Positions 1 to 62,019 of a stretch of DNA of 62,019 nucleotides are shown here, piece by piece. The position numbers and the translations under genes were made by a program. The notes under the pieces were generated by a model, which was not told the DNA's origin, did not search any database, and saw only the letters and a list, made by a program, of their open reading frames with translations. Source of the DNA: a virus. Location: the IMG/VR virus record IMGVR_UViG_3300033571_007564, positions 1 through 62,019 of that record. One strand, 5' to 3'. Within the stretch, counting starts at the first letter, position 1; the number at the start of each line of letters is the position of its first letter.

Positions 1-87
1 AATCTCCAGCTCATCGAGGCCGCGATCGCGGTCCACAAGAGCAAGCCGGGGAAGGCCGCCAAGGGCGGCAAGGCCAAGGCCGCTCCG
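1..87. repeat. Terminal direct repeat, left copy
   Basis: These 87 bases are identical to 61933-62019. The reading frame of the gene that runs off the right edge continues without a break here. An exact repeat of this size is typical of an assembler overlap on a circular or circularly permuted molecule, so it is probably not a biological terminal repeat. Confidence 0.95.
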
Positions 88-300
88 AAGGAGGAGGAGG
101 CCGACGAGCCGGTCGCCAAGGCCGCCCCGAAGGGGAAGAAGAAGCGGGAGTACAAGTTCGAGCCCACCTTCCGGGGTGGTCGGCACCTCCCGCCCAAGTG
201 CATGAGCCGGGACTTCTACCTCAACGTCTACCGGCCCCTGATGGACAAGTGGGCGCAGGACTCGAAGGGCATCTGGACCGATTACGCTGACTGGTCGTGA
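1..300 (+). CDS. Lys/Ala-rich hypothetical protein, 3' part of the gene begun at 61852
   Basis: The frame is open from the first base and ends in TGA at 298-300. Joined to 61852-62019 across the circle junction it gives about 126 residues. The middle is a low-complexity Lys/Ala/Pro/Glu stretch like a flexible basic linker. The C-terminal part is better folded in appearance (KFEPTFRGGRHLPP, then an aromatic-rich end). I do not recognise the family. The basic linker would suit nucleic-acid binding, but that is inference. A strong intrinsic terminator follows 40 bases after the stop, so this gene ends a transcription unit. Confidence 0.85.
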   Translation, partial: NLQLIEAAIAVHKSKPGKAAKGGKAKAAPKEEEADEPVAKAAPKGKKKREYKFEPTFRGGRHLPPKCMSRDFYLNVYRPLMDKWAQDSKGIWTDYADWS

Positions 301-340
301 GACCGGCAGGTCGGTGCGGATGCTAGGCGGATCACATGAG

Positions 341-384
341 ACCCGGGGGTCGGTGGGGAAACCCATCGGCTCCCGGGTTTTTTT
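341..384 (+). terminator. Intrinsic terminator with GAAA tetraloop
   Basis: ACCCGGG (341-347) pairs with CCCGGGT (372-378). The inner bases 348-357 pair with 362-371 with three G-U wobbles, giving a 17-bp stem closed by GAAA (358-361). A run of seven T follows at 378-384. It separates the gene ending at 300 from the gene starting at 418. Confidence 0.9.
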
Positions 385-417
385 GTTTCCCTACCCCTTC
401 CTCCAAAGGAGAGTCCC

Positions 418-618
418 GTGAAAGCGTTCAGTCTGTACATCCTGTCCCGTGGCGTGATCGACAAGCCCGACGGGACGACGCGGTCTGGCTGGCTGGCGAT
501 CGACACCGTGCAGGCGCCTTCTCGTCGGCAGGCCGTCAAGCAGTTCTCCCCGGAGGGGAGGGGCAACTGGCGTGTTCGTGAGGGCCACTCCTCCCGCATC
601 CTCGCCTACCCCGCCTGA
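418..618 (+). CDS. Small hypothetical protein (66 aa)
   Basis: GTG start at 418 with AAAGGAG about nine bases upstream, ending in TGA at 616-618. The product is short, basic and beta-rich in appearance (YILSRGVIDKPDG, then an Arg/Gln/Gly-rich end). It contains no motif I recognise. It lies between a true intrinsic terminator (341-384) and the first copy of the repeated hairpin (629-666). It may therefore be transcribed on its own or from a promoter hidden in the terminator spacer. Confidence 0.7.
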   Translation: MKAFSLYILSRGVIDKPDGTTRSGWLAIDTVQAPSRRQAVKQFSPEGRGNWRVREGHSSRILAYPA

Positions 619-628
619 TCGATCGATC

Positions 629-666
629 CCCCGTGTGCCCGCTGCCCTTCGGGCCGGGCCACGGGG
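629..666 (+). repeat. Intergenic GC hairpin element, copy A
   Basis: CCCCGTG (629-635) pairs with CACGGGG (660-666), GCCC (637-640) with GGGC (656-659), and GCCC (644-647) with GGGC (651-654) around a TTC loop. It starts ten bases after the stop of the upstream gene, behind a CGATCGAT tract. It has no T-tract and ends 56 bases before the next ATG. Near-identical copies lie at 943-975 and 5280-5314. Confidence 0.85.
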
Positions 667-721
667 CTTTGGCGACGACGACGGTGGTTTCGGTTCCATC
701 CCCCTTTCCCAGGAGAATTCA

Positions 722-934
722 ATGCGTATCAGGAAGCGTCCCATCAGCCGCATGTTTACCAGCGTCTTCACCCTCAAGGTGCGGCCCAACCGGAAGGACG
801 GGTGGCATGTCGAGGATCGAGTCGTGTCCATCTCTGCCTACGAGGCGCTCAAGCAGTTCCGTGCCCGACGGGTCAATGGGTTGGCGCCTCTGGAGAAAGC
901 CTTCTACCGCTGGAAGGTGGTGGCAGGCAAGTAA
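722..934 (+). CDS. Small basic hypothetical protein (70 aa)
   Basis: ATG at 722 is preceded by AGGAG at 711-715, and the frame ends in TAA at 932-934. An earlier in-frame start at 572 would read through the hairpin and the previous gene, so it is rejected. The protein is strongly basic with scattered aromatics (WHVEDRVVSISAYEALKQF, then Arg/Lys-rich). The family is not recognised. It is flanked by hairpin copies A and B, so it is a one-gene cassette between two identical RNA structures. Confidence 0.75.
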   Translation: MRIRKRPISRMFTSVFTLKVRPNRKDGWHVEDRVVSISAYEALKQFRARRVNGLAPLEKAFYRWKVVAGK

Positions 935-942
935 TTCGATCG

Positions 943-975
943 CCCGTGCGCTGCCCTTCGGGCCGGGCCACGGGG
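943..975 (+). repeat. Intergenic GC hairpin element, copy B
   Basis: CCCGTG (943-948) pairs with CACGGG (969-974) around the same GCCC-TTC-GGGC core as copy A, nine bases after the TAA of the upstream gene. The start codon of the next gene is 51 bases downstream, and a sequence like TGACGACGG follows, as after copy A. Confidence 0.85.
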
Positions 976-1025
976 ATTCTGCGGTGACGACGGTTCGAGT
1001 TTCCCCCATTCACAAGGAGTTTCCC

Positions 1026-1259
1026 ATGTCTTCATCGATGGTGCAGCAGCTTCGGCTGGCGGCCAGTGTGCTCGGCAAGCGTTCGTTCTGCGACACCCTC
1101 CGCTCCCTCCGGGAGAACGACCTGTTGGCCGGTGACGTGTTCGCCGCCAACCAGATCGCCGATGTGCAGAAGGCAATCCGCCGTGTTCTCCGCGTCACCA
1201 GGCAGCTCGACGAGCTGATGGCGGTCCACAACGTCAAGCCCGGAAAGGAGGTGGCCTGA
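1026..1259 (+). CDS. Small helical hypothetical protein (77 aa)
   Basis: ATG at 1026 has AAGGAG at 1014-1019 in front. The stop TGA (1257-1259) overlaps the ATG of the next gene by one base, which indicates translational coupling. The sequence looks all-helical and amphipathic (VQQLRLAASVL, VQKAIRRVLRVTRQLDELM). Its size and charge pattern would suit a small protein-binding or nucleic-acid-binding helix bundle. No family is recognised. It opens a chain of coupled genes reaching 2218. Confidence 0.8.
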   Translation: MSSSMVQQLRLAASVLGKRSFCDTLRSLRENDLLAGDVFAANQIADVQKAIRRVLRVTRQLDELMAVHNVKPGKEVA

Positions 1260-1474
1260 TGGCACCAACCTGCCAGTGCTGCGATCGAGGCTGCCCGGTC
1301 CACTCCGGGAAGAGCGAGTGCGGCAAAAAGGCTAGCACCGTGGCCGTCCGAATCGACATGGACGACCAGACCGGGACGCCGATGTGCGAAGGCTGTGCTG
1401 CCGACGCCATGGATTCCGGTGTGTTCTCACTGAAACCATGGCTGATGATGCACCACAGAAAGGCGGTGAGCTGA
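1259..1474 (+). CDS. Cys-rich mini-protein, probable zinc-binding (71 aa)
   Basis: ATG at 1259 overlaps the previous TGA (TGATG), and its own stop overlaps the next ATG in the same way at 1472-1476. The N-terminal part has the Cys pattern CQCCDRGC followed by a fourth Cys near residue 21. A later CEGC pair near residue 43 completes a plausible zinc ribbon. Short phage proteins with such Cys pairs are common, and their roles are mostly unknown. Function is not assigned. Confidence 0.75.
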   Translation: MAPTCQCCDRGCPVHSGKSECGKKASTVAVRIDMDDQTGTPMCEGCAADAMDSGVFSLKPWLMMHHRKAVS

Positions 1475-1908
1475 TGGGTCGCAACGGTGATCGGGACATC
1501 GGGGTCGCTCTGACCAAGAGCATGTGTCCGTGCTGCACCAAGATTCGGGATGACACGATCATCCTGAACACTCGACTGGGCAGGGCCCATGCCGACAAGG
1601 TGATGGAGCTGCACGGCAAGGTTGTCGAGCAGCGGTGGTGCCAAGAGTGCCAATCGATCGTCGATCAGGGCGGTGTCTGGCTGGTGGAAGTGGACCCCGA
1701 CAAGTCGAAGCCGGATGCCGACGGCAATCTCAAGAACGAACATGCCCACCGGACTGGCAGGGTGTGGGCCATCAAGCGGGAGGCGGCGGAGCGAATCTTC
1801 AACCGCCCCCCGATGCCGCTGATGTTCATCGACAAGCAGGCGGCGGAACACATCGGACTGCCCGACGCCAACGAAGGAGGGGCCGATGAGCAAGACGCCA
1901 CTCCGTGA
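1474..1908 (+). CDS. Hypothetical protein with two Cys pairs (144 aa)
   Basis: ATG at 1474 is in TGATG overlap with the upstream gene, so the earlier in-frame start at 1384 is rejected. CPCC near residue 16 and CQEC near residue 56 could form one zinc site. The C-terminal half contains a charged stretch and the segment AHRTGRVWAIKREAAERIF. The last 23 bases overlap the next gene, which has its own ATG at 1886. No family is recognised. Confidence 0.75.
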   Translation: MGRNGDRDIGVALTKSMCPCCTKIRDDTIILNTRLGRAHADKVMELHGKVVEQRWCQECQSIVDQGGVWLVEVDPDKSKPDADGNLKNEHAHRTGRVWAIKREAAERIFNRPPMPLMFIDKQAAEHIGLPDANEGGADEQDATP

Positions 1909-2218
1909 AGTTCGTCAGTACGTCAAGGATCGACGGGAGTTCAAGGGCAACAACTGCCATGGGCTGTGGGTCGGCAGGATGTACGTCGTCTACTCCTACG
2001 GCGACCACTGGCCGATGTTCCTCTATGACTCGCAGTGCAGGGAGTGGTTCGAGAACGAGGAGAAGTATTCGGTGACGACGAGCAAGCACCGCTCATCTGC
2101 TCACCCCCACTGCGACACGAAGCTCCGGTCGTGCAAGTGGATGAAGGACTGCATCAACCACGGCGGGGAAGGGATGCTCGAACAAGAGCGCCTGCTGGCA
2201 TCGTTCCCCATGGTCTGA
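1886..2218 (+). CDS. Conserved-looking phage protein of unknown function (110 aa)
   Basis: ATG at 1886 lies inside the end of the previous gene and has GGAGG at 1876-1880. The segment VYSYGDHWPMFLYD, then an aromatic-rich WFENEEKYSVTTSKH, resembles a small domain I have seen in many phage genomes without a known function; that resemblance is from memory. The gene ends in TGA at 2216-2218, and a perfect terminator follows 24 bases later, so it closes the second early unit. Confidence 0.8.
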   Translation: MSKTPLREVRQYVKDRREFKGNNCHGLWVGRMYVVYSYGDHWPMFLYDSQCREWFENEEKYSVTTSKHRSSAHPHCDTKLRSCKWMKDCINHGGEGMLEQERLLASFPMV

Positions 2219-2241
2219 CCGACAGATCGCGTTCGTCTCCG

Positions 2242-2285
2242 CCCCCAGTTCATCGTCTCCCCTGACGGTGAGCTGGGGGTTTTTT
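2242..2285 (+). terminator. Intrinsic terminator
   Basis: A 16-base left arm (2242-2257) pairs with 2264-2279 with a few G-U wobbles around a six-base loop TCCCCT. The outermost pairs are CCCCCAG with CTGGGGG. A run of six T follows (2280-2285). It separates the unit ending at 2218 from the gene starting at 2320. Confidence 0.9.
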
Positions 2286-2319
2286 GTTGGACCTACACAC
2301 CTTTTCAAGAGGCATAGAT

Positions 2320-2700
2320 ATGGCACGCAAGAAGCCAGTCAAGCAGATGACGGCGAATCAGATCGCGCGGAAGCTCGGTTTCAAGCCCCCTCCTTGGTCG
2401 GAGGGCTATGTCAACGCACTGCACAACAGGATCGCCGTCCATCAGCGGGAGAAGGCGGCGCTCAATTGCGAGATCGAGCGGCTCAGGTGCGAAGAGTCGC
2501 GGCTCTTCAAACAAGCCGCCCTGGGTCGCATAGACGCCGAGCGGATTCAAGCCGAACTGACCAAGACGCAAGCCGAACTGACCAAGGTGCAAGGCGAGCT
2601 GAACGACGCCACGCAACTCGGGGCGGCAGCCTTCCGACGCACCGATACCAGCTTCGCCGTGATCGAGAACCTTGCCAAGGCTCTCGGCGCCCAGTCCTGA
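2320..2700 (+). CDS. Coiled-coil hypothetical protein (126 aa)
   Basis: ATG at 2320 is preceded by AGAGG; an in-frame TTG at 2284 lies in the terminator T-run and is rejected. Residues 1-35 are basic with a possible HTH-like segment (MTANQIARKLGF). Residues 40-105 form a long heptad-like helix with repeats of the type QAELTK, so a parallel coiled coil is likely. This could be a small DNA-binding dimer, but that rests only on the basic N-terminus plus coiled coil. It is the first gene after a terminator, so a promoter should lie in 2285-2319. Confidence 0.8.
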   Translation: MARKKPVKQMTANQIARKLGFKPPPWSEGYVNALHNRIAVHQREKAALNCEIERLRCEESRLFKQAALGRIDAERIQAELTKTQAELTKVQGELNDATQLGAAAFRRTDTSFAVIENLAKALGAQS

Positions 2701-2748
2701 CCCCCAATCCCTGACTGATCGGTTCACCCCTAGCAGAAGGAGTTTCCA

Positions 2749-3144
2749 GTGGCCACCAAGCAGATCGTATCCCTCAAGTTCACCGGCATGGGCGGCAAGC
2801 CCATGACCCTGCCGAAGGCGGTGAGCAAGGTCGAGATGGTCGAAGTCCGCAAGGCCGATGCCGCCGCCCGGCTGGAGTACCACCAGGATCGGCAGCGGCA
2901 GGCCCATGCTCTCCGCAAGGAGCTTGGCTATCTCGGTGACGACGAGACCGTGTTCGCTCTCCACTGGCTGGATGTGGCGTTCAAGGCGGTGCCGTCGCTG
3001 GTGAAGTGGGCTGCCAGCAAGACCGTGAATGGGCGGAAGCCCAGCCCGGTGCAGCTCAAGCGGATCGTCTTCAACTGGCTGCTCCAGCCAGCCTGCTATG
3101 CCAGCAGGGGGAGGGTGTTCGATGCCCTCACCGGGGTCGCATGA
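2749..3144 (+). CDS. Hypothetical protein (131 aa)
   Basis: GTG start at 2749 with AAGGAG at 2738-2743. The N-terminus is beta-like (KQIVSLKFTGMGGKPMTL). It is followed by a charged helix and a Trp-rich helical C-terminal half (FALHWLDVAFKAVPSLVKWAA, FNWLLQPACYA). No catalytic motif is visible and I do not recognise the family. The stop TGA (3142-3144) is followed directly by GTG at 3145, the possible start of a membrane protein. Confidence 0.8.
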   Translation: MATKQIVSLKFTGMGGKPMTLPKAVSKVEMVEVRKADAAARLEYHQDRQRQAHALRKELGYLGDDETVFALHWLDVAFKAVPSLVKWAASKTVNGRKPSPVQLKRIVFNWLLQPACYASRGRVFDALTGVA

Positions 3145-3573
3145 GTGGGTCAGACCATCCTGCTTGGTGGTCTCGCCTGCTTGCTCTTGTACTCCGTCGG
3201 CCCACTCCTATGTGGTTTGGTCCTCGGAGTTTCTCTTGTTTTGCTTTTCCTAGCGTCAGTCATGTACCTGGCTGGCCGGTTCTTCGTGTTGATTGGTCTC
3301 TTACTCCAGTCCCTACCAAGGTGGAACATCCCATGCCCAAGAACGAAACCGTTGACGAGTTCTCCTCCTTCATGGCCGACATCATCGCCAGCAACCCGGA
3401 CATTGCGGAGTCTGTCAAGCTGGCTGTCGAGGCGCCGGTCGCCGTCGCCACCCCGAAGCCCGCTGCCGACAAGCCCGATGGCAAGAAGCAGCGTGACCCG
3501 GTCGCCAAGACCAAGCTCGATCTGCCGGGCTGCCCCTTCGAGGCCAACGTCGCCGACGAGAAGGGGTACCTGA
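3145..3573 (+). CDS. Possible small membrane protein overlapping the next gene
   Basis: The frame opens with GTG directly after the TGA of the upstream gene. It encodes about 60 very hydrophobic residues with two or three candidate membrane helices (LLGGLACLLLYSVGPLL, LVLLFLASVMYLAG, FFVLIGLLLQ). This stretch is T-rich compared with its neighbours, as expected for membrane coding. From about 3335 on the frame overlaps the better-supported gene 3333-3710 and becomes low-complexity Ser/Pro/Arg, so only the first 65 residues look like protein. There is no good ribosome binding site. The call is uncertain. Confidence 0.4.
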   Translation: MGQTILLGGLACLLLYSVGPLLCGLVLGVSLVLLFLASVMYLAGRFFVLIGLLLQSLPRWNIPCPRTKPLTSSPPSWPTSSPATRTLRSLSSWLSRRRSPSPPRSPLPTSPMARSSVTRSPRPSSICRAAPSRPTSPTRRGT

Positions 3574-3710
3574 ACCTGGAGTTCGGCAAGTATTCCAGGG
3601 CCTTCATGTACGACGACAAGCTGGTGGCGGTGGTCCGGTACATCCAGGCCAACGGCGATGACCTGATTGCCAAGGCTCGGGCGGCTGGCCTTCGCAATCC
3701 CGGCAAGTGA
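3333..3710 (+). CDS. Hypothetical protein with Ala/Pro/Lys linker (125 aa)
   Basis: ATG at 3333 follows AAGGTGG by about seven bases. An in-frame ATG at 3141 exists in ATGA overlap with the upstream gene, but its 64 extra residues are Trp/Arg/Pro-rich and look non-coding. The protein has an acidic helical N-terminus, a flexible Ala/Pro/Lys linker near residues 38-58, and a compact C-terminal part with NLEFGKYSRAFMYDDKLVAVV. Function is unknown. A strong terminator follows within ten bases. Confidence 0.75.
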   Translation: MPKNETVDEFSSFMADIIASNPDIAESVKLAVEAPVAVATPKPAADKPDGKKQRDPVAKTKLDLPGCPFEANVADEKGYLNLEFGKYSRAFMYDDKLVAVVRYIQANGDDLIAKARAAGLRNPGK

Positions 3711-3716
3711 TCCCTG

Positions 3717-3763
3717 CCACTGGGGTAGGGGAACGGATGCCCCTATCCCAGTGGTTTCTTTTT
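3717..3763 (+). terminator. Intrinsic terminator
   Basis: CCACTGGG (3717-3724) pairs with CCCAGTGG (3747-3754) and TAGGGG (3726-3731) with CCCCTA (3740-3745), with one G-U pair between, giving a 15-bp stem and an 8-base loop. The tract TTTCTTTTT follows at 3755-3763. It starts seven bases after the stop of the gene ending at 3710. Confidence 0.92.
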
Positions 3764-3788
3764 CCCCCTTCAACCAACGAGGTGACCT

Positions 3789-3851
3789 ATGTCGTGGCTC
3801 GAAGACATCGAAGAGTTCATTCACACCTACGCTTTCGGGGAGGACGAATGA
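3789..3851 (+). CDS. 20-residue acidic leader-type peptide
   Basis: ATG at 3789 is preceded by CGAGGTGA, and the frame reads MSWLEDIEEFIHTYAFGEDE before TGA at 3849-3851. That stop overlaps the ATG of the next gene (ATGA at 3848-3851). The arrangement directly after a terminator, a good ribosome binding site and the four-base overlap support real translation. It may be a coupling leader that loads ribosomes onto the downstream gene, or a functional micro-protein. Confidence 0.6.
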   Translation: MSWLEDIEEFIHTYAFGEDE

Positions 3852-4204
3852 GACACCAGTACGTTGCCAAGACAACCGATCGGTACATGGCGTGGCGGAA
3901 GGTGCAGCTTGACTCCGATCAAGACACACGATTCAGGGAAATCCTGTCGTGGCTGAAGACGGCGGAAGACTACGCCACTCCGCTCCATGCGGTGTTCGAT
4001 CTGGTCCGTGATCTGCGTCAGCGGGGCGAGATTCGGGAGGTGGCAGTCATCTGTTTCAAGCTGATCGATGAGTACCGCGACTACCAGGTGTTCATCGGAA
4101 AGGTGGACAAGACGTGGCGGTTCTTCAAGAACCTGCCAGTCGAGCTGGGATTGGCGGCAGCACCCAAGGAAGGAGACGAGAGTGAAGCGACGACTCAAGG
4201 ATGA
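3848..4204 (+). CDS. Helical hypothetical protein (118 aa)
   Basis: ATG at 3848 is in ATGA overlap with the 20-residue peptide before it, so the earlier in-frame start at 3707, inside the terminator, is rejected. The sequence is rich in Trp, Arg and acidic residues and looks all-helical (FREILSWLKTAEDY, VFDLVRDLRQRGEIREVAVICFKLIDEY). No motif is recognised. Its last 23 bases overlap the GTG start of the following zinc-type protein. Confidence 0.8.
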   Translation: MRHQYVAKTTDRYMAWRKVQLDSDQDTRFREILSWLKTAEDYATPLHAVFDLVRDLRQRGEIREVAVICFKLIDEYRDYQVFIGKVDKTWRFFKNLPVELGLAAAPKEGDESEATTQG

Positions 4205-4466
4205 GCTGGTGGCAAGGCGACGGGCCTTGCTCTGGTCTGCAATGCACCCGGGTTCTCCACGGGAGACGGGCAGATTCAGGAAGAACAGCATCGGGTGTCT
4301 GGTCACTCGATGCCAGTCCTGCAAGGGACACAAGTATCCGAAGCGTATCCCCTCACTGAAGGAGGCGTTCGATGAGTGCGGCAACTGTGGGATTCGACGG
4401 GTCGGGGCTGGACGGTGCGTTTGCATGGTGGGAACCGGGGCAGATGAGGGTCGCCGAGCTGCGTGA
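4182..4466 (+). CDS. Basic protein with treble Cys pattern (94 aa)
   Basis: GTG start at 4182 with AAGGAAGGAG ahead; the frame upstream of it is out of phase with the real previous gene. It is strongly basic, with a CQSCKGH segment near residue 44 and CGNCG near residue 66, which could bind one zinc. The last 95 bases overlap the next gene in another frame. That is a long overlap for this genome, but both starts have strong ribosome binding sites. The family is not recognised. Confidence 0.65.
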   Translation: MKRRLKDELVARRRALLWSAMHPGSPRETGRFRKNSIGCLVTRCQSCKGHKYPKRIPSLKEAFDECGNCGIRRVGAGRCVCMVGTGADEGRRAA

Positions 4467-5268
4467 TGCACTCGACAAGGCCGGTCTGCCCAACCTGCTG
4501 CCGAAGGCAAGCACGGTGCCTGCCGCCATGAAGGAGACGCTCAGTGGGTTCATCACCGCTGCCAATCTCAAGGTGCGTGGTCTGCCGATCGTCATCAACC
4601 CGCTCGCCAACGAGGTGAAGGGGTGCGAGGCGGTGCAGCGGAAGCCGGGCCAGCAGGTGAATGAGTTCGCTCACATCATGTCGATCGTGCTGGACGAAAC
4701 GACTGATCGGTTGAGCATCGCCAGCTACAACCCGGCGTTCTTCAGCATGCCCAACCAGCGTGCGGTGGAGGACAAGATGACCGATGTGTACCGCACTCAG
4801 CTCGACTGGTACCCGACCCCGATGGTCTCGTCCTGTCTGGCCCGAGTGATCGAGCATCTCGGTGGCCTGCTCTGCCGGAAGACGGGCGGTGTGTACTACA
4901 TCCCCGAAGCTACGATGCCCAGGTTCGAGGCGCTTGCCGATTCGATGGACGCTTCCGAAGGGGACTTGTCCATCACGATCACCAAGTTCCCCCTCATCCC
5001 CGGCGAGCGGAGCTACCTACTGCTGGCCCAGTCGATGGAGCGTGAGGTGAACGAGGCTGTCGTCGCGGTGGAAGAAGCACTCAAGTCCATCGGCAAGCAA
5101 AGGGCCAATGGCAAGGAGTCGAGGACCGAGATGCTGACTGGCCTGCTTGCCAAGGTGAAGAACTACGGGGACATCCTGGGTCTGCCGATGACCCATCTCC
5201 TCGACGCAATCGCCAAGTGCCAGCAAGCGGTCGATGCCCACGCCGCGATCGAAGACCTGACCCTCTGA
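4372..5268 (+). CDS. Conserved-type phage protein upstream of the AAA module (298 aa)
   Basis: ATG at 4372 has a perfect AAGGAGG at 4359-4365, which decides the start despite the 95-base overlap with the previous gene. The protein has no membrane segment. It contains an N-terminal helical region, a beta-rich middle (NEFAHIMSIVLDETTDRLSIASYN) and a helical C-terminus ending near the sequence AIAKCQQAVDA. It directly precedes the MoxR-type ATPase gene across hairpin copy C. It may be a substrate or partner of that module, but this is only positional. I do not assign a family. Confidence 0.85.
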   Translation: MSAATVGFDGSGLDGAFAWWEPGQMRVAELRDALDKAGLPNLLPKASTVPAAMKETLSGFITAANLKVRGLPIVINPLANEVKGCEAVQRKPGQQVNEFAHIMSIVLDETTDRLSIASYNPAFFSMPNQRAVEDKMTDVYRTQLDWYPTPMVSSCLARVIEHLGGLLCRKTGGVYYIPEATMPRFEALADSMDASEGDLSITITKFPLIPGERSYLLLAQSMEREVNEAVVAVEEALKSIGKQRANGKESRTEMLTGLLAKVKNYGDILGLPMTHLLDAIAKCQQAVDAHAAIEDLTL

Positions 5269-5279
5269 TGTATCGATCG

Positions 5280-5314
5280 CCCGTGCCCGCTGCCCTTCGG
5301 GCCGGGCCACGGGG
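5280..5314 (+). repeat. Intergenic GC hairpin element, copy C
   Basis: CCCGTG (5280-5285) and CACGGGG (5308-5314) flank the same core GCCC-TTC-GGGC as copies A and B. It sits 12 bases after the TGA of the 298-residue gene, behind TATCGATCG, and 42 bases before the ATG of the AAA ATPase gene. Confidence 0.85.
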
Positions 5315-5355
5315 AACTGTCGCCGTCTTTCACCACCACCACCACGGAGATGACC

Positions 5356-6522
5356 ATGAGCACACCAGTCCTGACCGAGCAGATGCGCCGCAAGAACTGG
5401 GCGATGGCTTGCGCCAACGTCGCAGCTTGGATCGTGGCAATGGCCCGCCGCAATGCCCTACTGTGGGGCTCGCCGGGCAAGAGCAAGACTGCCAGCATGG
5501 CCCAGTTCGCCAAGGCACAGGGCATGGAGTTCCTGCTCCTGATCGGCAGCAACATGGCACCGGAGGATGTCGGCGGCATCCCCCATGTCCTGTCTGCCGA
5601 GCGGTTCTTCCGTTCGATGCCGCCCTTCTGGGCAGACCGACTGACCCAGCCGGGCGTGGTGATTGGATGCGACGAGTTCACCTGCACCCCGCCGTCTGTC
5701 CGGGCCCCGCTCCAGACCATGTTCTCCGATCGACGGATCGGGCAACTGGAGATTCACCCGGACAACATCCTGCTGGCGGCAGCTAACCCTCCGAAGTGGG
5801 CACCCAATGCCAGCCCGATGGAGAAGGCGATGGCGAATCGGTTCGTCCACTTCGACTTCGTCCACAACTACGACGCTTGGAAGGCAGGGATGGAGTCAGA
5901 GAAGGACGAGTGGGGCGCGGTGTGGGTTCCCACCATGCCCGACAACTGGCGTCGTCACATCCCCAAGTGGGGCGTGCTCATCAACTCCTACCTGGACAAG
6001 AACGCCAACGATCGGGACCAGCCGCCCCCCGAGAGTGACGACGAGAACGCCTACCCTACTCCCCGCACATGGCATGTCCTTCGTGACTGCCTCGCTGCGG
6101 CGGATGCCGTCGGTGCCCCGGGAATGGTCGAGTCCCTGCTCTGCCACGGTGCGGTGGGCAAGGTGGTGGGTGCCAACTTCATGCGGTTCAAGGCGACCCT
6201 CGACCTGATGGACCCGGAGGAAGTGCTGGCCGGGAAGAAGAAGTTCAAGTTCGATCCGGCCCGGCCCGATCTGGCGTCGGCCATGCTGGTCAGCCTTGTC
6301 GCTGCTCTGAAGGGGAGCTTCACGACCGACCGACTGGACGCTGCGTCGAAGGTGTTCTGCGATGACATCGGCAAGCACGCCGCTGACCTCGCCTTCACCC
6401 AGCTTCGGAATCTGGTGAACACACGACCGGAGGGTACGCCGATCCCGCCGAAGTCTCTCGCCATCATCTCGGAGTTCGGCAAGAACGTGCCGCCCGAGGT
6501 GCGAAACAAGGGGGGGAAGTGA
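5356..6522 (+). CDS. MoxR/CobS-type AAA+ ATPase (388 aa)
   Basis: ATG at 5356 is preferred over 5350 because GGAGA lies at 5346-5350. Walker A is GSPGKSKT at residues 38-45, with Ser replacing the usual second Gly. Walker B is VVIGCDEFT with D106 and E107. Sensor 1 is the Asn of AAANPP (N144), and the likely arginine finger is R162 in ANRFVHF. MoxR proteins are ring ATPases that remodel partner proteins, usually a VWA-domain protein. A VWA protein gene follows at 7224 in the same operon. No membrane segment is seen; action in the host cytoplasm is expected. The target is unknown. Confidence 0.9.
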   Translation: MSTPVLTEQMRRKNWAMACANVAAWIVAMARRNALLWGSPGKSKTASMAQFAKAQGMEFLLLIGSNMAPEDVGGIPHVLSAERFFRSMPPFWADRLTQPGVVIGCDEFTCTPPSVRAPLQTMFSDRRIGQLEIHPDNILLAAANPPKWAPNASPMEKAMANRFVHFDFVHNYDAWKAGMESEKDEWGAVWVPTMPDNWRRHIPKWGVLINSYLDKNANDRDQPPPESDDENAYPTPRTWHVLRDCLAAADAVGAPGMVESLLCHGAVGKVVGANFMRFKATLDLMDPEEVLAGKKKFKFDPARPDLASAMLVSLVAALKGSFTTDRLDAASKVFCDDIGKHAADLAFTQLRNLVNTRPEGTPIPPKSLAIISEFGKNVPPEVRNKGGK

Positions 6523-6692
6523 TGCCAATGGGCAAGAAGATGGAGTGGAACTTCAAGCTGCTCCAGAAGATGGTGGATCAGGGGCTGACGGCCAAGACGA
6601 TCGCCCTTCGGCTGGGGATCAGCACGCCGTCAGTCCAGAAGGGGTTTCGTCTGGGGAAGATCGTTCGCAACAAGAAGAAAGAGGGTGGGTGA
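6522..6692 (+). CDS. Small HTH protein (56 aa)
   Basis: ATG at 6522 overlaps the TGA of the ATPase gene (TGATG), and its own stop overlaps the next ATG in the same way. The central segment GLTAKTIALRLGISTPSVQK reads as a helix-turn-helix: a helix, the turn at LGIS and a recognition helix. The C-terminus is a basic tail (RNKKKEGG). It is a good candidate for a small DNA-binding regulator made together with the ATPase. Its family cannot be named from this length. Confidence 0.75.
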   Translation: MPMGKKMEWNFKLLQKMVDQGLTAKTIALRLGISTPSVQKGFRLGKIVRNKKKEGG

Positions 6693-7015
6693 TGCCGCTG
6701 TTTACGCAAGAGATCGAGATCGTGAAGACCAAGACCATGACCATCGTGTTCGAGGCAGCGAACAAGAAGGCCGCCGCCCTCATCGTCGAAGCCCTGCAAG
6801 AGAGTGGGGACGAAGGTCTGTACGAGGAGATATCTGACGAGGGATCGCCCGATGGGTACCCCACGGACGAGACCTTCAGCATGGAGGTGGTTACTGCACC
6901 GATGGCGAAGGTTCCTGGTGGTTACCCCAAGCCTGCCTTCAAGGGCAGTGCGAAGACCTATTCGATGGAGGATTTCGTGGCTGACTGGGTGACCGACAAC
7001 GCGGAGGACGAGTGA
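6692..7015 (+). CDS. Acidic hypothetical protein (107 aa)
   Basis: ATG at 6692 is in TGATG overlap with the HTH gene; an earlier in-frame start at 6545 is a shadow. The N-terminus is beta-like (EIEIVKTKTMTIVFEAANKKAAALIVEAL), which suggests a ferredoxin-like alpha/beta fold. It is followed by an acidic, Gly/Pro-rich middle and an acidic end. It is one of three small genes between the ATPase and the VWA metallopeptidase, so it may serve that module. Function is not known. Confidence 0.8.
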   Translation: MPLFTQEIEIVKTKTMTIVFEAANKKAAALIVEALQESGDEGLYEEISDEGSPDGYPTDETFSMEVVTAPMAKVPGGYPKPAFKGSAKTYSMEDFVADWVTDNAEDE

Positions 7016-7227
7016 TGCCAGCTACTGGCAAGAGGGAACTGGATGAGGGCTACAAGCCACTGGCTTTCGAGGAGCTGGTTGCTGTGTTCCGGGTGATGAG
7101 GGCGCTTGAGCTTCCCGTTGCAACAGGGACTCCAGTGGTTCTTCACACCGGTCTGCTCGAAGACTTGGATCGAGTTCGTTCCGCACTGACACGGATCAAG
7201 TTCATCACACCGGAGGAGACGGCATGA
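7015..7227 (+). CDS. Small hypothetical protein (70 aa)
   Basis: ATG at 7015 overlaps the previous TGA, and the frame ends at 7227, overlapping the ATG of the metallopeptidase gene by four bases (ATGA at 7224-7227). The protein has a helix-loop appearance (FEELVAVFRVMRALEL, LLEDLDRVRSALTRIKF) and no Cys or catalytic motif. Tight coupling on both sides places it in the same operon as the AAA and VWA genes. Confidence 0.8.
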   Translation: MPATGKRELDEGYKPLAFEELVAVFRVMRALELPVATGTPVVLHTGLLEDLDRVRSALTRIKFITPEETA

Positions 7228-8924
7228 CCACAACCACGATCGACCCCGCCATTACACACATGTCGATGCGTGAGAGGGTGATTCACTACCGTCTCATGAC
7301 GTTCCACTGGTTCCCCTACTTGACACCCTACGTATACAGCTTGGTTCTCGTCGAGCGTCCGGGTATCGGAACGATGTCAGTGGACAAGCAGGGTCGCATG
7401 TACTTCGATCCTGCCTTCGTTGCCACCCTCACCTTGGAGCAGGGTGGGTACGTCGTGATGCACGAGGCATGGCATCTCGTCCTTCGGCACTGCCACCGGG
7501 CGAAGGACATCATCGGCGACAACCCCACTCCACGGCAGAGGGGCAGGCTCAACACTGCCTACGACTGCGTGGTGTGGGAGCTGATGGAGTGCATCAAGGA
7601 GCATGCTCCCGTCATCAAGGGCGGCAGCATCGTCACGTTCCCCTTGCTCAAGGCCAAGTACCCGAAGCTCCAGCGGAACATGCTGCCCGCCGTGATCTAC
7701 TCGATCATGCTGGAGCAGGACGAGGCGGAGGAGAAGAAGGCTGCCGAGAAGCGTGAGCAGGAACGGAAGAAGCGGGAGGAGCAGGCCAGGCAGCAGACCC
7801 GGCAGGACAACGATGAGGATGAGTTCGATCCCAAGCCAGTCCCGGGAGAGGACGACGAGCAGGAAGAGTCGTGGGTTCTTGAGTCCGGCGAGGGCGACGA
7901 GAGCTGGGTGCTGAAGACCGGCAGCGAGGCGGCGGAGGATGACCCTGCCGACGACGACGTTGACGGGCCGGAAGAGTCCGACTGCGATGACGGGGACGAC
8001 GAGGAGTGCGGCGGCGATGGCGACGGACCCGATGGGCCGGTCAAGAAGAAGAAGGTGAAGGGCAAGCAGGGGGTGGCTGTCGATGCGAGTGACAAGAGTG
8101 GCAGCGATCAGGATGGTGACGACACCCCCACGGAAGGCACCGACGGTGGTGGCGAAGCTACCCCGCACGACCAGTGGGAAGACATGACCCCGGTCGGCGG
8201 CGGCTCTTGCTCGGATGGCATGTCCCGTGACTACGAGGAAGAACCGAACGACAACTGGGACAGCTACATCGAGGACGAGCTGCTCAACCGGGTGGAGAAG
8301 GAGATCGACAAGGCAGACCAGCCGTGGAGTCCGGGTCGTGGCAACGTGCCGGGCTGCCTGCGGGAGACCATCTCCAACAAGCTCCGGCCCCAGCCCAACC
8401 CATGGGACAAGCTGCGTGCAGCATGTGGACTGGCTGCCGCCAACCCCCGTGGCCGACCGGACTTCACCTATCAGCGGCCCAACCGCAGGCAGGCAGCCAT
8501 GCCCAGCGGTCTGATCCTCAAGGGGCAGCGGAAGTATTCGCCGAAGGCGGTGGTGATCCTCGACTCGTCTGGTTCCATGACCCAGCAGTGCAAGGTGAAG
8601 TGCCTGACCGTGGTGGCACAGGGGCTCAAGGCAGTGGGCGACTTCCGGGTGATCGTCGGTGACACGATGGTCAGGCTGGACGAGCGGTTCACCTCGATGC
8701 CCAGCAGCTTCGAGTTCAAGGGTGGCGGCGGCACCTGCATGGTGACGCTCATCAAGTACGCCGAGGCGAAGTACCACCCGGACCTGATCGTGCTGGGTAC
8801 CGACTGCGGGACGGGCTGGCCGGACAAGGCGACCAAGGCGCAGCTCATCGTGGCTGCCACGATCGACGGGTACGTCCCCAAGTGGGCGACCAAGGTTCTG
8901 ATACCCGACGAGGGGAAGAAGTGA
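7224..8924 (+). CDS. Metallopeptidase-VWA protein, DUF2201/COG3864-like (566 aa)
   Basis: ATG at 7224 is in ATGA overlap with the previous gene. Residues 79-91 carry MHEAWHLVLRHCH, a zincin-type HExxH motif (H80, E81, H84) with further His at 89 and 91, as in the DUF2201 metallopeptidase-like domain. Residues 165-340 or so form a long, very acidic low-complexity linker. The C-terminal VWA-like domain has the MIDAS motif DSSGS at 447-451. This N-terminal zincin plus C-terminal VWA order matches the COG3864 type, usually a neighbour of MoxR ATPases, and such an ATPase lies at 5356. A proteolytic or remodelling complex is the likely product; its target is unknown. Confidence 0.88.
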   Translation: MTTTTIDPAITHMSMRERVIHYRLMTFHWFPYLTPYVYSLVLVERPGIGTMSVDKQGRMYFDPAFVATLTLEQGGYVVMHEAWHLVLRHCHRAKDIIGDNPTPRQRGRLNTAYDCVVWELMECIKEHAPVIKGGSIVTFPLLKAKYPKLQRNMLPAVIYSIMLEQDEAEEKKAAEKREQERKKREEQARQQTRQDNDEDEFDPKPVPGEDDEQEESWVLESGEGDESWVLKTGSEAAEDDPADDDVDGPEESDCDDGDDEECGGDGDGPDGPVKKKKVKGKQGVAVDASDKSGSDQDGDDTPTEGTDGGGEATPHDQWEDMTPVGGGSCSDGMSRDYEEEPNDNWDSYIEDELLNRVEKEIDKADQPWSPGRGNVPGCLRETISNKLRPQPNPWDKLRAACGLAAANPRGRPDFTYQRPNRRQAAMPSGLILKGQRKYSPKAVVILDSSGSMTQQCKVKCLTVVAQGLKAVGDFRVIVGDTMVRLDERFTSMPSSFEFKGGGGTCMVTLIKYAEAKYHPDLIVLGTDCGTGWPDKATKAQLIVAATIDGYVPKWATKVLIPDEGKK

Positions 8925-9277
8925 TGGCACACACACCTGGCATGTGGGGCATCGGGTTTGACGGCAACGGCTGGCAAGACGCCGACATGGTCATCGTCGC
9001 TCAGGGGCTGGGGATGGTCTGCAAAATCCCCCGCCACCTCGACGGCCTGTACCAGGGGTGGAACCCCACGGTTTGCCGGACGCACGAGCACCAGGAGGCG
9101 AACGCCAATCTGATTGCCGCAGCACCGGACCTGCTCGCTGCACTGAAGCTGCTGCGAGACCCGGGCGGCGAAGGGAAGTGGGTGTGCTACTGCACCGACC
9201 CGGAGTATGCGGGGCGGAAGTGCGAGAACTGCGTGGCCACCGATGCGATCAACAAGGCGGAAGGCAGGACGGCATGA
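8924..9277 (+). CDS. Phage protein with NLIAAAPDLLAAL motif and Cys-rich end (117 aa)
   Basis: ATG at 8924 overlaps the stop of the metallopeptidase gene. The motif ANANLIAAAPDLLAALKLL is widespread in small phage and prophage proteins of unknown role. The C-terminal part has several Cys (VCYCTDPEYAGRKCENC), which could bind zinc. The stop overlaps the next ATG by four bases. It is probably a late member of the AAA-VWA operon. Confidence 0.8.
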   Translation: MAHTPGMWGIGFDGNGWQDADMVIVAQGLGMVCKIPRHLDGLYQGWNPTVCRTHEHQEANANLIAAAPDLLAALKLLRDPGGEGKWVCYCTDPEYAGRKCENCVATDAINKAEGRTA

Positions 9278-9405
9278 CACCCACCGGCATCAGGATTCTG
9301 ATCGGTGCGATCCTGGTGGTGGCTGGGGTGAGCAGCGTGGGCTGCATCTGCGTGGCAGTGCGGGTACTCAAGGACCTGGAACGACGAGGAGGACGGCGAT
9401 GGTGA
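9274..9405 (+). CDS. Single-pass membrane mini-protein (43 aa)
   Basis: ATG at 9274 is in ATGA overlap with the previous gene. Residues 6-33 form one hydrophobic helix (IRILIGAILVVAGVSSVGCICVAV), followed by a short basic tail (LKDLERRGGRRW), which predicts N-out, C-in topology. Function is unknown; early phage membrane peptides of this kind sometimes act on the host envelope, but nothing here proves it. Confidence 0.7.
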   Translation: MTPTGIRILIGAILVVAGVSSVGCICVAVRVLKDLERRGGRRW

Positions 9406-9650
9406 GCAACATTGACCCCTTTGGTTCATACGAGGATCGGATAGCAGAGCTGGAGGACGACAACCACAAGCTCACGATGTGCTGCCTGCTCATGTCGGAG
9501 CTGCTCGGTGCGAAGGCCGACGACGAGACCGACGAGGAGTTTGAGTTGAACCGTGCTTCGATCGGGGCGGAGGTGGTCCGCAGCGTGGTCGATCTCATGC
9601 GGCAGAAGAAGCTCGATCGCATGCGACTCGAACAGAAGGGAGGTGAGTGA
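9399..9650 (+). CDS. Acidic coiled-coil hypothetical protein (83 aa)
   Basis: ATG at 9399 lies inside the last codons of the membrane peptide gene, with GAGGA a few bases before. The sequence is acidic and helical (YEDRIAELEDDNHKLTMCCLLMSELLGAK, VVRSVVDLMRQKKLDRMRLEQK), with a heptad-like start. No family is recognised. The stop overlaps the next ATG (TGATG at 9648-9652). Confidence 0.75.
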   Translation: MVSNIDPFGSYEDRIAELEDDNHKLTMCCLLMSELLGAKADDETDEEFELNRASIGAEVVRSVVDLMRQKKLDRMRLEQKGGE

Positions 9651-10018
9651 TGCGAGACAACCTCGACAACGTCAAGCCTGGCGATGAGCTGATCCTGCAC
9701 GACAGCGGCTGGGGGCGGGACGAGTTCGTCGTCAAGGTGGAGCGGGTGACGGCGACTGCCATCGCAATCGTGGGCAGTAAGAGCCTGTACCGCAAGAAGG
9801 ACGGCAGGGTGAGGGGCGAGTCAAGCCCGTGGCACTGGTCGTCGCTGCGGATTCCCGCCGCCGGGGAGCTGGAGCGTGTCCGAAAGGACATGAAGGAGCG
9901 GCAGGCATACGACTTCGTTCGTGACTGGATTGGCAGCCACAAGCGACACCCGGTGTGCATCAAGCTCAAGGCGATCATCGAAGCGGAGGCGAAGGGAGAT
10001 GCCAAGCCAGCCAACTAA
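9650..10018 (+). CDS. Hypothetical protein with SH3-like N-terminus (122 aa)
   Basis: ATG at 9650 is chosen over the GTG at 9647 because of the TGATG overlap. The first 70 residues are beta-strand-like with turns (KPGDELILHDSGWGRDEFVVKVERVTATAIAIVG), which suggests a small barrel. The rest is a basic helix pair. Such folds often bind nucleic acid or protein, but I cannot name a family. The end overlaps the LexA-like gene by 20 bases. Confidence 0.75.
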   Translation: MRDNLDNVKPGDELILHDSGWGRDEFVVKVERVTATAIAIVGSKSLYRKKDGRVRGESSPWHWSSLRIPAAGELERVRKDMKERQAYDFVRDWIGSHKRHPVCIKLKAIIEAEAKGDAKPAN

Positions 10019-10229
10019 GCGGCAGTTGACGATGCTGCGGTTCGTCGCTCGGTATGTCTACGAGCACGGGCGACAGCCCAGCTACCAGGAAGTGTGCGAG
10101 CACTTCGGGTGGCGCAGCAGGAACGCAGTGACTTCCCACCTGACGAGGCTGGAGAAGTCAGGTGTGATCCAGATGCACCACGGCAGGCGGGCGATCGTGT
10201 TCAAGGGAGACTGGAAGAACTACCTATAG
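9999..10229 (+). CDS. LexA-type winged-helix DNA-binding protein without protease domain (76 aa)
   Basis: ATG at 9999 has GAAGGGA just upstream and lies in the end of the previous gene. The sequence KRQLTMLRFVARYVYEHG, PSYQEVCEHFGWRS and VTSHLTRLEKSGVI follows the LexA N-terminal winged-helix domain closely: helix 1, the helix 2 to helix 3 HTH, then the wing. The LexA autoproteolytic domain is missing. It could compete with host LexA for SOS operators or act as an early-gene repressor. Family assignment is from pattern recognition; operator sites were not identified. Confidence 0.8.
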   Translation: MPSQPTKRQLTMLRFVARYVYEHGRQPSYQEVCEHFGWRSRNAVTSHLTRLEKSGVIQMHHGRRAIVFKGDWKNYL

Positions 10230-10242
10230 AAGGGAGGACGGC

Positions 10243-11508
10243 ATGGCGACGGCAATGGCAGTGAAGTCCACGGCGAGGACGGTGCTGACCTACAGCCTGC
10301 TGATGCGGATGGCTCTTGATCTGCGGATGCGGGATGCGACTGCGTTCAGCAGCCTGACTACTGGTCGTGGCACCGAGGCGATGGTGCGAGGGCTGATCGT
10401 GAAGTGGGTGCTTCGCAACAACACCTCTCGCTTCGAGTTGTATTACGAGCGGAAGAGAAGAATGAAGGCGTGGCATCGACTTCCACTTGCTTTTGTCTAC
10501 GGAAACCCTCGCGGCGGGAAGATGTACAGCTACTTCGACATGAAGCTGATGCCCACCACCCCGCCGACCCTGATCGAGAAGTACCTGCCGATTCACTTGA
10601 TTGGAGGGAGGATACATGGGTGGAAGACCTGCTCCTACACCAACTTCAAGGCGACAAACGCCGACGGCTCGCTATCGGACAGGAGTGGCGAGTGGTCGGT
10701 GAGGAAGGGCAAGGGCGCCAGCCCTGGGTACCCGAGCATGGCGATGGCCATCGACGACTCCACTGGCAAGTTTGTCAGCAAGTCTGAGAGCGACCAGTGG
10801 AACTTCGGGTCGTGGAATCGGAACGGATACTGCGACACGGGGGTTGTCCCTCACTCCAGCATCAGCAAAACCGAATGGCTCAAGTCGGTTGCCAGCATGC
10901 CGGGCATCGACCAGCGGCTGACCATCGAGTGTGCCCTGCGGTGTGCCAAAGCTGCGATGGAGCTGACGGCAGAGTTCCCCGCCATTCGTGCTGTCTACCT
11001 GCCAGCCAGGGAGTCGATCCCGGAGACCGGCGCCATCACGAACGACCAGAGTGGGTTCCGACTGGACGGCAGCGTGAGGCATTGCGTTGCCCTTGGGTTT
11101 GAAGGGACAACGCCGTGCCGGTACTGGTACATGCCGGAGATCGTGCTGTTCTGGGCTGAGGGTCAGCCGACTGTGTCGCAGACCGACTGGGCATCCATCT
11201 CGATCGTCGTGCCGCCACACGGAAACAGCGAGCTCACTTCAACCGGCGACTACAAATCGCCAGCGATGGCGCATGTTCTTCGCAACTCGGAGCGGGCCCA
11301 CCAAACGCTCCGTGCCTTCAAGCCGGGCTGCGGAGTAGGACACGGATGCGCCAAGTGGGAGGAGCACCGCGACCGGGCGTGGGTCCGGCTGTTCTCTGGC
11401 GAGAAGACCCCGATGATGCCCACCGCCTACCCGCTTGCGATGAAACCGGGCGACCTGAAGGACATGGTCCACGGGAAGTTCACGATCGATTCCCTTCCGA
11501 TGCTATGA
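10243..11508 (+). CDS. Unrecognised 421-residue protein of the early region
   Basis: ATG at 10243 follows AAGGGAGG by six bases. The protein is basic and Trp/Tyr-rich, has no membrane segment and shows no Walker, zincin or nuclease motif that I can see. Notable parts are a Lys/Gly-rich segment near residue 155, a stretch YLPARESIPETGAITNDQSG near residue 250, and a Cys/His cluster near residue 365 (GCGVGHGCAKWEEH). It is by far the longest early gene without an assignment and may be an enzyme. Structure prediction would help most here. Confidence 0.8.
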   Translation: MATAMAVKSTARTVLTYSLLMRMALDLRMRDATAFSSLTTGRGTEAMVRGLIVKWVLRNNTSRFELYYERKRRMKAWHRLPLAFVYGNPRGGKMYSYFDMKLMPTTPPTLIEKYLPIHLIGGRIHGWKTCSYTNFKATNADGSLSDRSGEWSVRKGKGASPGYPSMAMAIDDSTGKFVSKSESDQWNFGSWNRNGYCDTGVVPHSSISKTEWLKSVASMPGIDQRLTIECALRCAKAAMELTAEFPAIRAVYLPARESIPETGAITNDQSGFRLDGSVRHCVALGFEGTTPCRYWYMPEIVLFWAEGQPTVSQTDWASISIVVPPHGNSELTSTGDYKSPAMAHVLRNSERAHQTLRAFKPGCGVGHGCAKWEEHRDRAWVRLFSGEKTPMMPTAYPLAMKPGDLKDMVHGKFTIDSLPML

Positions 11509-11518
11509 GGAACAAGAC

Positions 11519-11746
11519 ATGATTCAAGCACTGGTGTTTATCTATGCCCTCACCTGGCTTTTCACCTATGAAAGCAGGTGGTCTTCGAGGACAATCTTCT
11601 GGTCCTTGTGGTGCGTGGACTTGGCTGTCCTGTTCCTGGGAGCGGGCGTGCCGGTGCCACTCGGGATTCACTTCCTGATGGCGATCGTCGGCCTGCTCTC
11701 CCCTGTGTTCCTGGCTCAATGCACCATTCCACCATTCAAGGATTGA
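11519..11746 (+). CDS. Membrane protein with two or three helices (75 aa)
   Basis: ATG at 11519 has GAGGAACA upstream. Hydrophobic segments span about residues 3-17, 26-43 and 48-66 (ALVFIYALTWLF, FWSLWCVDLAVLFLGAGV, FLMAIVGLLSPVFLA), separated by a short loop SRWSSRT. No family is recognised. A one-base gap separates it from the next ATG at 11748. Confidence 0.75.
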   Translation: MIQALVFIYALTWLFTYESRWSSRTIFWSLWCVDLAVLFLGAGVPVPLGIHFLMAIVGLLSPVFLAQCTIPPFKD

Positions 11747-11747
11747 C

Positions 11748-12059
11748 ATGGCAATACCAAATAGACAGCTTGGCGTCTATGGCTACATCGTGATCTACAA
11801 ACCTAAGCCTGATGCTAAGGAGTGGATCGCAGAGCAGGATGACGAATACCGACATCTGCCTGCACACTACCCGCTGATGGACGAGGCGCTGGATCGAGTC
11901 GAGTACCTACGCACGAAGGGGATCGTGGCTCGTGTTGCCGCACTCGTGGCAGAGTCCACTGACACACCAGAAGAGTTCGAGGCTAACCGCAATGGCGAAG
12001 AAGAAGACGACGACGGCAGCGGCGACAGAGAAGTCGAAGATAGCGAAGGCGGCGGCTGA
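11748..12059 (+). CDS. Acidic hypothetical protein (103 aa)
   Basis: ATG at 11748 follows the previous stop after one base. The first 80 residues look like a compact alpha/beta domain (LGVYGYIVIYKPKPDAKEWI, then a helix EALDRVEYLRTKG). The last 25 residues are almost all Glu, Asp and Gly, which resembles a disordered acidic tail. The tail region overlaps the start of the next gene in another frame (68 bases). Confidence 0.7.
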   Translation: MAIPNRQLGVYGYIVIYKPKPDAKEWIAEQDDEYRHLPAHYPLMDEALDRVEYLRTKGIVARVAALVAESTDTPEEFEANRNGEEEDDDGSGDREVEDSEGGG

Positions 12060-12486
12060 GAGGCGCGTGCCGACGGATAAGTTCATCGCTGCCTACCTGA
12101 AGGCGGTGATGTCGGGCACGACCCGGGAGGAGCTGTCCAAGCAGATTGGCATCAGCCCCGACTCGATCTACCAACGCATCTACGACATGCACAACAAGGG
12201 GGTGGACAAGAAGATGTTCCCGCATCTCCCCACCACCGGACGGCAGTCGTTCCTCGACCGAGTCCAAGCTGCGGTGAACGACTTCAAGAAGACCAACGGA
12301 GGGCAGGCAGCGGTCGTTGCTGCTGCCACCACGCCAGCGGTGAAGGCCGTGCGGAAGGGGAAGCCTCCCGCCGAGAAGCCTGCTGCCCCGCCCGTGACTG
12401 TCGATCCCCCTGTCGGGGACGACGGCGATCTCGATCCGTCGGCTGCGTTGGAGCGCATGCTGGACGGCGGGGACATCCCGTTTTGA
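11992..12486 (+). CDS. Basic HTH protein with Pro/Ala linker (164 aa)
   Basis: ATG at 11992 has CGAGG about ten bases upstream; the in-frame start at 11932 has no site. The first 25 residues are Lys/Ala/Thr-rich. Residues 40-75 contain SGTTREELSKQIGISPDSIYQRIYDMHNKG, an HTH with a clear turn at IGIS. It is followed by a helix, a Pro/Ala/Val-rich linker and an acidic end DGGDIPF. The acidic C-terminal tip resembles the tails of single-strand DNA-binding proteins, but no OB fold is evident. It is a likely DNA-binding regulator. Confidence 0.75.
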   Translation: MAKKKTTTAAATEKSKIAKAAAERRVPTDKFIAAYLKAVMSGTTREELSKQIGISPDSIYQRIYDMHNKGVDKKMFPHLPTTGRQSFLDRVQAAVNDFKKTNGGQAAVVAAATTPAVKAVRKGKPPAEKPAAPPVTVDPPVGDDGDLDPSAALERMLDGGDIPF

Positions 12487-12547
12487 TGACCGACCCGGTG
12501 GGCTGGGCGTCAGCAGTGGCGCCCGGCCTGCCATCCGGAGGACCAAC

Positions 12548-12745
12548 ATGATCGTTCTATTCAAGGTGACCTGGAACTGCCCCGACGATGGAAGGGTGCA
12601 GCAGTGGTTCACCACGCAGATCAAGGCGTGCAACTTCATGGCAAAGCAGGGGCCTGCCTGCACGCTGGAGGAGGTGAAGGTGCCGAAGACCCGGCTCGCT
12701 CTGTGTGAGTGGCTGAACACCCACTTCTCCACGGACAACGGGTGA
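12548..12745 (+). CDS. Small hypothetical protein (65 aa)
   Basis: ATG at 12548 with CGGAGGA about eight bases ahead. It appears compact and alpha/beta (MIVLFKVTWNCPDDG, then a helix with KACNFMAKQG, then ALCEWLNTHF), with four Cys spread through the chain. No family is recognised. The 61-base gap before it holds nothing recognisable. Confidence 0.75.
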   Translation: MIVLFKVTWNCPDDGRVQQWFTTQIKACNFMAKQGPACTLEEVKVPKTRLALCEWLNTHFSTDNG

Positions 12746-12748
12746 TCC

Positions 12749-13099
12749 ATGGCGAGCAGACCAAGGTATGCCAAGCCCACCGCCTTCGACGAGATTGATC
12801 TTCGGCAGAAGTACACGAGAGCGATGGAGGCTGGCGGGCTTCGTCGGATGTCAGACGGGGAGAGCATGACCAGCTTCCCGTTCTGCCGGGCCAGGAAGGT
12901 GTTTCTTATCTGGTACGCGGGGGCGAACCCTAAGAATCCACGGGTCACCGCCCGTGTGCCAGTGTTTATCCCCATGGCGAACCACGAGTACGAGCGTGCG
13001 TTCATCACGGGACTGATTCGTGAAAACTCAAGGGCGCTTTCAGAAGTCGGACTCACCGACGACGCCGATGCGAACGCAGCACTAAGGATGTGTCTATGA
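12749..13099 (+). CDS. Hypothetical protein (116 aa)
   Basis: ATG at 12749 lies three bases after the previous stop. The sequence has a basic N-terminus, a segment VFLIWYAGANPKNPRVTARVPVFIPM that looks like a beta hairpin, and an acidic, Ala-rich helical end. No motif is recognised. The stop overlaps the next ATG (ATGA at 13096-13099). Confidence 0.75.
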   Translation: MASRPRYAKPTAFDEIDLRQKYTRAMEAGGLRRMSDGESMTSFPFCRARKVFLIWYAGANPKNPRVTARVPVFIPMANHEYERAFITGLIRENSRALSEVGLTDDADANAALRMCL

Positions 13100-13854
13100 G
13101 AACCACGCTTGGAACCTTCGTGAGCCTGGACGACTACAACAAACTGCGGGAGGAGCTGGCAGTTGCCGAGGCGGAAGTCACGAGACTGCGATCCATCCTT
13201 CCACCGGGTGGCAATCGTGCCGAGGGCGGGGTGAGCGAGGCGTCTTGGTCTGTGCATGCCGAGAAGGTCACTGGAGAGAGAGACACCTGGAAGGAGCGTG
13301 CGGAGAAGGCCGAGGCGGAGTTGGCAGAACTGAAGGAGCCACGATCTCCGCTGGGGTACTGCGTGCTGGACGAGTACCGCAACCTCGATTCTCAGTTCAT
13401 GCCTCGACTGAAAGAGAGCGCCATGGTGTGTGTGGCTGGCAACAAGCTGGGCATTGAGGTGGCGAGGAAGCGGGTGGTTCCGTTCTACATCCAGCCGCAG
13501 CAGTCGGCGGTTCCACTCGACGCGGAGCACAAGAAGATTCTCCGCGACATTGCCATATGGCTGGACAAGCAGCACGGGTACAACAACTGGGCGAGGGTGA
13601 TCCGCGTTGCCGTCGGAGACCTGCCACCCCAGTTCCCTGCCGGTGGCAAGATCATGGGCGACTGGGTTGCTCGGTATGCCACGGAGTTCGAGCTCTACGG
13701 CACGCCGTCCGAGGAGCTCAACCGGAAGGAGCTTCTGGCCACGGTCGGCTGGCTGAACCACCAACTGGAGCTGGAGCGTCAGAACCACGCGAGCTCCCTG
13801 GAGTTGCAGAAGGCGATGCGAGGACGATTCAAGACCCGGAAGGAGGTGGGGTGA
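13096..13854 (+). CDS. Coiled-coil hypothetical protein (252 aa)
   Basis: ATG at 13096 is in ATGA overlap with the previous gene and has AAGGA seven bases ahead; the GTG at 13090 is rejected. Residues 12-85 are largely a charged coiled coil (YNKLREELAVAEAEVTRLRS, WKERAEKAEAELAELKE). The middle has a small alpha/beta domain and the C-terminus is another helix. Proteins of this build are common and unassigned in phage early regions. It may be an adaptor or structural protein. Confidence 0.8.
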   Translation: MRTTLGTFVSLDDYNKLREELAVAEAEVTRLRSILPPGGNRAEGGVSEASWSVHAEKVTGERDTWKERAEKAEAELAELKEPRSPLGYCVLDEYRNLDSQFMPRLKESAMVCVAGNKLGIEVARKRVVPFYIQPQQSAVPLDAEHKKILRDIAIWLDKQHGYNNWARVIRVAVGDLPPQFPAGGKIMGDWVARYATEFELYGTPSEELNRKELLATVGWLNHQLELERQNHASSLELQKAMRGRFKTRKEVG

Positions 13855-14147
13855 TGTTGACTGCTCTCTTCTGGTTCCTTGCTTTCCTTGGCTCCGTTGT
13901 GGCGGTGGGCGGGCTGCTCGTGCTGCTCTGCGTTGCAATCGGAGTGGCGTCCGACCGGATCATCCAGGCACGACGGGGGCACGACCCCCTCCTCTTGACC
14001 CGGTGGGAGAAGGATGCCATTGCCAGTGCGGTCGGGACCTGCCGTCAGGCAGCGGAGGATGTGCGGTCCAACGGGCCGGACTTCGACGGGGTAGAGGACG
14101 ATCAGGTGGCGACGGCACTCGAAGCTATCCTCGCAAGGAGCAAGTGA
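13854..14147 (+). CDS. N-terminally anchored membrane protein (97 aa)
   Basis: ATG at 13854 overlaps the previous TGA. Residues 2-33 form a long hydrophobic stretch (LFWFLAFLGSVVAVGGLLVLLCVAIGVA), probably one or two helices. It is followed by a soluble helical domain with an acidic end. The stop overlaps the ATG of the serine recombinase gene. Function is not known. Confidence 0.75.
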   Translation: MLTALFWFLAFLGSVVAVGGLLVLLCVAIGVASDRIIQARRGHDPLLLTRWEKDAIASAVGTCRQAAEDVRSNGPDFDGVEDDQVATALEAILARSK

Positions 14148-15082
14148 TGCCAAAGGTCTACGGATACGCACGAGCCAGCACGGGCAGCCAGTCGCTGACG
14201 TTCGACGTTCAGCAGGTTGCCATCGGGCGGTACTTCAAAGAGAGGCTGGAGCCCACCGGGTATGAGTGGGGCGGGATGTTCGAGGACAAGGCGGTGTCGG
14301 GCGGCAAGCCCTTCACTGACAGGCCGGAGGGGCGGCGGCTGTGGGTGGTGTGCCAGCCCGGTGATGCGGTGCTGTGGATGAAGATCGACCGGGCCTTCCG
14401 GTCTGTGAAAGACGGAGCCAACATGCTGTCCATGTTCCGCGAGAGGGGTGTGTCGATCCACTCCATCGACATCGGGCTGGACACCAGCACTCCCATGGGT
14501 GCGTTCACCATGCAGTTGCTCATCCTGCTGGCGGAGCTGGAGCGGAGCTGGATCAGCAGCAGGACCAAGGAGGCGCTCGCTGCCCTGAGAGAAAGGGGGT
14601 ACAAGAACCTGGGCAACAGCATCCCGGCTGGGTTCAAGCGGGTGGGTAGGGCAGGGGACAGTGCCATCTACCCTGACATGGAGGAGCGGATGCACATCGC
14701 TGCTGCCTATGCGAACTACATGCAGGGCGACAGCCTTGAGTCCGTGTCCAACCGCATGTTTTTCTCTGGCCTTCGGAGGAACGGGGACAGGCAGTACAAG
14801 CCAGCGTGGCTGGCCTATGCCTTCAGGTGCTACAAGGCTGGGTGGCCGAAGACATTGCTGTACTTCCAGTTCAAGGCCGAGATGAAGGAGAAGCTGAAGG
14901 ACCGACGGCTCTCGACAAGGCAGCTACGAGAGCTGGTGCAAGAGGAGTTCAGGTCAGGGTGCGTCGTTGACCGCACGCCTAAGTTTCTCCAGGTACCCGA
15001 AGAGACGCTTCTCGGTGTTCCTGAAGTCCAGCCCGAACCTCCTGCTGAGGGAGCGGATGCTGGCGCCCTCGATGACGTATGA
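14147..15082 (+). CDS. Serine recombinase (resolvase/invertase type, 311 aa)
   Basis: ATG at 14147 in TGATG overlap is chosen over the upstream in-frame ATG at 14003, which is a shadow. The N-terminus VYGYARASTGSQ carries the catalytic Ser (S11) with R9. The motif KIDRAFRS (R82, R85) and the helix-rich LLILLAELERSWISSRTKEAL follow the resolvase fold and its E helix. The C-terminal 150 residues probably include a DNA-binding HTH but not the large zinc domain of big serine integrases. It could invert or resolve phage DNA, for example multimers. The last 129 bases lie antisense to the sigma factor gene. Confidence 0.88.
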   Translation: MPKVYGYARASTGSQSLTFDVQQVAIGRYFKERLEPTGYEWGGMFEDKAVSGGKPFTDRPEGRRLWVVCQPGDAVLWMKIDRAFRSVKDGANMLSMFRERGVSIHSIDIGLDTSTPMGAFTMQLLILLAELERSWISSRTKEALAALRERGYKNLGNSIPAGFKRVGRAGDSAIYPDMEERMHIAAAYANYMQGDSLESVSNRMFFSGLRRNGDRQYKPAWLAYAFRCYKAGWPKTLLYFQFKAEMKEKLKDRRLSTRQLRELVQEEFRSGCVVDRTPKFLQVPEETLLGVPEVQPEPPAEGADAGALDDV

Positions 15083-15469
15083 CTCTATCCACTCCCTCTC
15101 CTCTGGCTCCATGTTCTTCAGGCATGCAGTCGCAGTCTCACGCAGGCCTTTGATGGGCGGCGTCCGTCGCTGCGACTCCTCGATCGTGATGCGGTAGATG
15201 CTGGTCGATCCGGTGCTGATCTCTCTCTGAATCTCCCGGAGCATGGCGTTCTTGATGGCCACCGAGAAGTAGGCGGATGGGTTCCCCTTGCTTGGTTTGT
15301 AGGTGCGGGCTGCCTTGCAGCACGCTAGGTAGGCGGCTGACTCCAGGTCGCACAGAGAGGCGGCACTGCGAAGGCAGGGCATGCTGTCGATGAACCGCTT
15401 GACGCAGCGAGGCACCCACTTCGCCGCGTCAGACGCCAGCTTCTGCTGCTCTGGAGTCAGCCCCACCAT
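14954..15469 (-). CDS. Small sigma-70-family factor (171 aa)
   Basis: ATG at 15469 with GAGGT upstream is chosen; the longer frame to 15631 only shadows the next gene. Residues 41-80 resemble sigma region 2 (DLESAAYLACCKAART, then a helix FSVAIKNAMLREIQREI). Residues 122-165 look like region 4 with an HTH (EEREWIESYVIEGASIRSLSRRFGL). Regions 1 and 3 are absent, as in small ECF or phage sigma factors. It is the best candidate to recognise the late promoter motif found at 34172, 46157 and 60946. It is the last gene of the leftward unit and runs 129 bases into the recombinase gene on the other strand. Confidence 0.75.
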   Translation of the reverse strand: MVGLTPEQQKLASDAAKWVPRCVKRFIDSMPCLRSAASLCDLESAAYLACCKAARTYKPSKGNPSAYFSVAIKNAMLREIQREISTGSTSIYRITIEESQRRTPPIKGLRETATACLKNMEPEEREWIESYVIEGASIRSLSRRFGLDFRNTEKRLFGYLEKLRRAVNDAP

Positions 15470-15471
15470 AG

Positions 15472-15696
15472 CTACCTCTTCCAGATGTACTGCTGTCCGT
15501 ACCGGGTATTGAAGTCGCCCCTGATCTCCCTGGTGCAGTGCTTCTGGTGGCACCCATCGCACCTCCAGTTGCCATCGATGATGCCATAGACGTTGGTGTA
15601 GTAGGTGCCCTGCCCACCGCAGTCGAAGCACGGCAGCGGCTCACCGATTGGCTTGGCCTGCCTCTTGGGCCTGCCCCTCTTCTTGCCCTCTGTCAT
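15472..15696 (-). CDS. Zinc-ribbon mini-protein (74 aa)
   Basis: ATG at 15696 is in ATGA overlap with the upstream gene, and the stop lies two bases before the sigma factor start. The basic N-terminus (GKKRGRPKRQAK) resembles an AT-hook-like tail. CFDCGGQG near residue 23 and CDGCHQKHC near residue 46 form a good zinc ribbon. Its position in front of the sigma factor may mean a joint role in transcription, but this is inference. Confidence 0.8.
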   Translation of the reverse strand: MTEGKKRGRPKRQAKPIGEPLPCFDCGGQGTYYTNVYGIIDGNWRCDGCHQKHCTREIRGDFNTRYGQQYIWKR

Positions 15697-16016
15697 GGCA
15701 CACCCCCACGAGTGGACCGGCAGTGTGCCTGGATTTTCTCACGCGCGCGGGCGGGATCGACATCAAGCGCTTCGCAGCAGTCCTCGAAGGTGATGGTCCC
15801 GATCCCGCCCTCGATCCACCTCCTAGCTGCTTCCCTCTGGTAGATCGTTTCCTTGTCTATCTTCCTGCTGCTCTTAGTTCCCCACTGGCTGCAACCATCT
15901 GACGCTCTGACCACAGCTTGAAGCATGACCCCCACACACAGGAAGTACCACGCCCCGCGAATCGTGGCGTCCTCGATCGTCTGTCCCGGGAGTGGTGGGT
16001 CCTCTTCTTGCTGCAT
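15693..16016 (-). CDS. Hypothetical protein (107 aa)
   Basis: ATG at 16016 is in TGATG overlap with the upstream gene's stop (16016-16018); the longer frame to 16130 is a shadow. The protein is helical with a segment QREAARRWIEGGIGTITFEDCCEALDVDPARAREKIQ, which looks like a small DNA- or protein-binding domain. No family is recognised. Confidence 0.75.
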   Translation of the reverse strand: MQQEEDPPLPGQTIEDATIRGAWYFLCVGVMLQAVVRASDGCSQWGTKSSRKIDKETIYQREAARRWIEGGIGTITFEDCCEALDVDPARAREKIQAHCRSTRGGVP

Positions 16017-16366
16017 CACTTCTCCAGCTCCGCGATCATGAGGAGACGGCAGATGGCGTGGCCGATGTGATCTTCGCTGGTGTCCCCCCTCTGGTAGTCG
16101 AAGAGGTGCTTGATGGCGTGGTTGATGCACACCTCGATGGGGATGCCCTTCCGCCAGTTGTTCTCCCCATGCCGCACGGCACCCAGCCCCATGGCCAGGG
16201 CGGCACGACGCAGCCCATCGGCTGGCAGCAGGTCGTACCTCTCCTCGACTGCGGCGGCAGTGGCGCCGGACGGGAACGACTGGAGTGCGACGATGTTCCC
16301 GGATGGGGCGACCGAGAAAGTGCGCGCCAGCTCATCCCTCAGCTTATCGTCAAAATGGCCGATCAG
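16016..16366 (-). CDS. dATP/dGTP diphosphohydrolase N-terminal-like (DUF5664) protein without ATG, GTG or TTG start (116 aa)
   Basis: The C-terminal part RYDLLPADGLRRAALAMGLGAVRHGENNW, then NHAIKHLFDYQRGDTSEDHIGHA, matches the DUF5664 domain, an all-alpha MazG-related domain found in phage dNTP-hydrolysing proteins. In this frame no ATG, GTG or TTG lies between the preceding gene and the domain. The best candidate is CTG at 16366, overlapping the TGA of the upstream gene as CTGA. An ATG inside the domain at residue 64 would delete conserved residues. A programmed frameshift from the upstream gene is the alternative. A role in nucleotide pools is inferred from the family. Confidence 0.75.
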   Translation of the reverse strand: MIGHFDDKLRDELARTFSVAPSGNIVALQSFPSGATAAAVEERYDLLPADGLRRAALAMGLGAVRHGENNWRKGIPIEVCINHAIKHLFDYQRGDTSEDHIGHAICRLLMIAELEK

Positions 16367-16740
16367 GACGGCTCTTCGTTCATCGGCTCGGATGGCTCGG
16401 GCGGCGGCTCCGACTGGGAGAGGACATGGAGGAAGCGAGGCAGGTCCACCAAGCGGAGCGTCACCAGCCACTCCGTCCTGCTCCTGCGGTGGAACACCAC
16501 AGGCAGCTTGCCCTTGCATTGAGAGACTGCCTTCTTCATGGCATCCACCACGTTCAACTTCTCCACCCACTTGCACTCCGCAAAGAGCTCCTTCAGGTGG
16601 TAGACTTTGACATCCTCGTCCCCTGCATTGCCGCATCTCTGCTGTGCTCTCTCGACTTTCTTCCATCCCATTACCTCCCTGATCTTGTCTCTTAGGTCCA
16701 ACTCTCCCCTGATGCCCTTGTCTCGTGAGAACTTGCCCAT
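16363..16740 (-). CDS. PD-(D/E)XK nuclease, Holliday junction resolvase-like (125 aa)
   Basis: ATG at 16740 has AGGAG seven bases upstream; the GTG at 16746 has none in place. The order E13 (RGELDLR), D43 (GDEDV), E55-x-K57 (FAECKW) and then VVFHRRSRTEWLVTL is typical of small phage and archaeal-type resolvases of the PD-(D/E)XK fold. The C-terminal end is a Pro/Glu-rich tail. It would cut branched DNA during recombination or before packaging. It is in the same transcription unit as the Erf and exonuclease genes. Confidence 0.8.
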   Translation of the reverse strand: MGKFSRDKGIRGELDLRDKIREVMGWKKVERAQQRCGNAGDEDVKVYHLKELFAECKWVEKLNVVDAMKKAVSQCKGKLPVVFHRRSRTEWLVTLRLVDLPRFLHVLSQSEPPPEPSEPMNEEPS

Positions 16741-16742
16741 GG

Positions 16743-17111
16743 TCACTCCTGCTTGGTGTGGCTTGAAAGGTGGTCCTGCCTGACTTTGACCTTCTCGAAT
16801 GAAAGAAGCTCACGGCAGATGAAGTCCTCGATCTCAAGCTGGGTGCGAGAGGTGAACGCCGGGCTGTCCGTCCTTTTCTCAATCTGGACGACGTAGCTCG
16901 CCGTGTGCGTGTAGATTGGCGTGCCCTTGCCAGCGAAGCTGCCGCCGACGATGGCTCGCGGGTCGCTCGGCTTCGCTGCCGCTGCCTCCTCGGCTTGCAG
17001 CTTCTCCTCCATGGCTGCGACCCGGGTGACTAGGTCAGCCACTGTGGTCGGCAGGTCTTGATGCAGGATGTCAGACACTGGTCGCGGACTTGAGGTACCC
17101 CTGGCTTCCAT
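16743..17111 (-). CDS. Hypothetical protein with helical centre (122 aa)
   Basis: ATG at 17111 with AAAGGA upstream; the frame continues open to 17213, but that part shadows the next gene. There is a helix VADLVTRVAAMEEKLQAEEAAAAK near residues 25-50, then a beta-rich part with TPIYTHTASYVVQIEK, and a helix at the end. No motif is recognised. It overlaps the next gene by 41 bases. Confidence 0.7.
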   Translation of the reverse strand: MEARGTSSPRPVSDILHQDLPTTVADLVTRVAAMEEKLQAEEAAAAKPSDPRAIVGGSFAGKGTPIYTHTASYVVQIEKRTDSPAFTSRTQLEIEDFICRELLSFEKVKVRQDHLSSHTKQE

Positions 17112-17319
17112 GACGATCGGTCCTTTCGTTGAAGATGGCACGATGGTACTCGGGCTCTGTGACTTGGGCGAGGCGCTCGATGATGCAGAGCAGGTCACGC
17201 ACTCGCTGGGCATCCTGGCTCACGCTGGATGACGACATGACGAACCGCTTGGCTTCCATCACGACGATCTCCTCGTCGATGGTCCTGTTCCGGTAGGTGA
17301 ACTTCTTATCGGCGGGCAT
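17071..17319 (-). CDS. Small helical hypothetical protein (82 aa)
   Basis: ATG at 17319 lies inside the end of the HNH gene, with AGAGGGAAG about ten bases ahead. The sequence has a basic beta-like N-terminus (KKFTYRNRTIDEEIVV), then a helix VSQDAQRVRDLLCIIERLAQV. Its end overlaps the following gene by 41 bases. No family is recognised. Confidence 0.7.
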   Translation of the reverse strand: MPADKKFTYRNRTIDEEIVVMEAKRFVMSSSSVSQDAQRVRDLLCIIERLAQVTEPEYHRAIFNERTDRHGSQGYLKSATSV

Positions 17320-17686
17320 TGTCTTCCCTCTCCTTCAGCACCCACTCGGGCAGCGGCTTCGGGTCTTCCTTCAACCCCGTCCGGTGCAGCAGCTTTGCCA
17401 GAAACACAAGGTCGATCTCTCCGTCCTCCTCCAGCTTCGCCTGAAGGATGTGGCCGAGGCTCAGGTTCCGCTGGCCCCCGATGTGGTACCCGTCGTGACA
17501 GAGATTGCAGACGCAGATTAGATTCCGGTGGTCGTGGTAGTCCAGCCCACGTCTGCCAACGACGTGATGCAGGTGAAGCGCCCGCCCCGGGCGGCCCTTC
17601 CGCCACCAGCAGACGGCACACCGGCAGCAGAGGTCTGCGTAGACCCCAAGCTGCCGCTGCGTCCTGTCCCGCTTCTTGCTCACCAT
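17306..17686 (-). CDS. HNH endonuclease-like protein (126 aa)
   Basis: ATG at 17686 is in ATGA overlap with the zinc-ribbon gene. The motif LHHVVGRRGLDYHDHRNL, followed by CVCNLCHDGYH, has the His-His, Asn and Cys-pair/His pattern of HNH nucleases. An earlier CCRCAVC supplies another metal pair. It is not next to the terminase, so a packaging role is less obvious than for many phage HNH proteins; a role in recombination or host DNA degradation is possible. Confidence 0.85.
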   Translation of the reverse strand: MVSKKRDRTQRQLGVYADLCCRCAVCWWRKGRPGRALHLHHVVGRRGLDYHDHRNLICVCNLCHDGYHIGGQRNLSLGHILQAKLEEDGEIDLVFLAKLLHRTGLKEDPKPLPEWVLKEREDNARR

Positions 17687-18030
17687 CAGAACGGCTCGTT
17701 GTCGTTGCGAGGAGCGGACGGGCGGTACACCTCCCAGCCGTTGTTCTCCAGCCGGTTGCCCTCCTTGTCGCGGCGCCTGGGGTACATGACCCCGGTGTCG
17801 GTTTGCTTGCTGATCGCAAGGGTGGCATTGCACTCCCGGCACTTGATCTCGTGGAAGGTGTACTTCCCGTTCTTGCGGGTGATGAACGCCGTGTCCTCCA
17901 CCCCGCACGCACCGCAGATGGTGCTGCCGAACGCCTCGCCTGCATGCGAGAGTTCCTCGAAGGCCTTCTCGATGTTCTCTGCTTCGACTGTGACCTCGAT
18001 CCTTCCGATCCTGTGTGTGACTCGAATCAT
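17686..18030 (-). CDS. Zinc-ribbon protein (114 aa)
   Basis: ATG at 18030 with AGGAG eight bases upstream. It has a beta-alpha N-terminus (IRVTHRIGRIEVTVEAENIEKAFEEL), a CGACG pair near residue 39, a basic loop and CRECN near residue 66, then PRRRDKEG near the end. Phage proteins of this build often sit beside recombination genes, as here. It is the first gene after a 349-base noncoding stretch, so it probably has its own promoter or leader control. Confidence 0.8.
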   Translation of the reverse strand: MIRVTHRIGRIEVTVEAENIEKAFEELSHAGEAFGSTICGACGVEDTAFITRKNGKYTFHEIKCRECNATLAISKQTDTGVMYPRRRDKEGNRLENNGWEVYRPSAPRNDNEPF

Positions 18031-18379
18031 ATCTGTTGCTCCTAGTTACTGGCCTTAGCTTTAGGTCTGGAAAAAAACTCTACACCCCATCCCTGCTGAA
18101 GGAGGGAGGGGCTCCCTACTTCTGGGTGACGTTACCAGTGCCGACCCCTCTGCCTTATCGAGGGTTCCTTCAGCGTGTGACCGGGGCGTAGGGGTTTGTA
18201 TGTCTCAGCCACATCTACCAGTGGCCCGTTGCCCGGATTTCGTGCTGGGGTCGGAAGACTTGCGAGGACTGGCCTCTCCTGCGTGGGCAGGCTTTGTTTA
18301 TGCTCGGGCGGTTTTGATTTCTAATGCGGTGGTCCAGCCGAGAGAACCCTGACACCGCGACGACATCATACTGGGGCTG
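18031..18379 (-). promoter_or_regulatory. 349-base noncoding leader with two mutually exclusive hairpins
   Basis: No convincing gene is present on either strand. On the minus strand hairpin 1 pairs 18112-18117 with 18103-18108 (AGGGAG stem). Hairpin 2 pairs 18103-18111 with 18085-18094 (stem of nine pairs, one bulge). They share 18103-18108, so only one can form. Hairpin 2 is followed after seven bases by seven T (18077-18071), as in a terminator/antiterminator leader. The rest, about 230 bases, could be a structured RNA. I found no tRNA in it. Confidence 0.5.
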
Positions 18380-18883
18380 TCAAGGGGGTCTCGTCAGGTC
18401 CTCCATCTTGTGCAGGTTCCCTTGCGGAACGAACCACGACGATCGCCTTCCTCCGGGGTCCTGCTTCCATCGCTCCTGCTTCGCCTCACGCCCGGAGAGC
18501 CAGCCACGCAGGATGACCCTCCCGTCCAGCCCAACGCACGCCAGAACGAAACGTCGCTCGCCTGCGTCGTTGTCACGGACGATGAGCTTGCCTGCCTTCA
18601 GTGCGGTGGACCGGACCTCGAACTCCCCACAATCAGGTATCGAGTGGAAGGTGTTGACCGAGTCGCCGCCGTAGACCCCGAGCCACTTGGCGAAGGCCCG
18701 CTCTCCCATGGCGCCGACCAGCTCCTCGTCGATCCGCGTGCGGATGGAGCGGTCATAGGTGGTGCGGTGGTTGAGCCCCTGTGCCTCCGATGCGGTGATC
18801 CTCTGGATGACGGTGAAGAGGCAGGCCATGACCTCCTGTGTGGACAGGCTGACGACTGGCGTGGTGTCGGTGGCCACGATCAT
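18380..18883 (-). CDS. Conserved-type phage protein near recombination genes (167 aa)
   Basis: ATG at 18883 is in ATGA overlap with the upstream gene; the open frame further upstream is a shadow. The sequence MGERAFAKWLGVYGGDSVNTFHSIPDCGEFEVRST, then KLIVRDNDAGERRFVLACVG and GWLSGREAK, resembles a family seen in many phages without known function. The pattern of an early Glu, then E-x-R and K could fit a degenerate PD-(D/E)XK nuclease fold, but I cannot confirm it. Confidence 0.8.
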   Translation of the reverse strand: MIVATDTTPVVSLSTQEVMACLFTVIQRITASEAQGLNHRTTYDRSIRTRIDEELVGAMGERAFAKWLGVYGGDSVNTFHSIPDCGEFEVRSTALKAGKLIVRDNDAGERRFVLACVGLDGRVILRGWLSGREAKQERWKQDPGGRRSSWFVPQGNLHKMEDLTRPP

Positions 18884-19239
18884 GGTCGCCCTCCGGTCTT
18901 GTCGATAATCGCGTCGAGCTGCCTGACGATGCTGCCTTCCCACCTTGCCTCGCCCTGCTTCTCTTCCCTTCCTTTTTCCAAGCATCGCTGTGCGTGCCAG
19001 TCCCTGAGAGCCACTAGAAAAGTTCGTTCGCCGTCGTTCAAGGTCGGGAATCTGCGGAGATGGACGACGGTTCCTCCGAGGTGCTCCGCTGACTGGTCGG
19101 CGCTCTCCTTGAATCGCCTGTGTGCAACCGACTCGCACCGTCCGTCAACGATCACACCCCAGGCATCCGGCTCGGGCCTCGTGCTATCGGTAGCTGCTTC
19201 AGCCGCGTACTCGCCAGCCTGGAAATCTCTCTTGGTCAT
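18880..19239 (-). CDS. Hypothetical protein (119 aa)
   Basis: ATG at 19239, three bases after the helicase stop. The first half has a segment DAWGVIVDGRCESVAHRRFKESADQSAEHLGG that looks alpha/beta. The second half is charged and helical (FLVALRDWHAQRCLEKGREEK). No motif is recognised. It is coupled to the following gene by an ATGA overlap. Confidence 0.75.
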   Translation of the reverse strand: MTKRDFQAGEYAAEAATDSTRPEPDAWGVIVDGRCESVAHRRFKESADQSAEHLGGTVVHLRRFPTLNDGERTFLVALRDWHAQRCLEKGREEKQGEARWEGSIVRQLDAIIDKTGGRP

Positions 19240-19242
19240 GCC

Positions 19243-20982
19243 TTACTCCTTCTCCTTGAGTGATTCTGCGTACCTTCTGCCTTCTTCGAGCTGGCGTTCC
19301 GTCTCGCTCCGTGTCGGTGGCCGGATGGCCGACGCCTCATACAATCTCCTCTGACGTTCAGACGGAGTCTCGTGCCTATCTCGTTCCTTGTTCTTCTTCG
19401 CTTGTGTGTCGAACCTAGCCTTGTTCTTGCGAGCCTCCAGTTCTTCGACAAAGACCTTCCGCCACATCGGAGTAAGGTGGGCTTCCCGCAGGGCCCACTC
19501 GATCCAGCCCTTGTCCACCACCTTCATGGGCTGGCCCCGCCACTTCTTCCCGAAGGGGCACCTCCACTCCCGGCGCCTGGGGCAAACGCGGTCTGGGTCG
19601 GCGAAGACATCCCGGTCCTCGCTGTCGAACTCCACCCCGACCACGATCCCCTTTCTCCGCTTCCTCTCGGCCTCCCGGTTGAGCTTGTGTTCCTGACGCT
19701 CCTGCTCCATCTCTGCCGCCACGGCGGCGTCCAGCTCCTCCAGGGAGGCCTCCTTCTCCTCCATGGCTTCGATGACCTTGGCTCGGGCCTTGCCGGTCTG
19801 CTCGGACAGAACGTCGAGGGCGGAGCACAGCTTGTGGCACCGGCTCGAATCGGTGATGTCGTGGATGATGAAGCCCGGCTTGGCCGATGCGGCGATGGCA
19901 GCCCGCCTCTCCTCTGCCGGGGCCTCGTCCAACCCATCGAGCACCCCCTCCAGGGTCCGGGTCGCCCGGCCGATCATCTGCGTGTACTTGTTCAGAGCCT
20001 TAGTGGGTTTGGCTAGGAAGATTTCTGAGAGCGGAGGGTAGTCCCAGCCTGTGGTCAGGATGCCAACATTGATTATGAGCTCACGATCCCCTACCATGAA
20101 CTCGTGAAGTTCTCCTGAGTAGGTTTCGTCAGACTGCTTGCTATGGACCAAGCTACAGGTGCAGCTATGCCGATCAGCCATGATGTCTCGCAAGAGGATC
20201 GCCTGCTTGATCGAGTGGGCGAAGACGATTCCCTTCGCCCCCGGGCGGTGGTTGCGGGTGATGAGCGCCGCCAGATCGTGCAGGGCTTCCTCGGACCTCA
20301 AGATTTTGTCCAGTTCCTCGGCCTGGAAGTCAGCCCCAGCCTTCTGGGCGAGCCCTTGCAGGTTGATTGACTTGACGTAGTGGACCTTGACGCGCGGGGG
20401 CACGAGCCACCCATCATCGATGGCCTTCCGTAGGGGCAAGCAGTAGGCGACCTCTTCGTAGAATCCGCAGAGGTTCTGCTTGTCCCCACGGTAGGCGGTG
20501 GCCGTGCATCCCAGCACTCGGGCTCCACCATCGACCAAGGCATTGAGCATGTCCCTGGCCGCAGTGGTGAAGCCCCAGTGCGCCTCGTCCACGACGATGA
20601 GATCGACCTTCCCGATGAACCGCTTGTAGCGATCGTTGCGAATCAGGCTGTGCCATGAGGCGACAACGAACTCGGACTCGGGGATGGCCCACAGGTCTGC
20701 CTGCTCGATGTCGGGCGAGCAGTTCCTTAGATGCCTGATTGACTTCACGGTCTGACCAATCAGACTCAGCATCGGGACGATGATGAGGCTCCGAGCCCCG
20801 TCCCTCGGGAGCAGGGTAAACGTCCGTGTTTTCCCTGTCCCGGTGGGGAGCTCGATCAGGATGCGCTTCTTGCCCGTCCGGTAGGAGTTGCGGATCGCAA
20901 CGTGCGACTCCCTCTGGTACGGACGCAGCCGGTGATCGAACAGAGGCAGCGCCTGGGTCTTGTTGCTCTCGGCGGTTGCCAT
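19243..20982 (-). CDS. Superfamily 2 DEAH helicase (579 aa)
   Basis: ATG at 20982 is in position relative to the zinc-ribbon gene; the extension to 21111 is a shadow. Motif I is PTGTGKT (46-52), motif II is DEAH (132-135), motif III is TATAYRG (160-166) and motif VI is QMIGRATRT (335-343), with a Q-motif-like start RPYQRESH. This is the RecQ/UvsW/type III restriction-like SF2 layout. The C-terminal 150 residues are charged and helical with CPRRREWRCPFG, a possible zinc or DNA contact. It probably branch-migrates or unwinds recombination intermediates, as UvsW does in T4. Confidence 0.9.
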   Translation of the reverse strand: MATAESNKTQALPLFDHRLRPYQRESHVAIRNSYRTGKKRILIELPTGTGKTRTFTLLPRDGARSLIIVPMLSLIGQTVKSIRHLRNCSPDIEQADLWAIPESEFVVASWHSLIRNDRYKRFIGKVDLIVVDEAHWGFTTAARDMLNALVDGGARVLGCTATAYRGDKQNLCGFYEEVAYCLPLRKAIDDGWLVPPRVKVHYVKSINLQGLAQKAGADFQAEELDKILRSEEALHDLAALITRNHRPGAKGIVFAHSIKQAILLRDIMADRHSCTCSLVHSKQSDETYSGELHEFMVGDRELIINVGILTTGWDYPPLSEIFLAKPTKALNKYTQMIGRATRTLEGVLDGLDEAPAEERRAAIAASAKPGFIIHDITDSSRCHKLCSALDVLSEQTGKARAKVIEAMEEKEASLEELDAAVAAEMEQERQEHKLNREAERKRRKGIVVGVEFDSEDRDVFADPDRVCPRRREWRCPFGKKWRGQPMKVVDKGWIEWALREAHLTPMWRKVFVEELEARKNKARFDTQAKKNKERDRHETPSERQRRLYEASAIRPPTRSETERQLEEGRRYAESLKEKE

Positions 20983-21134
20983 CAGAACGGCACCTCCTCC
21001 TCTTCGTCTGCGACGGGCAGGGGAAGCTGCCCCTCGATGCACTTGGTCAGGGAGAACTCCGGGCATCCGCACGCCGGGCACACGCCGGTCGTGCCACGCA
21101 CCACACCGCACCGGGTGCAGCTACGGTTGCTCAC
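20982..21134 (-). CDS. Zinc-ribbon mini-protein (50 aa), alternative reading of the end of the 216-residue frame
   Basis: GTG at 21134 overlaps the TGA of the nested HTH gene as GTGA. The product begins SNRSCTRCG and continues to CPACGC, which form a clear zinc ribbon, and ends in an acidic tail (ADEEEEVPF). It shares the frame of the long open frame that starts at TTG 21632. It may therefore be a separate protein or the C-terminal domain of a 216-residue protein. Confidence 0.6.
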   Translation of the reverse strand: MSNRSCTRCGVVRGTTGVCPACGCPEFSLTKCIEGQLPLPVADEEEEVPF

Positions 21135-21632
21135 CTCCTGAGCAAGCGGGACAACACCCTCCCCGCCTCCCCGCACAGGACTGACCTCCTCCCCACCCAC
21201 CGGCTGCCCGTCTCCTCCGGGGACCACGAGTCCTTCGTAAGGTCCCGCAGCCTTGCGATCTCGTCTGGGTTTGGCACGCTTTCGGGGTGCTTTGGCTTCG
21301 ACCGATCTGCCGCCTCCATCTGGAGCAGGGTCCGGACGAGGCTCTTCGGCCACCGGGACCACTTCTTCTGGACCTCCGTGAACGTCATCCCTGCGTGGTA
21401 GTCCGCGATCATCGCCCTCTTGATCGGGCCCGGGATCATCGCTTGGTAGCTCGGCTGGATCATCTGGTGGTCCTCCAAAGAAATCGATCGCCTTCTCCTG
21501 TAAAGCCCCACGGGCAAGACGCAGTTCCACGAACAGGACCGGCAGCCACTTGCCCACGAGGAGCAGTGCCTCCTGCCGGTGGGCAGAGAACAGCACCTGC
21601 TCCAGCTTGTTGATGTCGTAATCACTCAGCAA
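20982..21632 (-). CDS. 216-residue open frame with real-looking ends and a shadow-like middle
   Basis: TTG start at 21632 with GGGAGGT upstream, overlapping the Erf gene stop by 11 bases. The first 55 residues (INKLEQVLFSAHRQEALLLV, then KWLPVLFVELRLARGALQE) look like a real helical protein, and the last 50 form a zinc ribbon. The middle (about residues 60-165) is Pro/Gly/Arg-rich and is read in another frame as a convincing HTH gene (21131-21463). Either two genes overlap fully, or the middle carries frameshifts. Confidence 0.5.
   Translation of the reverse strand: MLSDYDINKLEQVLFSAHRQEALLLVGKWLPVLFVELRLARGALQEKAIDFFGGPPDDPAELPSDDPGPDQEGDDRGLPRRDDVHGGPEEVVPVAEEPRPDPAPDGGGRSVEAKAPRKRAKPRRDRKAAGPYEGLVVPGGDGQPVGGEEVSPVRGGGEGVVPLAQEVSNRSCTRCGVVRGTTGVCPACGCPEFSLTKCIEGQLPLPVADEEEEVPF
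21131..21463 (-). CDS. Nested HTH protein (110 aa)
   Basis: ATG at 21463 has TTTGGAGG eight bases upstream, a strong site. The segment IPGPIKRAMIADYHAGMTF, with TEVQKKWSRWPKSLVRTLL, is a good HTH; a second helical segment PDEIARLRDLTKDSWS follows, and the C-terminus is basic. The gene lies wholly inside the 216-residue frame in a different phase, and its stop overlaps the GTG of the zinc-ribbon reading. Amino-acid composition supports this frame over the other in this stretch. Confidence 0.7.
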   Translation of the reverse strand: MIQPSYQAMIPGPIKRAMIADYHAGMTFTEVQKKWSRWPKSLVRTLLQMEAADRSKPKHPESVPNPDEIARLRDLTKDSWSPEETGSRWVGRRSVLCGEAGRVLSRLLRR

Positions 21633-22530
21633 CGGGCACCTCCCTCTTGAGCGTCTTCACCACCTCGGCATCGATCAGGTGCTTCGCCGCCAGCAGCATG
21701 GCTTCGCTGGACGGGACGGCACCAATGTCCACGAGAGACTTCAGGTGGGCGACCACCTTGCTCGTCTGCTCCACGTTGCCCTTGTGCCTGTCGAAGGCTG
21801 CGTCGGCACGCTTGAGAACTTCCTCGGCGTCCTTCGTCAGAGGCTGGGCCTTGGCCTTCTTCTGCTGCTTCACGGGGGCAGGCAGCTTCCCTGTTGACAC
21901 GGGCTCGATGACGGTCGCCTCACCACCAGCCACGGCAGCCACGACGTTGGCTCCCTTGGCGACCACCATCCCGGGCGGGACGTTGTTGTCCACGACGATG
22001 TTGAATTCCTCGCGTGGCGCCGTGATCTTCTCGATCACCATCTCGGTGACCTTCGGGGGCTGCGTCAGTTGCTCCTCAGTCAGGGTCTCCGCTGCCTGCT
22101 GCTTCGGTTCCTCCTCCTCCGCGTCCAGCCAGCCTCCGCAGAGGCCCTGCATCAGAATCTTCTTGGCGTAGGTGGTGTGAATCTCCAGCACCTGGATGCC
22201 AGGGCGGGAGCCTTCGTACCCAATGAGCAGCGGGCAGGCAGAGCTGATCCACTCCCCGCTTGCGTGGACGAGGGTGCCGACGCCCATCCACTGCCCAGTC
22301 TTCTCGTCACGCCCCATCTGGAACGTGGGCATGGTGAACCCGTTGGCCAGCAGTCCGGGCATGGTGGCATCCACGATGTCCCTGAGTGTGGCGTAGCGGA
22401 AGTCATCCGCCTTGTTGTACCCCGACCGCTTGATCGGGGTGTACATCTGCTGCGCCTTGTTGAGGGCAGCGTAGAGATTGCCGAGGTCTTGTGAGCTACT
22501 CACGCCGGTCAGTGCCGCATCGAGCTTCAT
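21622..22530 (-). CDS. erf: Erf-family single-strand annealing protein (302 aa)
   Basis: ATG at 22530; the open frame further up to 22647 shadows the exonuclease gene. The N-terminal part LYAALNKAQQMYTPIKR, KADDFRYATLRDIVDATMPGLLANGF and VGTLVHASGEWISS is the ERF domain signature. The centre is an Ala/Glu/Lys-rich linker. The C-terminal third (EVLKRADAAFDRHKGNVEQ) is a helical domain. Erf proteins anneal complementary strands made by a 5'-3' exonuclease, and such an exonuclease gene overlaps the start by 35 bases. It acts on phage DNA ends during replication or circularisation. Confidence 0.92.
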   Translation of the reverse strand: MKLDAALTGVSSSQDLGNLYAALNKAQQMYTPIKRSGYNKADDFRYATLRDIVDATMPGLLANGFTMPTFQMGRDEKTGQWMGVGTLVHASGEWISSACPLLIGYEGSRPGIQVLEIHTTYAKKILMQGLCGGWLDAEEEEPKQQAAETLTEEQLTQPPKVTEMVIEKITAPREEFNIVVDNNVPPGMVVAKGANVVAAVAGGEATVIEPVSTGKLPAPVKQQKKAKAQPLTKDAEEVLKRADAAFDRHKGNVEQTSKVVAHLKSLVDIGAVPSSEAMLLAAKHLIDAEVVKTLKREVPVAE

Positions 22531-23404
22531 ATTCGTTGTCCTTGGTCCAGTGGGGCATGAAGAGTTCAGTGAGCTGGTCATCCTCCGGGTTTGACCAGTC
22601 GTCCAGTGCCAGCCGGGACTGAAGGTCGCGGCAGGTCTCCGTAACATGTCGCTCGCTCATGGCGAGGTAATCAGCAGGAAGAACGATCGCGTGGCACTCG
22701 TAGGGGGGCACGGTCGATGAGACCACGAACACGAACTGCTGTGCCTGGAAGCCAGCAGCACGAGCCAGCTTCGTGTACATGGCAGCCTGGAATCCGTAGC
22801 CGAAGTCGTGGACTGCCTTGTGGAAAGTCATCAGAGGCTGCTGGTCCCGCGTAGTCTTCAGGTCCCAGAGGTATGCCTCTGTTGCAGCGTCAGGACGACA
22901 CCTGACGTTCAGCCCTGACTCCGGGCACTTCCACCTGATAGAGAACTCCCGATGCTCCGTGCTTGCCGTGAGCATGCGAAACACAGCGTTCGACCCGATC
23001 ATGTTCAGTTGGGCCCGGTAGGCATCGGCCTCCTTCGCCTTGAGCATGATCGCGTCGGGCGGGAGGTTCGCCACCCAGTCTTCGCCCTTCTTCAAGATGG
23101 CTCCGTTCGCACCGACGAACTCGGCGGGAACGACAGCCACCCTCTTCCACCACGCCTCGTCACCGATCTCTGCCCAGAGGTGGATGAGCGACCCCTTTGT
23201 AAGGGCATCGGATTCGGTGGGCGGAATCGTCTTCGTGAGGTACCGCTCTCGAAACCAGAGCGGACCTTTCGTCCTGAGACCCCAGAGCTGGGTCTTCGAC
23301 CACCAGTCCGGATCGGAGTGGTAGGCCTCGTTGTCCTCATCAAATCTGAGGGTAGCCTGTGTGCATACCGGCGGGCCACCCTCCCCACTTCGGGAGGTTT
23401 GCAT
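22496..23404 (-). CDS. RecE/exonuclease VIII-like PD-(D/E)XK exonuclease (302 aa)
   Basis: ATG at 23404 opens the recombination unit, 103 bases downstream of the virion genes. Motifs in order are an early His in KGSLIHLW (H75), E153 near HREFSIRW, D172 in RCRPDAAT, and D181-x-K183 in YLWDLKTTRD. They match the lambda-exonuclease/RecE nuclease core. The later FGYGFQAAMYTKLA is the typical Q-containing helix. Together with Erf it would form a phage recombinase pair that resects and anneals DNA ends. Confidence 0.88.
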   Translation of the reverse strand: MQTSRSGEGGPPVCTQATLRFDEDNEAYHSDPDWWSKTQLWGLRTKGPLWFRERYLTKTIPPTESDALTKGSLIHLWAEIGDEAWWKRVAVVPAEFVGANGAILKKGEDWVANLPPDAIMLKAKEADAYRAQLNMIGSNAVFRMLTASTEHREFSIRWKCPESGLNVRCRPDAATEAYLWDLKTTRDQQPLMTFHKAVHDFGYGFQAAMYTKLARAAGFQAQQFVFVVSSTVPPYECHAIVLPADYLAMSERHVTETCRDLQSRLALDDWSNPEDDQLTELFMPHWTKDNEYEARCGTDRRE

Positions 23405-23507
23405 GTGAGATACCTGGGTGTTACTTCGACTGGCAGCCTCCGTGGCTCCAGCCGACTTCCGACGAGACAGGCTATAGGCCCGACGAAAAAAGTCAAGCCC
23501 ACCCCGG
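23405..23507 (-). promoter_or_regulatory. Noncoding spacer with a candidate promoter for the recombination unit
   Basis: The only clear gap between the last virion gene and the exonuclease gene. On the minus strand it contains TTGACT, then five T, then CGTCGGGCC and TATAGC, that is -35-like and -10-like hexamers 14 bases apart, shorter than the ideal 17. A separate promoter here would explain a middle-gene unit behind the late genes. The T-run has no obvious hairpin before it, so it is not a good terminator. Confidence 0.35.
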
Positions 23508-26500
23508 TCACTCGAAGTAACTCATGGCCTGGGTGTTCTTTGCGCGTCGCTTCCTCGTCGGGACAATGCCGTGCTGAAGGTCTCGCTCCGTCTTCAGCTC
23601 ACGCGAGAGCTGTCGGTCGAGGGACATGAGGTCCACGAGGTCGGGGTCGGCGAATGGCAGGGCATCCTTCGGGATGAACGGCTGCGTGTAGGAGCGGACC
23701 AGCGGGTCGTCACTGAGGAGCTCGGCGATCTTCTTGCGTGCATCACGGCGCCGGGTCTGGTCGTCCACGTTTTGGAACTTCACGCCCGAGAACATGTTGA
23801 CCCCGGTCTGGAAGGCTCGATCCCTGATGTCAGGTACCTTTTCGTCGTCGGTCATGCGGTTCATGATCTGGAGCACGCGGGGGGCGAAGGGGCTGGCGTC
23901 GAGGATCGGCTTGGCTGAACGGATCGCCTGCCCGTAGGCGCTGTCCGGGTGGATGCCGAAGAGCTCCTCCGCCACCTGACCGGCCGCCGTGTCCATGTCC
24001 TTGATCGGCCGCTTGGTGAACGTGTCGATGCCGGTGCCCATCTCCCAGAGGGACTTGACGATCGGGTTGGCGTTCTTCCCGATGATGTCCTCCGCGCTCT
24101 TGAACAGCGTGCCAGAAGCATCGAGCGAACCTGTGGTGTCAAAGACAGGCTGGAACATATTGATCTGATCTATGCCCGGGATGTCAACGTCCGTGATCCA
24201 GGGCTGCACCCCTTCCTTGGGTCCACCGAATGGCGTGCCTATGCCGGAGCTCGGCATCCCGTAGCTGTTGCGGATCGACTCGGGAACGTAGCCTTCGTCG
24301 TCCTGCCCGTTCTGCATGATGTCGCGCGGAGCCCGCATCGTGAGCTGCGTGTACCGGCCGGTCGGGTTCTCGGCGATCATCTCGGCAGCGTTCATGGACA
24401 TGCGCGAGGTGTAGGCGTAGAACGGGGCGAGCCTGCGGAGGTAGTCCCGCTCGAACGTTGTCAGCGAGGAGTAATCAATATGCAGCTTTCGTGCCTTCGC
24501 GGCGGCGACCCTCGGGTTGAATCCCTGAAGGAGCATGCCGTTGTACCCGGCGAGGCGGTTGATCTTGTCGGTGATGTCGCCCTGCCTGGAGCCGTACCGG
24601 GTGATGGCGTTGGTGTTGTTCCGCTCGTCCCACAACCCACGGATGAAGTTGCCAGGCTTCCACCCCTCGGGGTCGAGGAGCTCGGAGTAGGCTGCGTTCT
24701 TCATGGGGAGCGGGCCCTTGCCGCCCATGAGTGCCCCGAGTGCATCACTCGCCTGATAGGCGACGGTGGTGTCTGGGTTCGAGCCCGGGACAAACTGGTC
24801 GATCGTGTGCGTGCCGTGGGCGATGTCCTGCGTGGAGCCTGCCATGTCCATGCTGCGGCCACGGCCCAACATGTCGTGGGCGGCGAGGTCCTCCTGGTAC
24901 CGCCGGACGCGGTCGGCGGCAGGGACGTTCTTGTACATGGGCACGCGGGCGAGGAAGTCGTCCAGCTCATCGAGCCTCCCCTGCATCAGTGACTTCGTGG
25001 CGCCGTAGCCACGCATCACGTCGCCTGGGTTGCCGAGCTCAACGATGTTCATGACCACCCCACCCAGCCAGTCCCTCGTGAACTTCGCGGGCCATGCGAG
25101 GAGCGGGGCCTTCCACATGCGGGTGATCGCATCGGTCGCCTTGGTCAGGGCGTTGTGGAGCTCCGGGCGGGAGTAGTATTCCTTCATCCGGGTGATCCGC
25201 CGGATGGTGTCCTTGTCCACCGAGACGGCAGACAGGTCTACCTGCCCGTTGGCGTTGGCGAACCGTGAGAGCCGGTCCTCCATCTGCTGCCCGCCGCCAG
25301 CGATCCTGCTCATCCCCTGCGGCAGTGGGCCTGCCATGCCGCCCGACTCGTCCACGGTGTTGATGCCGAGGTCCCGGTGCAGCACCTGCGACAGGGCATC
25401 GTGGTTCCCGCCCTGGACATAGGATGGGTGCGCGTGCTTCGCCGTGCCGTTCAGGATGTCGAAGGTGGCGTTGTTGACCCCGACTCCCTGGTAGTTGCCG
25501 ACGACGTACCGGGCGAGGTCCTCCAGCGGTGATGCACCGAAGAGGTCGATCTTGCCGACCGACTGCGGGTCCATCTGGTGGAGCGTGCGGGCGAGGTTGC
25601 GGGCATCCCCGAGCGTGTAGAACGGGAGCGGGTCGCCGTTTGGCAGCCTGCCGGTGGGGAACCGCTTCGCCGCCTCGGCCTGGATTTCCTGGAGGATGAA
25701 GCCAGCCGCCTTGTCGTCGGTCGCTGCGGTGCGAAGACGGCCAGCAATCCTAGGGTCTCGGCTAAGACGATTGAGGAAGTCCGTGCCACCAGGGACGTAC
25801 ATGGGACCAACTCGTCCGAGCTGATCCCCAGTCATGGCGGAGTGGGCTTTGGCCCCCACGGGCTGCGGCGCCAGGCCGAGCTCCTCGATCCGGTCCAAAA
25901 AGTTCTCGTCGTTGGTGTGGCGGGGGAAGTAGCCTCCGCCGTAGGTGTCGGTGAACTCGTGGCTGGCGAGCCCTGCCTCCCGCCGCATCTTGTTCATCGA
26001 CTCCTTGAGGCCGCCGGGCTTGTGCCAGCTCTGGATGAACTGCCCGATCTCCGGGTTGGCTGCGAGGATCGCGGCATCGCCCGGGTCGGCGTACCCCTCG
26101 ATCGCACGCCGGAGCACGCGGTTCAGCTCCGCCGGGTCCTTCGCGGAGTTGATGACCTTGGCCAAGGGGGCGATGGTCTGGTTGACCAGCCGCCGCCCCT
26201 CTTCCCCCATCTGCCGCTTCGAGTCGTTGACGGCGAGCCCGATCATCTGGCCCTTCTCGTCCATGGCCCCCGTGAGGTCGTTGTGGACCATGGCACTGGC
26301 GGCCCGCCCGGGAGCAGACCAACGCAGCGCCTGGCCTGCACGGTCAATCCCGGCGGCCAGGTGCTCACCTCCGGGGACGTTCATCCCGTAGAGGACCTGA
26401 TCGGACATGGGCAACTTCAGGCCGATGTCGTACCTGAGCGGCTGATCCAGGATGTCGTCGAGGGCGCCCCGCGATCCGGTCACCCCGACCAGCTCGTCGT

Positions 26501-27176
26501 AGGCGTCGGCGTTCGAGAAGGTCTGCGTCCCCCGGCGGGCGCCAGCCTGGGCATCTGCGAGGTCACGCAGGGTCTGACCACGCGAGGCAGCTCGTGGTCC
26601 TACCAGAGGCCTAGCCAAAAGGTCTTGGTCTGTGAGCAGGTCTGCCGTCTTGCCGTTGAAGTTTTTGCTGAAGGACTCAAGTGCGTTCCTGGCGTACTTG
26701 TCGCCGAGGGTGTTGGCTGCGATCTTTGCGCGGCTCGCCGCCACCTGAGCAGATCGAGGGAGGCCAGCCTTGAGGGCGGTGAGGCCAGCCTTGCTCGCAC
26801 CCCCGCCGATCACGTTCAGTGGATCGAACGTCACCCCAGCGGCGAACTCTGCCGCCGGTCGCCCCCACCCTCCGAGGGCATCGGCATCCGGATGGAGCCC
26901 CCACGCTTCGAGCATCTCGCCCGGGGTTGTGCCGCTGCCAGGGTTCTGCCCGGCGACGACATCCCGCAGCCAGGACGCGGGAGTGTCGATGAAGTCGAGC
27001 AGGGCACCGGCGCCCTGCATCGTTCGCCCCGCCACCATCCCGAGTAGAGACTCGCGCTCCTCTTCGGTCAGAGGCTCGCTCGCCATTTGCGGGTCCACCG
27101 GGAAATACCCGCCCGATCCGTACCCGATCTGCGGCGCACGCCTGCCGACGGGCTGGTCGAAGTATCCAAGAGCCAT
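23508..27176 (-). CDS. Very large putative ejection/internal virion protein (1222 aa)
   Basis: ATG at 27176 with CGAGGTGAG upstream; the GTG at 27182 is an alternative. The protein has no signal peptide and is Ala/Gly/Asp-rich with long helical regions. It has a region KAPLLAWPAKFTRDWLGGVVMN near residue 710 that I associate with large inner proteins of podoviruses, and a basic C-terminus (RKRRAKNTQAMSYFE). No transglycosylase or protease motif was found. Its place between nozzle/adaptor genes and another giant gene supports a virion-internal role, such as protein ejected with the DNA. It is one of two proteins over 1,200 residues in this genome. Confidence 0.8.
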   Translation of the reverse strand: MALGYFDQPVGRRAPQIGYGSGGYFPVDPQMASEPLTEEERESLLGMVAGRTMQGAGALLDFIDTPASWLRDVVAGQNPGSGTTPGEMLEAWGLHPDADALGGWGRPAAEFAAGVTFDPLNVIGGGASKAGLTALKAGLPRSAQVAASRAKIAANTLGDKYARNALESFSKNFNGKTADLLTDQDLLARPLVGPRAASRGQTLRDLADAQAGARRGTQTFSNADAYDELVGVTGSRGALDDILDQPLRYDIGLKLPMSDQVLYGMNVPGGEHLAAGIDRAGQALRWSAPGRAASAMVHNDLTGAMDEKGQMIGLAVNDSKRQMGEEGRRLVNQTIAPLAKVINSAKDPAELNRVLRRAIEGYADPGDAAILAANPEIGQFIQSWHKPGGLKESMNKMRREAGLASHEFTDTYGGGYFPRHTNDENFLDRIEELGLAPQPVGAKAHSAMTGDQLGRVGPMYVPGGTDFLNRLSRDPRIAGRLRTAATDDKAAGFILQEIQAEAAKRFPTGRLPNGDPLPFYTLGDARNLARTLHQMDPQSVGKIDLFGASPLEDLARYVVGNYQGVGVNNATFDILNGTAKHAHPSYVQGGNHDALSQVLHRDLGINTVDESGGMAGPLPQGMSRIAGGGQQMEDRLSRFANANGQVDLSAVSVDKDTIRRITRMKEYYSRPELHNALTKATDAITRMWKAPLLAWPAKFTRDWLGGVVMNIVELGNPGDVMRGYGATKSLMQGRLDELDDFLARVPMYKNVPAADRVRRYQEDLAAHDMLGRGRSMDMAGSTQDIAHGTHTIDQFVPGSNPDTTVAYQASDALGALMGGKGPLPMKNAAYSELLDPEGWKPGNFIRGLWDERNNTNAITRYGSRQGDITDKINRLAGYNGMLLQGFNPRVAAAKARKLHIDYSSLTTFERDYLRRLAPFYAYTSRMSMNAAEMIAENPTGRYTQLTMRAPRDIMQNGQDDEGYVPESIRNSYGMPSSGIGTPFGGPKEGVQPWITDVDIPGIDQINMFQPVFDTTGSLDASGTLFKSAEDIIGKNANPIVKSLWEMGTGIDTFTKRPIKDMDTAAGQVAEELFGIHPDSAYGQAIRSAKPILDASPFAPRVLQIMNRMTDDEKVPDIRDRAFQTGVNMFSGVKFQNVDDQTRRRDARKKIAELLSDDPLVRSYTQPFIPKDALPFADPDLVDLMSLDRQLSRELKTERDLQHGIVPTRKRRAKNTQAMSYFE

Positions 27177-27178
27177 GC

Positions 27179-28630
27179 TCACCTCGCGCCGGGGTCAGGC
27201 ATCTGCCTCGGGTCGTTCATCCAAGGCATGTTGTAGAACACGTCGTCGGGGATGATCGACAGGTTCCCCTCTTGCTGGATGTTCTGCCCGGTGGCAATCC
27301 GCCAGAGCCTATCGGCTTGCGAGCTCCACGGGGTGATGCCGAGCATCTTCGACCATCGGGTGTAGGCGCTCCTGCCTGGCGTCAGCTTGTGCTTCGCCAT
27401 GAAGGAGTTGGTCCACTCCCGGATGTGGTGCTGGTCGTCGCCTGTCAGCCCCGGCTTCCCGGCCAGCCCTCGGACGGTGTCGATCTCGCCGTTGACGATC
27501 GCGTCGTGGATGGCCTCCGGTGGGGCGGCCCCTCCAGGGAACCCGGACTTGGCGGCGGTCTTCCTCGCCTCCATGCGGGCGGCACCTGGCGGCAGGGAAT
27601 CGATCTTGTTCTGGTCCCCGAGCGTCCGCAGGATGGGGTCCTGGGCTTCCGCCATGGCCCTCTGGTTCCTCCCCATGGCTTCCATGGAGCGGGCTTCGTC
27701 CTCGCCCCTCTGGGTGTAGGCCGCCATGTTCCCGAGCCCAAGCCGGGGGTCGATGGCGTGGTAGGCCAGCAGGACGCGGATGCGGTCCTCCGGGGTCTTG
27801 GCGTTGTTGAGGTCGTCATGGAAGGTGACGGCAACCCGGCTCGTGCCGAGGCGGCGGGCCATGTTGTCCTGCTTCGCCCGGGTCTCGATGGCGTCGGCCA
27901 CGTTCATGTCCCGGTCGGTGCGGAGCTGGTTCACCACCCTGTCGTTGACGAATCGCATGCGATCGACATGCTCCTTCCCGGCGTTGGCCGGGTCGTCATA
28001 GGCAGCTTCGAGGTCGGCCGGGCTGAAGTCCGGCATGCCGTCGTTGTTGTTGTCGGCCCTGATCTCGTCCTTGAATCGCACGGCCAGGGAGCGAAGGGCG
28101 TCGGTCTTCTTGCGGCCCTCCTCCTGTGCGATCATCGGGGCGCCCGGCTTGTACCGGAACCCACCTCCAGGAATGTTCTGGGTCTCATACTTCCCGCCCT
28201 TGGTCAGGCGGTTGTGTCGAGCCTCTGCCGCTGCCACGTCAGCTTGCAGCTTCGGGATGGCGTCATGGGTGTAGGCGTCTGGGTCGATGCCATAGGCACG
28301 AGCCTTAGCTGCCACGCCCAGGTCCATGGCAGAGTTCAGTGCCTGCGGGTCTGGTGCCCTCGGGACGTATCCACCGGCCCCTTCGTTGATCGTGCCGTCC
28401 CATGCGTTCATCCCGCCACGGGGGAGACGCGGGGTGCCGGGGCCGTGCGGGGTGTAGTCCACCGCTTCCCGCTGCTTCTGGGTCAGGCTCTTGAGCGGGA
28501 CGTTCTCGGGGACGCCGCGCTGCCCAGCCAGGGGGCTTCCCGGAACGGGACCCTCGGACTGCGGGTAGGCCCGGCGGGCACGAGCCTTCTCCTGCTCCTG
28601 GAGCATCCTGATGTGCGACAGCTTGTCCAT
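27179..28630 (-). CDS. Putative internal virion protein (483 aa)
   Basis: ATG at 28630; the stop overlaps the region of the next gene's start by a few bases. The protein is charged and helical. It has a basic coiled N-terminus (MLQEQEKARARRAYPQ), a Pro/Gly linker, long Ala/Arg/Asp-rich helices and a Trp-containing C-terminus (TPWSSQADRLWRIATGQNIQQ). It lies between the two giant genes, so it is probably the third member of an ejectosome set. No enzyme motif is visible. Confidence 0.75.
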   Translation of the reverse strand: MDKLSHIRMLQEQEKARARRAYPQSEGPVPGSPLAGQRGVPENVPLKSLTQKQREAVDYTPHGPGTPRLPRGGMNAWDGTINEGAGGYVPRAPDPQALNSAMDLGVAAKARAYGIDPDAYTHDAIPKLQADVAAAEARHNRLTKGGKYETQNIPGGGFRYKPGAPMIAQEEGRKKTDALRSLAVRFKDEIRADNNNDGMPDFSPADLEAAYDDPANAGKEHVDRMRFVNDRVVNQLRTDRDMNVADAIETRAKQDNMARRLGTSRVAVTFHDDLNNAKTPEDRIRVLLAYHAIDPRLGLGNMAAYTQRGEDEARSMEAMGRNQRAMAEAQDPILRTLGDQNKIDSLPPGAARMEARKTAAKSGFPGGAAPPEAIHDAIVNGEIDTVRGLAGKPGLTGDDQHHIREWTNSFMAKHKLTPGRSAYTRWSKMLGITPWSSQADRLWRIATGQNIQQEGNLSIIPDDVFYNMPWMNDPRQMPDPGAR

Positions 28631-28631
28631 G

Positions 28632-31600
28632 TCAGTATGGCCTCGTCAGCGTGGATGGGGTCGCCTGATTGTATCTGGTCCTCAAGAAGCGGATGCGCTC
28701 CTCGGGGCTCAGTGCGTGGAATGGCTTTCGGGACTGCATCTCCCGGCTGGTCATCGGGGCATAGCCGCCTGGCCCACCATTTGGCCCACCATTGGCCTCG
28801 TCTTCATCCTGACCTCCGGGGGGCATGGGGAACGGATCGACGTGCGTGTCGTTGTATCCCTGCCGCAGGGCGTTGATGAACACCTGCCCACCCACGAGAC
28901 CAGCACCAGCGATTCCGAGTGCCTTCCAGGGGAACTTCCGCTGGCTCGGTGCGTCGGGGACCTTCTCCTCGGGGGCAGGAAGCCGCTTGGGCCGGGCGAG
29001 CTCGGTGCTCGGGGCTTCCTTGGGATGCACCTCGAAGTCCACGTCGATCGGGTCCTCGTCGGGCGGGGCGTACATCGGGTCTTCCCACTCGCCCTCAACA
29101 TCCCTCGGCCGCCTGGGCACGGACACGTCCCGGTCCTGGGTGGCCAGCTCGCCGCCGTCCCTCCACCTCGCCATGTTTGCCGGTGGCTTCTCGGGGGCTG
29201 CCTCGGGCACATCGGCGGCAGCGGCGGGCTCGTCCGGCGGCGGAGTGCGCGGCGTGTCCTCAGAGATGGAGGCTGCGTCCAGGTTGTCGGAGTCGATGGA
29301 GTCCGGGTCGTCCTCGGACATGCCGCCCAGCCCCTTGGTGTCGTCGGCCGGGATGGGTGCGGGCTCGCTCTTCTGCTTGCCCTTCTTCGGAGCAGGGGCC
29401 TTCCGGGCGGCTTCGAGCTTGCCGTTGATGTCGTCCAGCTTCGCCTTCGCCGCCGGGTCGTCCTGTCCGTTGACGAGCGAGACCATGTACTCCTGGAGGG
29501 CGGCAGCTTCCTTGTTGGTCCGCTTCGCCTTCGAGGCCAGCTTGGACATGGCGACGTGCGGGTCCGGGCCAGCCTTCGCGGCCTCCTTTGCCTCCCTTGC
29601 CTTCACGCTGTCGTTGAGCTCGGCCACCACCTCGGTTCGGCTCCTGTCTGCCGGAGCAGCGTTCACCGGGGGCTTGGGCTTCGGGGTCTCCTTCGCCGAC
29701 ACCTTCTCCTGGAGCTCGGCCATGCGGCTCTTGCCCGCCGGGGCCGGGGCGCCAGCGTTCTTCTCGTACCCCTTGATCGCACTGTCGAGACGAGCGAGCT
29801 CCTTGGCTGCGGCCTTGGCGGCAGCGGAGTTGGAGTTCAGGGCGATCTCCCGCCTCATCCGGTTGGCGTCGGCCTTGGCTGCGGCGAGCACTTCGGGGGA
29901 TGCCTGGCCGGACTTGAGGGCGGTGATGTGGTCGGCAGAGGACTGGGGCTTGGCGAAGAGCCTTGACTTGGTGCTCCAGAGATGCGTGGGGGATGGCACC
30001 CACTCGATCTGTGGAGTACCGTCCGGGTTCATCTCTCCGGTCTTCACCTGATGGAAGTTGTTGGGCGTGCCCTCGGGCGCACCGTGCTTCTGTCCGAACT
30101 CCCGCATGTACATCTGCCGGATGGACTCGTACTTGTCGTCCGTCGATCCCTCTTCGATCCCTTTCGAGGCGAGGAGCTCGGGGTCTCGGGTGTAGCTCTG
30201 GAGCTCGCTGTCCGCGATCGGCCGATCCACCCGCTTCCTGGAGGCAGCGACCTGCGCGGCGTCCTGCTTGGCGAGGTCCTGCCGCAGCTTCTCGCTCCCG
30301 ACTGCCGTCTTCTTGGGGGCGGGCTCGTTGCGGTTGAAGGCCACGGGATCACTGGCCAGCGTCTCTGGGAGAGAGCCGTCATCGATCGGCACGTCGTCGT
30401 CCTCGAATCCCACTCCCTCCTCGGGCTTCGCATTGGCCTCGACCTTCTTCGTCTCCCTCCTGGTCTGGGCGTCCTCGATGTACTGCTCGCGCCGACCGGG
30501 AGTGAAGAAGTGGTCGTCCATCAGCTCCTGCCCGGCGAGCTTGCGGATGTCCGACACGTCATCCAGGAAGCCGGGGCTGGCCTGACTGAAGAGGTGGTCG
30601 AGCAGGTTCTTGGATCGCTCCTGCGGCGTCTTCCCGTTGACACCAGAGTCGGCGTCGGCCGGGGAGATGGAGACGGAGTTCTTGGACTGGATGTGACCCC
30701 AGAGTCGCTCCAGAGCGTTGCGGCGAAGGTTGTCGTTGTCGCTGTAGAGGAAGTCGTGGAGGTTCTTGTCGTACCGCTCCTGGGGCGTGCGGTCCTGGGC
30801 CAGCATTGCCGGGAGCTCCCTGTCGGAGCGAGCCATGACCCTCGGGGGAGTCGGCTCTTCGTCGAGCTCGCCAGCGTCGAACTTTTCCTTCAGCCGCTCG
30901 TAGTTTCTGACCGCTTCGATCTGGCTGTGGGTCTTCGGGTCCACGAGGTGGCGCGCCTCATCGTAGGGCACCTCATCCATGACGCGGACTGGCGTCGGCC
31001 GGGACCTGTCGGACAGGGCGGGCAGGTCGGCGGGCGTCTCGGGGAACTGGATCGAGTGCTCCCGGAGGAGGGCCTGCATCTCGGGGATCGACATGCCCTT
31101 GGCGTGCTTGGCCAGGTACATCCCCATGTCGCTGTTGGGGCTGACAGCGTTCATCTTGCCGCCGGGGAGCTCCTTTCCGGTCAGGAGCTGCTGCGTGGTG
31201 AGCCTCTCCAGCTCGGCCCGGTAGGTGCGAAGGTCCTGCGGCAGCCGCTCTGGGATGTCCACGACGCTGGTGCTGAAATACTTGTCGAGTGGCTTGTTGA
31301 CCTCGGAGCCAGCCTCCGAGTGGAGGGCCGACTTGCCGTCCTTGCGGTCGGTCTTGATGAACCGATCGTCCACGCCACCGGCCGGGGATGGCTGGCGGGG
31401 CGGCGGGATCACGACACCGGGGTCCGGAGGGGCCCACTCGTCCGCTCCCGTCCCCCCCAGCTCCCTCTCGCGCAGCTCGCGGAACTCGTCGTTCCCCTCG
31501 GCGAGCATGTACGCCTCTTCGCCACCTCCGCCAGGGACGCGCTCTGTGTTGACCGGAGGGCCTCCGGTGTTGATGCGATCGACCTCCGCCACACGCTCAG

Positions 31601-32375
31601 GATTCCACTCGCCTTCGTGGAGGACCTTCACGATGTCGTCGGCGAGCGGGGACCAGCCGATGGCGTTGCGCCCGCCACCTTCCGTGGCAGAGGTGCGTTC
31701 GTTCGGGAACTCCTCGGCGATGGCCCGGTAGACCACGTCCTTGCCTTCGTCTGGCAGGGCCTCGAACTCGTCTTTGATGCGGACGGCGAACATCGGGTCG
31801 TCGTGGAAGAGGGATTCCAGGAGGGCGTGAGCACGGCCGCCGTCGCTGACTTCACGCCCCCTCGACCTCATCACCCGCTGCCCGGTCTTCGGGTCATACT
31901 GCAACCCGGTGTTCGTGGTCCGAGCAGTGCTCTTCTGGTGGAGGATGACTTCCATGAGCTGCTCGATCGCAGTCTTCTGGGCCCACCCCATGCTGCCGTC
32001 TTCGGTCGGCACCTTCTGGAGCTGGCTCGTGCCGTGGCCGAGGTTGCTGTCGGCGCGCGCCTCCGGACCAGCCGGATGCCCTTCGGAGTAGGCCGGATCG
32101 AACCGACCCTCCGGCACCGTCCCTTCCGTGAACCGGATGCGAGAGACGTTGTCGTTGGGGCCCTGGTAGTTGACGGGCGGAAGGCCCATCCTCGCCCTGG
32201 CCTCGTTGACGAACTGCTGGATTTCGGGAAGGGTTGCCGGGTCCACTCCCGGGGAGAGGATCGGCGGCTCGACCGAGAGCTTCGAGGCGGCCTGGCCGCG
32301 AATCTTGCGATCGAGGACATCCTTGACGCGCTGCCCGGCATCGAGAGCCTTGGAGACGTTCTTTGGGGTGGCCAT
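28632..32375 (-). CDS. Giant putative ejection protein with C-terminal membrane segment (1247 aa)
   Basis: ATG at 32375 overlaps the upstream stop (TGATG). Most of the chain is charged, Ala/Lys/Glu/Pro-rich and probably extended helix or disordered, with a long KKTAVGSEKLRQ-type helical region. Near residue 1150 a hydrophobic segment, KFPWKALGIAGAGLVGGQVF, could insert into the host membrane. A Gly/Pro/Asp-rich tail follows. These traits fit podovirus ejection proteins that build a channel across the envelope. No homolog is recognised. Confidence 0.75.
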   Translation of the reverse strand: MATPKNVSKALDAGQRVKDVLDRKIRGQAASKLSVEPPILSPGVDPATLPEIQQFVNEARARMGLPPVNYQGPNDNVSRIRFTEGTVPEGRFDPAYSEGHPAGPEARADSNLGHGTSQLQKVPTEDGSMGWAQKTAIEQLMEVILHQKSTARTTNTGLQYDPKTGQRVMRSRGREVSDGGRAHALLESLFHDDPMFAVRIKDEFEALPDEGKDVVYRAIAEEFPNERTSATEGGGRNAIGWSPLADDIVKVLHEGEWNPERVAEVDRINTGGPPVNTERVPGGGGEEAYMLAEGNDEFRELRERELGGTGADEWAPPDPGVVIPPPRQPSPAGGVDDRFIKTDRKDGKSALHSEAGSEVNKPLDKYFSTSVVDIPERLPQDLRTYRAELERLTTQQLLTGKELPGGKMNAVSPNSDMGMYLAKHAKGMSIPEMQALLREHSIQFPETPADLPALSDRSRPTPVRVMDEVPYDEARHLVDPKTHSQIEAVRNYERLKEKFDAGELDEEPTPPRVMARSDRELPAMLAQDRTPQERYDKNLHDFLYSDNDNLRRNALERLWGHIQSKNSVSISPADADSGVNGKTPQERSKNLLDHLFSQASPGFLDDVSDIRKLAGQELMDDHFFTPGRREQYIEDAQTRRETKKVEANAKPEEGVGFEDDDVPIDDGSLPETLASDPVAFNRNEPAPKKTAVGSEKLRQDLAKQDAAQVAASRKRVDRPIADSELQSYTRDPELLASKGIEEGSTDDKYESIRQMYMREFGQKHGAPEGTPNNFHQVKTGEMNPDGTPQIEWVPSPTHLWSTKSRLFAKPQSSADHITALKSGQASPEVLAAAKADANRMRREIALNSNSAAAKAAAKELARLDSAIKGYEKNAGAPAPAGKSRMAELQEKVSAKETPKPKPPVNAAPADRSRTEVVAELNDSVKAREAKEAAKAGPDPHVAMSKLASKAKRTNKEAAALQEYMVSLVNGQDDPAAKAKLDDINGKLEAARKAPAPKKGKQKSEPAPIPADDTKGLGGMSEDDPDSIDSDNLDAASISEDTPRTPPPDEPAAAADVPEAAPEKPPANMARWRDGGELATQDRDVSVPRRPRDVEGEWEDPMYAPPDEDPIDVDFEVHPKEAPSTELARPKRLPAPEEKVPDAPSQRKFPWKALGIAGAGLVGGQVFINALRQGYNDTHVDPFPMPPGGQDEDEANGGPNGGPGGYAPMTSREMQSRKPFHALSPEERIRFLRTRYNQATPSTLTRPY

Positions 32376-32680
32376 CAGGATTCCTTCTTGCCCTTGTGCT
32401 TGCCGTGTTTCGTGAACTCAAGTCCCCTCGGCAGGTCGTCCTTGGTGACCTTCGGGGCCTTGCCGTTTCCGCCCTGCTCCTCGACGAGATCGACGAGGTC
32501 GTCGTTCTCCTTCGACTCCTCCTCGGCGCTGTCGTCATCCTCGGGCTCGTCTCCGTCCTCCTTCTCCTTCTTCTTCCTCGCAGCATGGGTCATGGCTGCG
32601 GAGGCTGCGTGGCGGAGGGCCAGGCGGAGCTGCCTCGGGGTCATCTCGTCGGGGTCGAGTCCGATGAAGTGGCTTGACAT
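32375..32680 (-). CDS. Highly charged hypothetical protein (101 aa)
   Basis: ATG at 32680; the frame upstream to 32743 shadows the next gene. It starts with a short helix (TPRQLRLALRHAASAAMTHAA). It continues as a run of Lys and Glu/Asp (EKEDGDEPEDDD) and ends in a basic HGKHKGKKES. Such composition suits a disordered linker or chaperone of a virion protein. Its stop overlaps the next start (TGATG). Confidence 0.7.
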   Translation of the reverse strand: MSSHFIGLDPDEMTPRQLRLALRHAASAAMTHAARKKKEKEDGDEPEDDDSAEEESKENDDLVDLVEEQGGNGKAPKVTKDDLPRGLEFTKHGKHKGKKES

Positions 32681-32684
32681 CGTT

Positions 32685-33206
32685 TCAGTCCATCCTGGAA
32701 AGGAGTGAGAGTCGGAGTTGCTGCCAGGCCTGCTGCTGGGCAAGGTTCATGTTCGTGTGATTGGACATGCGGGCCATCTGCTTCTGGAAGTTGGCCTGGT
32801 TCATCCCGGTCTGGAGCTCGTAGTTACTGTTGAGGCGACCCTGGACCCTCTGCTCGTAGTCGCCCTGCTGGCTGGCGTTGAACATCTGGTCCTCAGCCCT
32901 GACGCCAGCCGCTTGCTGGGCGCCCTCGCCAACACCCGCAGCCTGCTGCTGGGCTGCCTGCATGGCCTGCTGTGCCCCGGCGGAGAACCCCGGCTGGGCG
33001 AGCATCCCGGGGCGGATCGCACCCTTCCGGTACCCGGCAGCCGTGGCGTTGTTGGCCGCCGCTTCGGTGACGGAGTCGGCGATCTTCCTGGGAGGGGCAA
33101 TCCCAGCAAGGGCCGACGCCTGATAGGGCTTCGGGGCGGCCTTGGCGGGGGTCATGCGGGGGTCAGCGGAAATCACTGAAGCAGACCGAGCAAGCCGGTC
33201 CTCCAT
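32685..33206 (-). CDS. Gln/Ala-rich virion-type protein (173 aa)
   Basis: ATG at 33206 overlaps the end of the upstream gene by 34 bases. The sequence is dominated by Gln, Ala and Asn (AAQQQAAGVGEGAQQAAG, QQAWQQLRL) and is probably one long helix. Similar composition in the two upstream genes suggests that these three are related structural proteins, perhaps arisen by duplication. Function is not known. Confidence 0.75.
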   Translation of the reverse strand: MEDRLARSASVISADPRMTPAKAAPKPYQASALAGIAPPRKIADSVTEAAANNATAAGYRKGAIRPGMLAQPGFSAGAQQAMQAAQQQAAGVGEGAQQAAGVRAEDQMFNASQQGDYEQRVQGRLNSNYELQTGMNQANFQKQMARMSNHTNMNLAQQQAWQQLRLSLLSRMD

Positions 33207-33610
33207 TGGGTCTGCATCTCAAGCCTCTGACGCGCGATCTCGTTTGCCAGCCCCATCTGGGACACCTGCTGGCTGACTGCCTGCTGGTACCGCTGCATCC
33301 GCTGGGCCCGGCCCTGCTGGGTGAGCTGTTCCTTCTGCGACTGGAGCTGCGACTGGAGCTTGGCGTTCTGGGTGGCGGCGCCACGGGCGGCGTTCGCCTG
33401 CCCCTGCATCATCTGCCCCTTGGCGAAGTCCTGGACTGCCTGGTTTCCGGTAGCTGTCCCGGTGCTGGGCTTGACCTGGGAGTCGTGCCGGTACCCCTGG
33501 AGCACTGCCCCGGTGTTGATGCCCTGACCGTTGGCGTTCACGTCAGCTTGGAAGACCTGCGGTGCAGGGAGGCCAGGCTTTGGCGTCTTGGATGGCTGCT
33601 TGGAGATCAT
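33173..33610 (-). CDS. Gln-rich virion-type protein (145 aa)
   Basis: ATG at 33610; in-frame Met upstream shadows the previous gene. It is rich in Gln, Ala and Ser with helix-forming repeats (QLQSQKEQLTQQGRAQRMQRYQQ). It resembles the genes on both sides in composition and in a C-terminal end that is hydrophobic (TGLLGLLQ). It overlaps the next gene by 34 bases in another frame. Confidence 0.75.
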   Translation of the reverse strand: MISKQPSKTPKPGLPAPQVFQADVNANGQGINTGAVLQGYRHDSQVKPSTGTATGNQAVQDFAKGQMMQGQANAARGAATQNAKLQSQLQSQKEQLTQQGRAQRMQRYQQAVSQQVSQMGLANEIARQRLEMQTQWRTGLLGLLQ

Positions 33611-33614
33611 CGAT

Positions 33615-34160
33615 TCACCCGAGGAGTGAGCTGCGGAGGGGGCCAAACGCATCGATCGGCTTTCCGTTGACGATCGTCGTGCCCCCGATACCGGCCGCCC
33701 GCATGAGGGCGGCGTTGCGCTGGGCCCTGGCGGCGTTGTCCTGCTGGCGGGCCGCCAGCTCGGCCTGCGACTTGGCCATCTCGGCGCCGTACTTCATCGA
33801 CGCCAGGTTTTCTTCGTGGGCCCGGTCGTCGAACTCCTTCGTCTGCTCGACCCGGGAGTCCATTTCCCTGGCGATGGCGTTGTTGGTGTCCGAGAGCCCC
33901 TTCTGGTACTGCTGGAGGGCCTCCCGCTGCATGGGGTGCATCCAGTCGGCCTGGGCTGGAGCGTGCATCTGGGGCTGCGGGGGGTGCATCTGCTGGGCTC
34001 CGTGCTGCTGGCTGGGTTGCGGCGCCTGTGGCTGGCCAAACAGGCCCGGCGGGGCGACCGGCATGGGGCGGTTGGTCTTCTTGGGTGCGGAGTTCTCCCG
34101 AGGCGCGAAGCCAGGCGTCCGCATCAGCCGGTTTTCCTCGTCGCCAAAGAAGTCTTCCAT
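33615..34160 (-). CDS. Gln/Pro/His-rich virion-type protein (181 aa), first gene after a late promoter motif
   Basis: ATG at 34160 has GGAG seven bases upstream and the late motif at 34172-34187 just before that. The first half is Pro/Gln/His-rich with short repeats of QPQ and HPP; the second half is helical (SQAELAARQQDNAARAQRNAALMRAAG) with a C-terminal IGGTTIVNGKPIDAFG. The segment resembles the other Gln-rich genes downstream. It begins the late subunit that runs to the ejection proteins. Confidence 0.75.
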   Translation of the reverse strand: MEDFFGDEENRLMRTPGFAPRENSAPKKTNRPMPVAPPGLFGQPQAPQPSQQHGAQQMHPPQPQMHAPAQADWMHPMQREALQQYQKGLSDTNNAIAREMDSRVEQTKEFDDRAHEENLASMKYGAEMAKSQAELAARQQDNAARAQRNAALMRAAGIGGTTIVNGKPIDAFGPLRSSLLG

Positions 34161-34171
34161 GATTTCTCCTG

Positions 34172-34187
34172 CCCTATTTATGTCGCC
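34172..34187 (-). promoter_or_regulatory. Late promoter-like motif, copy 1
   Basis: On the minus strand it reads GGCGACATAAATAGGG and lies 12-27 bases before the ATG at 34160. The core ACATAAATA resembles the T4 late -10 sequence TATAAATA. The same 15-base string occurs at 46157-46171 and 60946-60961 ahead of other late genes. It overlaps the last codons of the gene at 34178-34612. Confidence 0.8.
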
Positions 34188-34612
34188 ACGATCCGGTTTT
34201 GTTTCTCGGCTTTCCGGCAGGCGAGCAAAATCATGGACCTCGCCCCGGTTCTGGTGAACGCTAGTCTCGTGAACCCACCTCGATTACTAGCCTCCTCCTC
34301 TAGCCATCCGACCACAGTCTCGATGTTGTCTAGTACCCATTGGCTTCCGAGTTGGTCCATCTTCAAGGCCTTGGAGTTGCAGGTACAGTCCTCGGAGGCC
34401 ACGATCCCGAACCACCCGAGCAGCTTCTTGAGCTCCGTCCCTGGCCCGGCTGGCTCTGGCTGCTGCGATCTCAGGTGCGGGTAGGCGTAGTGGGTCTCAT
34501 CGACCGTTATCAGGTCTCCGTCCCTGGACACGACGCAGGGCTCCACCTCGTCCCAGGTGTAGCCTCGCTGGTCGAGCCTCGACTGAAACTGGGTGACGGG
34601 CCCCGTAATCAC
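34178..34612 (-). CDS. Conserved-type protein with Cys pair and GTELKK segment (144 aa)
   Basis: ATG at 34612 is in ATGA overlap with the Cys-rich gene upstream. The segment PGTELKKLLGWFGI, a CTC cysteine pair and VVGWLEEEASNRGG resemble a short conserved module seen in several phage and bacterial proteins of unknown function. Its end overlaps the late promoter copy 1. It is the last gene of the nozzle/fibre unit. Confidence 0.75.
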   Translation of the reverse strand: MITGPVTQFQSRLDQRGYTWDEVEPCVVSRDGDLITVDETHYAYPHLRSQQPEPAGPGTELKKLLGWFGIVASEDCTCNSKALKMDQLGSQWVLDNIETVVGWLEEEASNRGGFTRLAFTRTGARSMILLACRKAEKQNRIVAT

Positions 34613-35178
34613 GGGAAAACCTGCGCTGGGCAGCCTCCAAAGAGAGCGTCATTTGGGTAGCACTTGCCGTCGCTGCATGCGATCCCTGGGACACCCGACG
34701 CCCGCTTGTATATCAGCGTGCCGTTTCTGTCGCCCGGAGTTCCGACGTAGTCGGCAATCTCCTGGGAGCCAAGACGGCAACTGTCGGCTGGGTTGGTTGT
34801 CAGAAACGGTGGGATTCCATCCAGCGGCATTTCTGGGTAGTAGATTCGGCAGAGCGTGTACCCGGGGTACGGGCTGTAGCTTTTGACGTAGGTCGCGGTC
34901 GGGCAAACTCCATTTCGCCGGTCGATCTCGAAGTAACAGAAAGTCGGGCAGCCCACCTGGCAGTTGGCCTGGCACTCTGCCTGCGTGGCGTACCCATCGA
35001 CGCGGGGTTTGGACTCGCAAATCCCTGTCGTCCTGTTGCAAATCCATGTCTCTGGCGGCGGCGGAGGTGGCGGATCGCAGCACTCGCATGGCGGGGCCGG
35101 GTTCAGGTCAACGGCAGACCTGACCAGCTTCCCTCCCTTCCTGAGCAGCTTGCCCTTTCGCCTGACCAGCTTGTCCAT
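34609..35178 (-). CDS. Cys-rich, Pro-rich virion-type protein (189 aa)
   Basis: ATG at 35178; an in-frame start at 35226 shadows the next gene. After a basic N-terminus it has a run of eight Pro, then many Cys in pairs (CECCDPP, CNRTTGICE, CQANCQVGC), suggesting disulfide-bonded modules. Tyr/Pro-rich stretches follow (SYSPYPGYTLCRIYYPEMP). Disulfide-rich virion proteins are exposed surface proteins in some phages. The family is not recognised. Confidence 0.8.
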   Translation of the reverse strand: MDKLVRRKGKLLRKGGKLVRSAVDLNPAPPCECCDPPPPPPPETWICNRTTGICESKPRVDGYATQAECQANCQVGCPTFCYFEIDRRNGVCPTATYVKSYSPYPGYTLCRIYYPEMPLDGIPPFLTTNPADSCRLGSQEIADYVGTPGDRNGTLIYKRASGVPGIACSDGKCYPNDALFGGCPAQVFP

Positions 35179-35182
35179 GCCG

Positions 35183-35821
35183 TCACTCGCAGTTCGTGGT
35201 GTTGGCCAGGTCCTTCTCGATGGCATCGAGCCTCTTCTTGATTCGCACCAGCTCGTTTTGCTGCTGCCACAAGACCTGGCACACGTCCTTGTTTTTCATG
35301 ATCCCGACAGCCGGATCGTTGCAGCACTTCGGGCAGCCGCCGAACGAACCGCCACCAGTCGCCCACCTGATGCAGTCGTTCACCTTCTTCTGGAACCACG
35401 AGCAGTTCAACCGCTCCATGATTCTCGTCTCGAAGGCGGCATAGGCTCCTTCGATCGCCGAGGAGGTCATGGAGTCGATGAGGTCCTTGATGGAGTCCCA
35501 GTCGATCGTGCCCGGCGTTCCAGGGATGCCTGGCATGCCGTCCCTGCCCGTGGTGCCAGTGCCGCCGTACCCCGGCAGTCCGTCCTTCCCTGCCCTGCCA
35601 GCCGCCCCGTCCCTGGCGTTCGCTTCCTTGGCCTTGTGGGCGTTGTAGAAGGCGGCGTTGTTTGCCGAGGTCTGGTTGAACGACCTGGCGCCCTGGCTGC
35701 CTGGAACTGGGGAGTTGGCCATGGTCAGCAGGCGCTGGGCGATGTCCGCGCTGTGCCCGGCCGGGACACCAGCTTGCGTGAGGAGGCCTGCGATCTGCTG
35801 TGCAGAGACGTTGTTGCTCAT
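35183..35821 (-). CDS. Collagen-like protein with coiled-coil and Cys end (212 aa)
   Basis: ATG at 35821 is in ATGA overlap with the nozzle gene stop. Residues 70-105 contain Gly-X-Y repeats (DGLPGYGGTGTTGRDGMPG), enough for a short trimeric collagen-like stalk. A helical domain follows with GGCPKCCNDP near residue 165, and a coiled coil at the C-terminus (VRIKKRLDAIEKDL). It is probably a trimeric appendage or small fibre at the nozzle. Confidence 0.8.
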   Translation of the reverse strand: MSNNVSAQQIAGLLTQAGVPAGHSADIAQRLLTMANSPVPGSQGARSFNQTSANNAAFYNAHKAKEANARDGAAGRAGKDGLPGYGGTGTTGRDGMPGIPGTPGTIDWDSIKDLIDSMTSSAIEGAYAAFETRIMERLNCSWFQKKVNDCIRWATGGGSFGGCPKCCNDPAVGIMKNKDVCQVLWQQQNELVRIKKRLDAIEKDLANTTNCE

Positions 35822-38800
35822 TCGCCCTCGACTCCCATGACTTCGATGCCGTGTAGGATCACTGGGCCAGCGTCATCCTGCTGCCCGAACAGCCTGACAG
35901 CGACGTGAGCATCCGACCCCCCGAAGTCCCTGATCGTCCTCCCGGCAAACACAGCACGAGCCACGCCATTCGACTCCCCGTCGTCGCGCGCCAGGTCGAT
36001 GTAGGACTGCGGGCTCTCGTTGTCTGCAATGAACCCCACGCCGCGAATCCTCTCAGCCACGTTCCCTCTCGGCTTGGTCGAGTTGTTGTAGAAGAGCTGG
36101 AGGTAAAGGAGGCACTTCGTGACGGCAGTGCGGTGGATCACGGAGACAGTGCGGCTGTTCTGCTGATCTCCGTTCTTCGCAGACTCATCGGTGATGAAGG
36201 CGAGATTGCCGGACTTCCACGCCCACGGGATGGGGGCGCCGTCGTCGGTCAGCCCCTGAGCGAACTGCACGATGCCAGCCTCGCCGTTGGACTTCGCCAC
36301 GCTGGCGGTGACGTGCGTGAGCTGTCCGTCTGCACCCCTGATCGAAGCAGAGCAGAGGAATTGCGATGGGTATCCCTCCATCCACGCCGTCTTCGTGTCC
36401 ACGTCGTAGACGATCTGCCTGGTCGGGTGATCTCCCTCGTCTCCGTCGAAGCAGACGTGGATGCGGATGACGCCGAGATTCCTGTCGGCACGGACAAAGA
36501 ACCACTTCCGCTTGGAGAAGTCGATGGTCGGCAGGCTCGCGTCCGTGTTGGTCATAACCATCGTGCTGAGGGCGTCGAAGAGCGATTCGACCTGCCCCTG
36601 CTCGTTGATCTTGTAGAGCCCGAAGTCATCGAAGACGTATGCGTCACCCAGGTAGATGTCCCAGCACCTCTGGTTCACGCACCCACGGTAGGCCACCAGT
36701 GCAGTCGTGGCGTTCATGGCCGGGTTGTTCACCCAGTTCAGCCTGTTGCAGTGGCGAGACTGCATGACGAGGACCGCACCGGCATAGGGGATTCCGGCCG
36801 TGATGTAGTCCGTGTCCCTGACGTTCGTCTGGAGGATGAGCCTGTTGGTCTCGGGCATGGACTCCGGCTCGTCAGCCTCGGAGTAAGCGATCGTGTTCGG
36901 CTCCTTGCCGGTGGTGTCCCCCATGAGGAGCTTGCGGTCCTGGAACACGATGCCGATCGAGAAGTCCGGGGACGCCACGCCGAATCGGTTGGCGTTCAGG
37001 CTGCCGTCGTCGAGCAGGATCGGCATGGCCTCGAAGCCATCCCGGTTCACGTCGGTCAGGTCGTAGTCCGAGAGCTTGTCCTCGAACGGCTGGGCCGGGT
37101 CGAGGATCGTGGTCACCCTGAAGAGCGTGATAGCCTGATCCCCAGTGCTCCGCCAGAGCTCGGCGCCTGTGGCCCACGTCGGCTTGGGGTCGGTGAGGCG
37201 CCACGTCAGCTTTGCGGCGTGATCCCCGCAGTCCACCTCATTGACCGGGGAGAGGCTGGATCGCACCGGGCCGCCGGACGTGGCCGGGACGTTCGCGTTC
37301 ACCCACCTGTAATAGCACTGGTACTTGCCGCGAAGTGTCGGCCGCATGATGGCGAGCCCCCTGGCTCCACCCACCTCGCCGTCGGTGTTGAGCAGCTTCG
37401 GCGGGAACAAGTAGGTCTTGTTCGGATTCTCCAGGAGCAGCTTGGTGATCCGGCCATAGCAGTCCACCTCGGTCTTGAACGTGTCTCCGTCGTCGGTCGT
37501 AAAGGTCGGTGGAGTCATGTACCCCCTGCCTGCGTTCGCTGGCTTTGGGTCGATCTGACGCTGCTTGTAGGTGTTGGTCTCCGAGATGGTCAGCTTGTCC
37601 GGGCAGCTCGGGTCGGAAATGCAGTATCCGCGGGCCTTGAGCTGGCACCTGGCGGTGGTGCTGCAATTCGGGCCGTTCTCGTACCCGGCGGAGAACCCTG
37701 CGGCTGTGTGCAGCGTGGCAACGATCTCGTCACCGGCCTCGTACCCGGAGCCGAAGTCGTAGACCTGAGCGGTGATGGTGTAGTCGGCGAGGTCAGTGCC
37801 GTCGCCAGCGTTGTAGCACTTGATCTTTCCCCAGAAGGCTTCCGGGAAGAAGAAGATGACCTTCGCGCCGCTGCCCTTGCCTCCGGTGGCGGGGACGATG
37901 ACGCCATTGCCCTCCCGCCGGTACTCGCTGAGGCACATCCAGTAGTTGACGGGCCACTCGAAGATTTCCCAGAAGACCACTCCGGTCTCGGGGTCCCCCG
38001 CCGCAAAGCCCTTCTTCAGCTTCAGCGCGGCAGCCGCTCCAGTCCCAGTGACGGCAAGGCCTGGCTGGTCCCGGAACTGCACGCACGGAGTGGAGGTGTA
38101 CCCCGTGCCTCCGTCGGTGACCTCCACCTCCGAGACCTGAGCGTTGCCGATGCGGGCGATGGCCTTGGCCTGCCTGCCACCGACGACAACGGGGTCGATC
38201 GGCGACTGGAGCAGGTAAGAGCTCGTGTCGCCAAGCAGGTCGATGGCCTGATGAGATGTACCCCCGGCAGATGACGAGACGATCGCACCGGACTGCCCAG
38301 GCGGCGGTCCGATGTAGACGCTCGGCGTTAGGTTGTACCCGTTGCCGACATCGGTCAGGTCGATGCGGGCGACATAGAAACTGGGGCTGGAGTCGATCGT
38401 GATGCCGGGCATGGCGGCTGGAGCGCCCAGGCCCACTGGTCGTAGCGTGCCATCGCTACCGCGTACAAGCCCCGGCTGCCCGTAGCCTTGGTAGATGTAG
38501 ACTTCGCCCCTGCGTCCTTGGCAGAACGAGACCGGAAACTCCGGCCGGAGCGTGGTGAGCTTCTTGGAAACAGTCGTTTCAGTTCCGACAAGGTTCTTGA
38601 TCTCCAGGAGGTAGCCAGCGTCGTCGAACGCCAGGACAGTGTCGGTCTTGCCCGATCCGACCGACAAGCCCCACATCTCCAGAAGCCTGTTCGTCACCTT
38701 CAGGATGGTCTTCATCCCGCCACGGACAGTGAGCTGCCCGGGGATGAGGGACATGACGTTGAACTGCTCGGTGGCTGCGCCGGGCGGGAGCTTGTAGGCA

Positions 38801-38841
38801 CTCGCCGCCTGGTACAGGCCGAGGAAGTTGGTGATTCTCAT
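35818..38841 (-). CDS. Tail nozzle-like large protein (1007 aa)
   Basis: ATG at 38841 is in ATGA overlap with the adaptor-like gene. The N-terminal VMSLIPGQLTVRGGMK and the repeated beta-rich, Asp/Gly-containing segments are typical of nozzle-type tail proteins of podoviruses (gp12 of T7 and gp10 of P22 are examples of that group). The C-terminal third contains RQIVYDVDTKTAWMEG and other short beta motifs, consistent with a beta-propeller. It is adjacent to the adaptor-like gene and to fibres. Homology is suggested by context and style, not proved. Confidence 0.7.
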   Translation of the reverse strand: MRITNFLGLYQAASAYKLPPGAATEQFNVMSLIPGQLTVRGGMKTILKVTNRLLEMWGLSVGSGKTDTVLAFDDAGYLLEIKNLVGTETTVSKKLTTLRPEFPVSFCQGRRGEVYIYQGYGQPGLVRGSDGTLRPVGLGAPAAMPGITIDSSPSFYVARIDLTDVGNGYNLTPSVYIGPPPGQSGAIVSSSAGGTSHQAIDLLGDTSSYLLQSPIDPVVVGGRQAKAIARIGNAQVSEVEVTDGGTGYTSTPCVQFRDQPGLAVTGTGAAAALKLKKGFAAGDPETGVVFWEIFEWPVNYWMCLSEYRREGNGVIVPATGGKGSGAKVIFFFPEAFWGKIKCYNAGDGTDLADYTITAQVYDFGSGYEAGDEIVATLHTAAGFSAGYENGPNCSTTARCQLKARGYCISDPSCPDKLTISETNTYKQRQIDPKPANAGRGYMTPPTFTTDDGDTFKTEVDCYGRITKLLLENPNKTYLFPPKLLNTDGEVGGARGLAIMRPTLRGKYQCYYRWVNANVPATSGGPVRSSLSPVNEVDCGDHAAKLTWRLTDPKPTWATGAELWRSTGDQAITLFRVTTILDPAQPFEDKLSDYDLTDVNRDGFEAMPILLDDGSLNANRFGVASPDFSIGIVFQDRKLLMGDTTGKEPNTIAYSEADEPESMPETNRLILQTNVRDTDYITAGIPYAGAVLVMQSRHCNRLNWVNNPAMNATTALVAYRGCVNQRCWDIYLGDAYVFDDFGLYKINEQGQVESLFDALSTMVMTNTDASLPTIDFSKRKWFFVRADRNLGVIRIHVCFDGDEGDHPTRQIVYDVDTKTAWMEGYPSQFLCSASIRGADGQLTHVTASVAKSNGEAGIVQFAQGLTDDGAPIPWAWKSGNLAFITDESAKNGDQQNSRTVSVIHRTAVTKCLLYLQLFYNNSTKPRGNVAERIRGVGFIADNESPQSYIDLARDDGESNGVARAVFAGRTIRDFGGSDAHVAVRLFGQQDDAGPVILHGIEVMGVEGE

Positions 38842-39884
38842 GGGTAGCTACTGGGTGATCCACCATCGAGGATGGATGGGCCTGGCGAGGATGGAGTGCC
38901 GCCGTCGAGGATGCCGCCTGGCGTCGAGCCACCACCGGACGACCCTGATCCTGAGTTGTCGGCCCCGGGGCGGAGGTACCAGTAGGAATAGTACCCGAAG
39001 CGAGATTCGCGGCGCCCGGAGATGGGAGCCTTCGAGTCGCGCTCGAACGCCAACCTCAAGTCCCTGCCGTAGATACCCATGGCCCCTTCGATGTTCTTGC
39101 CAGTGAGGCGGGCAAGCCACGTCTCGGCACCAGACAGCAGGGCGGTGTACATCTGCGGGGAGATGTCCAGGTAGTCGGTGATGATGTACTTCGTGCCCTG
39201 GTGCTGGATGTTCCCGGCGGGGCTCCAGGCAGAGAGCTCGGTCGGGCTGGCGATGGCGTAGATCAGCGCCTCGTCGGCATACCCGTTCATCCCGGCGAGG
39301 CTCTCGGGGTGCATCGTCGGGTCGCCTGAGAAACGAATCAGGCTTCCGATCATCAGCTTCGAGAACTGGGTGTTGGTCCCATGCGTGACCAAGCCGTCTG
39401 CCGTCACTGTCCCGCACCGTGCCTGCTTCTCCCAGCCAGTGAATCGCAGGTCCCTCGGGCGGCGCCGGTAGGTGAGCGTCATGGAGGTGTCGTAGGCCCA
39501 CCCGTTGAACACCCGCAGGTCCCAGCGATCGGGCATCGACTTCGACGGGCTGATCGTCCACACGATGTGAACCAGCGTCCTGAAGGCGGTGTTGATGAGC
39601 CGCTCGAACTCCATCGGCGAGACGTACTCGGCGACGATGCCGGTCATCGGGAGGGAGACTGCGTCAACGGAGCTGACTCCCCACGGCAGCGTGTAGGTGA
39701 TGATCCTGTTCGAGGACGACAGGGGAATCCGGTCGGTGCTGTGGTACCAGTCCCACGACCTGACCTCGACCAAGTCCCGGTAGGCATTGAACAGGGACTG
39801 GCGAAGGACGCGGTGCTCTTGGTCTTGAGCTCCGCCCCCAGTCGAGGACATCAGGTACTCGATCGCGTCGATGGCTGCGTACAT
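38838..39884 (-). CDS. Head-tail adaptor-like (tail tubular A-type) protein (348 aa)
   Basis: ATG at 39884. The N-terminus (QDQEHRVLRQSLFNAYRDLVEVRSWDWYH) is the helix-rich pattern of adaptor proteins that pack under the portal. A beta-rich middle follows (LTYRRRPRDLRFTGWE), and the C-terminus is a Gly/Ser/Pro-rich flexible tail. It lies upstream of the nozzle gene with which it overlaps by four bases. This order, adaptor then nozzle, is standard in short-tailed phages. Confidence 0.75.
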   Translation of the reverse strand: MYAAIDAIEYLMSSTGGGAQDQEHRVLRQSLFNAYRDLVEVRSWDWYHSTDRIPLSSSNRIITYTLPWGVSSVDAVSLPMTGIVAEYVSPMEFERLINTAFRTLVHIVWTISPSKSMPDRWDLRVFNGWAYDTSMTLTYRRRPRDLRFTGWEKQARCGTVTADGLVTHGTNTQFSKLMIGSLIRFSGDPTMHPESLAGMNGYADEALIYAIASPTELSAWSPAGNIQHQGTKYIITDYLDISPQMYTALLSGAETWLARLTGKNIEGAMGIYGRDLRLAFERDSKAPISGRRESRFGYYSYWYLRPGADNSGSGSSGGGSTPGGILDGGTPSSPGPSILDGGSPSSYP

Positions 39885-39887
39885 TCA

Positions 39888-42215
39888 TCACCCCGAGTAG
39901 CAGAGGTTGTTGACGGCCACGCCGTCGCGCCCAGTGTAGACGGACTTTCCTGCCGCCACGAATCGCCCGTTCCCGAAGGCAAGCGTGCTCCACGCCGGGG
40001 TGTAGCTGGCGTTCACCGGCATGTTGTTCAGGGCGGTCCACGTCTGACCGTCGCTGCTGGTGATGCAGGTGGCGGTCCCGTCCACGGCGATGAACATGCC
40101 GTTGCCAAACTGCACCTCCCTCCAGAAGGAAGCCGTGCCGATCGAGTAGGCGGTCCAGGCGATCCCATCGGTCGAGGTGAAGGCCAAATTGCCCGGGGTC
40201 ACCATGACGTACTTCGAGCCGTTCCAGGCGACATCGAACTGAGCCGCCACCGGCGCTCCGAAGTAGAAGTCCACGCTGGAGAGCTGGCATCGTGCCCAGG
40301 TGGTGCCGTTCGAGGAGTAGTAGTAGTAACCGTCCGTGAGCCTGGCGAACCACTTGTTGTTGGCGTACCGCACTTCGGCGTCGGCCCACACCTGCCCGAG
40401 GTTCGTCGAGACGGATGTGAACACCGCGCCGGTTGCGAAGGTCGTCTGCCACAGGTCGTTGGACTGCGAGACAGCAGTGGACCACTCCGGCTTGTGGGGA
40501 GTGACCAGGAACTTCCCGCCGCCGAAGGCATAGGACTGGACGCCTTCGAGGAAGAGCGAGACCGAGCCGTTGTTTGCGGTCCACGCAGCCCACGTCTGCC
40601 CATCGAAGCTGGTGTAGGCGGTCAGCGGGACTCGGCCTTGGGTCCAAGCATCGCTCATGGCGAAGAAGAACCCGTTGCCACGAAGGATTCCCTTGTGGTT
40701 GGACTGCGACCAGATGGGGGCAGGGCACGAGCGCCACGAGATGCCGTCCGTGGAGTAGGAGAAGCCGCTGGAGAACACGCCTCCGGCCACGTCGCTGGCG
40801 AACTCGACCGCCCCTGACTTGGCGGCCTGCTGTCCACCGAGGAGGCCCGGGGCGTAGTCGGTCGTTCCGGAGCCAAGGGTCCAGGACGTTCCGTTGGCTG
40901 GAGGAACAGACGAGACCGACAGCGTGGCGATCTGGCTGTACACCTTCCCGACGGTCGTGGTCGTGGCGGAGCACCGATACTTCGCACCGCTGTCTCCTAT
41001 GACAACGGAGGCAGAGAGGGAAGACGTGGTGGCACCTGAGATCACAGACCAAGTCGATCCGCCAGGGGCCATCCTCTCCCAGGCATAAACGATCGGGCTC
41101 TCGGTGGACTGTGCGGTGGCGGTGAAGGTCACGGTGGCGCCAGCCAGGACGGTCGTGTCCTTCGGGCTGACTGTGAAGACGGTGGACTGCTGGGTGGCGG
41201 CGGCGAGCGGCAGCACCAGATGCACGAAGAAGTTTGGCGACGTTCCGGTGATCGATGCGGCGGCGGTCGGCCCGGTGGTCACGGTGCCTATGGCGAGCGT
41301 CGGAGACGGGCCAGCGGGGCCAGCGCTGCCAGCCACCCCCTGCACGCCTTGAATGCCCTGCCCGCCAGCCGGACCCTGCAAGCCGACATCCCCCTTGTCG
41401 CCCTTCGGTCCAGCCGGGCCGCGCAGAGGGCCGACATCGAGCCAGCCGTTCGCCTGGGTCGAGTTCGAGGTGGCGCCGCCGACGTAGACGAACCCGTCCC
41501 CAATGGCAGCAGCAGACGGGGTTCCGGACGGGATGGTCGTGCCACCGAGAATCCAGAGGTCGCCGAGGGCGGGGGACGGAGAGGTGATCGGGGGCCAGGT
41601 CGTCTGGAACACCCCCTTGAACACTGCGGCGGCGCCTGCGGGGCCTGCGGGGCCAGTTGGGCCTGGGGACCCAGTCGCCCCGGCCGGGCCGACCCCGCCA
41701 GCGGGACCGGCGGGGCCCTGCGGAAGCACGAGGTTCAAGAGCGGAGCGGCAGTGGTGCCGCCCATCGTCGCCGCCGGGGTGCTTCCAGAGGTCACAGTGC
41801 CGATGCCGATGACGGGAATCGCCCCGCTGGAACCGGTGTCGCCCTTGGGGAGAACGAGGTTCAGGATCGGATTCTCGGCCGTGCCCGAGATGGACGCAGA
41901 CGGGGCTGTGCCCTGCGACACGGAGCCGATGGAGAACGCAGCCGGAGCTCCATCCTCGCCCTTCGGACCCTGGGGGCCAGCAGGGCCAGCGTCACCCTTC
42001 GGGCCGACGGCGCCCGGGATGCCCGGCAGGCCTCGCTCGCTCTTGTAGTCAAGCTGGTTCCATGGCGTGACGCCGTTTCCGAGCTTGACGCGGTCGGGAG
42101 TCCCAGGCGCGCCGACTTCGACCCCCCACTCGCCGGATGCGAGCACTGGATTGATGGTGGCCCAGTCGATGGCAGGGCCACGACGCATCTGGATTTGGTC
42201 ATAGGTGATCGGCAT
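39888..42215 (-). CDS. Modular tail fibre: tropism N-domain, collagen-like stalk, Ig-like domain, beta-propeller (775 aa)
   Basis: ATG at 42215. Residues 1-50 (IQMRRGPAIDWATINPVLASGEWGVE) match the N-domain found in many phage fibre proteins, including Bordetella phage major tropism determinant. Residues 60-330 are Gly-X-Y collagen-like repeats interrupted by short beta units. Residues 350-440 (TVLAGATVTFTATAQ, YRCSATTT) look Ig-like. The C-terminal 330 residues repeat a unit of the type SSDGQTWTALN, as in BNR/propeller domains. It is very probably a receptor-binding fibre. No diversity-generating retroelement was found nearby. Confidence 0.85.
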   Translation of the reverse strand: MPITYDQIQMRRGPAIDWATINPVLASGEWGVEVGAPGTPDRVKLGNGVTPWNQLDYKSERGLPGIPGAVGPKGDAGPAGPQGPKGEDGAPAAFSIGSVSQGTAPSASISGTAENPILNLVLPKGDTGSSGAIPVIGIGTVTSGSTPAATMGGTTAAPLLNLVLPQGPAGPAGGVGPAGATGSPGPTGPAGPAGAAAVFKGVFQTTWPPITSPSPALGDLWILGGTTIPSGTPSAAAIGDGFVYVGGATSNSTQANGWLDVGPLRGPAGPKGDKGDVGLQGPAGGQGIQGVQGVAGSAGPAGPSPTLAIGTVTTGPTAAASITGTSPNFFVHLVLPLAAATQQSTVFTVSPKDTTVLAGATVTFTATAQSTESPIVYAWERMAPGGSTWSVISGATTSSLSASVVIGDSGAKYRCSATTTTVGKVYSQIATLSVSSVPPANGTSWTLGSGTTDYAPGLLGGQQAAKSGAVEFASDVAGGVFSSGFSYSTDGISWRSCPAPIWSQSNHKGILRGNGFFFAMSDAWTQGRVPLTAYTSFDGQTWAAWTANNGSVSLFLEGVQSYAFGGGKFLVTPHKPEWSTAVSQSNDLWQTTFATGAVFTSVSTNLGQVWADAEVRYANNKWFARLTDGYYYYSSNGTTWARCQLSSVDFYFGAPVAAQFDVAWNGSKYVMVTPGNLAFTSTDGIAWTAYSIGTASFWREVQFGNGMFIAVDGTATCITSSDGQTWTALNNMPVNASYTPAWSTLAFGNGRFVAAGKSVYTGRDGVAVNNLCYSG

Positions 42216-42233
42216 AGCTTCTCCCTTGGCTCA

Positions 42234-43406
42234 TCATGGTGCCGCGTCGGCAATTTGTTGTCCAGTGGTTGCCACGGTGGCGACGTTGGAGAGGCGGCCC
42301 CCAGCAAACGCAGCCAGCGCGGCTTCGACGTTTGCTTGCGTGAGAGTTGCCGTGCCAACGGTGTTGTCCACCGGGACGTTGAGTGCGGTCGATCCAGCGG
42401 CAGGGACCGCGCACGTTCCGGTCCTGTTGCCAAGCGCGAACACCGTGCCGAGCCTGACGTTGGAGTTCGCCGGGTAGTCGGCGGTCGCGGCGTTGTCCAC
42501 GAGCGTTTTCTTCACGCCAACGCCTGGGCCGATCCACCCCTGAACGGTGTTTGTGGTCAGGTCGGTGAACTGAACGAACGGAAAAACAGGGATGGCGCCA
42601 CGGTCGCCAAACTCCAGTTGAGCCACCTTGCACACCATCAACTGGCTGCCGTTGACGGCGTAGGCGACGGACATTCCGGCGCTTCCGTTGCCGTACCCAT
42701 TCCCGACAACCTTCGTGATCGTCAGCACGACCGCGCTACCAGAAGCGGCGTTGATGGTGTGGCCGTTCGCTCCTGTGTAGACGATCCCGTTGATCGTTAT
42801 GGTGCCTCCGGTGAACACCTGGATTGCCGGAATCGACGACGGGGGCGCTGGACAATTTCCCGTGATCGTGAGGGTGCAGGCTGGACCGTCCATTCGCAAC
42901 GCAGTTCCGCCGGACGACGGCGCGTAAAGATTGCCTGTGACGTACCCCGTTGCCGTGCCCTGGATGGAGTACGCGCCGGAGCTTCCGCTGCCGACGTTTC
43001 CATAAAGGTCGCCCGTGATGTAAAGCGTGCCGTTGGTTTGCGTGATCGCTCCGGCGTTCGCGGTCGCGGAGGACGTAAGCGACCCAACGACGTAGCAGGT
43101 GATCGCCGTGTTCATCGCCCACAATGTTGCGGTCCCGCCGAACAGGCTTGCGGTGATCGTCACTCCGTCAGCGACAATCATCGACCCGCCCGCCGTTGCG
43201 CCGCTGCCGTTCACGTCGTTTCTGATCTGGCTAACCGTCGTGTTGACGTTGAAGTTGATGTTCGTCCTGCCGTTGAGGTAGAGGACGTCGGCGTTCGTCA
43301 GGCTGGCGAACGAAACGAACGCACCTCCGGTTCCACTTGGTGTGGTGTACCAGAGGTTCGCGGCATTGACGTTGGCGCTGTTGGTCTGCGCGAAGTAGTT
43401 CGGCAT
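42234..43406 (-). CDS. Beta-helix-like fibre protein (390 aa)
   Basis: ATG at 43406 overlaps the upstream stop (TGATG). The protein is Gly/Thr/Ala/Asn-rich with regular short beta repeats (LWAMNTAITCYVVGSLTSS, TLYITGDLYGNVGSGSSG), as in parallel beta-helix fibres or adhesins. The C-terminal 100 residues are more compact. No enzymatic motif is seen. It belongs to the fibre block between the portal and nozzle genes. Confidence 0.8.
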   Translation of the reverse strand: MPNYFAQTNSANVNAANLWYTTPSGTGGAFVSFASLTNADVLYLNGRTNINFNVNTTVSQIRNDVNGSGATAGGSMIVADGVTITASLFGGTATLWAMNTAITCYVVGSLTSSATANAGAITQTNGTLYITGDLYGNVGSGSSGAYSIQGTATGYVTGNLYAPSSGGTALRMDGPACTLTITGNCPAPPSSIPAIQVFTGGTITINGIVYTGANGHTINAASGSAVVLTITKVVGNGYGNGSAGMSVAYAVNGSQLMVCKVAQLEFGDRGAIPVFPFVQFTDLTTNTVQGWIGPGVGVKKTLVDNAATADYPANSNVRLGTVFALGNRTGTCAVPAAGSTALNVPVDNTVGTATLTQANVEAALAAFAGGRLSNVATVATTGQQIADAAP

Positions 43407-43702
43407 CAGAAACCCTTGGTCCGAAGGTAGGTGACGACTGCAGTCTGCACCGCGACAAACGCGGCAAGCTCTTGCGGGTCGGTGATCTCTGCTTCGCTAC
43501 CACGGCAGAGCACAAAAGAAGATGCGTCGGCAGTCTCCACGATTGGGCCGTCAACTGTCGAGGTCACCACGGCCGGAGTGCATCGCATGACGAGACTGAT
43601 TGGCTCGCTGCCGTCGGCCCGAAGAAGCTGCGAGATGGCGAGCGAGATCATCCACTTCGGGTACGTCTTGCCGTCAACCGTGATCGGGGAAGAGGCGTCC
43701 AT
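43406..43702 (-). CDS. Small hypothetical protein of the fibre block (98 aa)
   Basis: ATG at 43702; the frame extends to 43816 as a shadow. It begins with a beta-like ITVDGKTYPKWMISLAISQLL and has a helical end (PQELAAFVAVQTAVVTYLRTKGF). The size and position suggest a chaperone or a small fibre accessory. No family is recognised. Confidence 0.75.
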   Translation of the reverse strand: MDASSPITVDGKTYPKWMISLAISQLLRADGSEPISLVMRCTPAVVTSTVDGPIVETADASSFVLCRGSEAEITDPQELAAFVAVQTAVVTYLRTKGF

Positions 43703-43710
43703 GGCGATCC

Positions 43711-44211
43711 TCAATTGTAGGTGGCGGTCGCGTAGTTGTCCCACGCGACGTTGGTGGCGGTGGCGGTGGACGTAATTGCTCCGGCGGTGGTCACGGTCGA
43801 TCGCTTGATCGTCCACACTGGGGCTGATGTTGCGGAGCCCGCGACGGCGGTGCCGATGTAGGAGTAGCCGCTGCCGGAGTTCCAGGCGAAGCGGCGGGCG
43901 TAGGTCACCGCAGTCCCTCCGCCGCCACCTCCGCCAGTTGACGGTGCCGGTTCGAGGCCTGCGATGTAGTCGCCCTGGCTGATCTCCGTCACCTTGCCTT
44001 GGAGCTGGAGCGAGATGAGCTGCATGAGGACAAGCGAGTAACCAAGCGTGTTGGCATCAACTGCCAGCATGATCCGGCTCTTGCTGTCTTTCGGAGCCGA
44101 AGCTGCTGGCTGGATGCAGGTGGTGCCAGAGAGCCCGGCCGCTGTGTCCGTGGAGGTGCGGATGGCTTCGTAGAGGTCGTCGGTGTTGAGGGCGAATCTC
44201 CAGAACCTCAT
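43711..44211 (-). CDS. Virion-type protein with Gly linker (166 aa)
   Basis: ATG at 44211 is in ATGA overlap with the LamG-like gene. The first 90 residues look alpha/beta (FALNTDDLYEAIRTSTD). A stretch of seven Gly near residue 105 separates them from a beta-rich Thr/Ala end (YSYIGTAVAGSATSAPVW). This layout suits a fibre-tip connector or small adhesin. Function is not known. Confidence 0.75.
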   Translation of the reverse strand: MRFWRFALNTDDLYEAIRTSTDTAAGLSGTTCIQPAASAPKDSKSRIMLAVDANTLGYSLVLMQLISLQLQGKVTEISQGDYIAGLEPAPSTGGGGGGGTAVTYARRFAWNSGSGYSYIGTAVAGSATSAPVWTIKRSTVTTAGAITSTATATNVAWDNYATATYN

Positions 44212-44885
44212 GCCACACCCCACTTGTTGGCGAGCTCTTGGTAGATGGCGGCCTCCTGCGATGCAGCGATGCTGCCGTACACCCTGATCTCCGAGATGGC
44301 TCCGGCGAAGAACCGCCCCAAGAAGTTGGGGGTGATCCTCGCGGCTCCGATCAAGGATATGCCCTGGAGGTAGGAGTACCCGGCCTGGGTCGTGGAGATG
44401 GTCGCAGCAATGCCGGACTCCTTGACCGAGAAGCCGGAAGCGGAGAACGAGACGCTGATGATCCTCGGGATCGCCGCCCCGTAGGTCCCGCCCGACTTGG
44501 TGGTCGCACCGGAGGTGACCTGGATGGGGCCGGTGCTGGCGTCGTTGTTGAGCGACACCACGGCCCACTCGGCGGTCGGGCTCGTCACCTGGATCGCCGT
44601 GCCGTAGGTCGGGGACTGGTCACGACGGATGACCAGGAAGGTGGTCCAGTAGGTGCCGGTGATCGCCGGGAACTCAAGGCAGTCGTTCACGCCGTCGAAG
44701 ACGACGGTCGGCCTCCCGTTGAGTCCATTCGACGAAAAGGTCGGACGGTTGTTGGCGCTGGGTGCCGTGGCCGTGCCGCCAGCCCTGCCTGGCCATGAAG
44801 CTACCGGGCCTGGGGTGGCGAGCTGGGTTGCGTCGAACCACGCCATGATTCCTGTGGACTGAGGCTGGATGGCTGCTGGAAGCAT
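44208..44885 (-). CDS. LamG/concanavalin-like fibre protein (225 aa)
   Basis: ATG at 44885; the open frame up to 45575 shadows the next gene. The segment PTVVFDGVNDCLEFPAITGTYWTTFLVIRR and the later LIGAARITPNFLGRFFAGAISEIRVY are the typical strand patterns of laminin-G/concanavalin-like lectin domains. Such domains bind sugars in phage adhesins. It overlaps the upstream fibre gene's stop (TGATG). Confidence 0.8.
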   Translation of the reverse strand: MLPAAIQPQSTGIMAWFDATQLATPGPVASWPGRAGGTATAPSANNRPTFSSNGLNGRPTVVFDGVNDCLEFPAITGTYWTTFLVIRRDQSPTYGTAIQVTSPTAEWAVVSLNNDASTGPIQVTSGATTKSGGTYGAAIPRIISVSFSASGFSVKESGIAATISTTQAGYSYLQGISLIGAARITPNFLGRFFAGAISEIRVYGSIAASQEAAIYQELANKWGVA

Positions 44886-45670
44886 CAGACCCTCCAGCGG
44901 CTCTTGGCCGAGGAACGGTGGACGAAGACCTGCCCGCCGTCGGGCTGGAGCACCACGGCGGCGCCGGACTGGCTGAAGACCCGATCGAGCGCGGACGCAG
45001 AGCCGGACTCGTGCGTGAGGATGATCGTCCCGCCCCCGCTGGCCGTCTCGTTGACGATGAGCTTGGGCGCTCCGTCCGGGTTGCCGGTCGCCAGGAAGCC
45101 GTTGATGGTCACGTTCCCGGTGCAGGTGATTCGGACAAGGTCGGCCGCCCCGATGTCGAGGGCGTTGTAGGTCCCGGTCAGGGCCAGGGTCATGACGACA
45201 GGGAGGATAGCGTCGGCCTGCCCTGTCAGGTGGGTGGCCTGGTGGGCGGTGGGGGCTCTGGCGTTGGTCATCCTGGAGTCGCCAGATGCAATGGCGTCGG
45301 TGATCCCGTACCCGGCGAGCGTCGTCGGGGTGGCTGTGATCGTGCTCCAGGCCTGATTGTGGGCCGCCGGGGCGAAGGTGGCGGGAACGCCCGTCAGGCT
45401 GCCGTAGGCCACTGCCGGGCTCGTGCCTGCGGTGACGCGGCCGTAGACATCGACCGTGACCGAAGTGTAGGTGCCAGCCGTCACGCCGCTGGCGGGGAGC
45501 TGAGTGGCCGGGAGGGTTCCGGTGGTGAGCTGGCTGGCGTTGGTGAGCAAGGCCAACATGGCGCTGACGGTGCAACTGAACGTCGCCGATCCGGCGGCGT
45601 TGTCGAACACCACCGTCGAGTTCGTCGTTGGCACCCCGCCCGGAAACCCTGAGATTGTGGAGTCTGGCAT
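44885..45670 (-). CDS. Tail fibre-like protein (261 aa)
   Basis: ATG at 45670. The segment GTYTSVTVDVYGRVTAGTSP is a repeat unit common in phage tail fibres, followed by an Ala/Thr-rich region and a beta-helix-like C-terminus (LVRITCTGNVTINGFLAT). It lacks an intramolecular chaperone motif that I recognise. It is followed by the LamG-like gene, suggesting co-assembly. Confidence 0.85.
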   Translation of the reverse strand: MPDSTISGFPGGVPTTNSTVVFDNAAGSATFSCTVSAMLALLTNASQLTTGTLPATQLPASGVTAGTYTSVTVDVYGRVTAGTSPAVAYGSLTGVPATFAPAAHNQAWSTITATPTTLAGYGITDAIASGDSRMTNARAPTAHQATHLTGQADAILPVVMTLALTGTYNALDIGAADLVRITCTGNVTINGFLATGNPDGAPKLIVNETASGGGTIILTHESGSASALDRVFSQSGAAVVLQPDGGQVFVHRSSAKSRWRV

Positions 45671-45673
45671 GGC

Positions 45674-45799
45674 TTACTTCTTGCCGATGATGTAGGTGCC
45701 GTCCTGGGCGATGAGACGGTTGGTGTTCTGGCCGGTGATGTTGTATGGGCTCTTGGGGGTAGTCGGAATCCCACCAGGCCGCATGGTTCCCTGGCTCAT
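45674..45799 (-). CDS. Small virion-type peptide (41 aa)
   Basis: ATG at 45799 overlaps the TGA of the upstream gene (ATGA at 45796-45799), and the frame ends in TAA at 45674-45676. The product is polar (MRPGGIPTTPKSPYNITG, then GQNTNRLIAQDGTYIIGKK), with no membrane segment. Coupling on the 5' side and its fill of an otherwise empty gap support translation. It may be a virion accessory peptide. Confidence 0.65.
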   Translation of the reverse strand: MSQGTMRPGGIPTTPKSPYNITGQNTNRLIAQDGTYIIGKK

Positions 45800-46128
45800 G
45801 CCTTCACCACAGCTTGGGCGGTGCAGGTTCCGGCGTTGATGACCGCGCAGACCTGGACCGCACCGTAGGCGGCGCCTGGGATTTCGTAGGCCCGGCCCGC
45901 CAGGACCGTGGTCGTCAGGGCGTTCCCCGAGGCGTCACACAGGGGGACCGGCAGGTCGCCGTCGTTGTAGGCGACGTGCCAGGAGATGGTCGTCCCGGTG
46001 ACCAGGGTGTTGATGAACAAAAGTCCACCTGCCGATGCCCGGTAGGGGATGCGGTAGGCGGTGGCCGGGGTCGTTCCGACGCTCCCGGGGGCAATCTGGG
46101 AAAAGGACCTGAGAATCTGGCACGACAT
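45796..46128 (-). CDS. Small beta-rich virion-type protein, first gene after late motif 2 (110 aa)
   Basis: ATG at 46128, 28 bases downstream of the late motif at 46157-46171. The protein is Ala/Thr/Gly/Val-rich with beta strands throughout (GGLLFINTLVTGTTISWHVAY, YGAVQVCAVINAG), similar in style to decoration or head-fibre proteins. It heads the fibre unit. Confidence 0.75.
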   Translation of the reverse strand: MSCQILRSFSQIAPGSVGTTPATAYRIPYRASAGGLLFINTLVTGTTISWHVAYNDGDLPVPLCDASGNALTTTVLAGRAYEIPGAAYGAVQVCAVINAGTCTAQAVVKA

Positions 46129-46156
46129 GGGTTGGTCTCTCGGGTGATTCCTGCCT

Positions 46157-46171
46157 CCTATTTATGTCGCC
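46157..46171 (-). promoter_or_regulatory. Late promoter-like motif, copy 2
   Basis: The minus strand reads GGCGACATAAATAGG, identical over 15 bases to copies 1 and 3. It lies in the 62-base gap between 46128 and 46191 and 28 bases ahead of the ATG at 46128. This is exactly where a promoter for the fibre unit is expected. Confidence 0.82.
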
Positions 46172-46190
46172 TCGACGCCAGATTGACGCA

Positions 46191-46730
46191 CTACCCCTTC
46201 TTCTTCCAGGAAGGAGCGTGCTTCTCGACCACCAGTGCCCTGGCCTGGGCCTTCTTCAAGTCGGGATTCTTGGCCATCGCAGCCCTGGTGAGGCGAGCGA
46301 TCGCCCGCTTGCTGAGGGGCGGGGCCTCGGGCTTCGGCCGCTCCGAACCCTCATGATTCACGATGCCCTGGACGGTCAGGTTCCGTGCCTTGGCCACCTT
46401 CAGCACGTCGCTCGTGTCGCCGACCCATGCCATCGGGTCCATGTGCCCCCGCTTGTCAGCCAGGCCGGAGACGTACTGCTTCCCAGAGATGCTGATTCCG
46501 GCCGCCTTGGCCTCGCGGACGATCTTGTTGGCCTGGTGGACCGGCATGTCGTTGAGCCAGCTCCCGTCCATCCTCCCCTCCTGGAACGCACGATCGGTGC
46601 CCTTCGTCCCAGGGGGCTGCTGGAGCGCGCACATGATGGCGAACCGCTCGTCCTGCCCGGACTCGACCATCCGCTGGAAGTGGTCCTGGACGTGCTGAGG
46701 CGCCTTGGCAATCTCGTAGGGGAGTTTCAC
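46191..46730 (-). CDS. Conserved-type protein after the portal (179 aa)
   Basis: ATG at 46730 is in ATGA overlap with the portal gene stop. The run RMVESGQDERFAIMCALQQPPGTKGTDRAFQEGRM, then HQANKIVREAKAAGISISGKQYVSGLAD, resembles a protein seen next to portal genes in other environmental phages. Its function is not known to me. The C-terminus is basic (KKAQARALVVEKHAPSWKKKG), which could contact DNA. Confidence 0.75.
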   Translation of the reverse strand: MKLPYEIAKAPQHVQDHFQRMVESGQDERFAIMCALQQPPGTKGTDRAFQEGRMDGSWLNDMPVHQANKIVREAKAAGISISGKQYVSGLADKRGHMDPMAWVGDTSDVLKVAKARNLTVQGIVNHEGSERPKPEAPPLSKRAIARLTRAAMAKNPDLKKAQARALVVEKHAPSWKKKG

Positions 46731-48865
46731 GGGTTGAGCTCCGGGGGAATCTGGGGCGGAGGAGGCGCCCCGCCGCCGCCGTCACTGGACGGAGGTGGAC
46801 CGCTCGGGCCTGAAGGCGGCAAGCCCGGGTCCCCAGGAGGCGGCGGCGGGGGAGGTGGAGGAGGTTCGGGGATGAGGAAGGGGGTCGGGTCGATGTCGAG
46901 GGACTTCGCCCACTCGGTGAGCAGGGCGTTCCACACCGTGACCGCGCCGGTGGCGGCGAGCTGCTGTGCCATCGGGCCGACCGTCTGCATGGCCATTTGC
47001 ATCTGCTCCACCTTCCCGGCCTTGTTCGGCTTGCGGGCGGAGCCTGCCTCAATGCGGTACTCGAACTCCCGGGCCATGGCGTTGATGCCGATCGGGATGA
47101 TCTGCTTGTCCCACGCTTCGGCGCCGAGGGGGCCGACGATCGGGGCGACATCCTTGCCTTCGAGCAGCCAGCGGGCGGCAAGAGCCTCACGCCTTGCCAG
47201 CATCCCCATGGCATCTTCGAGGACGTTGGCCATGTCGTCGGGCCTGACGCTGATCTGCTCGGACTTCACCTGGGCTTCGGCAGCCGACCGGAACTGGTTC
47301 CTGGTCATGCCGTACACGAGCTCGGTGAGTCCGACCCGCTTGTCAAACATCTCCATGAGGGCAGTGAGGATGTCCCAGATGTCGCGGTTCACCGACGGCA
47401 TCGTGAGCACGGAGATGATGTCGTCGATCTTTCTGCCCATGGTCTCGGACAGCTCGATGATCGTGAAGCCGCCTTGCTCGTGCTTGAGGAGCTGGTCCTT
47501 CGTGTCCTGCTCGGCGGCCTTGTTGACGGCGATGAAGGTCTTGCACGAGACCATGATCCGCGAGATGAGGAACGAGATGATCCAGTTGATGCACTTCAGC
47601 TCGGGGATGCCTGGCTTGATGTGGCTGATCGGCCACGAGTACCCGGTCTTCCGGTGGAACTGGAGTGGCACGAACGGCCAGCCGTTGTTCTCGGTGTAGA
47701 AGGGGATCGGCCACCGCGTGCGGGCAAAGAGCGTCTCGGGCATCCCGGTCTCGGGATCGACCTGCTCGATCGCCACTGCCTTCGGTGCGTTGAGAGGAAA
47801 GTCCACCCCTTCCGCGATCACGATGTAGCAGTTGTCCCCAAGGGAGTCGAAGCGGTCTTTGAGCTCCTTCGGCGCCCCCTTGAGGCTGTGGCCGAATCCG
47901 GTCTTGGACCAAATCTTCCAGTAGATCACGAGGTCGTTGGTCCCGCCGTTCTTTTGCCTGTTTCGGTAGCCAGGGTCCTTGTCCCCTGCCTTTGCCTCAT
48001 AGCTCTCGATGTGGCCCTTGAGGTCTTCGTCGTCGAGCTTGTACTTCTTGCGGAGGTACCCGACGGGGTGAACGCATCGCTTCGCCACCCACAGGATGTC
48101 CTCCTGTTCGTCGGCGTCCGGGTCCCATTGCACGTTCCGGCTGGAGTCGAAGAAGCTGCCGATGACGTGATAGGGCTCGCCGTTGTCGCCTTCGAGCTCG
48201 ACTGCCTCCGTCCACCACAGCCCGAGCCCAGTGACGATCGCTTCATCGACGCACTTCCTGGACTGCTCCTTCAGATTGAGCTCGACGGGCGTGTAGTTCA
48301 GGTAGGCCTCCACGAGACTGGAGACGGTCGCTCGTTTCTCCTCCTCGGCGGCGATGCGCTGCGACACCTCCAGGTACTTCTGCATCGGGTCTTCGACCGG
48401 CATCCCCGTGTTCGGGTCGATCAAGGGCATCCCGGTCATGGGATCAATCGGAGGCGGAGCGTTCGGGTCGATGCCAAGCGTCATTGGCGAGACGACCGGG
48501 AACTTCCGGGGCGTCACGGTTCGCACCGGGTTGCGGTGGTAGATGACGCTGGCGAAGAGCTTTACCGCCTCGAAGACCTTGTTGAGCACCACCTTGAAAG
48601 CTGGCGTAACGTCCTTGGAGAGCGCGGACTGTTCGAGCTTTTTGGAGTCAGACCAGAACCAGTCGTTCGTTCCGTCGAAGAAGTTGCGGGCCTCATCCGC
48701 ATCGGACGCAAACGGCTGCTTGTGCTTCTCGGACTGCCTGATCTTGTCGATCCAGGAGGTGGCGATGGCGCGGAGCGCATCTTCCATCTCCTTCGGAGAT
48801 GAGCCTTCTTCCGTGCCTTCGGCTGGGTTGTCGCCCTGGAGCTGGAAGTCGTCTTCGAGGCTCAT
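46727..48865 (-). CDS. Portal protein (712 aa)
   Basis: ATG at 48865. The N-terminus (WIDKIRQSEKHKQPFASDADEARNFFDG) and the long helical sections with NPVRTVTPRKFP suit a podovirus-type portal. The C-terminal tail is Pro/Gly-rich (PPPPPPPPPGDPG), which may be the barrel or a disordered end. Its position downstream of the terminase, with only one gene between, and its size support the assignment. It forms the dodecameric vertex for packaging and the adaptor. Confidence 0.85.
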   Translation of the reverse strand: MSLEDDFQLQGDNPAEGTEEGSSPKEMEDALRAIATSWIDKIRQSEKHKQPFASDADEARNFFDGTNDWFWSDSKKLEQSALSKDVTPAFKVVLNKVFEAVKLFASVIYHRNPVRTVTPRKFPVVSPMTLGIDPNAPPPIDPMTGMPLIDPNTGMPVEDPMQKYLEVSQRIAAEEEKRATVSSLVEAYLNYTPVELNLKEQSRKCVDEAIVTGLGLWWTEAVELEGDNGEPYHVIGSFFDSSRNVQWDPDADEQEDILWVAKRCVHPVGYLRKKYKLDDEDLKGHIESYEAKAGDKDPGYRNRQKNGGTNDLVIYWKIWSKTGFGHSLKGAPKELKDRFDSLGDNCYIVIAEGVDFPLNAPKAVAIEQVDPETGMPETLFARTRWPIPFYTENNGWPFVPLQFHRKTGYSWPISHIKPGIPELKCINWIISFLISRIMVSCKTFIAVNKAAEQDTKDQLLKHEQGGFTIIELSETMGRKIDDIISVLTMPSVNRDIWDILTALMEMFDKRVGLTELVYGMTRNQFRSAAEAQVKSEQISVRPDDMANVLEDAMGMLARREALAARWLLEGKDVAPIVGPLGAEAWDKQIIPIGINAMAREFEYRIEAGSARKPNKAGKVEQMQMAMQTVGPMAQQLAATGAVTVWNALLTEWAKSLDIDPTPFLIPEPPPPPPPPPPGDPGLPPSGPSGPPPSSDGGGGAPPPPQIPPELNP

Positions 48866-48879
48866 GTGCTTCCCTTGCC

Positions 48880-48938
48880 CCCGGGCGGCCGGTGGTTTCC
48901 TGATGGAGTTAGGTCAGTGCCGCCACCGGCCGCCCGGG
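48880..48938 (-). repeat. Perfect 16-bp inverted repeat before the portal gene
   Basis: CCCGGGCGGCCGGTGG (48880-48895) is the exact reverse complement of 48923-48938, with a 27-base loop. It starts four bases after the stop of the upstream gene and ends 15 bases before the portal ATG. There is no T-tract. In RNA it would be a very stable stem, perhaps for mRNA processing or to set the portal dose. Confidence 0.85.
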
Positions 48939-48941
48939 CGT

Positions 48942-49319
48942 TCACGCCTTCCGGGCAGCAATCCGCATCTTCGTGTCCGTCAGGAGCTTCGACATGTCGT
49001 TCATCGCCTTCTGGTTGGGGTGGAGGTCCCAGGCGCCCCACCGCAGCCAGTTTGCCGAGTGGTCGCTCTCCCGCCAGAACGGATCATCGACGTGGCGAAC
49101 GCTCGTCTTCTCGACGAACCCGAACGACGGGGACCAGATGAGCATCGTTGCCGTGTGGGCACCGGGAGCCTGCGAAATCCAGCCGGTGGCCGCCGTGAGC
49201 GGGCTCCTGTCGGCCGGGTTGGCGAAGAAGAGAATCTGGTGTCCGGGGATGACTTCCGGCATCTGGAAGGGCGCCGCCTCCGCTTCCTGAGCTGGAGCCT
49301 GGACTTGTGCCTCTGACAT
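48942..49319 (-). CDS. Hypothetical protein between terminase and portal (125 aa)
   Basis: ATG at 49319 with AGGAGG seven bases ahead; the in-frame Met at 49385 lies upstream of that site and is rejected. The sequence is acidic with an N-terminal Gln/Ala/Glu tail, a middle PGHQILFFANPADRS and a Trp-rich WLRWGAWDLHPN. It may be a portal- or terminase-associated factor. No motif is recognised. Confidence 0.75.
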   Translation of the reverse strand: MSEAQVQAPAQEAEAAPFQMPEVIPGHQILFFANPADRSPLTAATGWISQAPGAHTATMLIWSPSFGFVEKTSVRHVDDPFWRESDHSANWLRWGAWDLHPNQKAMNDMSKLLTDTKMRIAARKA

Positions 49320-49392
49320 GGGAGCCTCCTGTGTGAAATTGCCTCCGAGGGCAGACAAGAAATCACATGTCGGCCGATCTTGCAACTGCCAT

Positions 49393-51093
49393 TCACGCCA
49401 CCCAGGTTTTGGTATAGGAATTGGGGGTTAGGTAAACGGCTTCGTTTGACTCCCTAGCTTTGGCGGCGTCTCTCTCCCTTTTCCACGCATACCCCCACCA
49501 CTCGGCCTTCTGGACGACAGGGGCGTGGTAGCGGGGCTCGTAGGCGAAGAGGTACCGGAGGCAGTCCACGAGGTGGAACTCGCCTCGCTTGTTGGGCTCG
49601 TCCTTCACGATGGTCTGGGCGCCGACGTGCTCGACCTTCTTCTTGTACCGCTTCATCTCGTTTTCCAGGTTGGGCATGGCGCCACGCAGCACGCGGAGCT
49701 TCGAGGTCCCATCTGGACGAATGTGCAGTGCGGTGCGGACAGCATGGAACCCGGCCTGGATGTCGTCCACGCCAGGGATGAAGCTGGCGCCAGTGGCCTG
49801 CGATCGGATGTTGAGGATGGCGAGCTGCTCGGTGTACTGGTCCTGCGGGCTGCGGCCGGAGCCGATGTCCGTGAGTCGCCCGCCGTGCGAGTCGATCAGG
49901 AAGGCGTAGAACTGCGTGCCCTGGGTCTTCTTTGCCATCTCCTGGGCGAAGATGACCGCGTTGCAGTTGCGGATGTAGAGCTCGTCGTAGAGCAGGACCA
50001 TCGAGCCGTCGGGTGGGATGGCTGCGAAGGAGACTGCGGTGACCGAGTGCCCGGGGTCGATCGAGGCGTAGCGGCACCAGTTGGCTGGCACCTGCCCATC
50101 CGGAAGCTCGGATCGATCGTAGCCATGCACCGACATGTTGAACGACGGGTAGACCTTGATCGAGTCGATGTTGAACTCGCCCTCGGATCGCTGGCGGAGC
50201 ACAGCCTCTCCGGCCGACGACCACCGCTCCAGCATCTTCCGCTTCTCGTCGTCCGAGATGTGCGGGTTGTCCATGAAGCGGAGGATGTACCGCTTGATGT
50301 CTGGGTTGCCGGTTTCAAGCGCCCGCTCGGCACGCTCGTTGAGGCTCATCAGTGCGTCGTTCTTCGAGTGGGGCATCGCGGACCACGCGAAGTTGCCCGC
50401 GAGGTCAGGGAGGCGGGCCTGCATTTCCAGCACCCAGTCCTCATTCTCGATGTCTTCGTCTATGTGGATGCGGTTGGCCTTGAAGCCTTGCTGGGGCTTT
50501 GCTTCGCTTGAGAAGAAGTGAATCGTCCAGCCGTTGACGAGCTCGCAGACGTTCAAGTAGTTGGCCGACTTCAAGAGCCATGACATGCTCTTGATGAGGC
50601 GCGGCGGGATGAGCGGAGGCGCGGGCTTTGTCTCCTTCTCCCGGCCTGCATCCGCCACCGGATCGAACGCTCGCCAGTGGCCCGTCGTCAGGTCGCGGAT
50701 CATCTTGAAGGCACCTGCCTTGAAGAGCATCGGCACGACCGTCAGGCCGATGTGCTTCCACCCGGCGCCGATGATGACGAGGACTCCGTCTTCCTTGGGA
50801 TACTTTCCGGGGACGGGGTGGGTGCCTGTTACAGCCCATGCGTCCTCGATGAAAGTGCAGAGGGACTTCCCGGATCGATTGCCACCGACGACGAGGATTT
50901 CACTCGCTCTGTCCTGGTGGTACTCCCACTGGATCGCCGACGGACGATAGAGCCTCAAGGCCTCGGCACGCCTCAGCGAAAGCTCGCTCTGCAAGCTCTT
51001 GAGTTCGTCGATCTGAAAGCCCGAGAGGCTGCTGACCGAAGGGAGCGGCTGTGGACCCGGCTGGGGCTGGGGCTGGGAGTTGTGAGACGGCAT
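49393..51093 (-). CDS. terL: Terminase large subunit (566 aa)
   Basis: ATG at 51093; the N-terminal 50 residues after a Gln/Pro tail include the adenine-contact-like LYRPSAIQWEYHQDRASE. Walker A is VVGGNRSGKS, and Walker B is RIHIDEDIENEDW. The nuclease part has SIDPGHSVTA and FLIDSHGGRLTD, with Asp residues that would bind metal. The C-terminus is LRYLFAYEPRYH. It drives ATP-dependent DNA packaging into the prohead. It overlaps the upstream gene by 194 bases. Confidence 0.92.
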   Translation of the reverse strand: MPSHNSQPQPQPGPQPLPSVSSLSGFQIDELKSLQSELSLRRAEALRLYRPSAIQWEYHQDRASEILVVGGNRSGKSLCTFIEDAWAVTGTHPVPGKYPKEDGVLVIIGAGWKHIGLTVVPMLFKAGAFKMIRDLTTGHWRAFDPVADAGREKETKPAPPLIPPRLIKSMSWLLKSANYLNVCELVNGWTIHFFSSEAKPQQGFKANRIHIDEDIENEDWVLEMQARLPDLAGNFAWSAMPHSKNDALMSLNERAERALETGNPDIKRYILRFMDNPHISDDEKRKMLERWSSAGEAVLRQRSEGEFNIDSIKVYPSFNMSVHGYDRSELPDGQVPANWCRYASIDPGHSVTAVSFAAIPPDGSMVLLYDELYIRNCNAVIFAQEMAKKTQGTQFYAFLIDSHGGRLTDIGSGRSPQDQYTEQLAILNIRSQATGASFIPGVDDIQAGFHAVRTALHIRPDGTSKLRVLRGAMPNLENEMKRYKKKVEHVGAQTIVKDEPNKRGEFHLVDCLRYLFAYEPRYHAPVVQKAEWWGYAWKRERDAAKARESNEAVYLTPNSYTKTWVA

Positions 51094-51595
51094 CGTGGAC
51101 ACTCTTTGCGTTGGTGAGGTGCAGGATGGCTTCGATGCGCTTGTCAATCTCCGACTGCAACTCCTCCTCGGAGTAGAGGTCGATCGGCTTGCGGGCGCCT
51201 CCCTGCTCGGTGTTCTTGATGGTGATCCTGGAGATCATCTCCAGCATGCTGGACCGGCACCGCGACCCGGGCTTGGCATCCCAGAACTGCTTCATGACGA
51301 GCGCGGCAAAGCCGTTCACTCCCCCGAAGTTGTTCATGATCGCTTCGGTGAGCTCGGCGGTGTGCGGGATGTTGGCCCCGCCCGAGATCATCCGGCTGAC
51401 GAAGGAATCGACCGCGTTGGCCTCGACCTTGTCGAGGGCGTCCTGCCGCTTCTGCTTCTTCTGGCAGCGGCGGCACACGCGGCGGAACTTGTGCGTGCAG
51501 CCTGCCGCGCGGGCGAAGTGCTTCTTGGTCAGCGGGTACGGGAGCAGGCACTTCTCGCACTGCTGGATCGGGATGTCCTCTTCGGGTTCGCTCAT
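50900..51595 (-). CDS. Putative small terminase subunit with zinc-type N-terminus (231 aa)
   Basis: ATG at 51595. The N-terminus has CEKCLLPY near residue 13 and CRRCQKKQ near residue 41, so a zinc site. The segment NNFGGVNGFAALVMKQFWDAKPGS, then RITIKNTEQGGA, resembles proteins next to terL in many phages, where they are taken as small terminases. The C-terminal 65 residues, read opposite the start of terL in the overlap, look like low-quality sequence. The assignment rests on position and this resemblance. Confidence 0.55.
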   Translation of the reverse strand: MSEPEEDIPIQQCEKCLLPYPLTKKHFARAAGCTHKFRRVCRRCQKKQKRQDALDKVEANAVDSFVSRMISGGANIPHTAELTEAIMNNFGGVNGFAALVMKQFWDAKPGSRCRSSMLEMISRITIKNTEQGGARKPIDLYSEEELQSEIDKRIEAILHLTNAKSVHDAVSQLPAPAPAGSTAAPFGQQPLGLSDRRTQELAERAFAEACRGLEALSSVGDPVGVPPGQSE

Positions 51596-51599
51596 AGGT

Positions 51600-51911
51600 T
51601 CACCTGTCGAGCTGCATCACCGAGGCGATCATGGGCCGCATAAGCTGGCCCTCGTCCCCTTGGTTCAGCGCCTTCTGGAGGGTCCGTTCACGCCAGTTCC
51701 CGTACTGGTCGAGAATCTGGCTGGTCATGGTGGGACCGAGGAGGGAGTCGTGGAGAGACTCCAGCATGTCCTGGTCCAGCGGGATCGGCGAGGTGGCCGT
51801 GCCCTGGGCGAGCTGGTTGTAGGCGTCGATCATGGAGGCGTCGGCAGCGGGCAGGTCGATGGGGCGACCGTTCTGCCTCTCGCGGAGCAGGGCGCGGATG
51901 GTGTTGCTCAT
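51600..51911 (-). CDS. Helical hypothetical protein before the terminase genes (103 aa)
   Basis: ATG at 51911; the extension to 51944 is a shadow. The sequence is acidic/helical (TIRALLRERQNG, DQDMLESLHDSLLGPT, WRERTLQKALNQGDEG). Its position just upstream of the putative small terminase might make it a packaging partner. It is in ATGA overlap with the upstream gene. Confidence 0.7.
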   Translation of the reverse strand: MSNTIRALLRERQNGRPIDLPAADASMIDAYNQLAQGTATSPIPLDQDMLESLHDSLLGPTMTSQILDQYGNWRERTLQKALNQGDEGQLMRPMIASVMQLDR

Positions 51912-52132
51912 GGCCCCCCCAAGACGCTCTCCGGCACCGCGCACTCTCCGCCCTCACACTCCGCTTCCTCCCCGAACGACTCAACCGGGTCGGCCGGGGT
52001 CGGCTCGCCGGGAGTGAGGGAGGCGGCGGCCACTGCCACGGCGGCGGCGGCGCGGGGGCGTGCGGCTTCGACCGCGTCGGGCTCGGCAGACAGGGAGGCG
52101 AGGGCAGCCAGGAAGTAGTTCCAGATGGTCAT
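51908..52132 (-). CDS. Small Ala-rich protein with possible membrane start (74 aa)
   Basis: ATG at 52132 with a hydrophobic N-terminus (WNYFLAALASLSA), then a Glu/Ala/Pro-rich segment and two Cys near the end (ECEGGECAVP). It overlaps its neighbours by four bases on both sides. Possibly an envelope-active peptide of the lysis region. Confidence 0.65.
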   Translation of the reverse strand: MTIWNYFLAALASLSAEPDAVEAARPRAAAAVAVAAASLTPGEPTPADPVESFGEEAECEGGECAVPESVLGGP

Positions 52133-52407
52133 GTTCGCACTGCCCTTGGGTTAGAGACGCACGTCGCACAGCCCTTCCATCGCCACACACAGAAGACGAG
52201 AAGCTCAATGTCGAAGGTCACGTTCTCGCCCATGCACTTCAGTTCGCCGTTCCACCGATCCTTCTCGATCCGCATTGGGCACCATCCTGCTGGCGTGCCA
52301 TCGCCCCTGGCTGGCTCCCACACCTCGATCAAATCACCCGCTTGGGGTGGGCGTGAGTAGGCGGGGTCCGCGAGCAGGATGGCGGCAGCGAGGATGAGCT
52401 CGATCAT
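52129..52407 (-). CDS. Exported-looking protein (92 aa)
   Basis: ATG at 52407; upstream in-frame starts are shadows. Residues 1-14 (IELILAAAILLADPAYS) form a probable signal peptide. The rest is Trp/Cys-rich (WCPMRIEKDRWNGELKC, FCVWRWKGCATC). Disulfide bonding outside the cytoplasm is plausible, which would suit a lysis or adsorption-exclusion role. Function is not known. Confidence 0.7.
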   Translation of the reverse strand: MIELILAAAILLADPAYSRPPQAGDLIEVWEPARGDGTPAGWCPMRIEKDRWNGELKCMGENVTFDIELLVFCVWRWKGCATCVSNPRAVRT

Positions 52408-52745
52408 GGCTCCTCCTGGGAGTGCTCTCGTCCGTCTTCCTGCATCAGCCGGAAGCCTCGCTCGCACAGCGGCGCCGGGCCGCCCTCTTCCGACTCCGCC
52501 CCTTCGCAGCACTGCTGACACCGGTCCTGGTGACGGGTGAACCTGGGCATCAAAACCAGCTTGCTGAGGCGATCGACCTTCTTCTCCAGGTGGAAGACCT
52601 TGGTGGCCAGGTCGTCCACTTTGCTGTCGAACAGCTTTGGCTTGAGGTTCTCGGCGTGCTTGTCAAAGACCGGGGCCAAGATCAGGGCAATCCCGGCGAC
52701 GTACAGTGCGAGTGCGAGTGGCGGCGGAGGCTTGATCGGACCCAT
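52404..52745 (-). CDS. Membrane-anchored coiled-coil protein (113 aa)
   Basis: ATG at 52745. Residues 7-24 form one membrane helix (PLALALYVAGIALILAPVF), followed by a coiled coil (VDDLATKVFHLEKKVDRLSKLV) and a Cys-containing, acidic end (CQQCCEGAESEEGG). This anchor-plus-coiled-coil build is like i-spanin type lysis proteins, although no o-spanin partner is identified. Confidence 0.65.
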   Translation of the reverse strand: MGPIKPPPPLALALYVAGIALILAPVFDKHAENLKPKLFDSKVDDLATKVFHLEKKVDRLSKLVLMPRFTRHQDRCQQCCEGAESEEGGPAPLCERGFRLMQEDGREHSQEEP

Positions 52746-52748
52746 GGG

Positions 52749-52874
52749 TCACCCCTTGTTGGCGATGCGACGAACAACGGCAGCCACGCCGTGGAAGATG
52801 GCAGTGCCAACGAAGCTGCCGATGGCGGCGGCGGCGGCGATGCTGAAGACGATCTCGAAGAGGACGGGGTCCAT
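52749..52874 (-). CDS. Small membrane peptide (41 aa)
   Basis: ATG at 52874 overlaps the stop of the upstream gene (TGATG). The frame encodes FEIVFSIAAAAAIGSFVGTAIFHG, one hydrophobic helix, then a basic end (VVRRIANKG). It ends in TGA three bases before the next ATG. Membrane mini-proteins of this size in lysis regions are often holins, but nothing more specific can be said. Confidence 0.65.
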   Translation of the reverse strand: MDPVLFEIVFSIAAAAAIGSFVGTAIFHGVAAVVRRIANKG

Positions 52875-53155
52875 CACCACCCCCCTTCATGATTCAGGAT
52901 GCGGTTGCCCTGCTCATCGTACTTCACGATCGCCCCGATGGCGTCCTGGGAGGGGTCGTGCTCCTCCTTCGTCGGCTCCTTCTCGGCGGCCAGGGCGAAC
53001 CACAGCCCGAACTTGGCGACCCGGGCGAGGAACTTCAGGACCGGCCTGGGCTTCTCGTGGGGGATGAACGGCGAGTGCTCCGAGTGCGTGGCCCACCAGC
53101 CGAAGGTGACGGCGACGATGACAGCGGCGAAGGCGATGCGAGTGGACTTGTCCAT
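52874..53155 (-). CDS. Membrane protein of the lysis-type region (93 aa)
   Basis: ATG at 53155. One N-terminal membrane helix (RIAFAAVIVAVTFGWWA), then a basic Pro-rich loop and a second hydrophobic stretch (VLKFLARVAKFGLWFALAA), with an acidic C-terminus. Two membrane helices and small size make it a holin candidate. It is directly downstream of the papain-like protease gene. Confidence 0.65.
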   Translation of the reverse strand: MDKSTRIAFAAVIVAVTFGWWATHSEHSPFIPHEKPRPVLKFLARVAKFGLWFALAAEKEPTKEEHDPSQDAIGAIVKYDEQGNRILNHEGGW

Positions 53156-53162
53156 GTGATCC

Positions 53163-54299
53163 TCAGAAGGCCAGGGAGAGTGATGCGGGGTCGGCCTTCA
53201 TCATCCAGTCGAAGTGGTTCAGGTCCCGGTACTTGAATCCATCGACGCCTCCGATGGCGAAGCTGTCGCCTTGGCTGATGATGGCGATGGCGTCTTCCTT
53301 GCTGATCCAGAAAGAACCGTCCGGTTGGTCAGAGGGCCACTTAGGGCCCGTACACCAGCGGTCACCCCAAGAGTTCAAGATGAGGATGCCATCCCTCTTA
53401 CCTTCGTTCTTAGCATACCGCACAGATATTGCGACCATGCAGTGCGACCAGTTCCCGCCCCTAGGCAGGAACCCATCTTGATCTCTGACCTTGGTCCTGG
53501 CGAAGCCGATGTTCGAGCACACCGGCACCGGGTACCCAGATTCCAGGGCGGCACACAAGCCCTCCCACGTCTCGATGATGGCGACCTTCTGGGCCTTGTG
53601 GAGGTTCGCCTCCTTGGCAAGCTCCACCGGGACACCATTCCGACCCCAGTCCCTGGATCGCGGGATGGAGTAGGTCGAGAGGTCCGTGTTGCCGTACTTC
53701 TGCCGGTAGAGAATCCCGCCCTGGCCGTTCTTCAGGCCTGTCACCCACCGGGCCGCCGCAGCTCCGTAGCTGCCGTCGCCGCCCGTGTTCACCGAGATGG
53801 GCGGGAGACGCGCGGCTGTCCTGGAACCCCCGTAAATGGGCTCAGTTGCAACCATAGGAGGCGGCCTAGCCAACCTTCCTTGGCTCCAGTCAACGCACTG
53901 CCCTATGTACGACCCCATGGCCCAACCCATGCTGACGCAAGTTCCTGCTTCCCCCTGGTTCATGGGGGCGAAGGGCGTCTGGTAGACCGCTTGGTGAGCT
54001 TTGATCGCTGCCCGGTACGGGAACGTGTCCACTCCCCGGGCCTTCTGGATCACCTCCTCCCCAGCTTCCCGAAAGGTCGGCTTGTCCAGCTCACCCAAGA
54101 ACTGACGCACGCCGTCGGGATCGGGCGTGTAGCCGAAGTTCACAGTGTTGGCGCGCAGACGGACGCTCACGTCCTCCAGGGCCCTGGTCAGGCTCCAGCC
54201 GATGAGCGAGATGGCGATGCCAGCGAACACCCACTTCCAGTGGAAGGGGCTGTTCTGGGGTTCGTCACTTGGCGGCACGAGCGCTCTCCTTGGCGACAT
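53163..54299 (-). CDS. Membrane-anchored papain-like (C1 family) cysteine protease (378 aa)
   Basis: ATG at 54299, overlapping the upstream gene by 35 bases. Residues 22-38 are a membrane anchor (KWVFAGIAISLIGWSL). The C1-type residues are Q115 and C121 (NQGEAGTCVSMGWA), H286 (GGNWSHCMVAI) and N309 (LILNSWGDRW), in correct order and spacing. Papain-like proteases in phages are rare. It lies in a cluster of small membrane proteins, so a role in lysis, in cutting wall peptides or in virion processing is possible; the substrate is unknown. Confidence 0.88.
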   Translation of the reverse strand: MSPRRALVPPSDEPQNSPFHWKWVFAGIAISLIGWSLTRALEDVSVRLRANTVNFGYTPDPDGVRQFLGELDKPTFREAGEEVIQKARGVDTFPYRAAIKAHQAVYQTPFAPMNQGEAGTCVSMGWAMGSYIGQCVDWSQGRLARPPPMVATEPIYGGSRTAARLPPISVNTGGDGSYGAAAARWVTGLKNGQGGILYRQKYGNTDLSTYSIPRSRDWGRNGVPVELAKEANLHKAQKVAIIETWEGLCAALESGYPVPVCSNIGFARTKVRDQDGFLPRGGNWSHCMVAISVRYAKNEGKRDGILILNSWGDRWCTGPKWPSDQPDGSFWISKEDAIAIISQGDSFAIGGVDGFKYRDLNHFDWMMKADPASLSLAF

Positions 54300-54717
54300 C
54301 GCGGAGGGCGGCGACCCAGGCGTCTCGATTCACGAGCGGACCTGGATCGACCCCCAGCTTGGCAGTCAGATAGTCCCCCACGAGCTTCTTGACGTGTGGC
54401 TGCCGGGCGCCAATCGACTGGCCGTCCATCATGGCGATTCGCACGCGGCTGCGGAGCTCCTCGACCTGGAGGCCGGTGCCGTACCAGGGGGTCGGCCGCT
54501 TGCCGTCGTCCTCCAGCTCATGCGCGATCTCGCTCGTCATCGCGGAGAAGTCGGCGGCATCCTGGGCTGCGGTCGGGCCGATGAACTGGCCTTTGAGGAT
54601 CAGGCCGGTGGCCAAGTCGGGCACCACCTCGGGCTTGGGCGCCGAGTTCTTGCCGAGCTGCCACGCCACGAAGGCGAGGACCAGCGCGAAGATGTAGGGC
54701 TTGAGGTCGTTCTTCAC
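54265..54717 (-). CDS. Membrane-anchored hypothetical protein (150 aa)
   Basis: ATG at 54717. Residues 8-20 form a membrane helix (YIFALVLAFVAWQLG), and the rest is a soluble helical domain with a basic end (LRDVAKESARAAK). It overlaps the protease gene by 35 bases and the upstream gene by four. Possibly an inhibitor or partner of the protease; this is guilt by position only. Confidence 0.7.
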   Translation of the reverse strand: MKNDLKPYIFALVLAFVAWQLGKNSAPKPEVVPDLATGLILKGQFIGPTAAQDAADFSAMTSEIAHELEDDGKRPTPWYGTGLQVEELRSRVRIAMMDGQSIGARQPHVKKLVGDYLTAKLGVDPGPLVNRDAWVAALRDVAKESARAAK

Positions 54718-54980
54718 TTTTCCTCCAGTGCCGTCTGGATGAGGTCGAACGCCGCCTTGAGCTCCGGCGTGAGCTTCTCGTCGGCGGCGAGCTTCTTGCG
54801 GATCACGGCGAGTGTGCCGGGAACGGCCGAGGCGACCGGGGTGAAGGGGATGACGGGGGCGGCCTGCACCGGCGCGGCGGCAGCGGCGGCCTGGGACACG
54901 AAGCCTTGGGGCTTTTCCTGCGCGTTGAGGAACCGCCAGGCGATGTAGAGGCCCACGCAGACGACGATGGTTTCGGTCAT
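54714..54980 (-). CDS. Small membrane-anchored protein (88 aa)
   Basis: ATG at 54980. A short N-terminal hydrophobic segment (TIVVCVGLYIAWRFL), then an Ala/Pro-rich linker and a helix (LAVIRKKLAADEKLTPELKAAFDLIQTALEE). Overlaps both neighbours by four bases. Function is not known; the cluster layout is lysis-like. Confidence 0.7.
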   Translation of the reverse strand: MTETIVVCVGLYIAWRFLNAQEKPQGFVSQAAAAAAPVQAAPVIPFTPVASAVPGTLAVIRKKLAADEKLTPELKAAFDLIQTALEEK

Positions 54981-55324
54981 GCTGCGGCCCTCACGTCAGG
55001 TAGCGACCTGTCCAGAACGCCGGACAGGATGGCGATGATGAGCGAGCGGACGATCGGCTTGACGAACGGCCAGACCGTCCACTTGGCGATGAACGGAACG
55101 CACTGGTCGGCCACGGCATCGAAGAGCATGCCGATGGCCACCTCCACGTCCTTCTTTTTGACCTTGCCCGGGACATCGAGGTCGTCCAGGCTCAACGCCA
55201 CGAGCTTCAGCAGGGCGAAGGCCAGGCTGCCGAACTCGGCGAAGGAGAGGCCATCCTTGGCCTTCTCCCTCGCGTCGTTGATGAAGGCGTCGATCTTCTC
55301 CGGAAGCGTCGGGCTGTCGCCCAT
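54977..55324 (-). CDS. Helical membrane-associated protein (115 aa)
   Basis: ATG at 55324, the first gene of the cluster downstream of the tRNA. A charged N-terminal helix (LPEKIDAFINDAREKAKDG), a hydrophobic helix (LAFALLKLVALSL) and a C-terminal pair of hydrophobic segments (VWPFVKPIVRSLIIAILSGVL) suggest membrane association. Holin is one option. No family is recognised. Confidence 0.7.
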   Translation of the reverse strand: MGDSPTLPEKIDAFINDAREKAKDGLSFAEFGSLAFALLKLVALSLDDLDVPGKVKKKDVEVAIGMLFDAVADQCVPFIAKWTVWPFVKPIVRSLIIAILSGVLDRSLPDVRAAA

Positions 55325-55349
55325 CGATCGTCTCCTTGTGTCGTGCCAC

Positions 55350-55422
55350 TGGGGGCGGCCGGACTCGAACCGGCGGCCTCTGGGTTATGGGCCCAGCGAG
55401 CTACCAACTGCTCCACGCCCCG
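55350..55422 (-). tRNA. Initiator-type tRNA-fMet (anticodon CAT)
   Basis: The minus strand folds into a complete 73-base cloverleaf without encoded CCA: acceptor CGGGGCG/CGCCCCC, D arm GAGC/GCTC, anticodon arm CTGGG-CCCATAA-CCCAG, T arm GCCGG-TTCGAGT-CCGGC. Three initiator marks are present: an unpaired 1:72 position (C1 and C72), A11:U24, and three G:C pairs next to the anticodon loop. Position 33 is C instead of the usual U, as in some eukaryotic initiators. It lies in a gap of 104 bases between two virion-region genes. Confidence 0.9.
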
Positions 55423-55428
55423 CCAGGA

Positions 55429-55962
55429 TCAGGTGGGGATGTGGGCGCTGTTCGAGTTCCCGCCGACGATGATCCGCGCCAGCCCGCTGGAGACGGTCTG
55501 GAGAACCTCACCGAGGCCGATGCCGACGATGGCCGCACCGGCGGTCCCGACAGCCAGCTTCGAGCCGACGGCGGGGGAGGCGGCGGTGACCACCGAGGTC
55601 GGGCCCTGGATGACGCCCCAGAAAATCTCGCCGACCGGGACGTTGCCGGTCAGGTACTCGTCCACCACGGCGACCTGCTGGTCGGTCGTGACGGCGAACC
55701 CGAGGGCGTCGGTCGTCCGGAACTTCACGAGCTGGCCCCGGGTGAGCACGCCGCCCGTGCTGTTCCGCAGCGCGATGCAGCGGACGTACCGATTGGGGAT
55801 GTTGACGATCCCCAGGTACGGGAAGGTCATCGGGCTCTGGTCCATGAACGTCTTCTCCATCCCGGCGGTACCAACGCCGAAGGAGGGATCGGAGAGGTTG
55901 GCAAGGCCCCCGCCGAGCGTCTGGCCTCGTCCGAACTGCGGGTCTGCTGTGGTATTGGGCAT
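55429..55962 (-). CDS. Capsid decoration-like protein (177 aa)
   Basis: ATG at 55962, downstream of the capsid gene by 61 bases. The protein is Gly/Val/Thr-rich and beta-stranded (YVRCIALRNSTGGVLTRGQLVKFRTTDALGF, VGSKLAVGTAGAAIVGIGLGEVL), similar in style to small head decoration or head-fibre proteins. Its place after the major capsid gene is the usual one. No catalytic motif is visible. Confidence 0.75.
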   Translation of the reverse strand: MPNTTADPQFGRGQTLGGGLANLSDPSFGVGTAGMEKTFMDQSPMTFPYLGIVNIPNRYVRCIALRNSTGGVLTRGQLVKFRTTDALGFAVTTDQQVAVVDEYLTGNVPVGEIFWGVIQGPTSVVTAASPAVGSKLAVGTAGAAIVGIGLGEVLQTVSSGLARIIVGGNSNSAHIPT

Positions 55963-56023
55963 CGCTGTGGTCTACCTCGAAGGGATGGAGATGGGGTGGA
56001 GATGACTCTCTTGGAACTCCGGC

Positions 56024-57148
56024 TCAGGCAAGAGCCTTGAGGAAGAAGAAGTTCCTGGGGGAGCGGAAGCGGAGGTTGGCGAGCGTGCTCACGACGTACT
56101 TGTAGGCCTGGGTGTTCACGTCGTACACCGGCCCCTCGACGATGAAGAGCGTGTCCTCCATGCACCGGAGCTCGACGTTGTCGATCGAGAGGCCGTACCC
56201 GCACCCGTTCGGCACGCCGTACTCGGTGCTGACATCCACCCCGTCCTGCTGAAACACGTCCTTGAAGCCGTAGGAACGCAGGCCCTCGTTGCTGTTGGCG
56301 AGGATGCGCTCCTTGGCGTCGAGGCGCGTCTTGAAGTCGATGAACATCCGGCGATCGACGAGCACCACGTCGATCTGGGCTTCCTTGGTGTCGTTCCGCT
56401 GCGCCTGGTTGATGCCCTCACGGACGGCCAGGGTGCAGTTGTCGAACCATGTGTAGGAGCTGCCGCCGTTCTTGAAGGCGGTGGAGGTGTAGTTGATGAC
56501 GATGGGGCTGTAGAAATCGTACTCCGGGTCAGCCTGGCCATTCGGCCACGAGACGCCGGGCTGCTGCGAGCCAGCGATGGCCCCGAGGCCGGTGTTGATC
56601 GTGGCGTAGGTGTCGTTCGGGAAGCCGAACATGTCGGCGGCGTTGGCCGCCCGCTGCGCCCCGGTCGAGATGTTGACCGTTCCGTTGACGGAGCCGAATG
56701 ACTCCATTCCGTGGAACCGCGTCTCGTTGCCGACAGCCTCGCCGTCGGTGTAAATCTCCTTCGAGAGGAACTGCTTGAGGCTCGTGGTGAGCCGGTTTTG
56801 CATCTTCGAGCCGACCTGCACCAGCGCCGCAGCGCCGGTGTTCTCCTTGAGCTCCTTGCGGTAGATCATGTCCGTGGTCTGGTAGCCACGGTAGGGGAGC
56901 TGGGCGTCCACCCAGAGGTTCTGTCGAGCGAAGATACGGGGAGTTTCGCCCGTATTTCCGGTCACAGGCTGGTTGCGAAACTGCACCTGCCAGTCGATTC
57001 CGCGCCCGCCCTGATTCATCAGGACGTTGCCGGAACCTTCCAGCAAAGCGAAAATCTTGAACGACCTGAGCATCGCCAGCTCCTCCTGACGGAGGTAGTT
57101 GACGGTGGTCGTTCCGATCGTCCGTGCCCAGTCTGTGCTCGAAGGCAT
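56024..57148 (-). CDS. Major capsid protein, HK97-type (374 aa)
   Basis: ATG at 57148. The chain begins ARTIGTTTVNYLRQEELAMLRSFKIFALLEG, has an extended central region with DVVLVDRRMFIDFKTRLDAKER, and ends in beta-rich DTLFIVEGPVYDVNTQAYKYVVS. The length, beta-rich build and position after a scaffold-like gene and before a decoration-like gene support it. I cannot prove the HK97 fold by eye. Confidence 0.8.
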   Translation of the reverse strand: MPSSTDWARTIGTTTVNYLRQEELAMLRSFKIFALLEGSGNVLMNQGGRGIDWQVQFRNQPVTGNTGETPRIFARQNLWVDAQLPYRGYQTTDMIYRKELKENTGAAALVQVGSKMQNRLTTSLKQFLSKEIYTDGEAVGNETRFHGMESFGSVNGTVNISTGAQRAANAADMFGFPNDTYATINTGLGAIAGSQQPGVSWPNGQADPEYDFYSPIVINYTSTAFKNGGSSYTWFDNCTLAVREGINQAQRNDTKEAQIDVVLVDRRMFIDFKTRLDAKERILANSNEGLRSYGFKDVFQQDGVDVSTEYGVPNGCGYGLSIDNVELRCMEDTLFIVEGPVYDVNTQAYKYVVSTLANLRFRSPRNFFFLKALA

Positions 57149-57165
57149 GCTTCAAACCTTTCGTT

Positions 57166-58314
57166 TCAAATGAGTCCGCGTTGTTTCGCCGTGTCGAGCA
57201 TGATCTGCTCGAAGGTTCTCGGCTTGGCTGCGCGTGGGTCGGTGTTGGCTGTTCCCGCCGAACGGTTCGGCGATCGGGATGCTTCCCGCTTGAGGAAATC
57301 CATGTTGGCTTGGGCTCGGGCTGCCCTGGCTGCGTCCTGGCTCGATGTGTCGGGTTGGGGCGGGGCCGGGGGGGCGAACTGCTGTTGAGCTTGCGGCGGC
57401 TGCTGGAAGAACTCGGGCTCCTGATCGACTTGCTGCCTCGCCGCGTAGTCGCGGAGCAGGAGCTCGTGTTCGACCTTGTCCCTTGCGTACTGCCATCGGT
57501 CCTTGGGGTTGGCGATTCCCATGCCGCGCGCTTGCTCGACATATTTATGTACGGCGATGGCCTCAGTTGTCACACTTCCGTCTTCGTTGAAGAGCCAATC
57601 CTTGTTTTCGTCGCGGATTTGATCCACGAACGACTCGTTGTCGCGCTGGGAAAGCGTCTGCTGGATGGTCTCTTGGGCGATCTGCTTGGCTCGGCTCTCG
57701 ACCATCGGGCCAAGGGCAGCCTCGGGGTCCTCCAGGAACTTCTGGGCGAAGTCCTGCTTGAACGCCACCTGCTCTTCGAGTGCCATCCGCGCGTCGGGCG
57801 GGGCGTCCGGAGAGATGATCTGGCGGCCGGTCTCGGGGTCACGGACGAGGTACCGCTTGTGGGCATCGCGGACCTGCGGGGGATTCCACCACGACTTCTT
57901 GCCGTCCTCGACGGGCTTCGTCCCGGGCTGGGCGGCCGGTTGCTGCGGCTGCTGGCGGGACTTCTGCCACTCCTCGAACTGCGGCCGTTCGGCCAGGTAC
58001 CTCTGCATGTTCGGGTAGAGCTGCTGGAACTGCGTGAGCTGCTGCGTGGCGGCACGCTCGCGGGTCATCGTCTGGTAGAGCGCGTGGGCGATCTGCTCCT
58101 CGCTTGCCCCCCGGAACTGCGGCAATTGCCGGAAGTTGTTCATCACCTCCCAGCTCGGCTTGGGCGGGGCGGCGGGCGGCGCCTGGACGGCCGCCTGCTG
58201 GGGGGCAGAAGACTGCGGCGTTGCACCTGATTCAGGTGAGCCAGAGTCCTGGGATGCAGAGACATCAACATCCTGATCTACAACGCCAACGGAATCGTCA
58301 GAGGGCATGGACAT
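57166..58314 (-). CDS. Scaffolding-like protein (382 aa)
   Basis: ATG at 58314. The protein is Gln/Ala/Pro/Glu-rich with an acidic N-terminus, a helical middle (YLAERPQFEEWQKSRQQ, FAQKFLEDPEAALGPMVES) and a basic C-terminal helix (FEQIMLDTAKQRG). This is the usual build of podovirus scaffolds. It precedes the capsid gene by 17 bases. The late-type motif ACATAAATA lies within it at 57542-57550. Confidence 0.8.
   Translation of the reverse strand: MSMPSDDSVGVVDQDVDVSASQDSGSPESGATPQSSAPQQAAVQAPPAAPPKPSWEVMNNFRQLPQFRGASEEQIAHALYQTMTRERAATQQLTQFQQLYPNMQRYLAERPQFEEWQKSRQQPQQPAAQPGTKPVEDGKKSWWNPPQVRDAHKRYLVRDPETGRQIISPDAPPDARMALEEQVAFKQDFAQKFLEDPEAALGPMVESRAKQIAQETIQQTLSQRDNESFVDQIRDENKDWLFNEDGSVTTEAIAVHKYVEQARGMGIANPKDRWQYARDKVEHELLLRDYAARQQVDQEPEFFQQPPQAQQQFAPPAPPQPDTSSQDAARAARAQANMDFLKREASRSPNRSAGTANTDPRAAKPRTFEQIMLDTAKQRGLI
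57542..57550 (-). promoter_or_regulatory. Late promoter-like core inside the scaffold gene
   Basis: The minus strand reads ACATAAATA, identical to the core of the three intergenic late motifs but without the GGCG prefix. It is about 395 bases upstream of the major capsid ATG, in coding sequence. A promoter here could give extra capsid transcripts, as T4 has a promoter for its capsid gene inside an upstream gene. Confidence 0.45.
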
Positions 58315-58376
58315 GAGCGGTCCTCCTTGTGTGGCCGGAGATCACAACCTATGGAGGCCGATCACGCAAGGGTAAT

Positions 58377-59849
58377 TCACATGGCCCCGAAGCCAGACCA
58401 CGACCTGAGCGCCGGATGGAGGTCGCTCGTTGGGTCCTTCTTGGTCGGCGAGGTGCGGGCCTTGTAGTCCCTCCTCTGACGAAGCCTCTCGTTTGTCTCC
58501 CTCATGTTCGCGTCATAGCCTGCGGCCTGTTCTGCGAACTGGTCGTCTGGCAGGTGTCTGCCTTCGAGGTCCGGCCGATTCTCGATCCCGGGCTTCATCA
58601 TCTGTCCTGGAGAGGGGATGGCCGGGGACAGTGCGGCGCTCGCCCCGAAGGTGAGCGGCAGCGAGGTGAAGGCTTCCTCCATCAGCTCTCCGCCGAAGCC
58701 CCCGAACGGGGCGGTGAGCATGGTGAGCGGATCGAATGGGGCGTCCGAGAGGGCCGACGCGGTGTTCGAGCCCACCCAGCTCGGGACCTTGCCGGTCTTC
58801 GCGCGATGATAGTCGTCGAATCCCATACCCTGCTGCGAGTTCGAGGCGTCCATGAGGCCCCTGGCCTTCGCGTTGTGTCGCTCCTCGGCCGTCTCGGCGG
58901 GCTCGGTGAGCACCGGAGAGATGGCTCGGGCCCACTGGTTGTCGAGCTGGCCGCCGGAGGCTTCGAGCTGGTGGACCATCTCCGACGGATCGAGCAGCGC
59001 TGCCCCAAGGTTGCGGGCGAAGTCGTACCCCGTGGCGGCCATGTGCCCCAGGACATTGCTGTTCCGGGAGTTGGCCACCCACTCCGGGTCCTTCGCGGTT
59101 GGGTCCTTCGCCGTCATGGAGTGGACGAAGTGGCCGACCGGCGAGGCAGCGGCGCCTAGCCACCCGGCAGCGAACTCCGGGTTGTAGAGGGCGTCGAAGG
59201 TGGCCTGCGGCGTCGAGTGGTGCTTGAAGTTCGCCGTCGCCCAGACCCCGTTGGCACCGGGGCTGTAGGCGTGCGTGGCGTCCTTGCCCCGGTTGTAGAA
59301 GTGCAGGGCGTCCTCGATCGGGCGGCGGGCGGCGCCCATCCCAGGGTTTGGGGCGAACCACTGGGCCACCGACTTGAGCTCGGCGTCCTTCTCCGCCGCC
59401 GAGTCGAGGCTCCGGTCGCGGTTGGCAATCGCTTCGAGGTATTCCCGGTCACGCATCCAGGCGTGGTTCTGCTGATCTCCCTGGGAGAGCTCGAAAGTCC
59501 CCGGATCGCCCCGCTTCGCCCGCTCCTCGGGGGTCCAGCCAGGCCCGATCTCCCCCTTCCGCATCTGCTCACGCCACTGCGGCATCTTCTTCTTCGGGGT
59601 GTTGAACATCCAGTCGGCGTCGTGCGGCTGCTCGGCGCGCGGATCACCGACCCGGGCCAGCTTGATCCAGTCCTCGTGACGCAAGAACGGGCTGTTAGCT
59701 GGGAGCGGACCTTGGGACTTACCATGGTAGATATGGTCAGCCACCTGGCTAATGTGCTCAGGCTGCATCCCCATGCCAGACCTTTTGGCAAGGCGACCAA
59801 CTACGTCCCGGAGCTCAGGAAGGCCCTTCGGCTCAGACGGCTGCGGCAT
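58377..59849 (-). CDS. Unrecognised virion-region protein (490 aa)
   Basis: ATG at 59849, overlapping the end of the zincin gene by 17 bases. The chain is Ala/Asp/Pro/Trp-rich with helices. Notable parts are EHISQVADHIYHGKSQ near residue 32, a Trp-rich segment near residue 100 and a Gly/Leu-rich, possibly hydrophobic stretch GGFGGELMEEAFTSLPLTFG near residue 390. No motif is recognised. It is the second gene of the late unit and may be a virion protein or capsid-assembly partner of the zincin-motif protein. Confidence 0.75.
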   Translation of the reverse strand: MPQPSEPKGLPELRDVVGRLAKRSGMGMQPEHISQVADHIYHGKSQGPLPANSPFLRHEDWIKLARVGDPRAEQPHDADWMFNTPKKKMPQWREQMRKGEIGPGWTPEERAKRGDPGTFELSQGDQQNHAWMRDREYLEAIANRDRSLDSAAEKDAELKSVAQWFAPNPGMGAARRPIEDALHFYNRGKDATHAYSPGANGVWATANFKHHSTPQATFDALYNPEFAAGWLGAAASPVGHFVHSMTAKDPTAKDPEWVANSRNSNVLGHMAATGYDFARNLGAALLDPSEMVHQLEASGGQLDNQWARAISPVLTEPAETAEERHNAKARGLMDASNSQQGMGFDDYHRAKTGKVPSWVGSNTASALSDAPFDPLTMLTAPFGGFGGELMEEAFTSLPLTFGASAALSPAIPSPGQMMKPGIENRPDLEGRHLPDDQFAEQAAGYDANMRETNERLRQRRDYKARTSPTKKDPTSDLHPALRSWSGFGAM

Positions 59850-60930
59850 CGGGAGATTCCTGGTTCGAGGCGATGTGGGGGCCGAGTTCGAGGAGGACTT
59901 CCCGCTCCTTCGTGGTCAGGCCCTTGAGGAGCTGCTGCCAGTAGAACTGGAGCTGGTTCCACCCGTGGGCCTGCTTCCCCTTCCTGGGGCCGTACTGCAT
60001 GGTCGGGTCGTCCTCGAATGGCGTGAACACCGGGGCGGGCCGGAGCCTCGTGTCGAAGTCCGGGTTCCGCTGCACGGGACCGACCGGGCGCCGCAGCATG
60101 TCGCTGAACATGTCTCCCCAGTCCTCGGGTGACGAAGCGACCTGGCCGGTGAGGCCGAAGTTCAAGGCTCGGGTCATGGACATGTCGGCGGCGATCTCGT
60201 TCATCTTGTTCTTGTGGCCGAGCTGCAACGCCATCGACGCGGCCTGGCCTGGGAGCGGCGTTTCGCCGGACCTCCGCCATGCCGCCTCGATGCCATCTTG
60301 GCCGCGAGTCCTCCCGAAGAGCCCCTTCGAGGCACTGGAGTTTGCCCGCTCGTTCAGGATTCCGCCGATCTCGTCCTGGTTGAGGTGGTGCCCCCACTCG
60401 TGCTCGCCGACCGCCGATGTCGGGTACCCCGGCTCGAAGAAGTCCATCTTCAGGGGGCTCAGTTCGATGAGATTTGGCAGGTACCCTCCCATGTGGGCCG
60501 TGCCCCCGACCACCGTGTAGGCGGGCTCCCGGAGGGCGTTGTCCCTGAAGTCCTGGAAGAAGTCGCCAGACGGGACATCGGGGTCAGGATCGAACGAGGC
60601 ACTGCCACCTTCGGCATCGAGGATGGACTCCCGCAGCTTCTTCCACCTGGCTTCCCCGAAGCGGCTCTTCTGGAACCCGTCGCCGGTCTGCCGGGCGATC
60701 TTTGCCGGGCCGGGCAGGCCATACGAACCCTCGTCACCCCTATAAGACTGCCAGCCATCAACGGGATAGAAACCAGACTCATCTGGCTCCCCGTTCTTCT
60801 TGGCATACGAGAAGAGGCTGTCGAGCTCCTTGGCGGCAATGTCCCTGGAGGGAGTGACCCTCGCTGCGGGCTGCGTCGGGACTTGGATCGGTCGCTGGAG
60901 CTTCCGGGCGACCTGATTCGGGAAAGCCAT
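59833..60930 (-). CDS. Zincin-motif protein at the head of the late unit (365 aa)
   Basis: ATG at 60930, 16 bases downstream of late motif 3, with GAAGGAG upstream. Residues 174-183 carry VGEHEWGHHL, a HExxH zinc-binding motif (H177, E178, H181), and E245 in NEIAADMS is a candidate third ligand, as in gluzincins. The surrounding chain is otherwise unlike known phage prohead proteases, which are serine enzymes. It may process virion proteins or act in the host after ejection. The family is unknown. Confidence 0.8.
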   Translation of the reverse strand: MAFPNQVARKLQRPIQVPTQPAARVTPSRDIAAKELDSLFSYAKKNGEPDESGFYPVDGWQSYRGDEGSYGLPGPAKIARQTGDGFQKSRFGEARWKKLRESILDAEGGSASFDPDPDVPSGDFFQDFRDNALREPAYTVVGGTAHMGGYLPNLIELSPLKMDFFEPGYPTSAVGEHEWGHHLNQDEIGGILNERANSSASKGLFGRTRGQDGIEAAWRRSGETPLPGQAASMALQLGHKNKMNEIAADMSMTRALNFGLTGQVASSPEDWGDMFSDMLRRPVGPVQRNPDFDTRLRPAPVFTPFEDDPTMQYGPRKGKQAHGWNQLQFYWQQLLKGLTTKEREVLLELGPHIASNQESPDAAAV

Positions 60931-60945
60931 GCGGTGTCTCCTTCG

Positions 60946-60961
60946 CCCTATTTATGTCGCC
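60946..60961 (-). promoter_or_regulatory. Late promoter-like motif, copy 3
   Basis: The minus strand reads GGCGACATAAATAGGG, 16-31 bases before the ATG at 60930, with GAAGGAG between. It matches copies 1 and 2 over at least 15 bases. It would start the main leftward late transcript from the divergent region. Confidence 0.85.
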
Positions 60962-61482
60962 GGGAGGCATCGGTGTCACAGCACCCCCCCCACTTAGGGG
61001 ACCACGAGGGAAACAGGAAAAAAACCAGGAGGGGAACGTGACTGGGGACCGGCTTCGCTCGGGGGGGCCCGCCCCCGCCCCCTGGCACGCCGGATCGATC
61101 GCCCGATGTCCTTGCAGGGCAAGGACTTGCGTCTGCCCGCACACGTTGGTGGTATGCCCCTTGCCTTGCAAGGGACCCCATCGAGACGACCTCCTCCTCT
61201 CCCTTGGAGAGGGTTCCCGGTGGTTCGGTGGGTGGTTCGGTGGGCTGGCTGAACACCCCGCGTGGTACTGCGGGCGTCCTTCGCGTGGTACCGCACACGG
61301 TGTTCGGTGATCGGTGGTCAATCGATGGATGGATCGGTGGGTCGCTCGATCGCTGCACCCCACGCAGAACTGCACGCGGTGCTTACGCGGGCGCCACGCG
61401 CACGGCCCCTTCGGGGAAGGCCACGGGGTTCTGGTGTTGCCGTCGTCGCTGCGATGGCCGTTCTCTCCCCGGAGTCTTCGCC
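60962..61482. other. Divergent noncoding region, candidate replication origin and early control region
   Basis: About 520 bases without a credible gene separate the leftward and rightward units. It holds G/C tracts (61061-61080) and the hairpins GTCCTTGC-AGG-GCAAGGAC (61108-61126) and CCCTTGC-CTT-GCAAGGG (61158-61174). It also holds a 12-base tandem GGTGGTTCGGTG (61219-61242), two GCGTGGTAC (61260-61268, 61283-61291), and five TCGGTG words (61225, 61237, 61304, 61311, 61334). Such iteron-like density is typical of origins or operators. No sigma-70-type early promoter stood out. Confidence 0.6.
61406..61416 (+). repeat. Intergenic GC hairpin element, copy D (diverged)
   Basis: CCCC (61406-61409), TTC and GGGG (61413-61416) form the core, preceded by CACG and followed by AAGGCCACGGGG. 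It is a diverged relative of copies A-C with the same TTC loop and lies 66 bases before the ATG at 61483, again followed by GTCGTCG-like sequence. Confidence 0.65.
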
Positions 61483-61740
61483 ATGTCCAGTCCCGCTTGT
61501 CAGTCTCGTGACCCTCTCCAGTCTCTCAGGGATAGAGCAAGGGACAGCTTTCCTGGGCAGATCCATGTGTCCTGGGCGGCGGCAGCCGCGATGCCGGGGC
61601 GGTTCAGGGTCCAGTTGTGGGTCTACGACGAGGAGGGGCGGCTCGAAACCCACTTCTACGCCATCCGCACCTCGATCGCGGATGCTGCCAACGCCCTCGT
61701 CGAGGAGCTTGTCCGGGACGGGGTTCTCTCGCCTGTCTGA
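61483..61740 (+). CDS. Small hypothetical protein (85 aa), first gene of the rightward unit
   Basis: ATG at 61483 with CCGGAG seven to ten bases upstream. The open frame further upstream is noncoding-like. The protein has a basic N-terminal half and an alpha/beta C-terminal half (RFRVQLWVYDEEGRLETHFYAIRTS, then IADAANALVEELV). It is the first gene after the divergent region. No family is recognised; first genes are often host-takeover factors. Confidence 0.75.
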   Translation: MSSPACQSRDPLQSLRDRARDSFPGQIHVSWAAAAAMPGRFRVQLWVYDEEGRLETHFYAIRTSIADAANALVEELVRDGVLSPV

Positions 61741-61760
61741 TCGATCCCCCACGCACACGC

Positions 61761-61794
61761 AGGGCCCCTTCGGGGTGGGCCACAGGGTTTCAGT
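61761..61794 (+). repeat. Intergenic GC hairpin element, copy E (diverged)
   Basis: GGGCCCC-TTC-GGGG with flanking GGGCCACAGGG follows the TGA of the 85-residue gene through TCGATCCCCC. It is a diverged copy of the same element, with the same stop, CGATC, hairpin, then start order, 58 bases before the ATG at 61852. Confidence 0.65.
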
Positions 61795-61851
61795 GTCGCC
61801 GGTCGTTGCCGGTGGCTGTTCGGTTCGGTTTCTCACGCAAAGGGTTCACAC

Positions 61852-62019
61852 ATGACCACGCTCGACATGACGAAGCTGCTCGGCCTCTCGGATGAGGCAC
61901 TGGAGGCGATGAAGGTCGCTTTCGATGGGGCCAATCTCCAGCTCATCGAGGCCGCGATCGCGGTCCACAAGAGCAAGCCGGGGAAGGCCGCCAAGGGCGG
62001 CAAGGCCAAGGCCGCTCCG
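61852..62019 (+). CDS. Lys/Ala-rich hypothetical protein, 5' part (continues at 1-300)
   Basis: ATG at 61852 is preceded by AAAGGG about eight bases upstream. The first residues (MTTLDMTKLLGLSDEALEAM) look helical, then a segment of Lys, Ala and Gly begins. The frame runs off the window and joins position 1 in phase, giving about 126 residues in total. Confidence 0.85.
   Translation, partial: MTTLDMTKLLGLSDEALEAMKVAFDGANLQLIEAAIAVHKSKPGKAAKGGKAKAAP
61933..62019. repeat. Terminal direct repeat, right copy
   Basis: Exact copy of bases 1-87. See the left copy; the two ends overlap in a circular assembly. Confidence 0.95.

Follow-up and report, generated by a model that had tools for sequence, protein, structure and literature searches.

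Predicted late promoters in a lineage of uncultured phages and the phage-encoded sigma factor that may read them

Our analysis indicates that a short repeated element in an uncultured phage lineage represents its late promoters and would be recognized by the sigma factor that the phage itself encodes, a reading to which we give a probability of about 0.78. This reading is supported because the element is conserved among relatives, because a TG upstream of it is conserved as well, and because the near-complete close relatives carry the sigma factor. The window, that is, the whole 62,019-nt stretch analyzed here (IMG/VR record IMGVR_UViG_3300033571_007564), has an 87-base direct repeat at its termini and is therefore most likely a complete circular assembly. 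Its leftward unit contains the portal, major capsid, terminase and tail genes. A leftward replication block (roughly 15-23 kb), in which the sigma gene comes last, contains exonuclease, Erf-type annealing protein, helicase, RusA-like resolvase and nucleotide hydrolase genes. Queries with the portal, terminase, capsid and sigma proteins found about 20 related contigs in IMG/VR, all uncultured (given here by handles such as G001). No close relative was found among 50,697 annotated phage records, where only distant terminase similarity was seen, and a search of MAG contigs for a host returned one short Planctomycetia MAG contig.

A preliminary description of this DNA had reported three identical 15-base strings on the leftward strand, and these proved exact. 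GGCGACATAAATAGG occurs three times (34187-34173, 46171-46157 and 60961-60947), always on the minus strand, and allowing up to three mismatches added no further match in the window (three found; shuffle mean 0.43 at that tolerance). The sites and the genes around them are as follows.

34173 to 34187, minus strand: site A, GGCGACATAAATAGG, with the core ACATAAAT at 34183-34176
33615 to 34160, minus strand: first gene past site A, an ORF with homologues in G001, G002, G004, G046 and G047
46157 to 46171, minus strand: site B, GGCGACATAAATAGG, with its core at 46167-46160, ahead of gene 45796-46128 and the tail genes
45796 to 46128, minus strand: first gene past site B, an ORF with homologues in G001, G002, G004, G042 and G045
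46727 to 48865, minus strand: portal protein, directly upstream of site B (phrog_156, 5.8e-4)
49393 to 51147, minus strand: terminase large subunit, with a weak PF03237 match below cut-off and resemblance to annotated terminases of other phages
60947 to 60961, minus strand: site C, GGCGACATAAATAGG, with its core at 60957-60950, heading the entire late unit
59833 to 60930, minus strand: first gene past site C, an ORF with homologues in G001 and G002

Site C precedes the first head gene, site B follows the portal gene and site A precedes the late internal-protein genes. The distances from repeat to start codon were measured as 12, 28 and 16 bases for sites A, B and C, which replaces the range of 12-31 bases given earlier. 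It had also been proposed that all three sites follow gaps. This holds for sites B and C, where one gap is 62 bases and the other about 0.7-1 kb, but not for site A, where the TAA of the motif doubles as the stop codon of gene 34178-34612 and only 17 bases separate the end of that gene from the next start. The exact 15-mer also occurs in other IMG/VR contigs; these have at most one small gene in common with the window, and we took the matches as chance or unrelated.

Further analysis of the window identified a fourth copy of the nine-base core, ACATAAATA, at 57550-57542 on the minus strand.

57542 to 57550, minus strand: site D, intragenic ACATAAATA within gene 57166-58314, about 400 bases ahead of the capsid start at 57148
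56024 to 57148, minus strand: major capsid protein, downstream of site D (phrog_9953 major head protein, 2.8e-5)

Site D was missed in the preliminary description. Its codons, CAT AAA, are the same in nine lineages within the gene that precedes the capsid gene, and both are minority codons for His and Lys (0.17 and 0.05 in the window). Among 842 invariant-amino-acid columns from five genes, no fully conserved codon is more improbable than this Lys codon, and the neighboring His codon ranks third. G004 and G038 have AAG as the second codon. We read site D as a putative internal promoter of the capsid gene. By the same prediction, the terminase large subunit gene would be served by sites C and D.

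For the proposed position weight matrix search of the genome, we trained a 17-position matrix on 23 sites from other lineages, keeping the window's own clade out. It recovered exactly the four sites on top, at 24.3 bits (C), 23.5 (B), 21.1 (A) and 17.3 (D). The next-best score in the window was 13.1 bits, and the best in 20 simulated first-order Markov genomes was 16.5 bits. These results rule against a chance repeat, a reading that we rejected. Nothing convincing was found by the held-out matrix in the window ahead of the rightward genes or the replication/sigma block, which bears out the earlier remark that the rightward genes have no comparable repeat. Generic sigma-70 promoter scans showed no excess over shuffles.

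Set against the roughly 20 related phages, the element proves to be positionally conserved, with the core ACATAAA(T/A/C). The two nearest relatives, G001 and G002, have sites A, B and C at matching places, with one mismatch at C in each. The site A core is kept in place in G001, G002, G009, G046 and G047, and its counterpart is ACATAAAC in G030 and CATGAACC in G004. Site B is kept in place in eight relatives (G001, G002, L006, G006, G007, G009, G042 and G047), with ACATAAAA as its counterpart in G038, G045 and G046, and a core site stands at the head of the late unit in G042, G045, G047 and L103. ACATAAAT stands at A and/or B within other flanks in G006, G007, G009, G046, G047 and G042, and in G004 both A and B read CCATGAACCA. 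The flanks vary with the relative: GGCG-ACATAAAT-AGG, CGT-ACATAAAT-GA or GCGG-ACATAAA(A/T)-GGG. Since a conserved core is set within flanks that differ across lineages, the putative promoters share their core and have lineage-specific flanks, and their position is kept more strictly than their sequence. In the more distant G033, whose sigma is clearly changed, there is no ACATAAA at A, B or D. A de novo 9-mer search of G004, G030 and G033 revealed no clear motif for the family, and closer inspection of G033 yielded only a possible TACACCCCC-TAGCT pair.

A second element lies upstream of the core. With the sites aligned on the core and site D left out, TG was present at -23/-22 in 17 of 30 sites. 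When one site was counted per clade and position, TG was present in 13 of 21, a number reached by none of 2000 shuffles at any offset; this statistic is strong, yet is no formal probability, as the sites share some ancestry. In the window, the TG was found at three sites.

46189 to 46190, minus strand: upstream TG of site B, a -35-like element (TGCGTCAAT) at offset -23/-22 from the core
60979 to 60980, minus strand: upstream TG of site C (TGTGACACC)
57573 to 57574, minus strand: upstream TG of site D (TGTGACAAC), at offset -24

The block around the TG of site C is conserved with G001 amid otherwise diverged sequence. Site A of the window has no TG at -23, and AG is found instead. A -35-like hexamer, GNGWCA at 17 bases, was our first idea for this element; across lineages, TG alone holds. 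Because a TG about 23 bases upstream is conserved in addition to the core, we predict that the promoter is bipartite.

The candidate reader of these promoters is encoded in the window.

14954 to 15469, minus strand: phage sigma factor of 171 aa, with region 2 at about 23-82 and a C-terminal region 4-like helix-turn-helix at about 107-169

The small sigma-like protein that had been noted here was confirmed, as it matches Pfam Sigma70_r2 (PF04542) with 28.9 bits against a cut-off of 24; 14 of 15 relatives match as well. HTH_38 was found in 12 of the 15 members and Sigma70_r4 in 2. All near-complete close relatives have an orthologue (G001, G038, G045, G046 and G047; 85-46% identity). PF04542 is also matched in the more distant G033 and, below cut-off, in G008, where, as in the window, the sigma gene adjoins a serine recombinase. 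The predicted model (mean pLDDT 82, pTM 0.48) consists of a region 2 bundle and a C-terminal helix-turn-helix (helices 107-169) with a flexible linker. The best Foldseek structures were bacterial WhiG, FliA/SigD-type and ECF sigmas. Whole-chain TM was low, probably because the two sigma domains are free to move. No close characterized relative of this sigma was found.

An alternative is that the promoters are read by a host sigma, housekeeping or alternative, and that the phage sigma serves something else. Promoters of the sigma-70 family typically have a bipartite layout, and the upstream GNGWCA of the window's clade vaguely resembles TTGACA. However, a host sigma would not account well for the absence of the motif from the rightward genes and the replication block, for a core that follows the phage lineage (different in G004, none in G033), or for the presence of a phage sigma in every near-complete close relative. 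We therefore consider this reading unlikely.

Less probable still is a true T4-type late system, in which a gp55 orthologue lacking region 4 would work with a gp33-like co-activator and a sliding clamp. In T4, one TATAAATA element at -13 to -6 makes up the late promoter, and it is recognized by gp55 together with gp33 and the gp45 clamp (PMC1524935). The likeness drawn to T4 in the preliminary description extends no further than a resemblance in the -10 core and the helix that would read it. CATAAATA is one base apart from TATAAATA, and the first base of T4-type elements varies (PMC1524935); CATAAAT(A) matches the T4 element at 7 of 8 positions, with C at the remaining one in all ACATAAA-type sites. 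The region 2 helix is faintly related: weak matches to phrog_234, the gp55 family, run through region 2 in 14 of 15 sigma relatives, and hhalign supported a relationship with gp55 in the region 2 stretch only (P 0.005 over 41 columns). Membership of the T4 type fails because of the conserved upstream TG, the predicted region 4-like domain of the sigma and the absence of a clamp match. The gp45 C-terminal domain, PF09116, was unmatched in the window and four relatives, in a search that is moderately informative, its control genomes having been without a phage positive.

We think it very improbable that the repeats have another RNA or DNA role, such as a translational operator, a processing site or a recombination/packaging signal. 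Three of the sites do lie directly ahead of ribosome-binding sites, but site D is about 400 bases from the next late-unit start codon, an RNA leader element alone having been rejected for this reason. The TG conserved 23 bases upstream with a free spacer and the strictly late-strand orientation also speak against such roles. Promoters of a phage-encoded single-subunit RNA polymerase are hardly credible: most copies have AATAGGG, and the ATAGGG end resembles T7-type starts, but the GGG is not kept in other lineages and PF00940 was unmatched in the window and five relatives (a search with no positive control), so the T7-type promoter was rejected.

Returning to late promoters read by the phage sigma, their transcriptional role, reader, timing and start points are what we infer, while the sequence itself shows the element with its places and conservation (site D included), the upstream TG and a sigma family protein. 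Early in infection, transcription of the rightward genes and of the leftward replication block, with the sigma gene last, would fall to the host RNA polymerase. A tentative host-type promoter lies ahead of this block.

23469 to 23496, minus strand: tentative host-type promoter, TTGACT-N16-TAGCCT, ahead of the replication and sigma block

It is conserved as TTGACT-N16-TAACCT in G001 (two genomes compared), and we tentatively suggest that the early promoter of the sigma block is of the host type. Next, the phage sigma would associate with the core RNA polymerase of the host and read the upstream TG and, after about 20 bases, ACATAAA[T/A/C]. Transcription would begin about 6-8 bases past the core, so that the leaders would be short and start at or just before the ribosome-binding site. 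Based on the spacing in T4, phiEco32 and 7-11 (PMC1524935, PMC8948821), starts are predicted at about 34169 for site A (about 9 bases ahead of the ATG at 34160), 46153 for B, 60943 for C and 57536 for D. The four promoters C, D, B and A would drive the head, capsid, tail and internal-protein genes leftward.

Comparison of G004 with G042 bears on how such a system may evolve. The gene after site B is 92-100% identical between them (mostly 98-100%), with identity beginning about 40 bases past the core, whereas their promoters at this site differ (CCATGAACCAG vs ACATAAATGGG). This is consistent with promoters that are obliged to match the resident sigma, as a single case in which coincidence is possible. 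The sigma belonging to the G004 dialect (the CCATGAACC variant) was not found, as G004-type contigs stop before the sigma region. We can speculate, with rather less than even confidence, that in one phage family the late promoters are fixed in place (one of them intragenic) and drift in sequence together with the sigma into incompatible dialects, and that exchange just downstream leaves each genome its dialect, as in G004 and G042.

This study provides a cross-validated prediction, made from sequence only, of a phage sigma factor together with the full set of its promoters, in a lineage remote from annotated phages. With four promoters and one sigma, the system is small and directly testable, and the family supplies natural variants of both for studying their joint change. 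Site D suggests that late promoters may hide in coding sequence, where they are detectable by synonymous conservation.

As in phage-sigma late systems in general, a sigma-70 family protein occurs together with a repeated one-strand motif before late gene groups. Bacterial group 3/4 sigmas (WhiG, FliA, ECF) have a similar two-domain fold and gave the best sequence and fold matches; however, there is no close sequence identity, and the window's sigma is phage-encoded. The closest analogues are phages phiEco32 and 7-11. PhiEco32 is similar in having a phage sigma (gp36), one motif (tAATGTAtA) ahead of middle and late genes, and early and late arms on opposite or separate units. It is unlike the window in its single element and in a sigma without region 4 homology (PMC8948821). 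The layout is nearest to Salmonella phage 7-11, whose late promoters, GTAAtg-(16)-aCTA, are read by its own sigma, gp47 (PMC8948821). In both, the phage sigma combines region 2 with a region 4 domain (in the window a predicted, region 4-like one), late genes are preceded by bipartite promoters, and promoter places are conserved while the sequences are unlike those of relatives. Weak matches of the sigma to phrog_1740, the phiEco32/7-11 family, run through region 4 (best 1.5e-6 in the set). In contrast, the consensus and genome arrangement differ from those of 7-11, and hhalign detected no homology between the window's sigma and the 7-11 and phiEco32 sigmas. The sigma sequence and the promoter consensus are new, and the predicted system is a well-supported further example of a strategy already known.

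One of the predicted late promoters, site A (34173-34187, minus strand), overlaps the end of the gene upstream of it:

34180-34178, minus strand: TAA of the site A promoter, which also ends the upstream reading frame

Among related uncultured contigs, a stop codon of the upstream gene also lies inside the promoter at site A of G004, G030 and G046, and at site B, the late promoter just after the portal gene, of G038 and G047. In G004, TGA replaces TAA at site A. These promoters come in lineage-specific versions, or dialects. At site B, the downstream gene is nearly identical in the G004 clade (L007, L008) and G042, although their dialects differ; the gene appears to have been swapped recently between them. 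G033 (L076), a more distant phage, perhaps has a dialect of its own, TACACCCCC...TAGCT, which is common to two late-strand gaps (about 9322-9386 and 13479-13550, minus strand).

The sigma gene (14954-15469, minus strand), whose product is the predicted reader of these promoters, converges with a neighbor, and their 3′ ends share 129 bases:

14147-15082, plus strand: serine recombinase gene

G001 retains an overlap of about 123 bases, and in G008 and G033 the two genes also adjoin each other.

The window and its relatives are probably complete circular assemblies, since their terminal repeats (87 bases in the window, 127 or 55 in relatives) have sizes typical for assembler overlaps:

1-87 and 61933-62019: terminal direct repeat, 87 bases

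The structural gene block also contains a tRNA gene:

55350-55422, minus strand: tRNA-Met (CAT) gene

A weak hint of the host comes from L158, a 3.2-kb contig of a Planctomycetia MAG, whose encoded terminase is 57% identical.

The early rightward region includes the following:

5350-6522, plus strand: MoxR-like AAA ATPase gene
7224-8924, plus strand: DUF2201 protein gene, with metallopeptidase-like and VWA-like domains
338-381, 2241-2280 and 3716-3755, plus strand: three intergenic hairpins, strong and carrying T runs

The ATPase-DUF2201 pairing is unusual in an early phage region. The hairpins look like intrinsic terminators.
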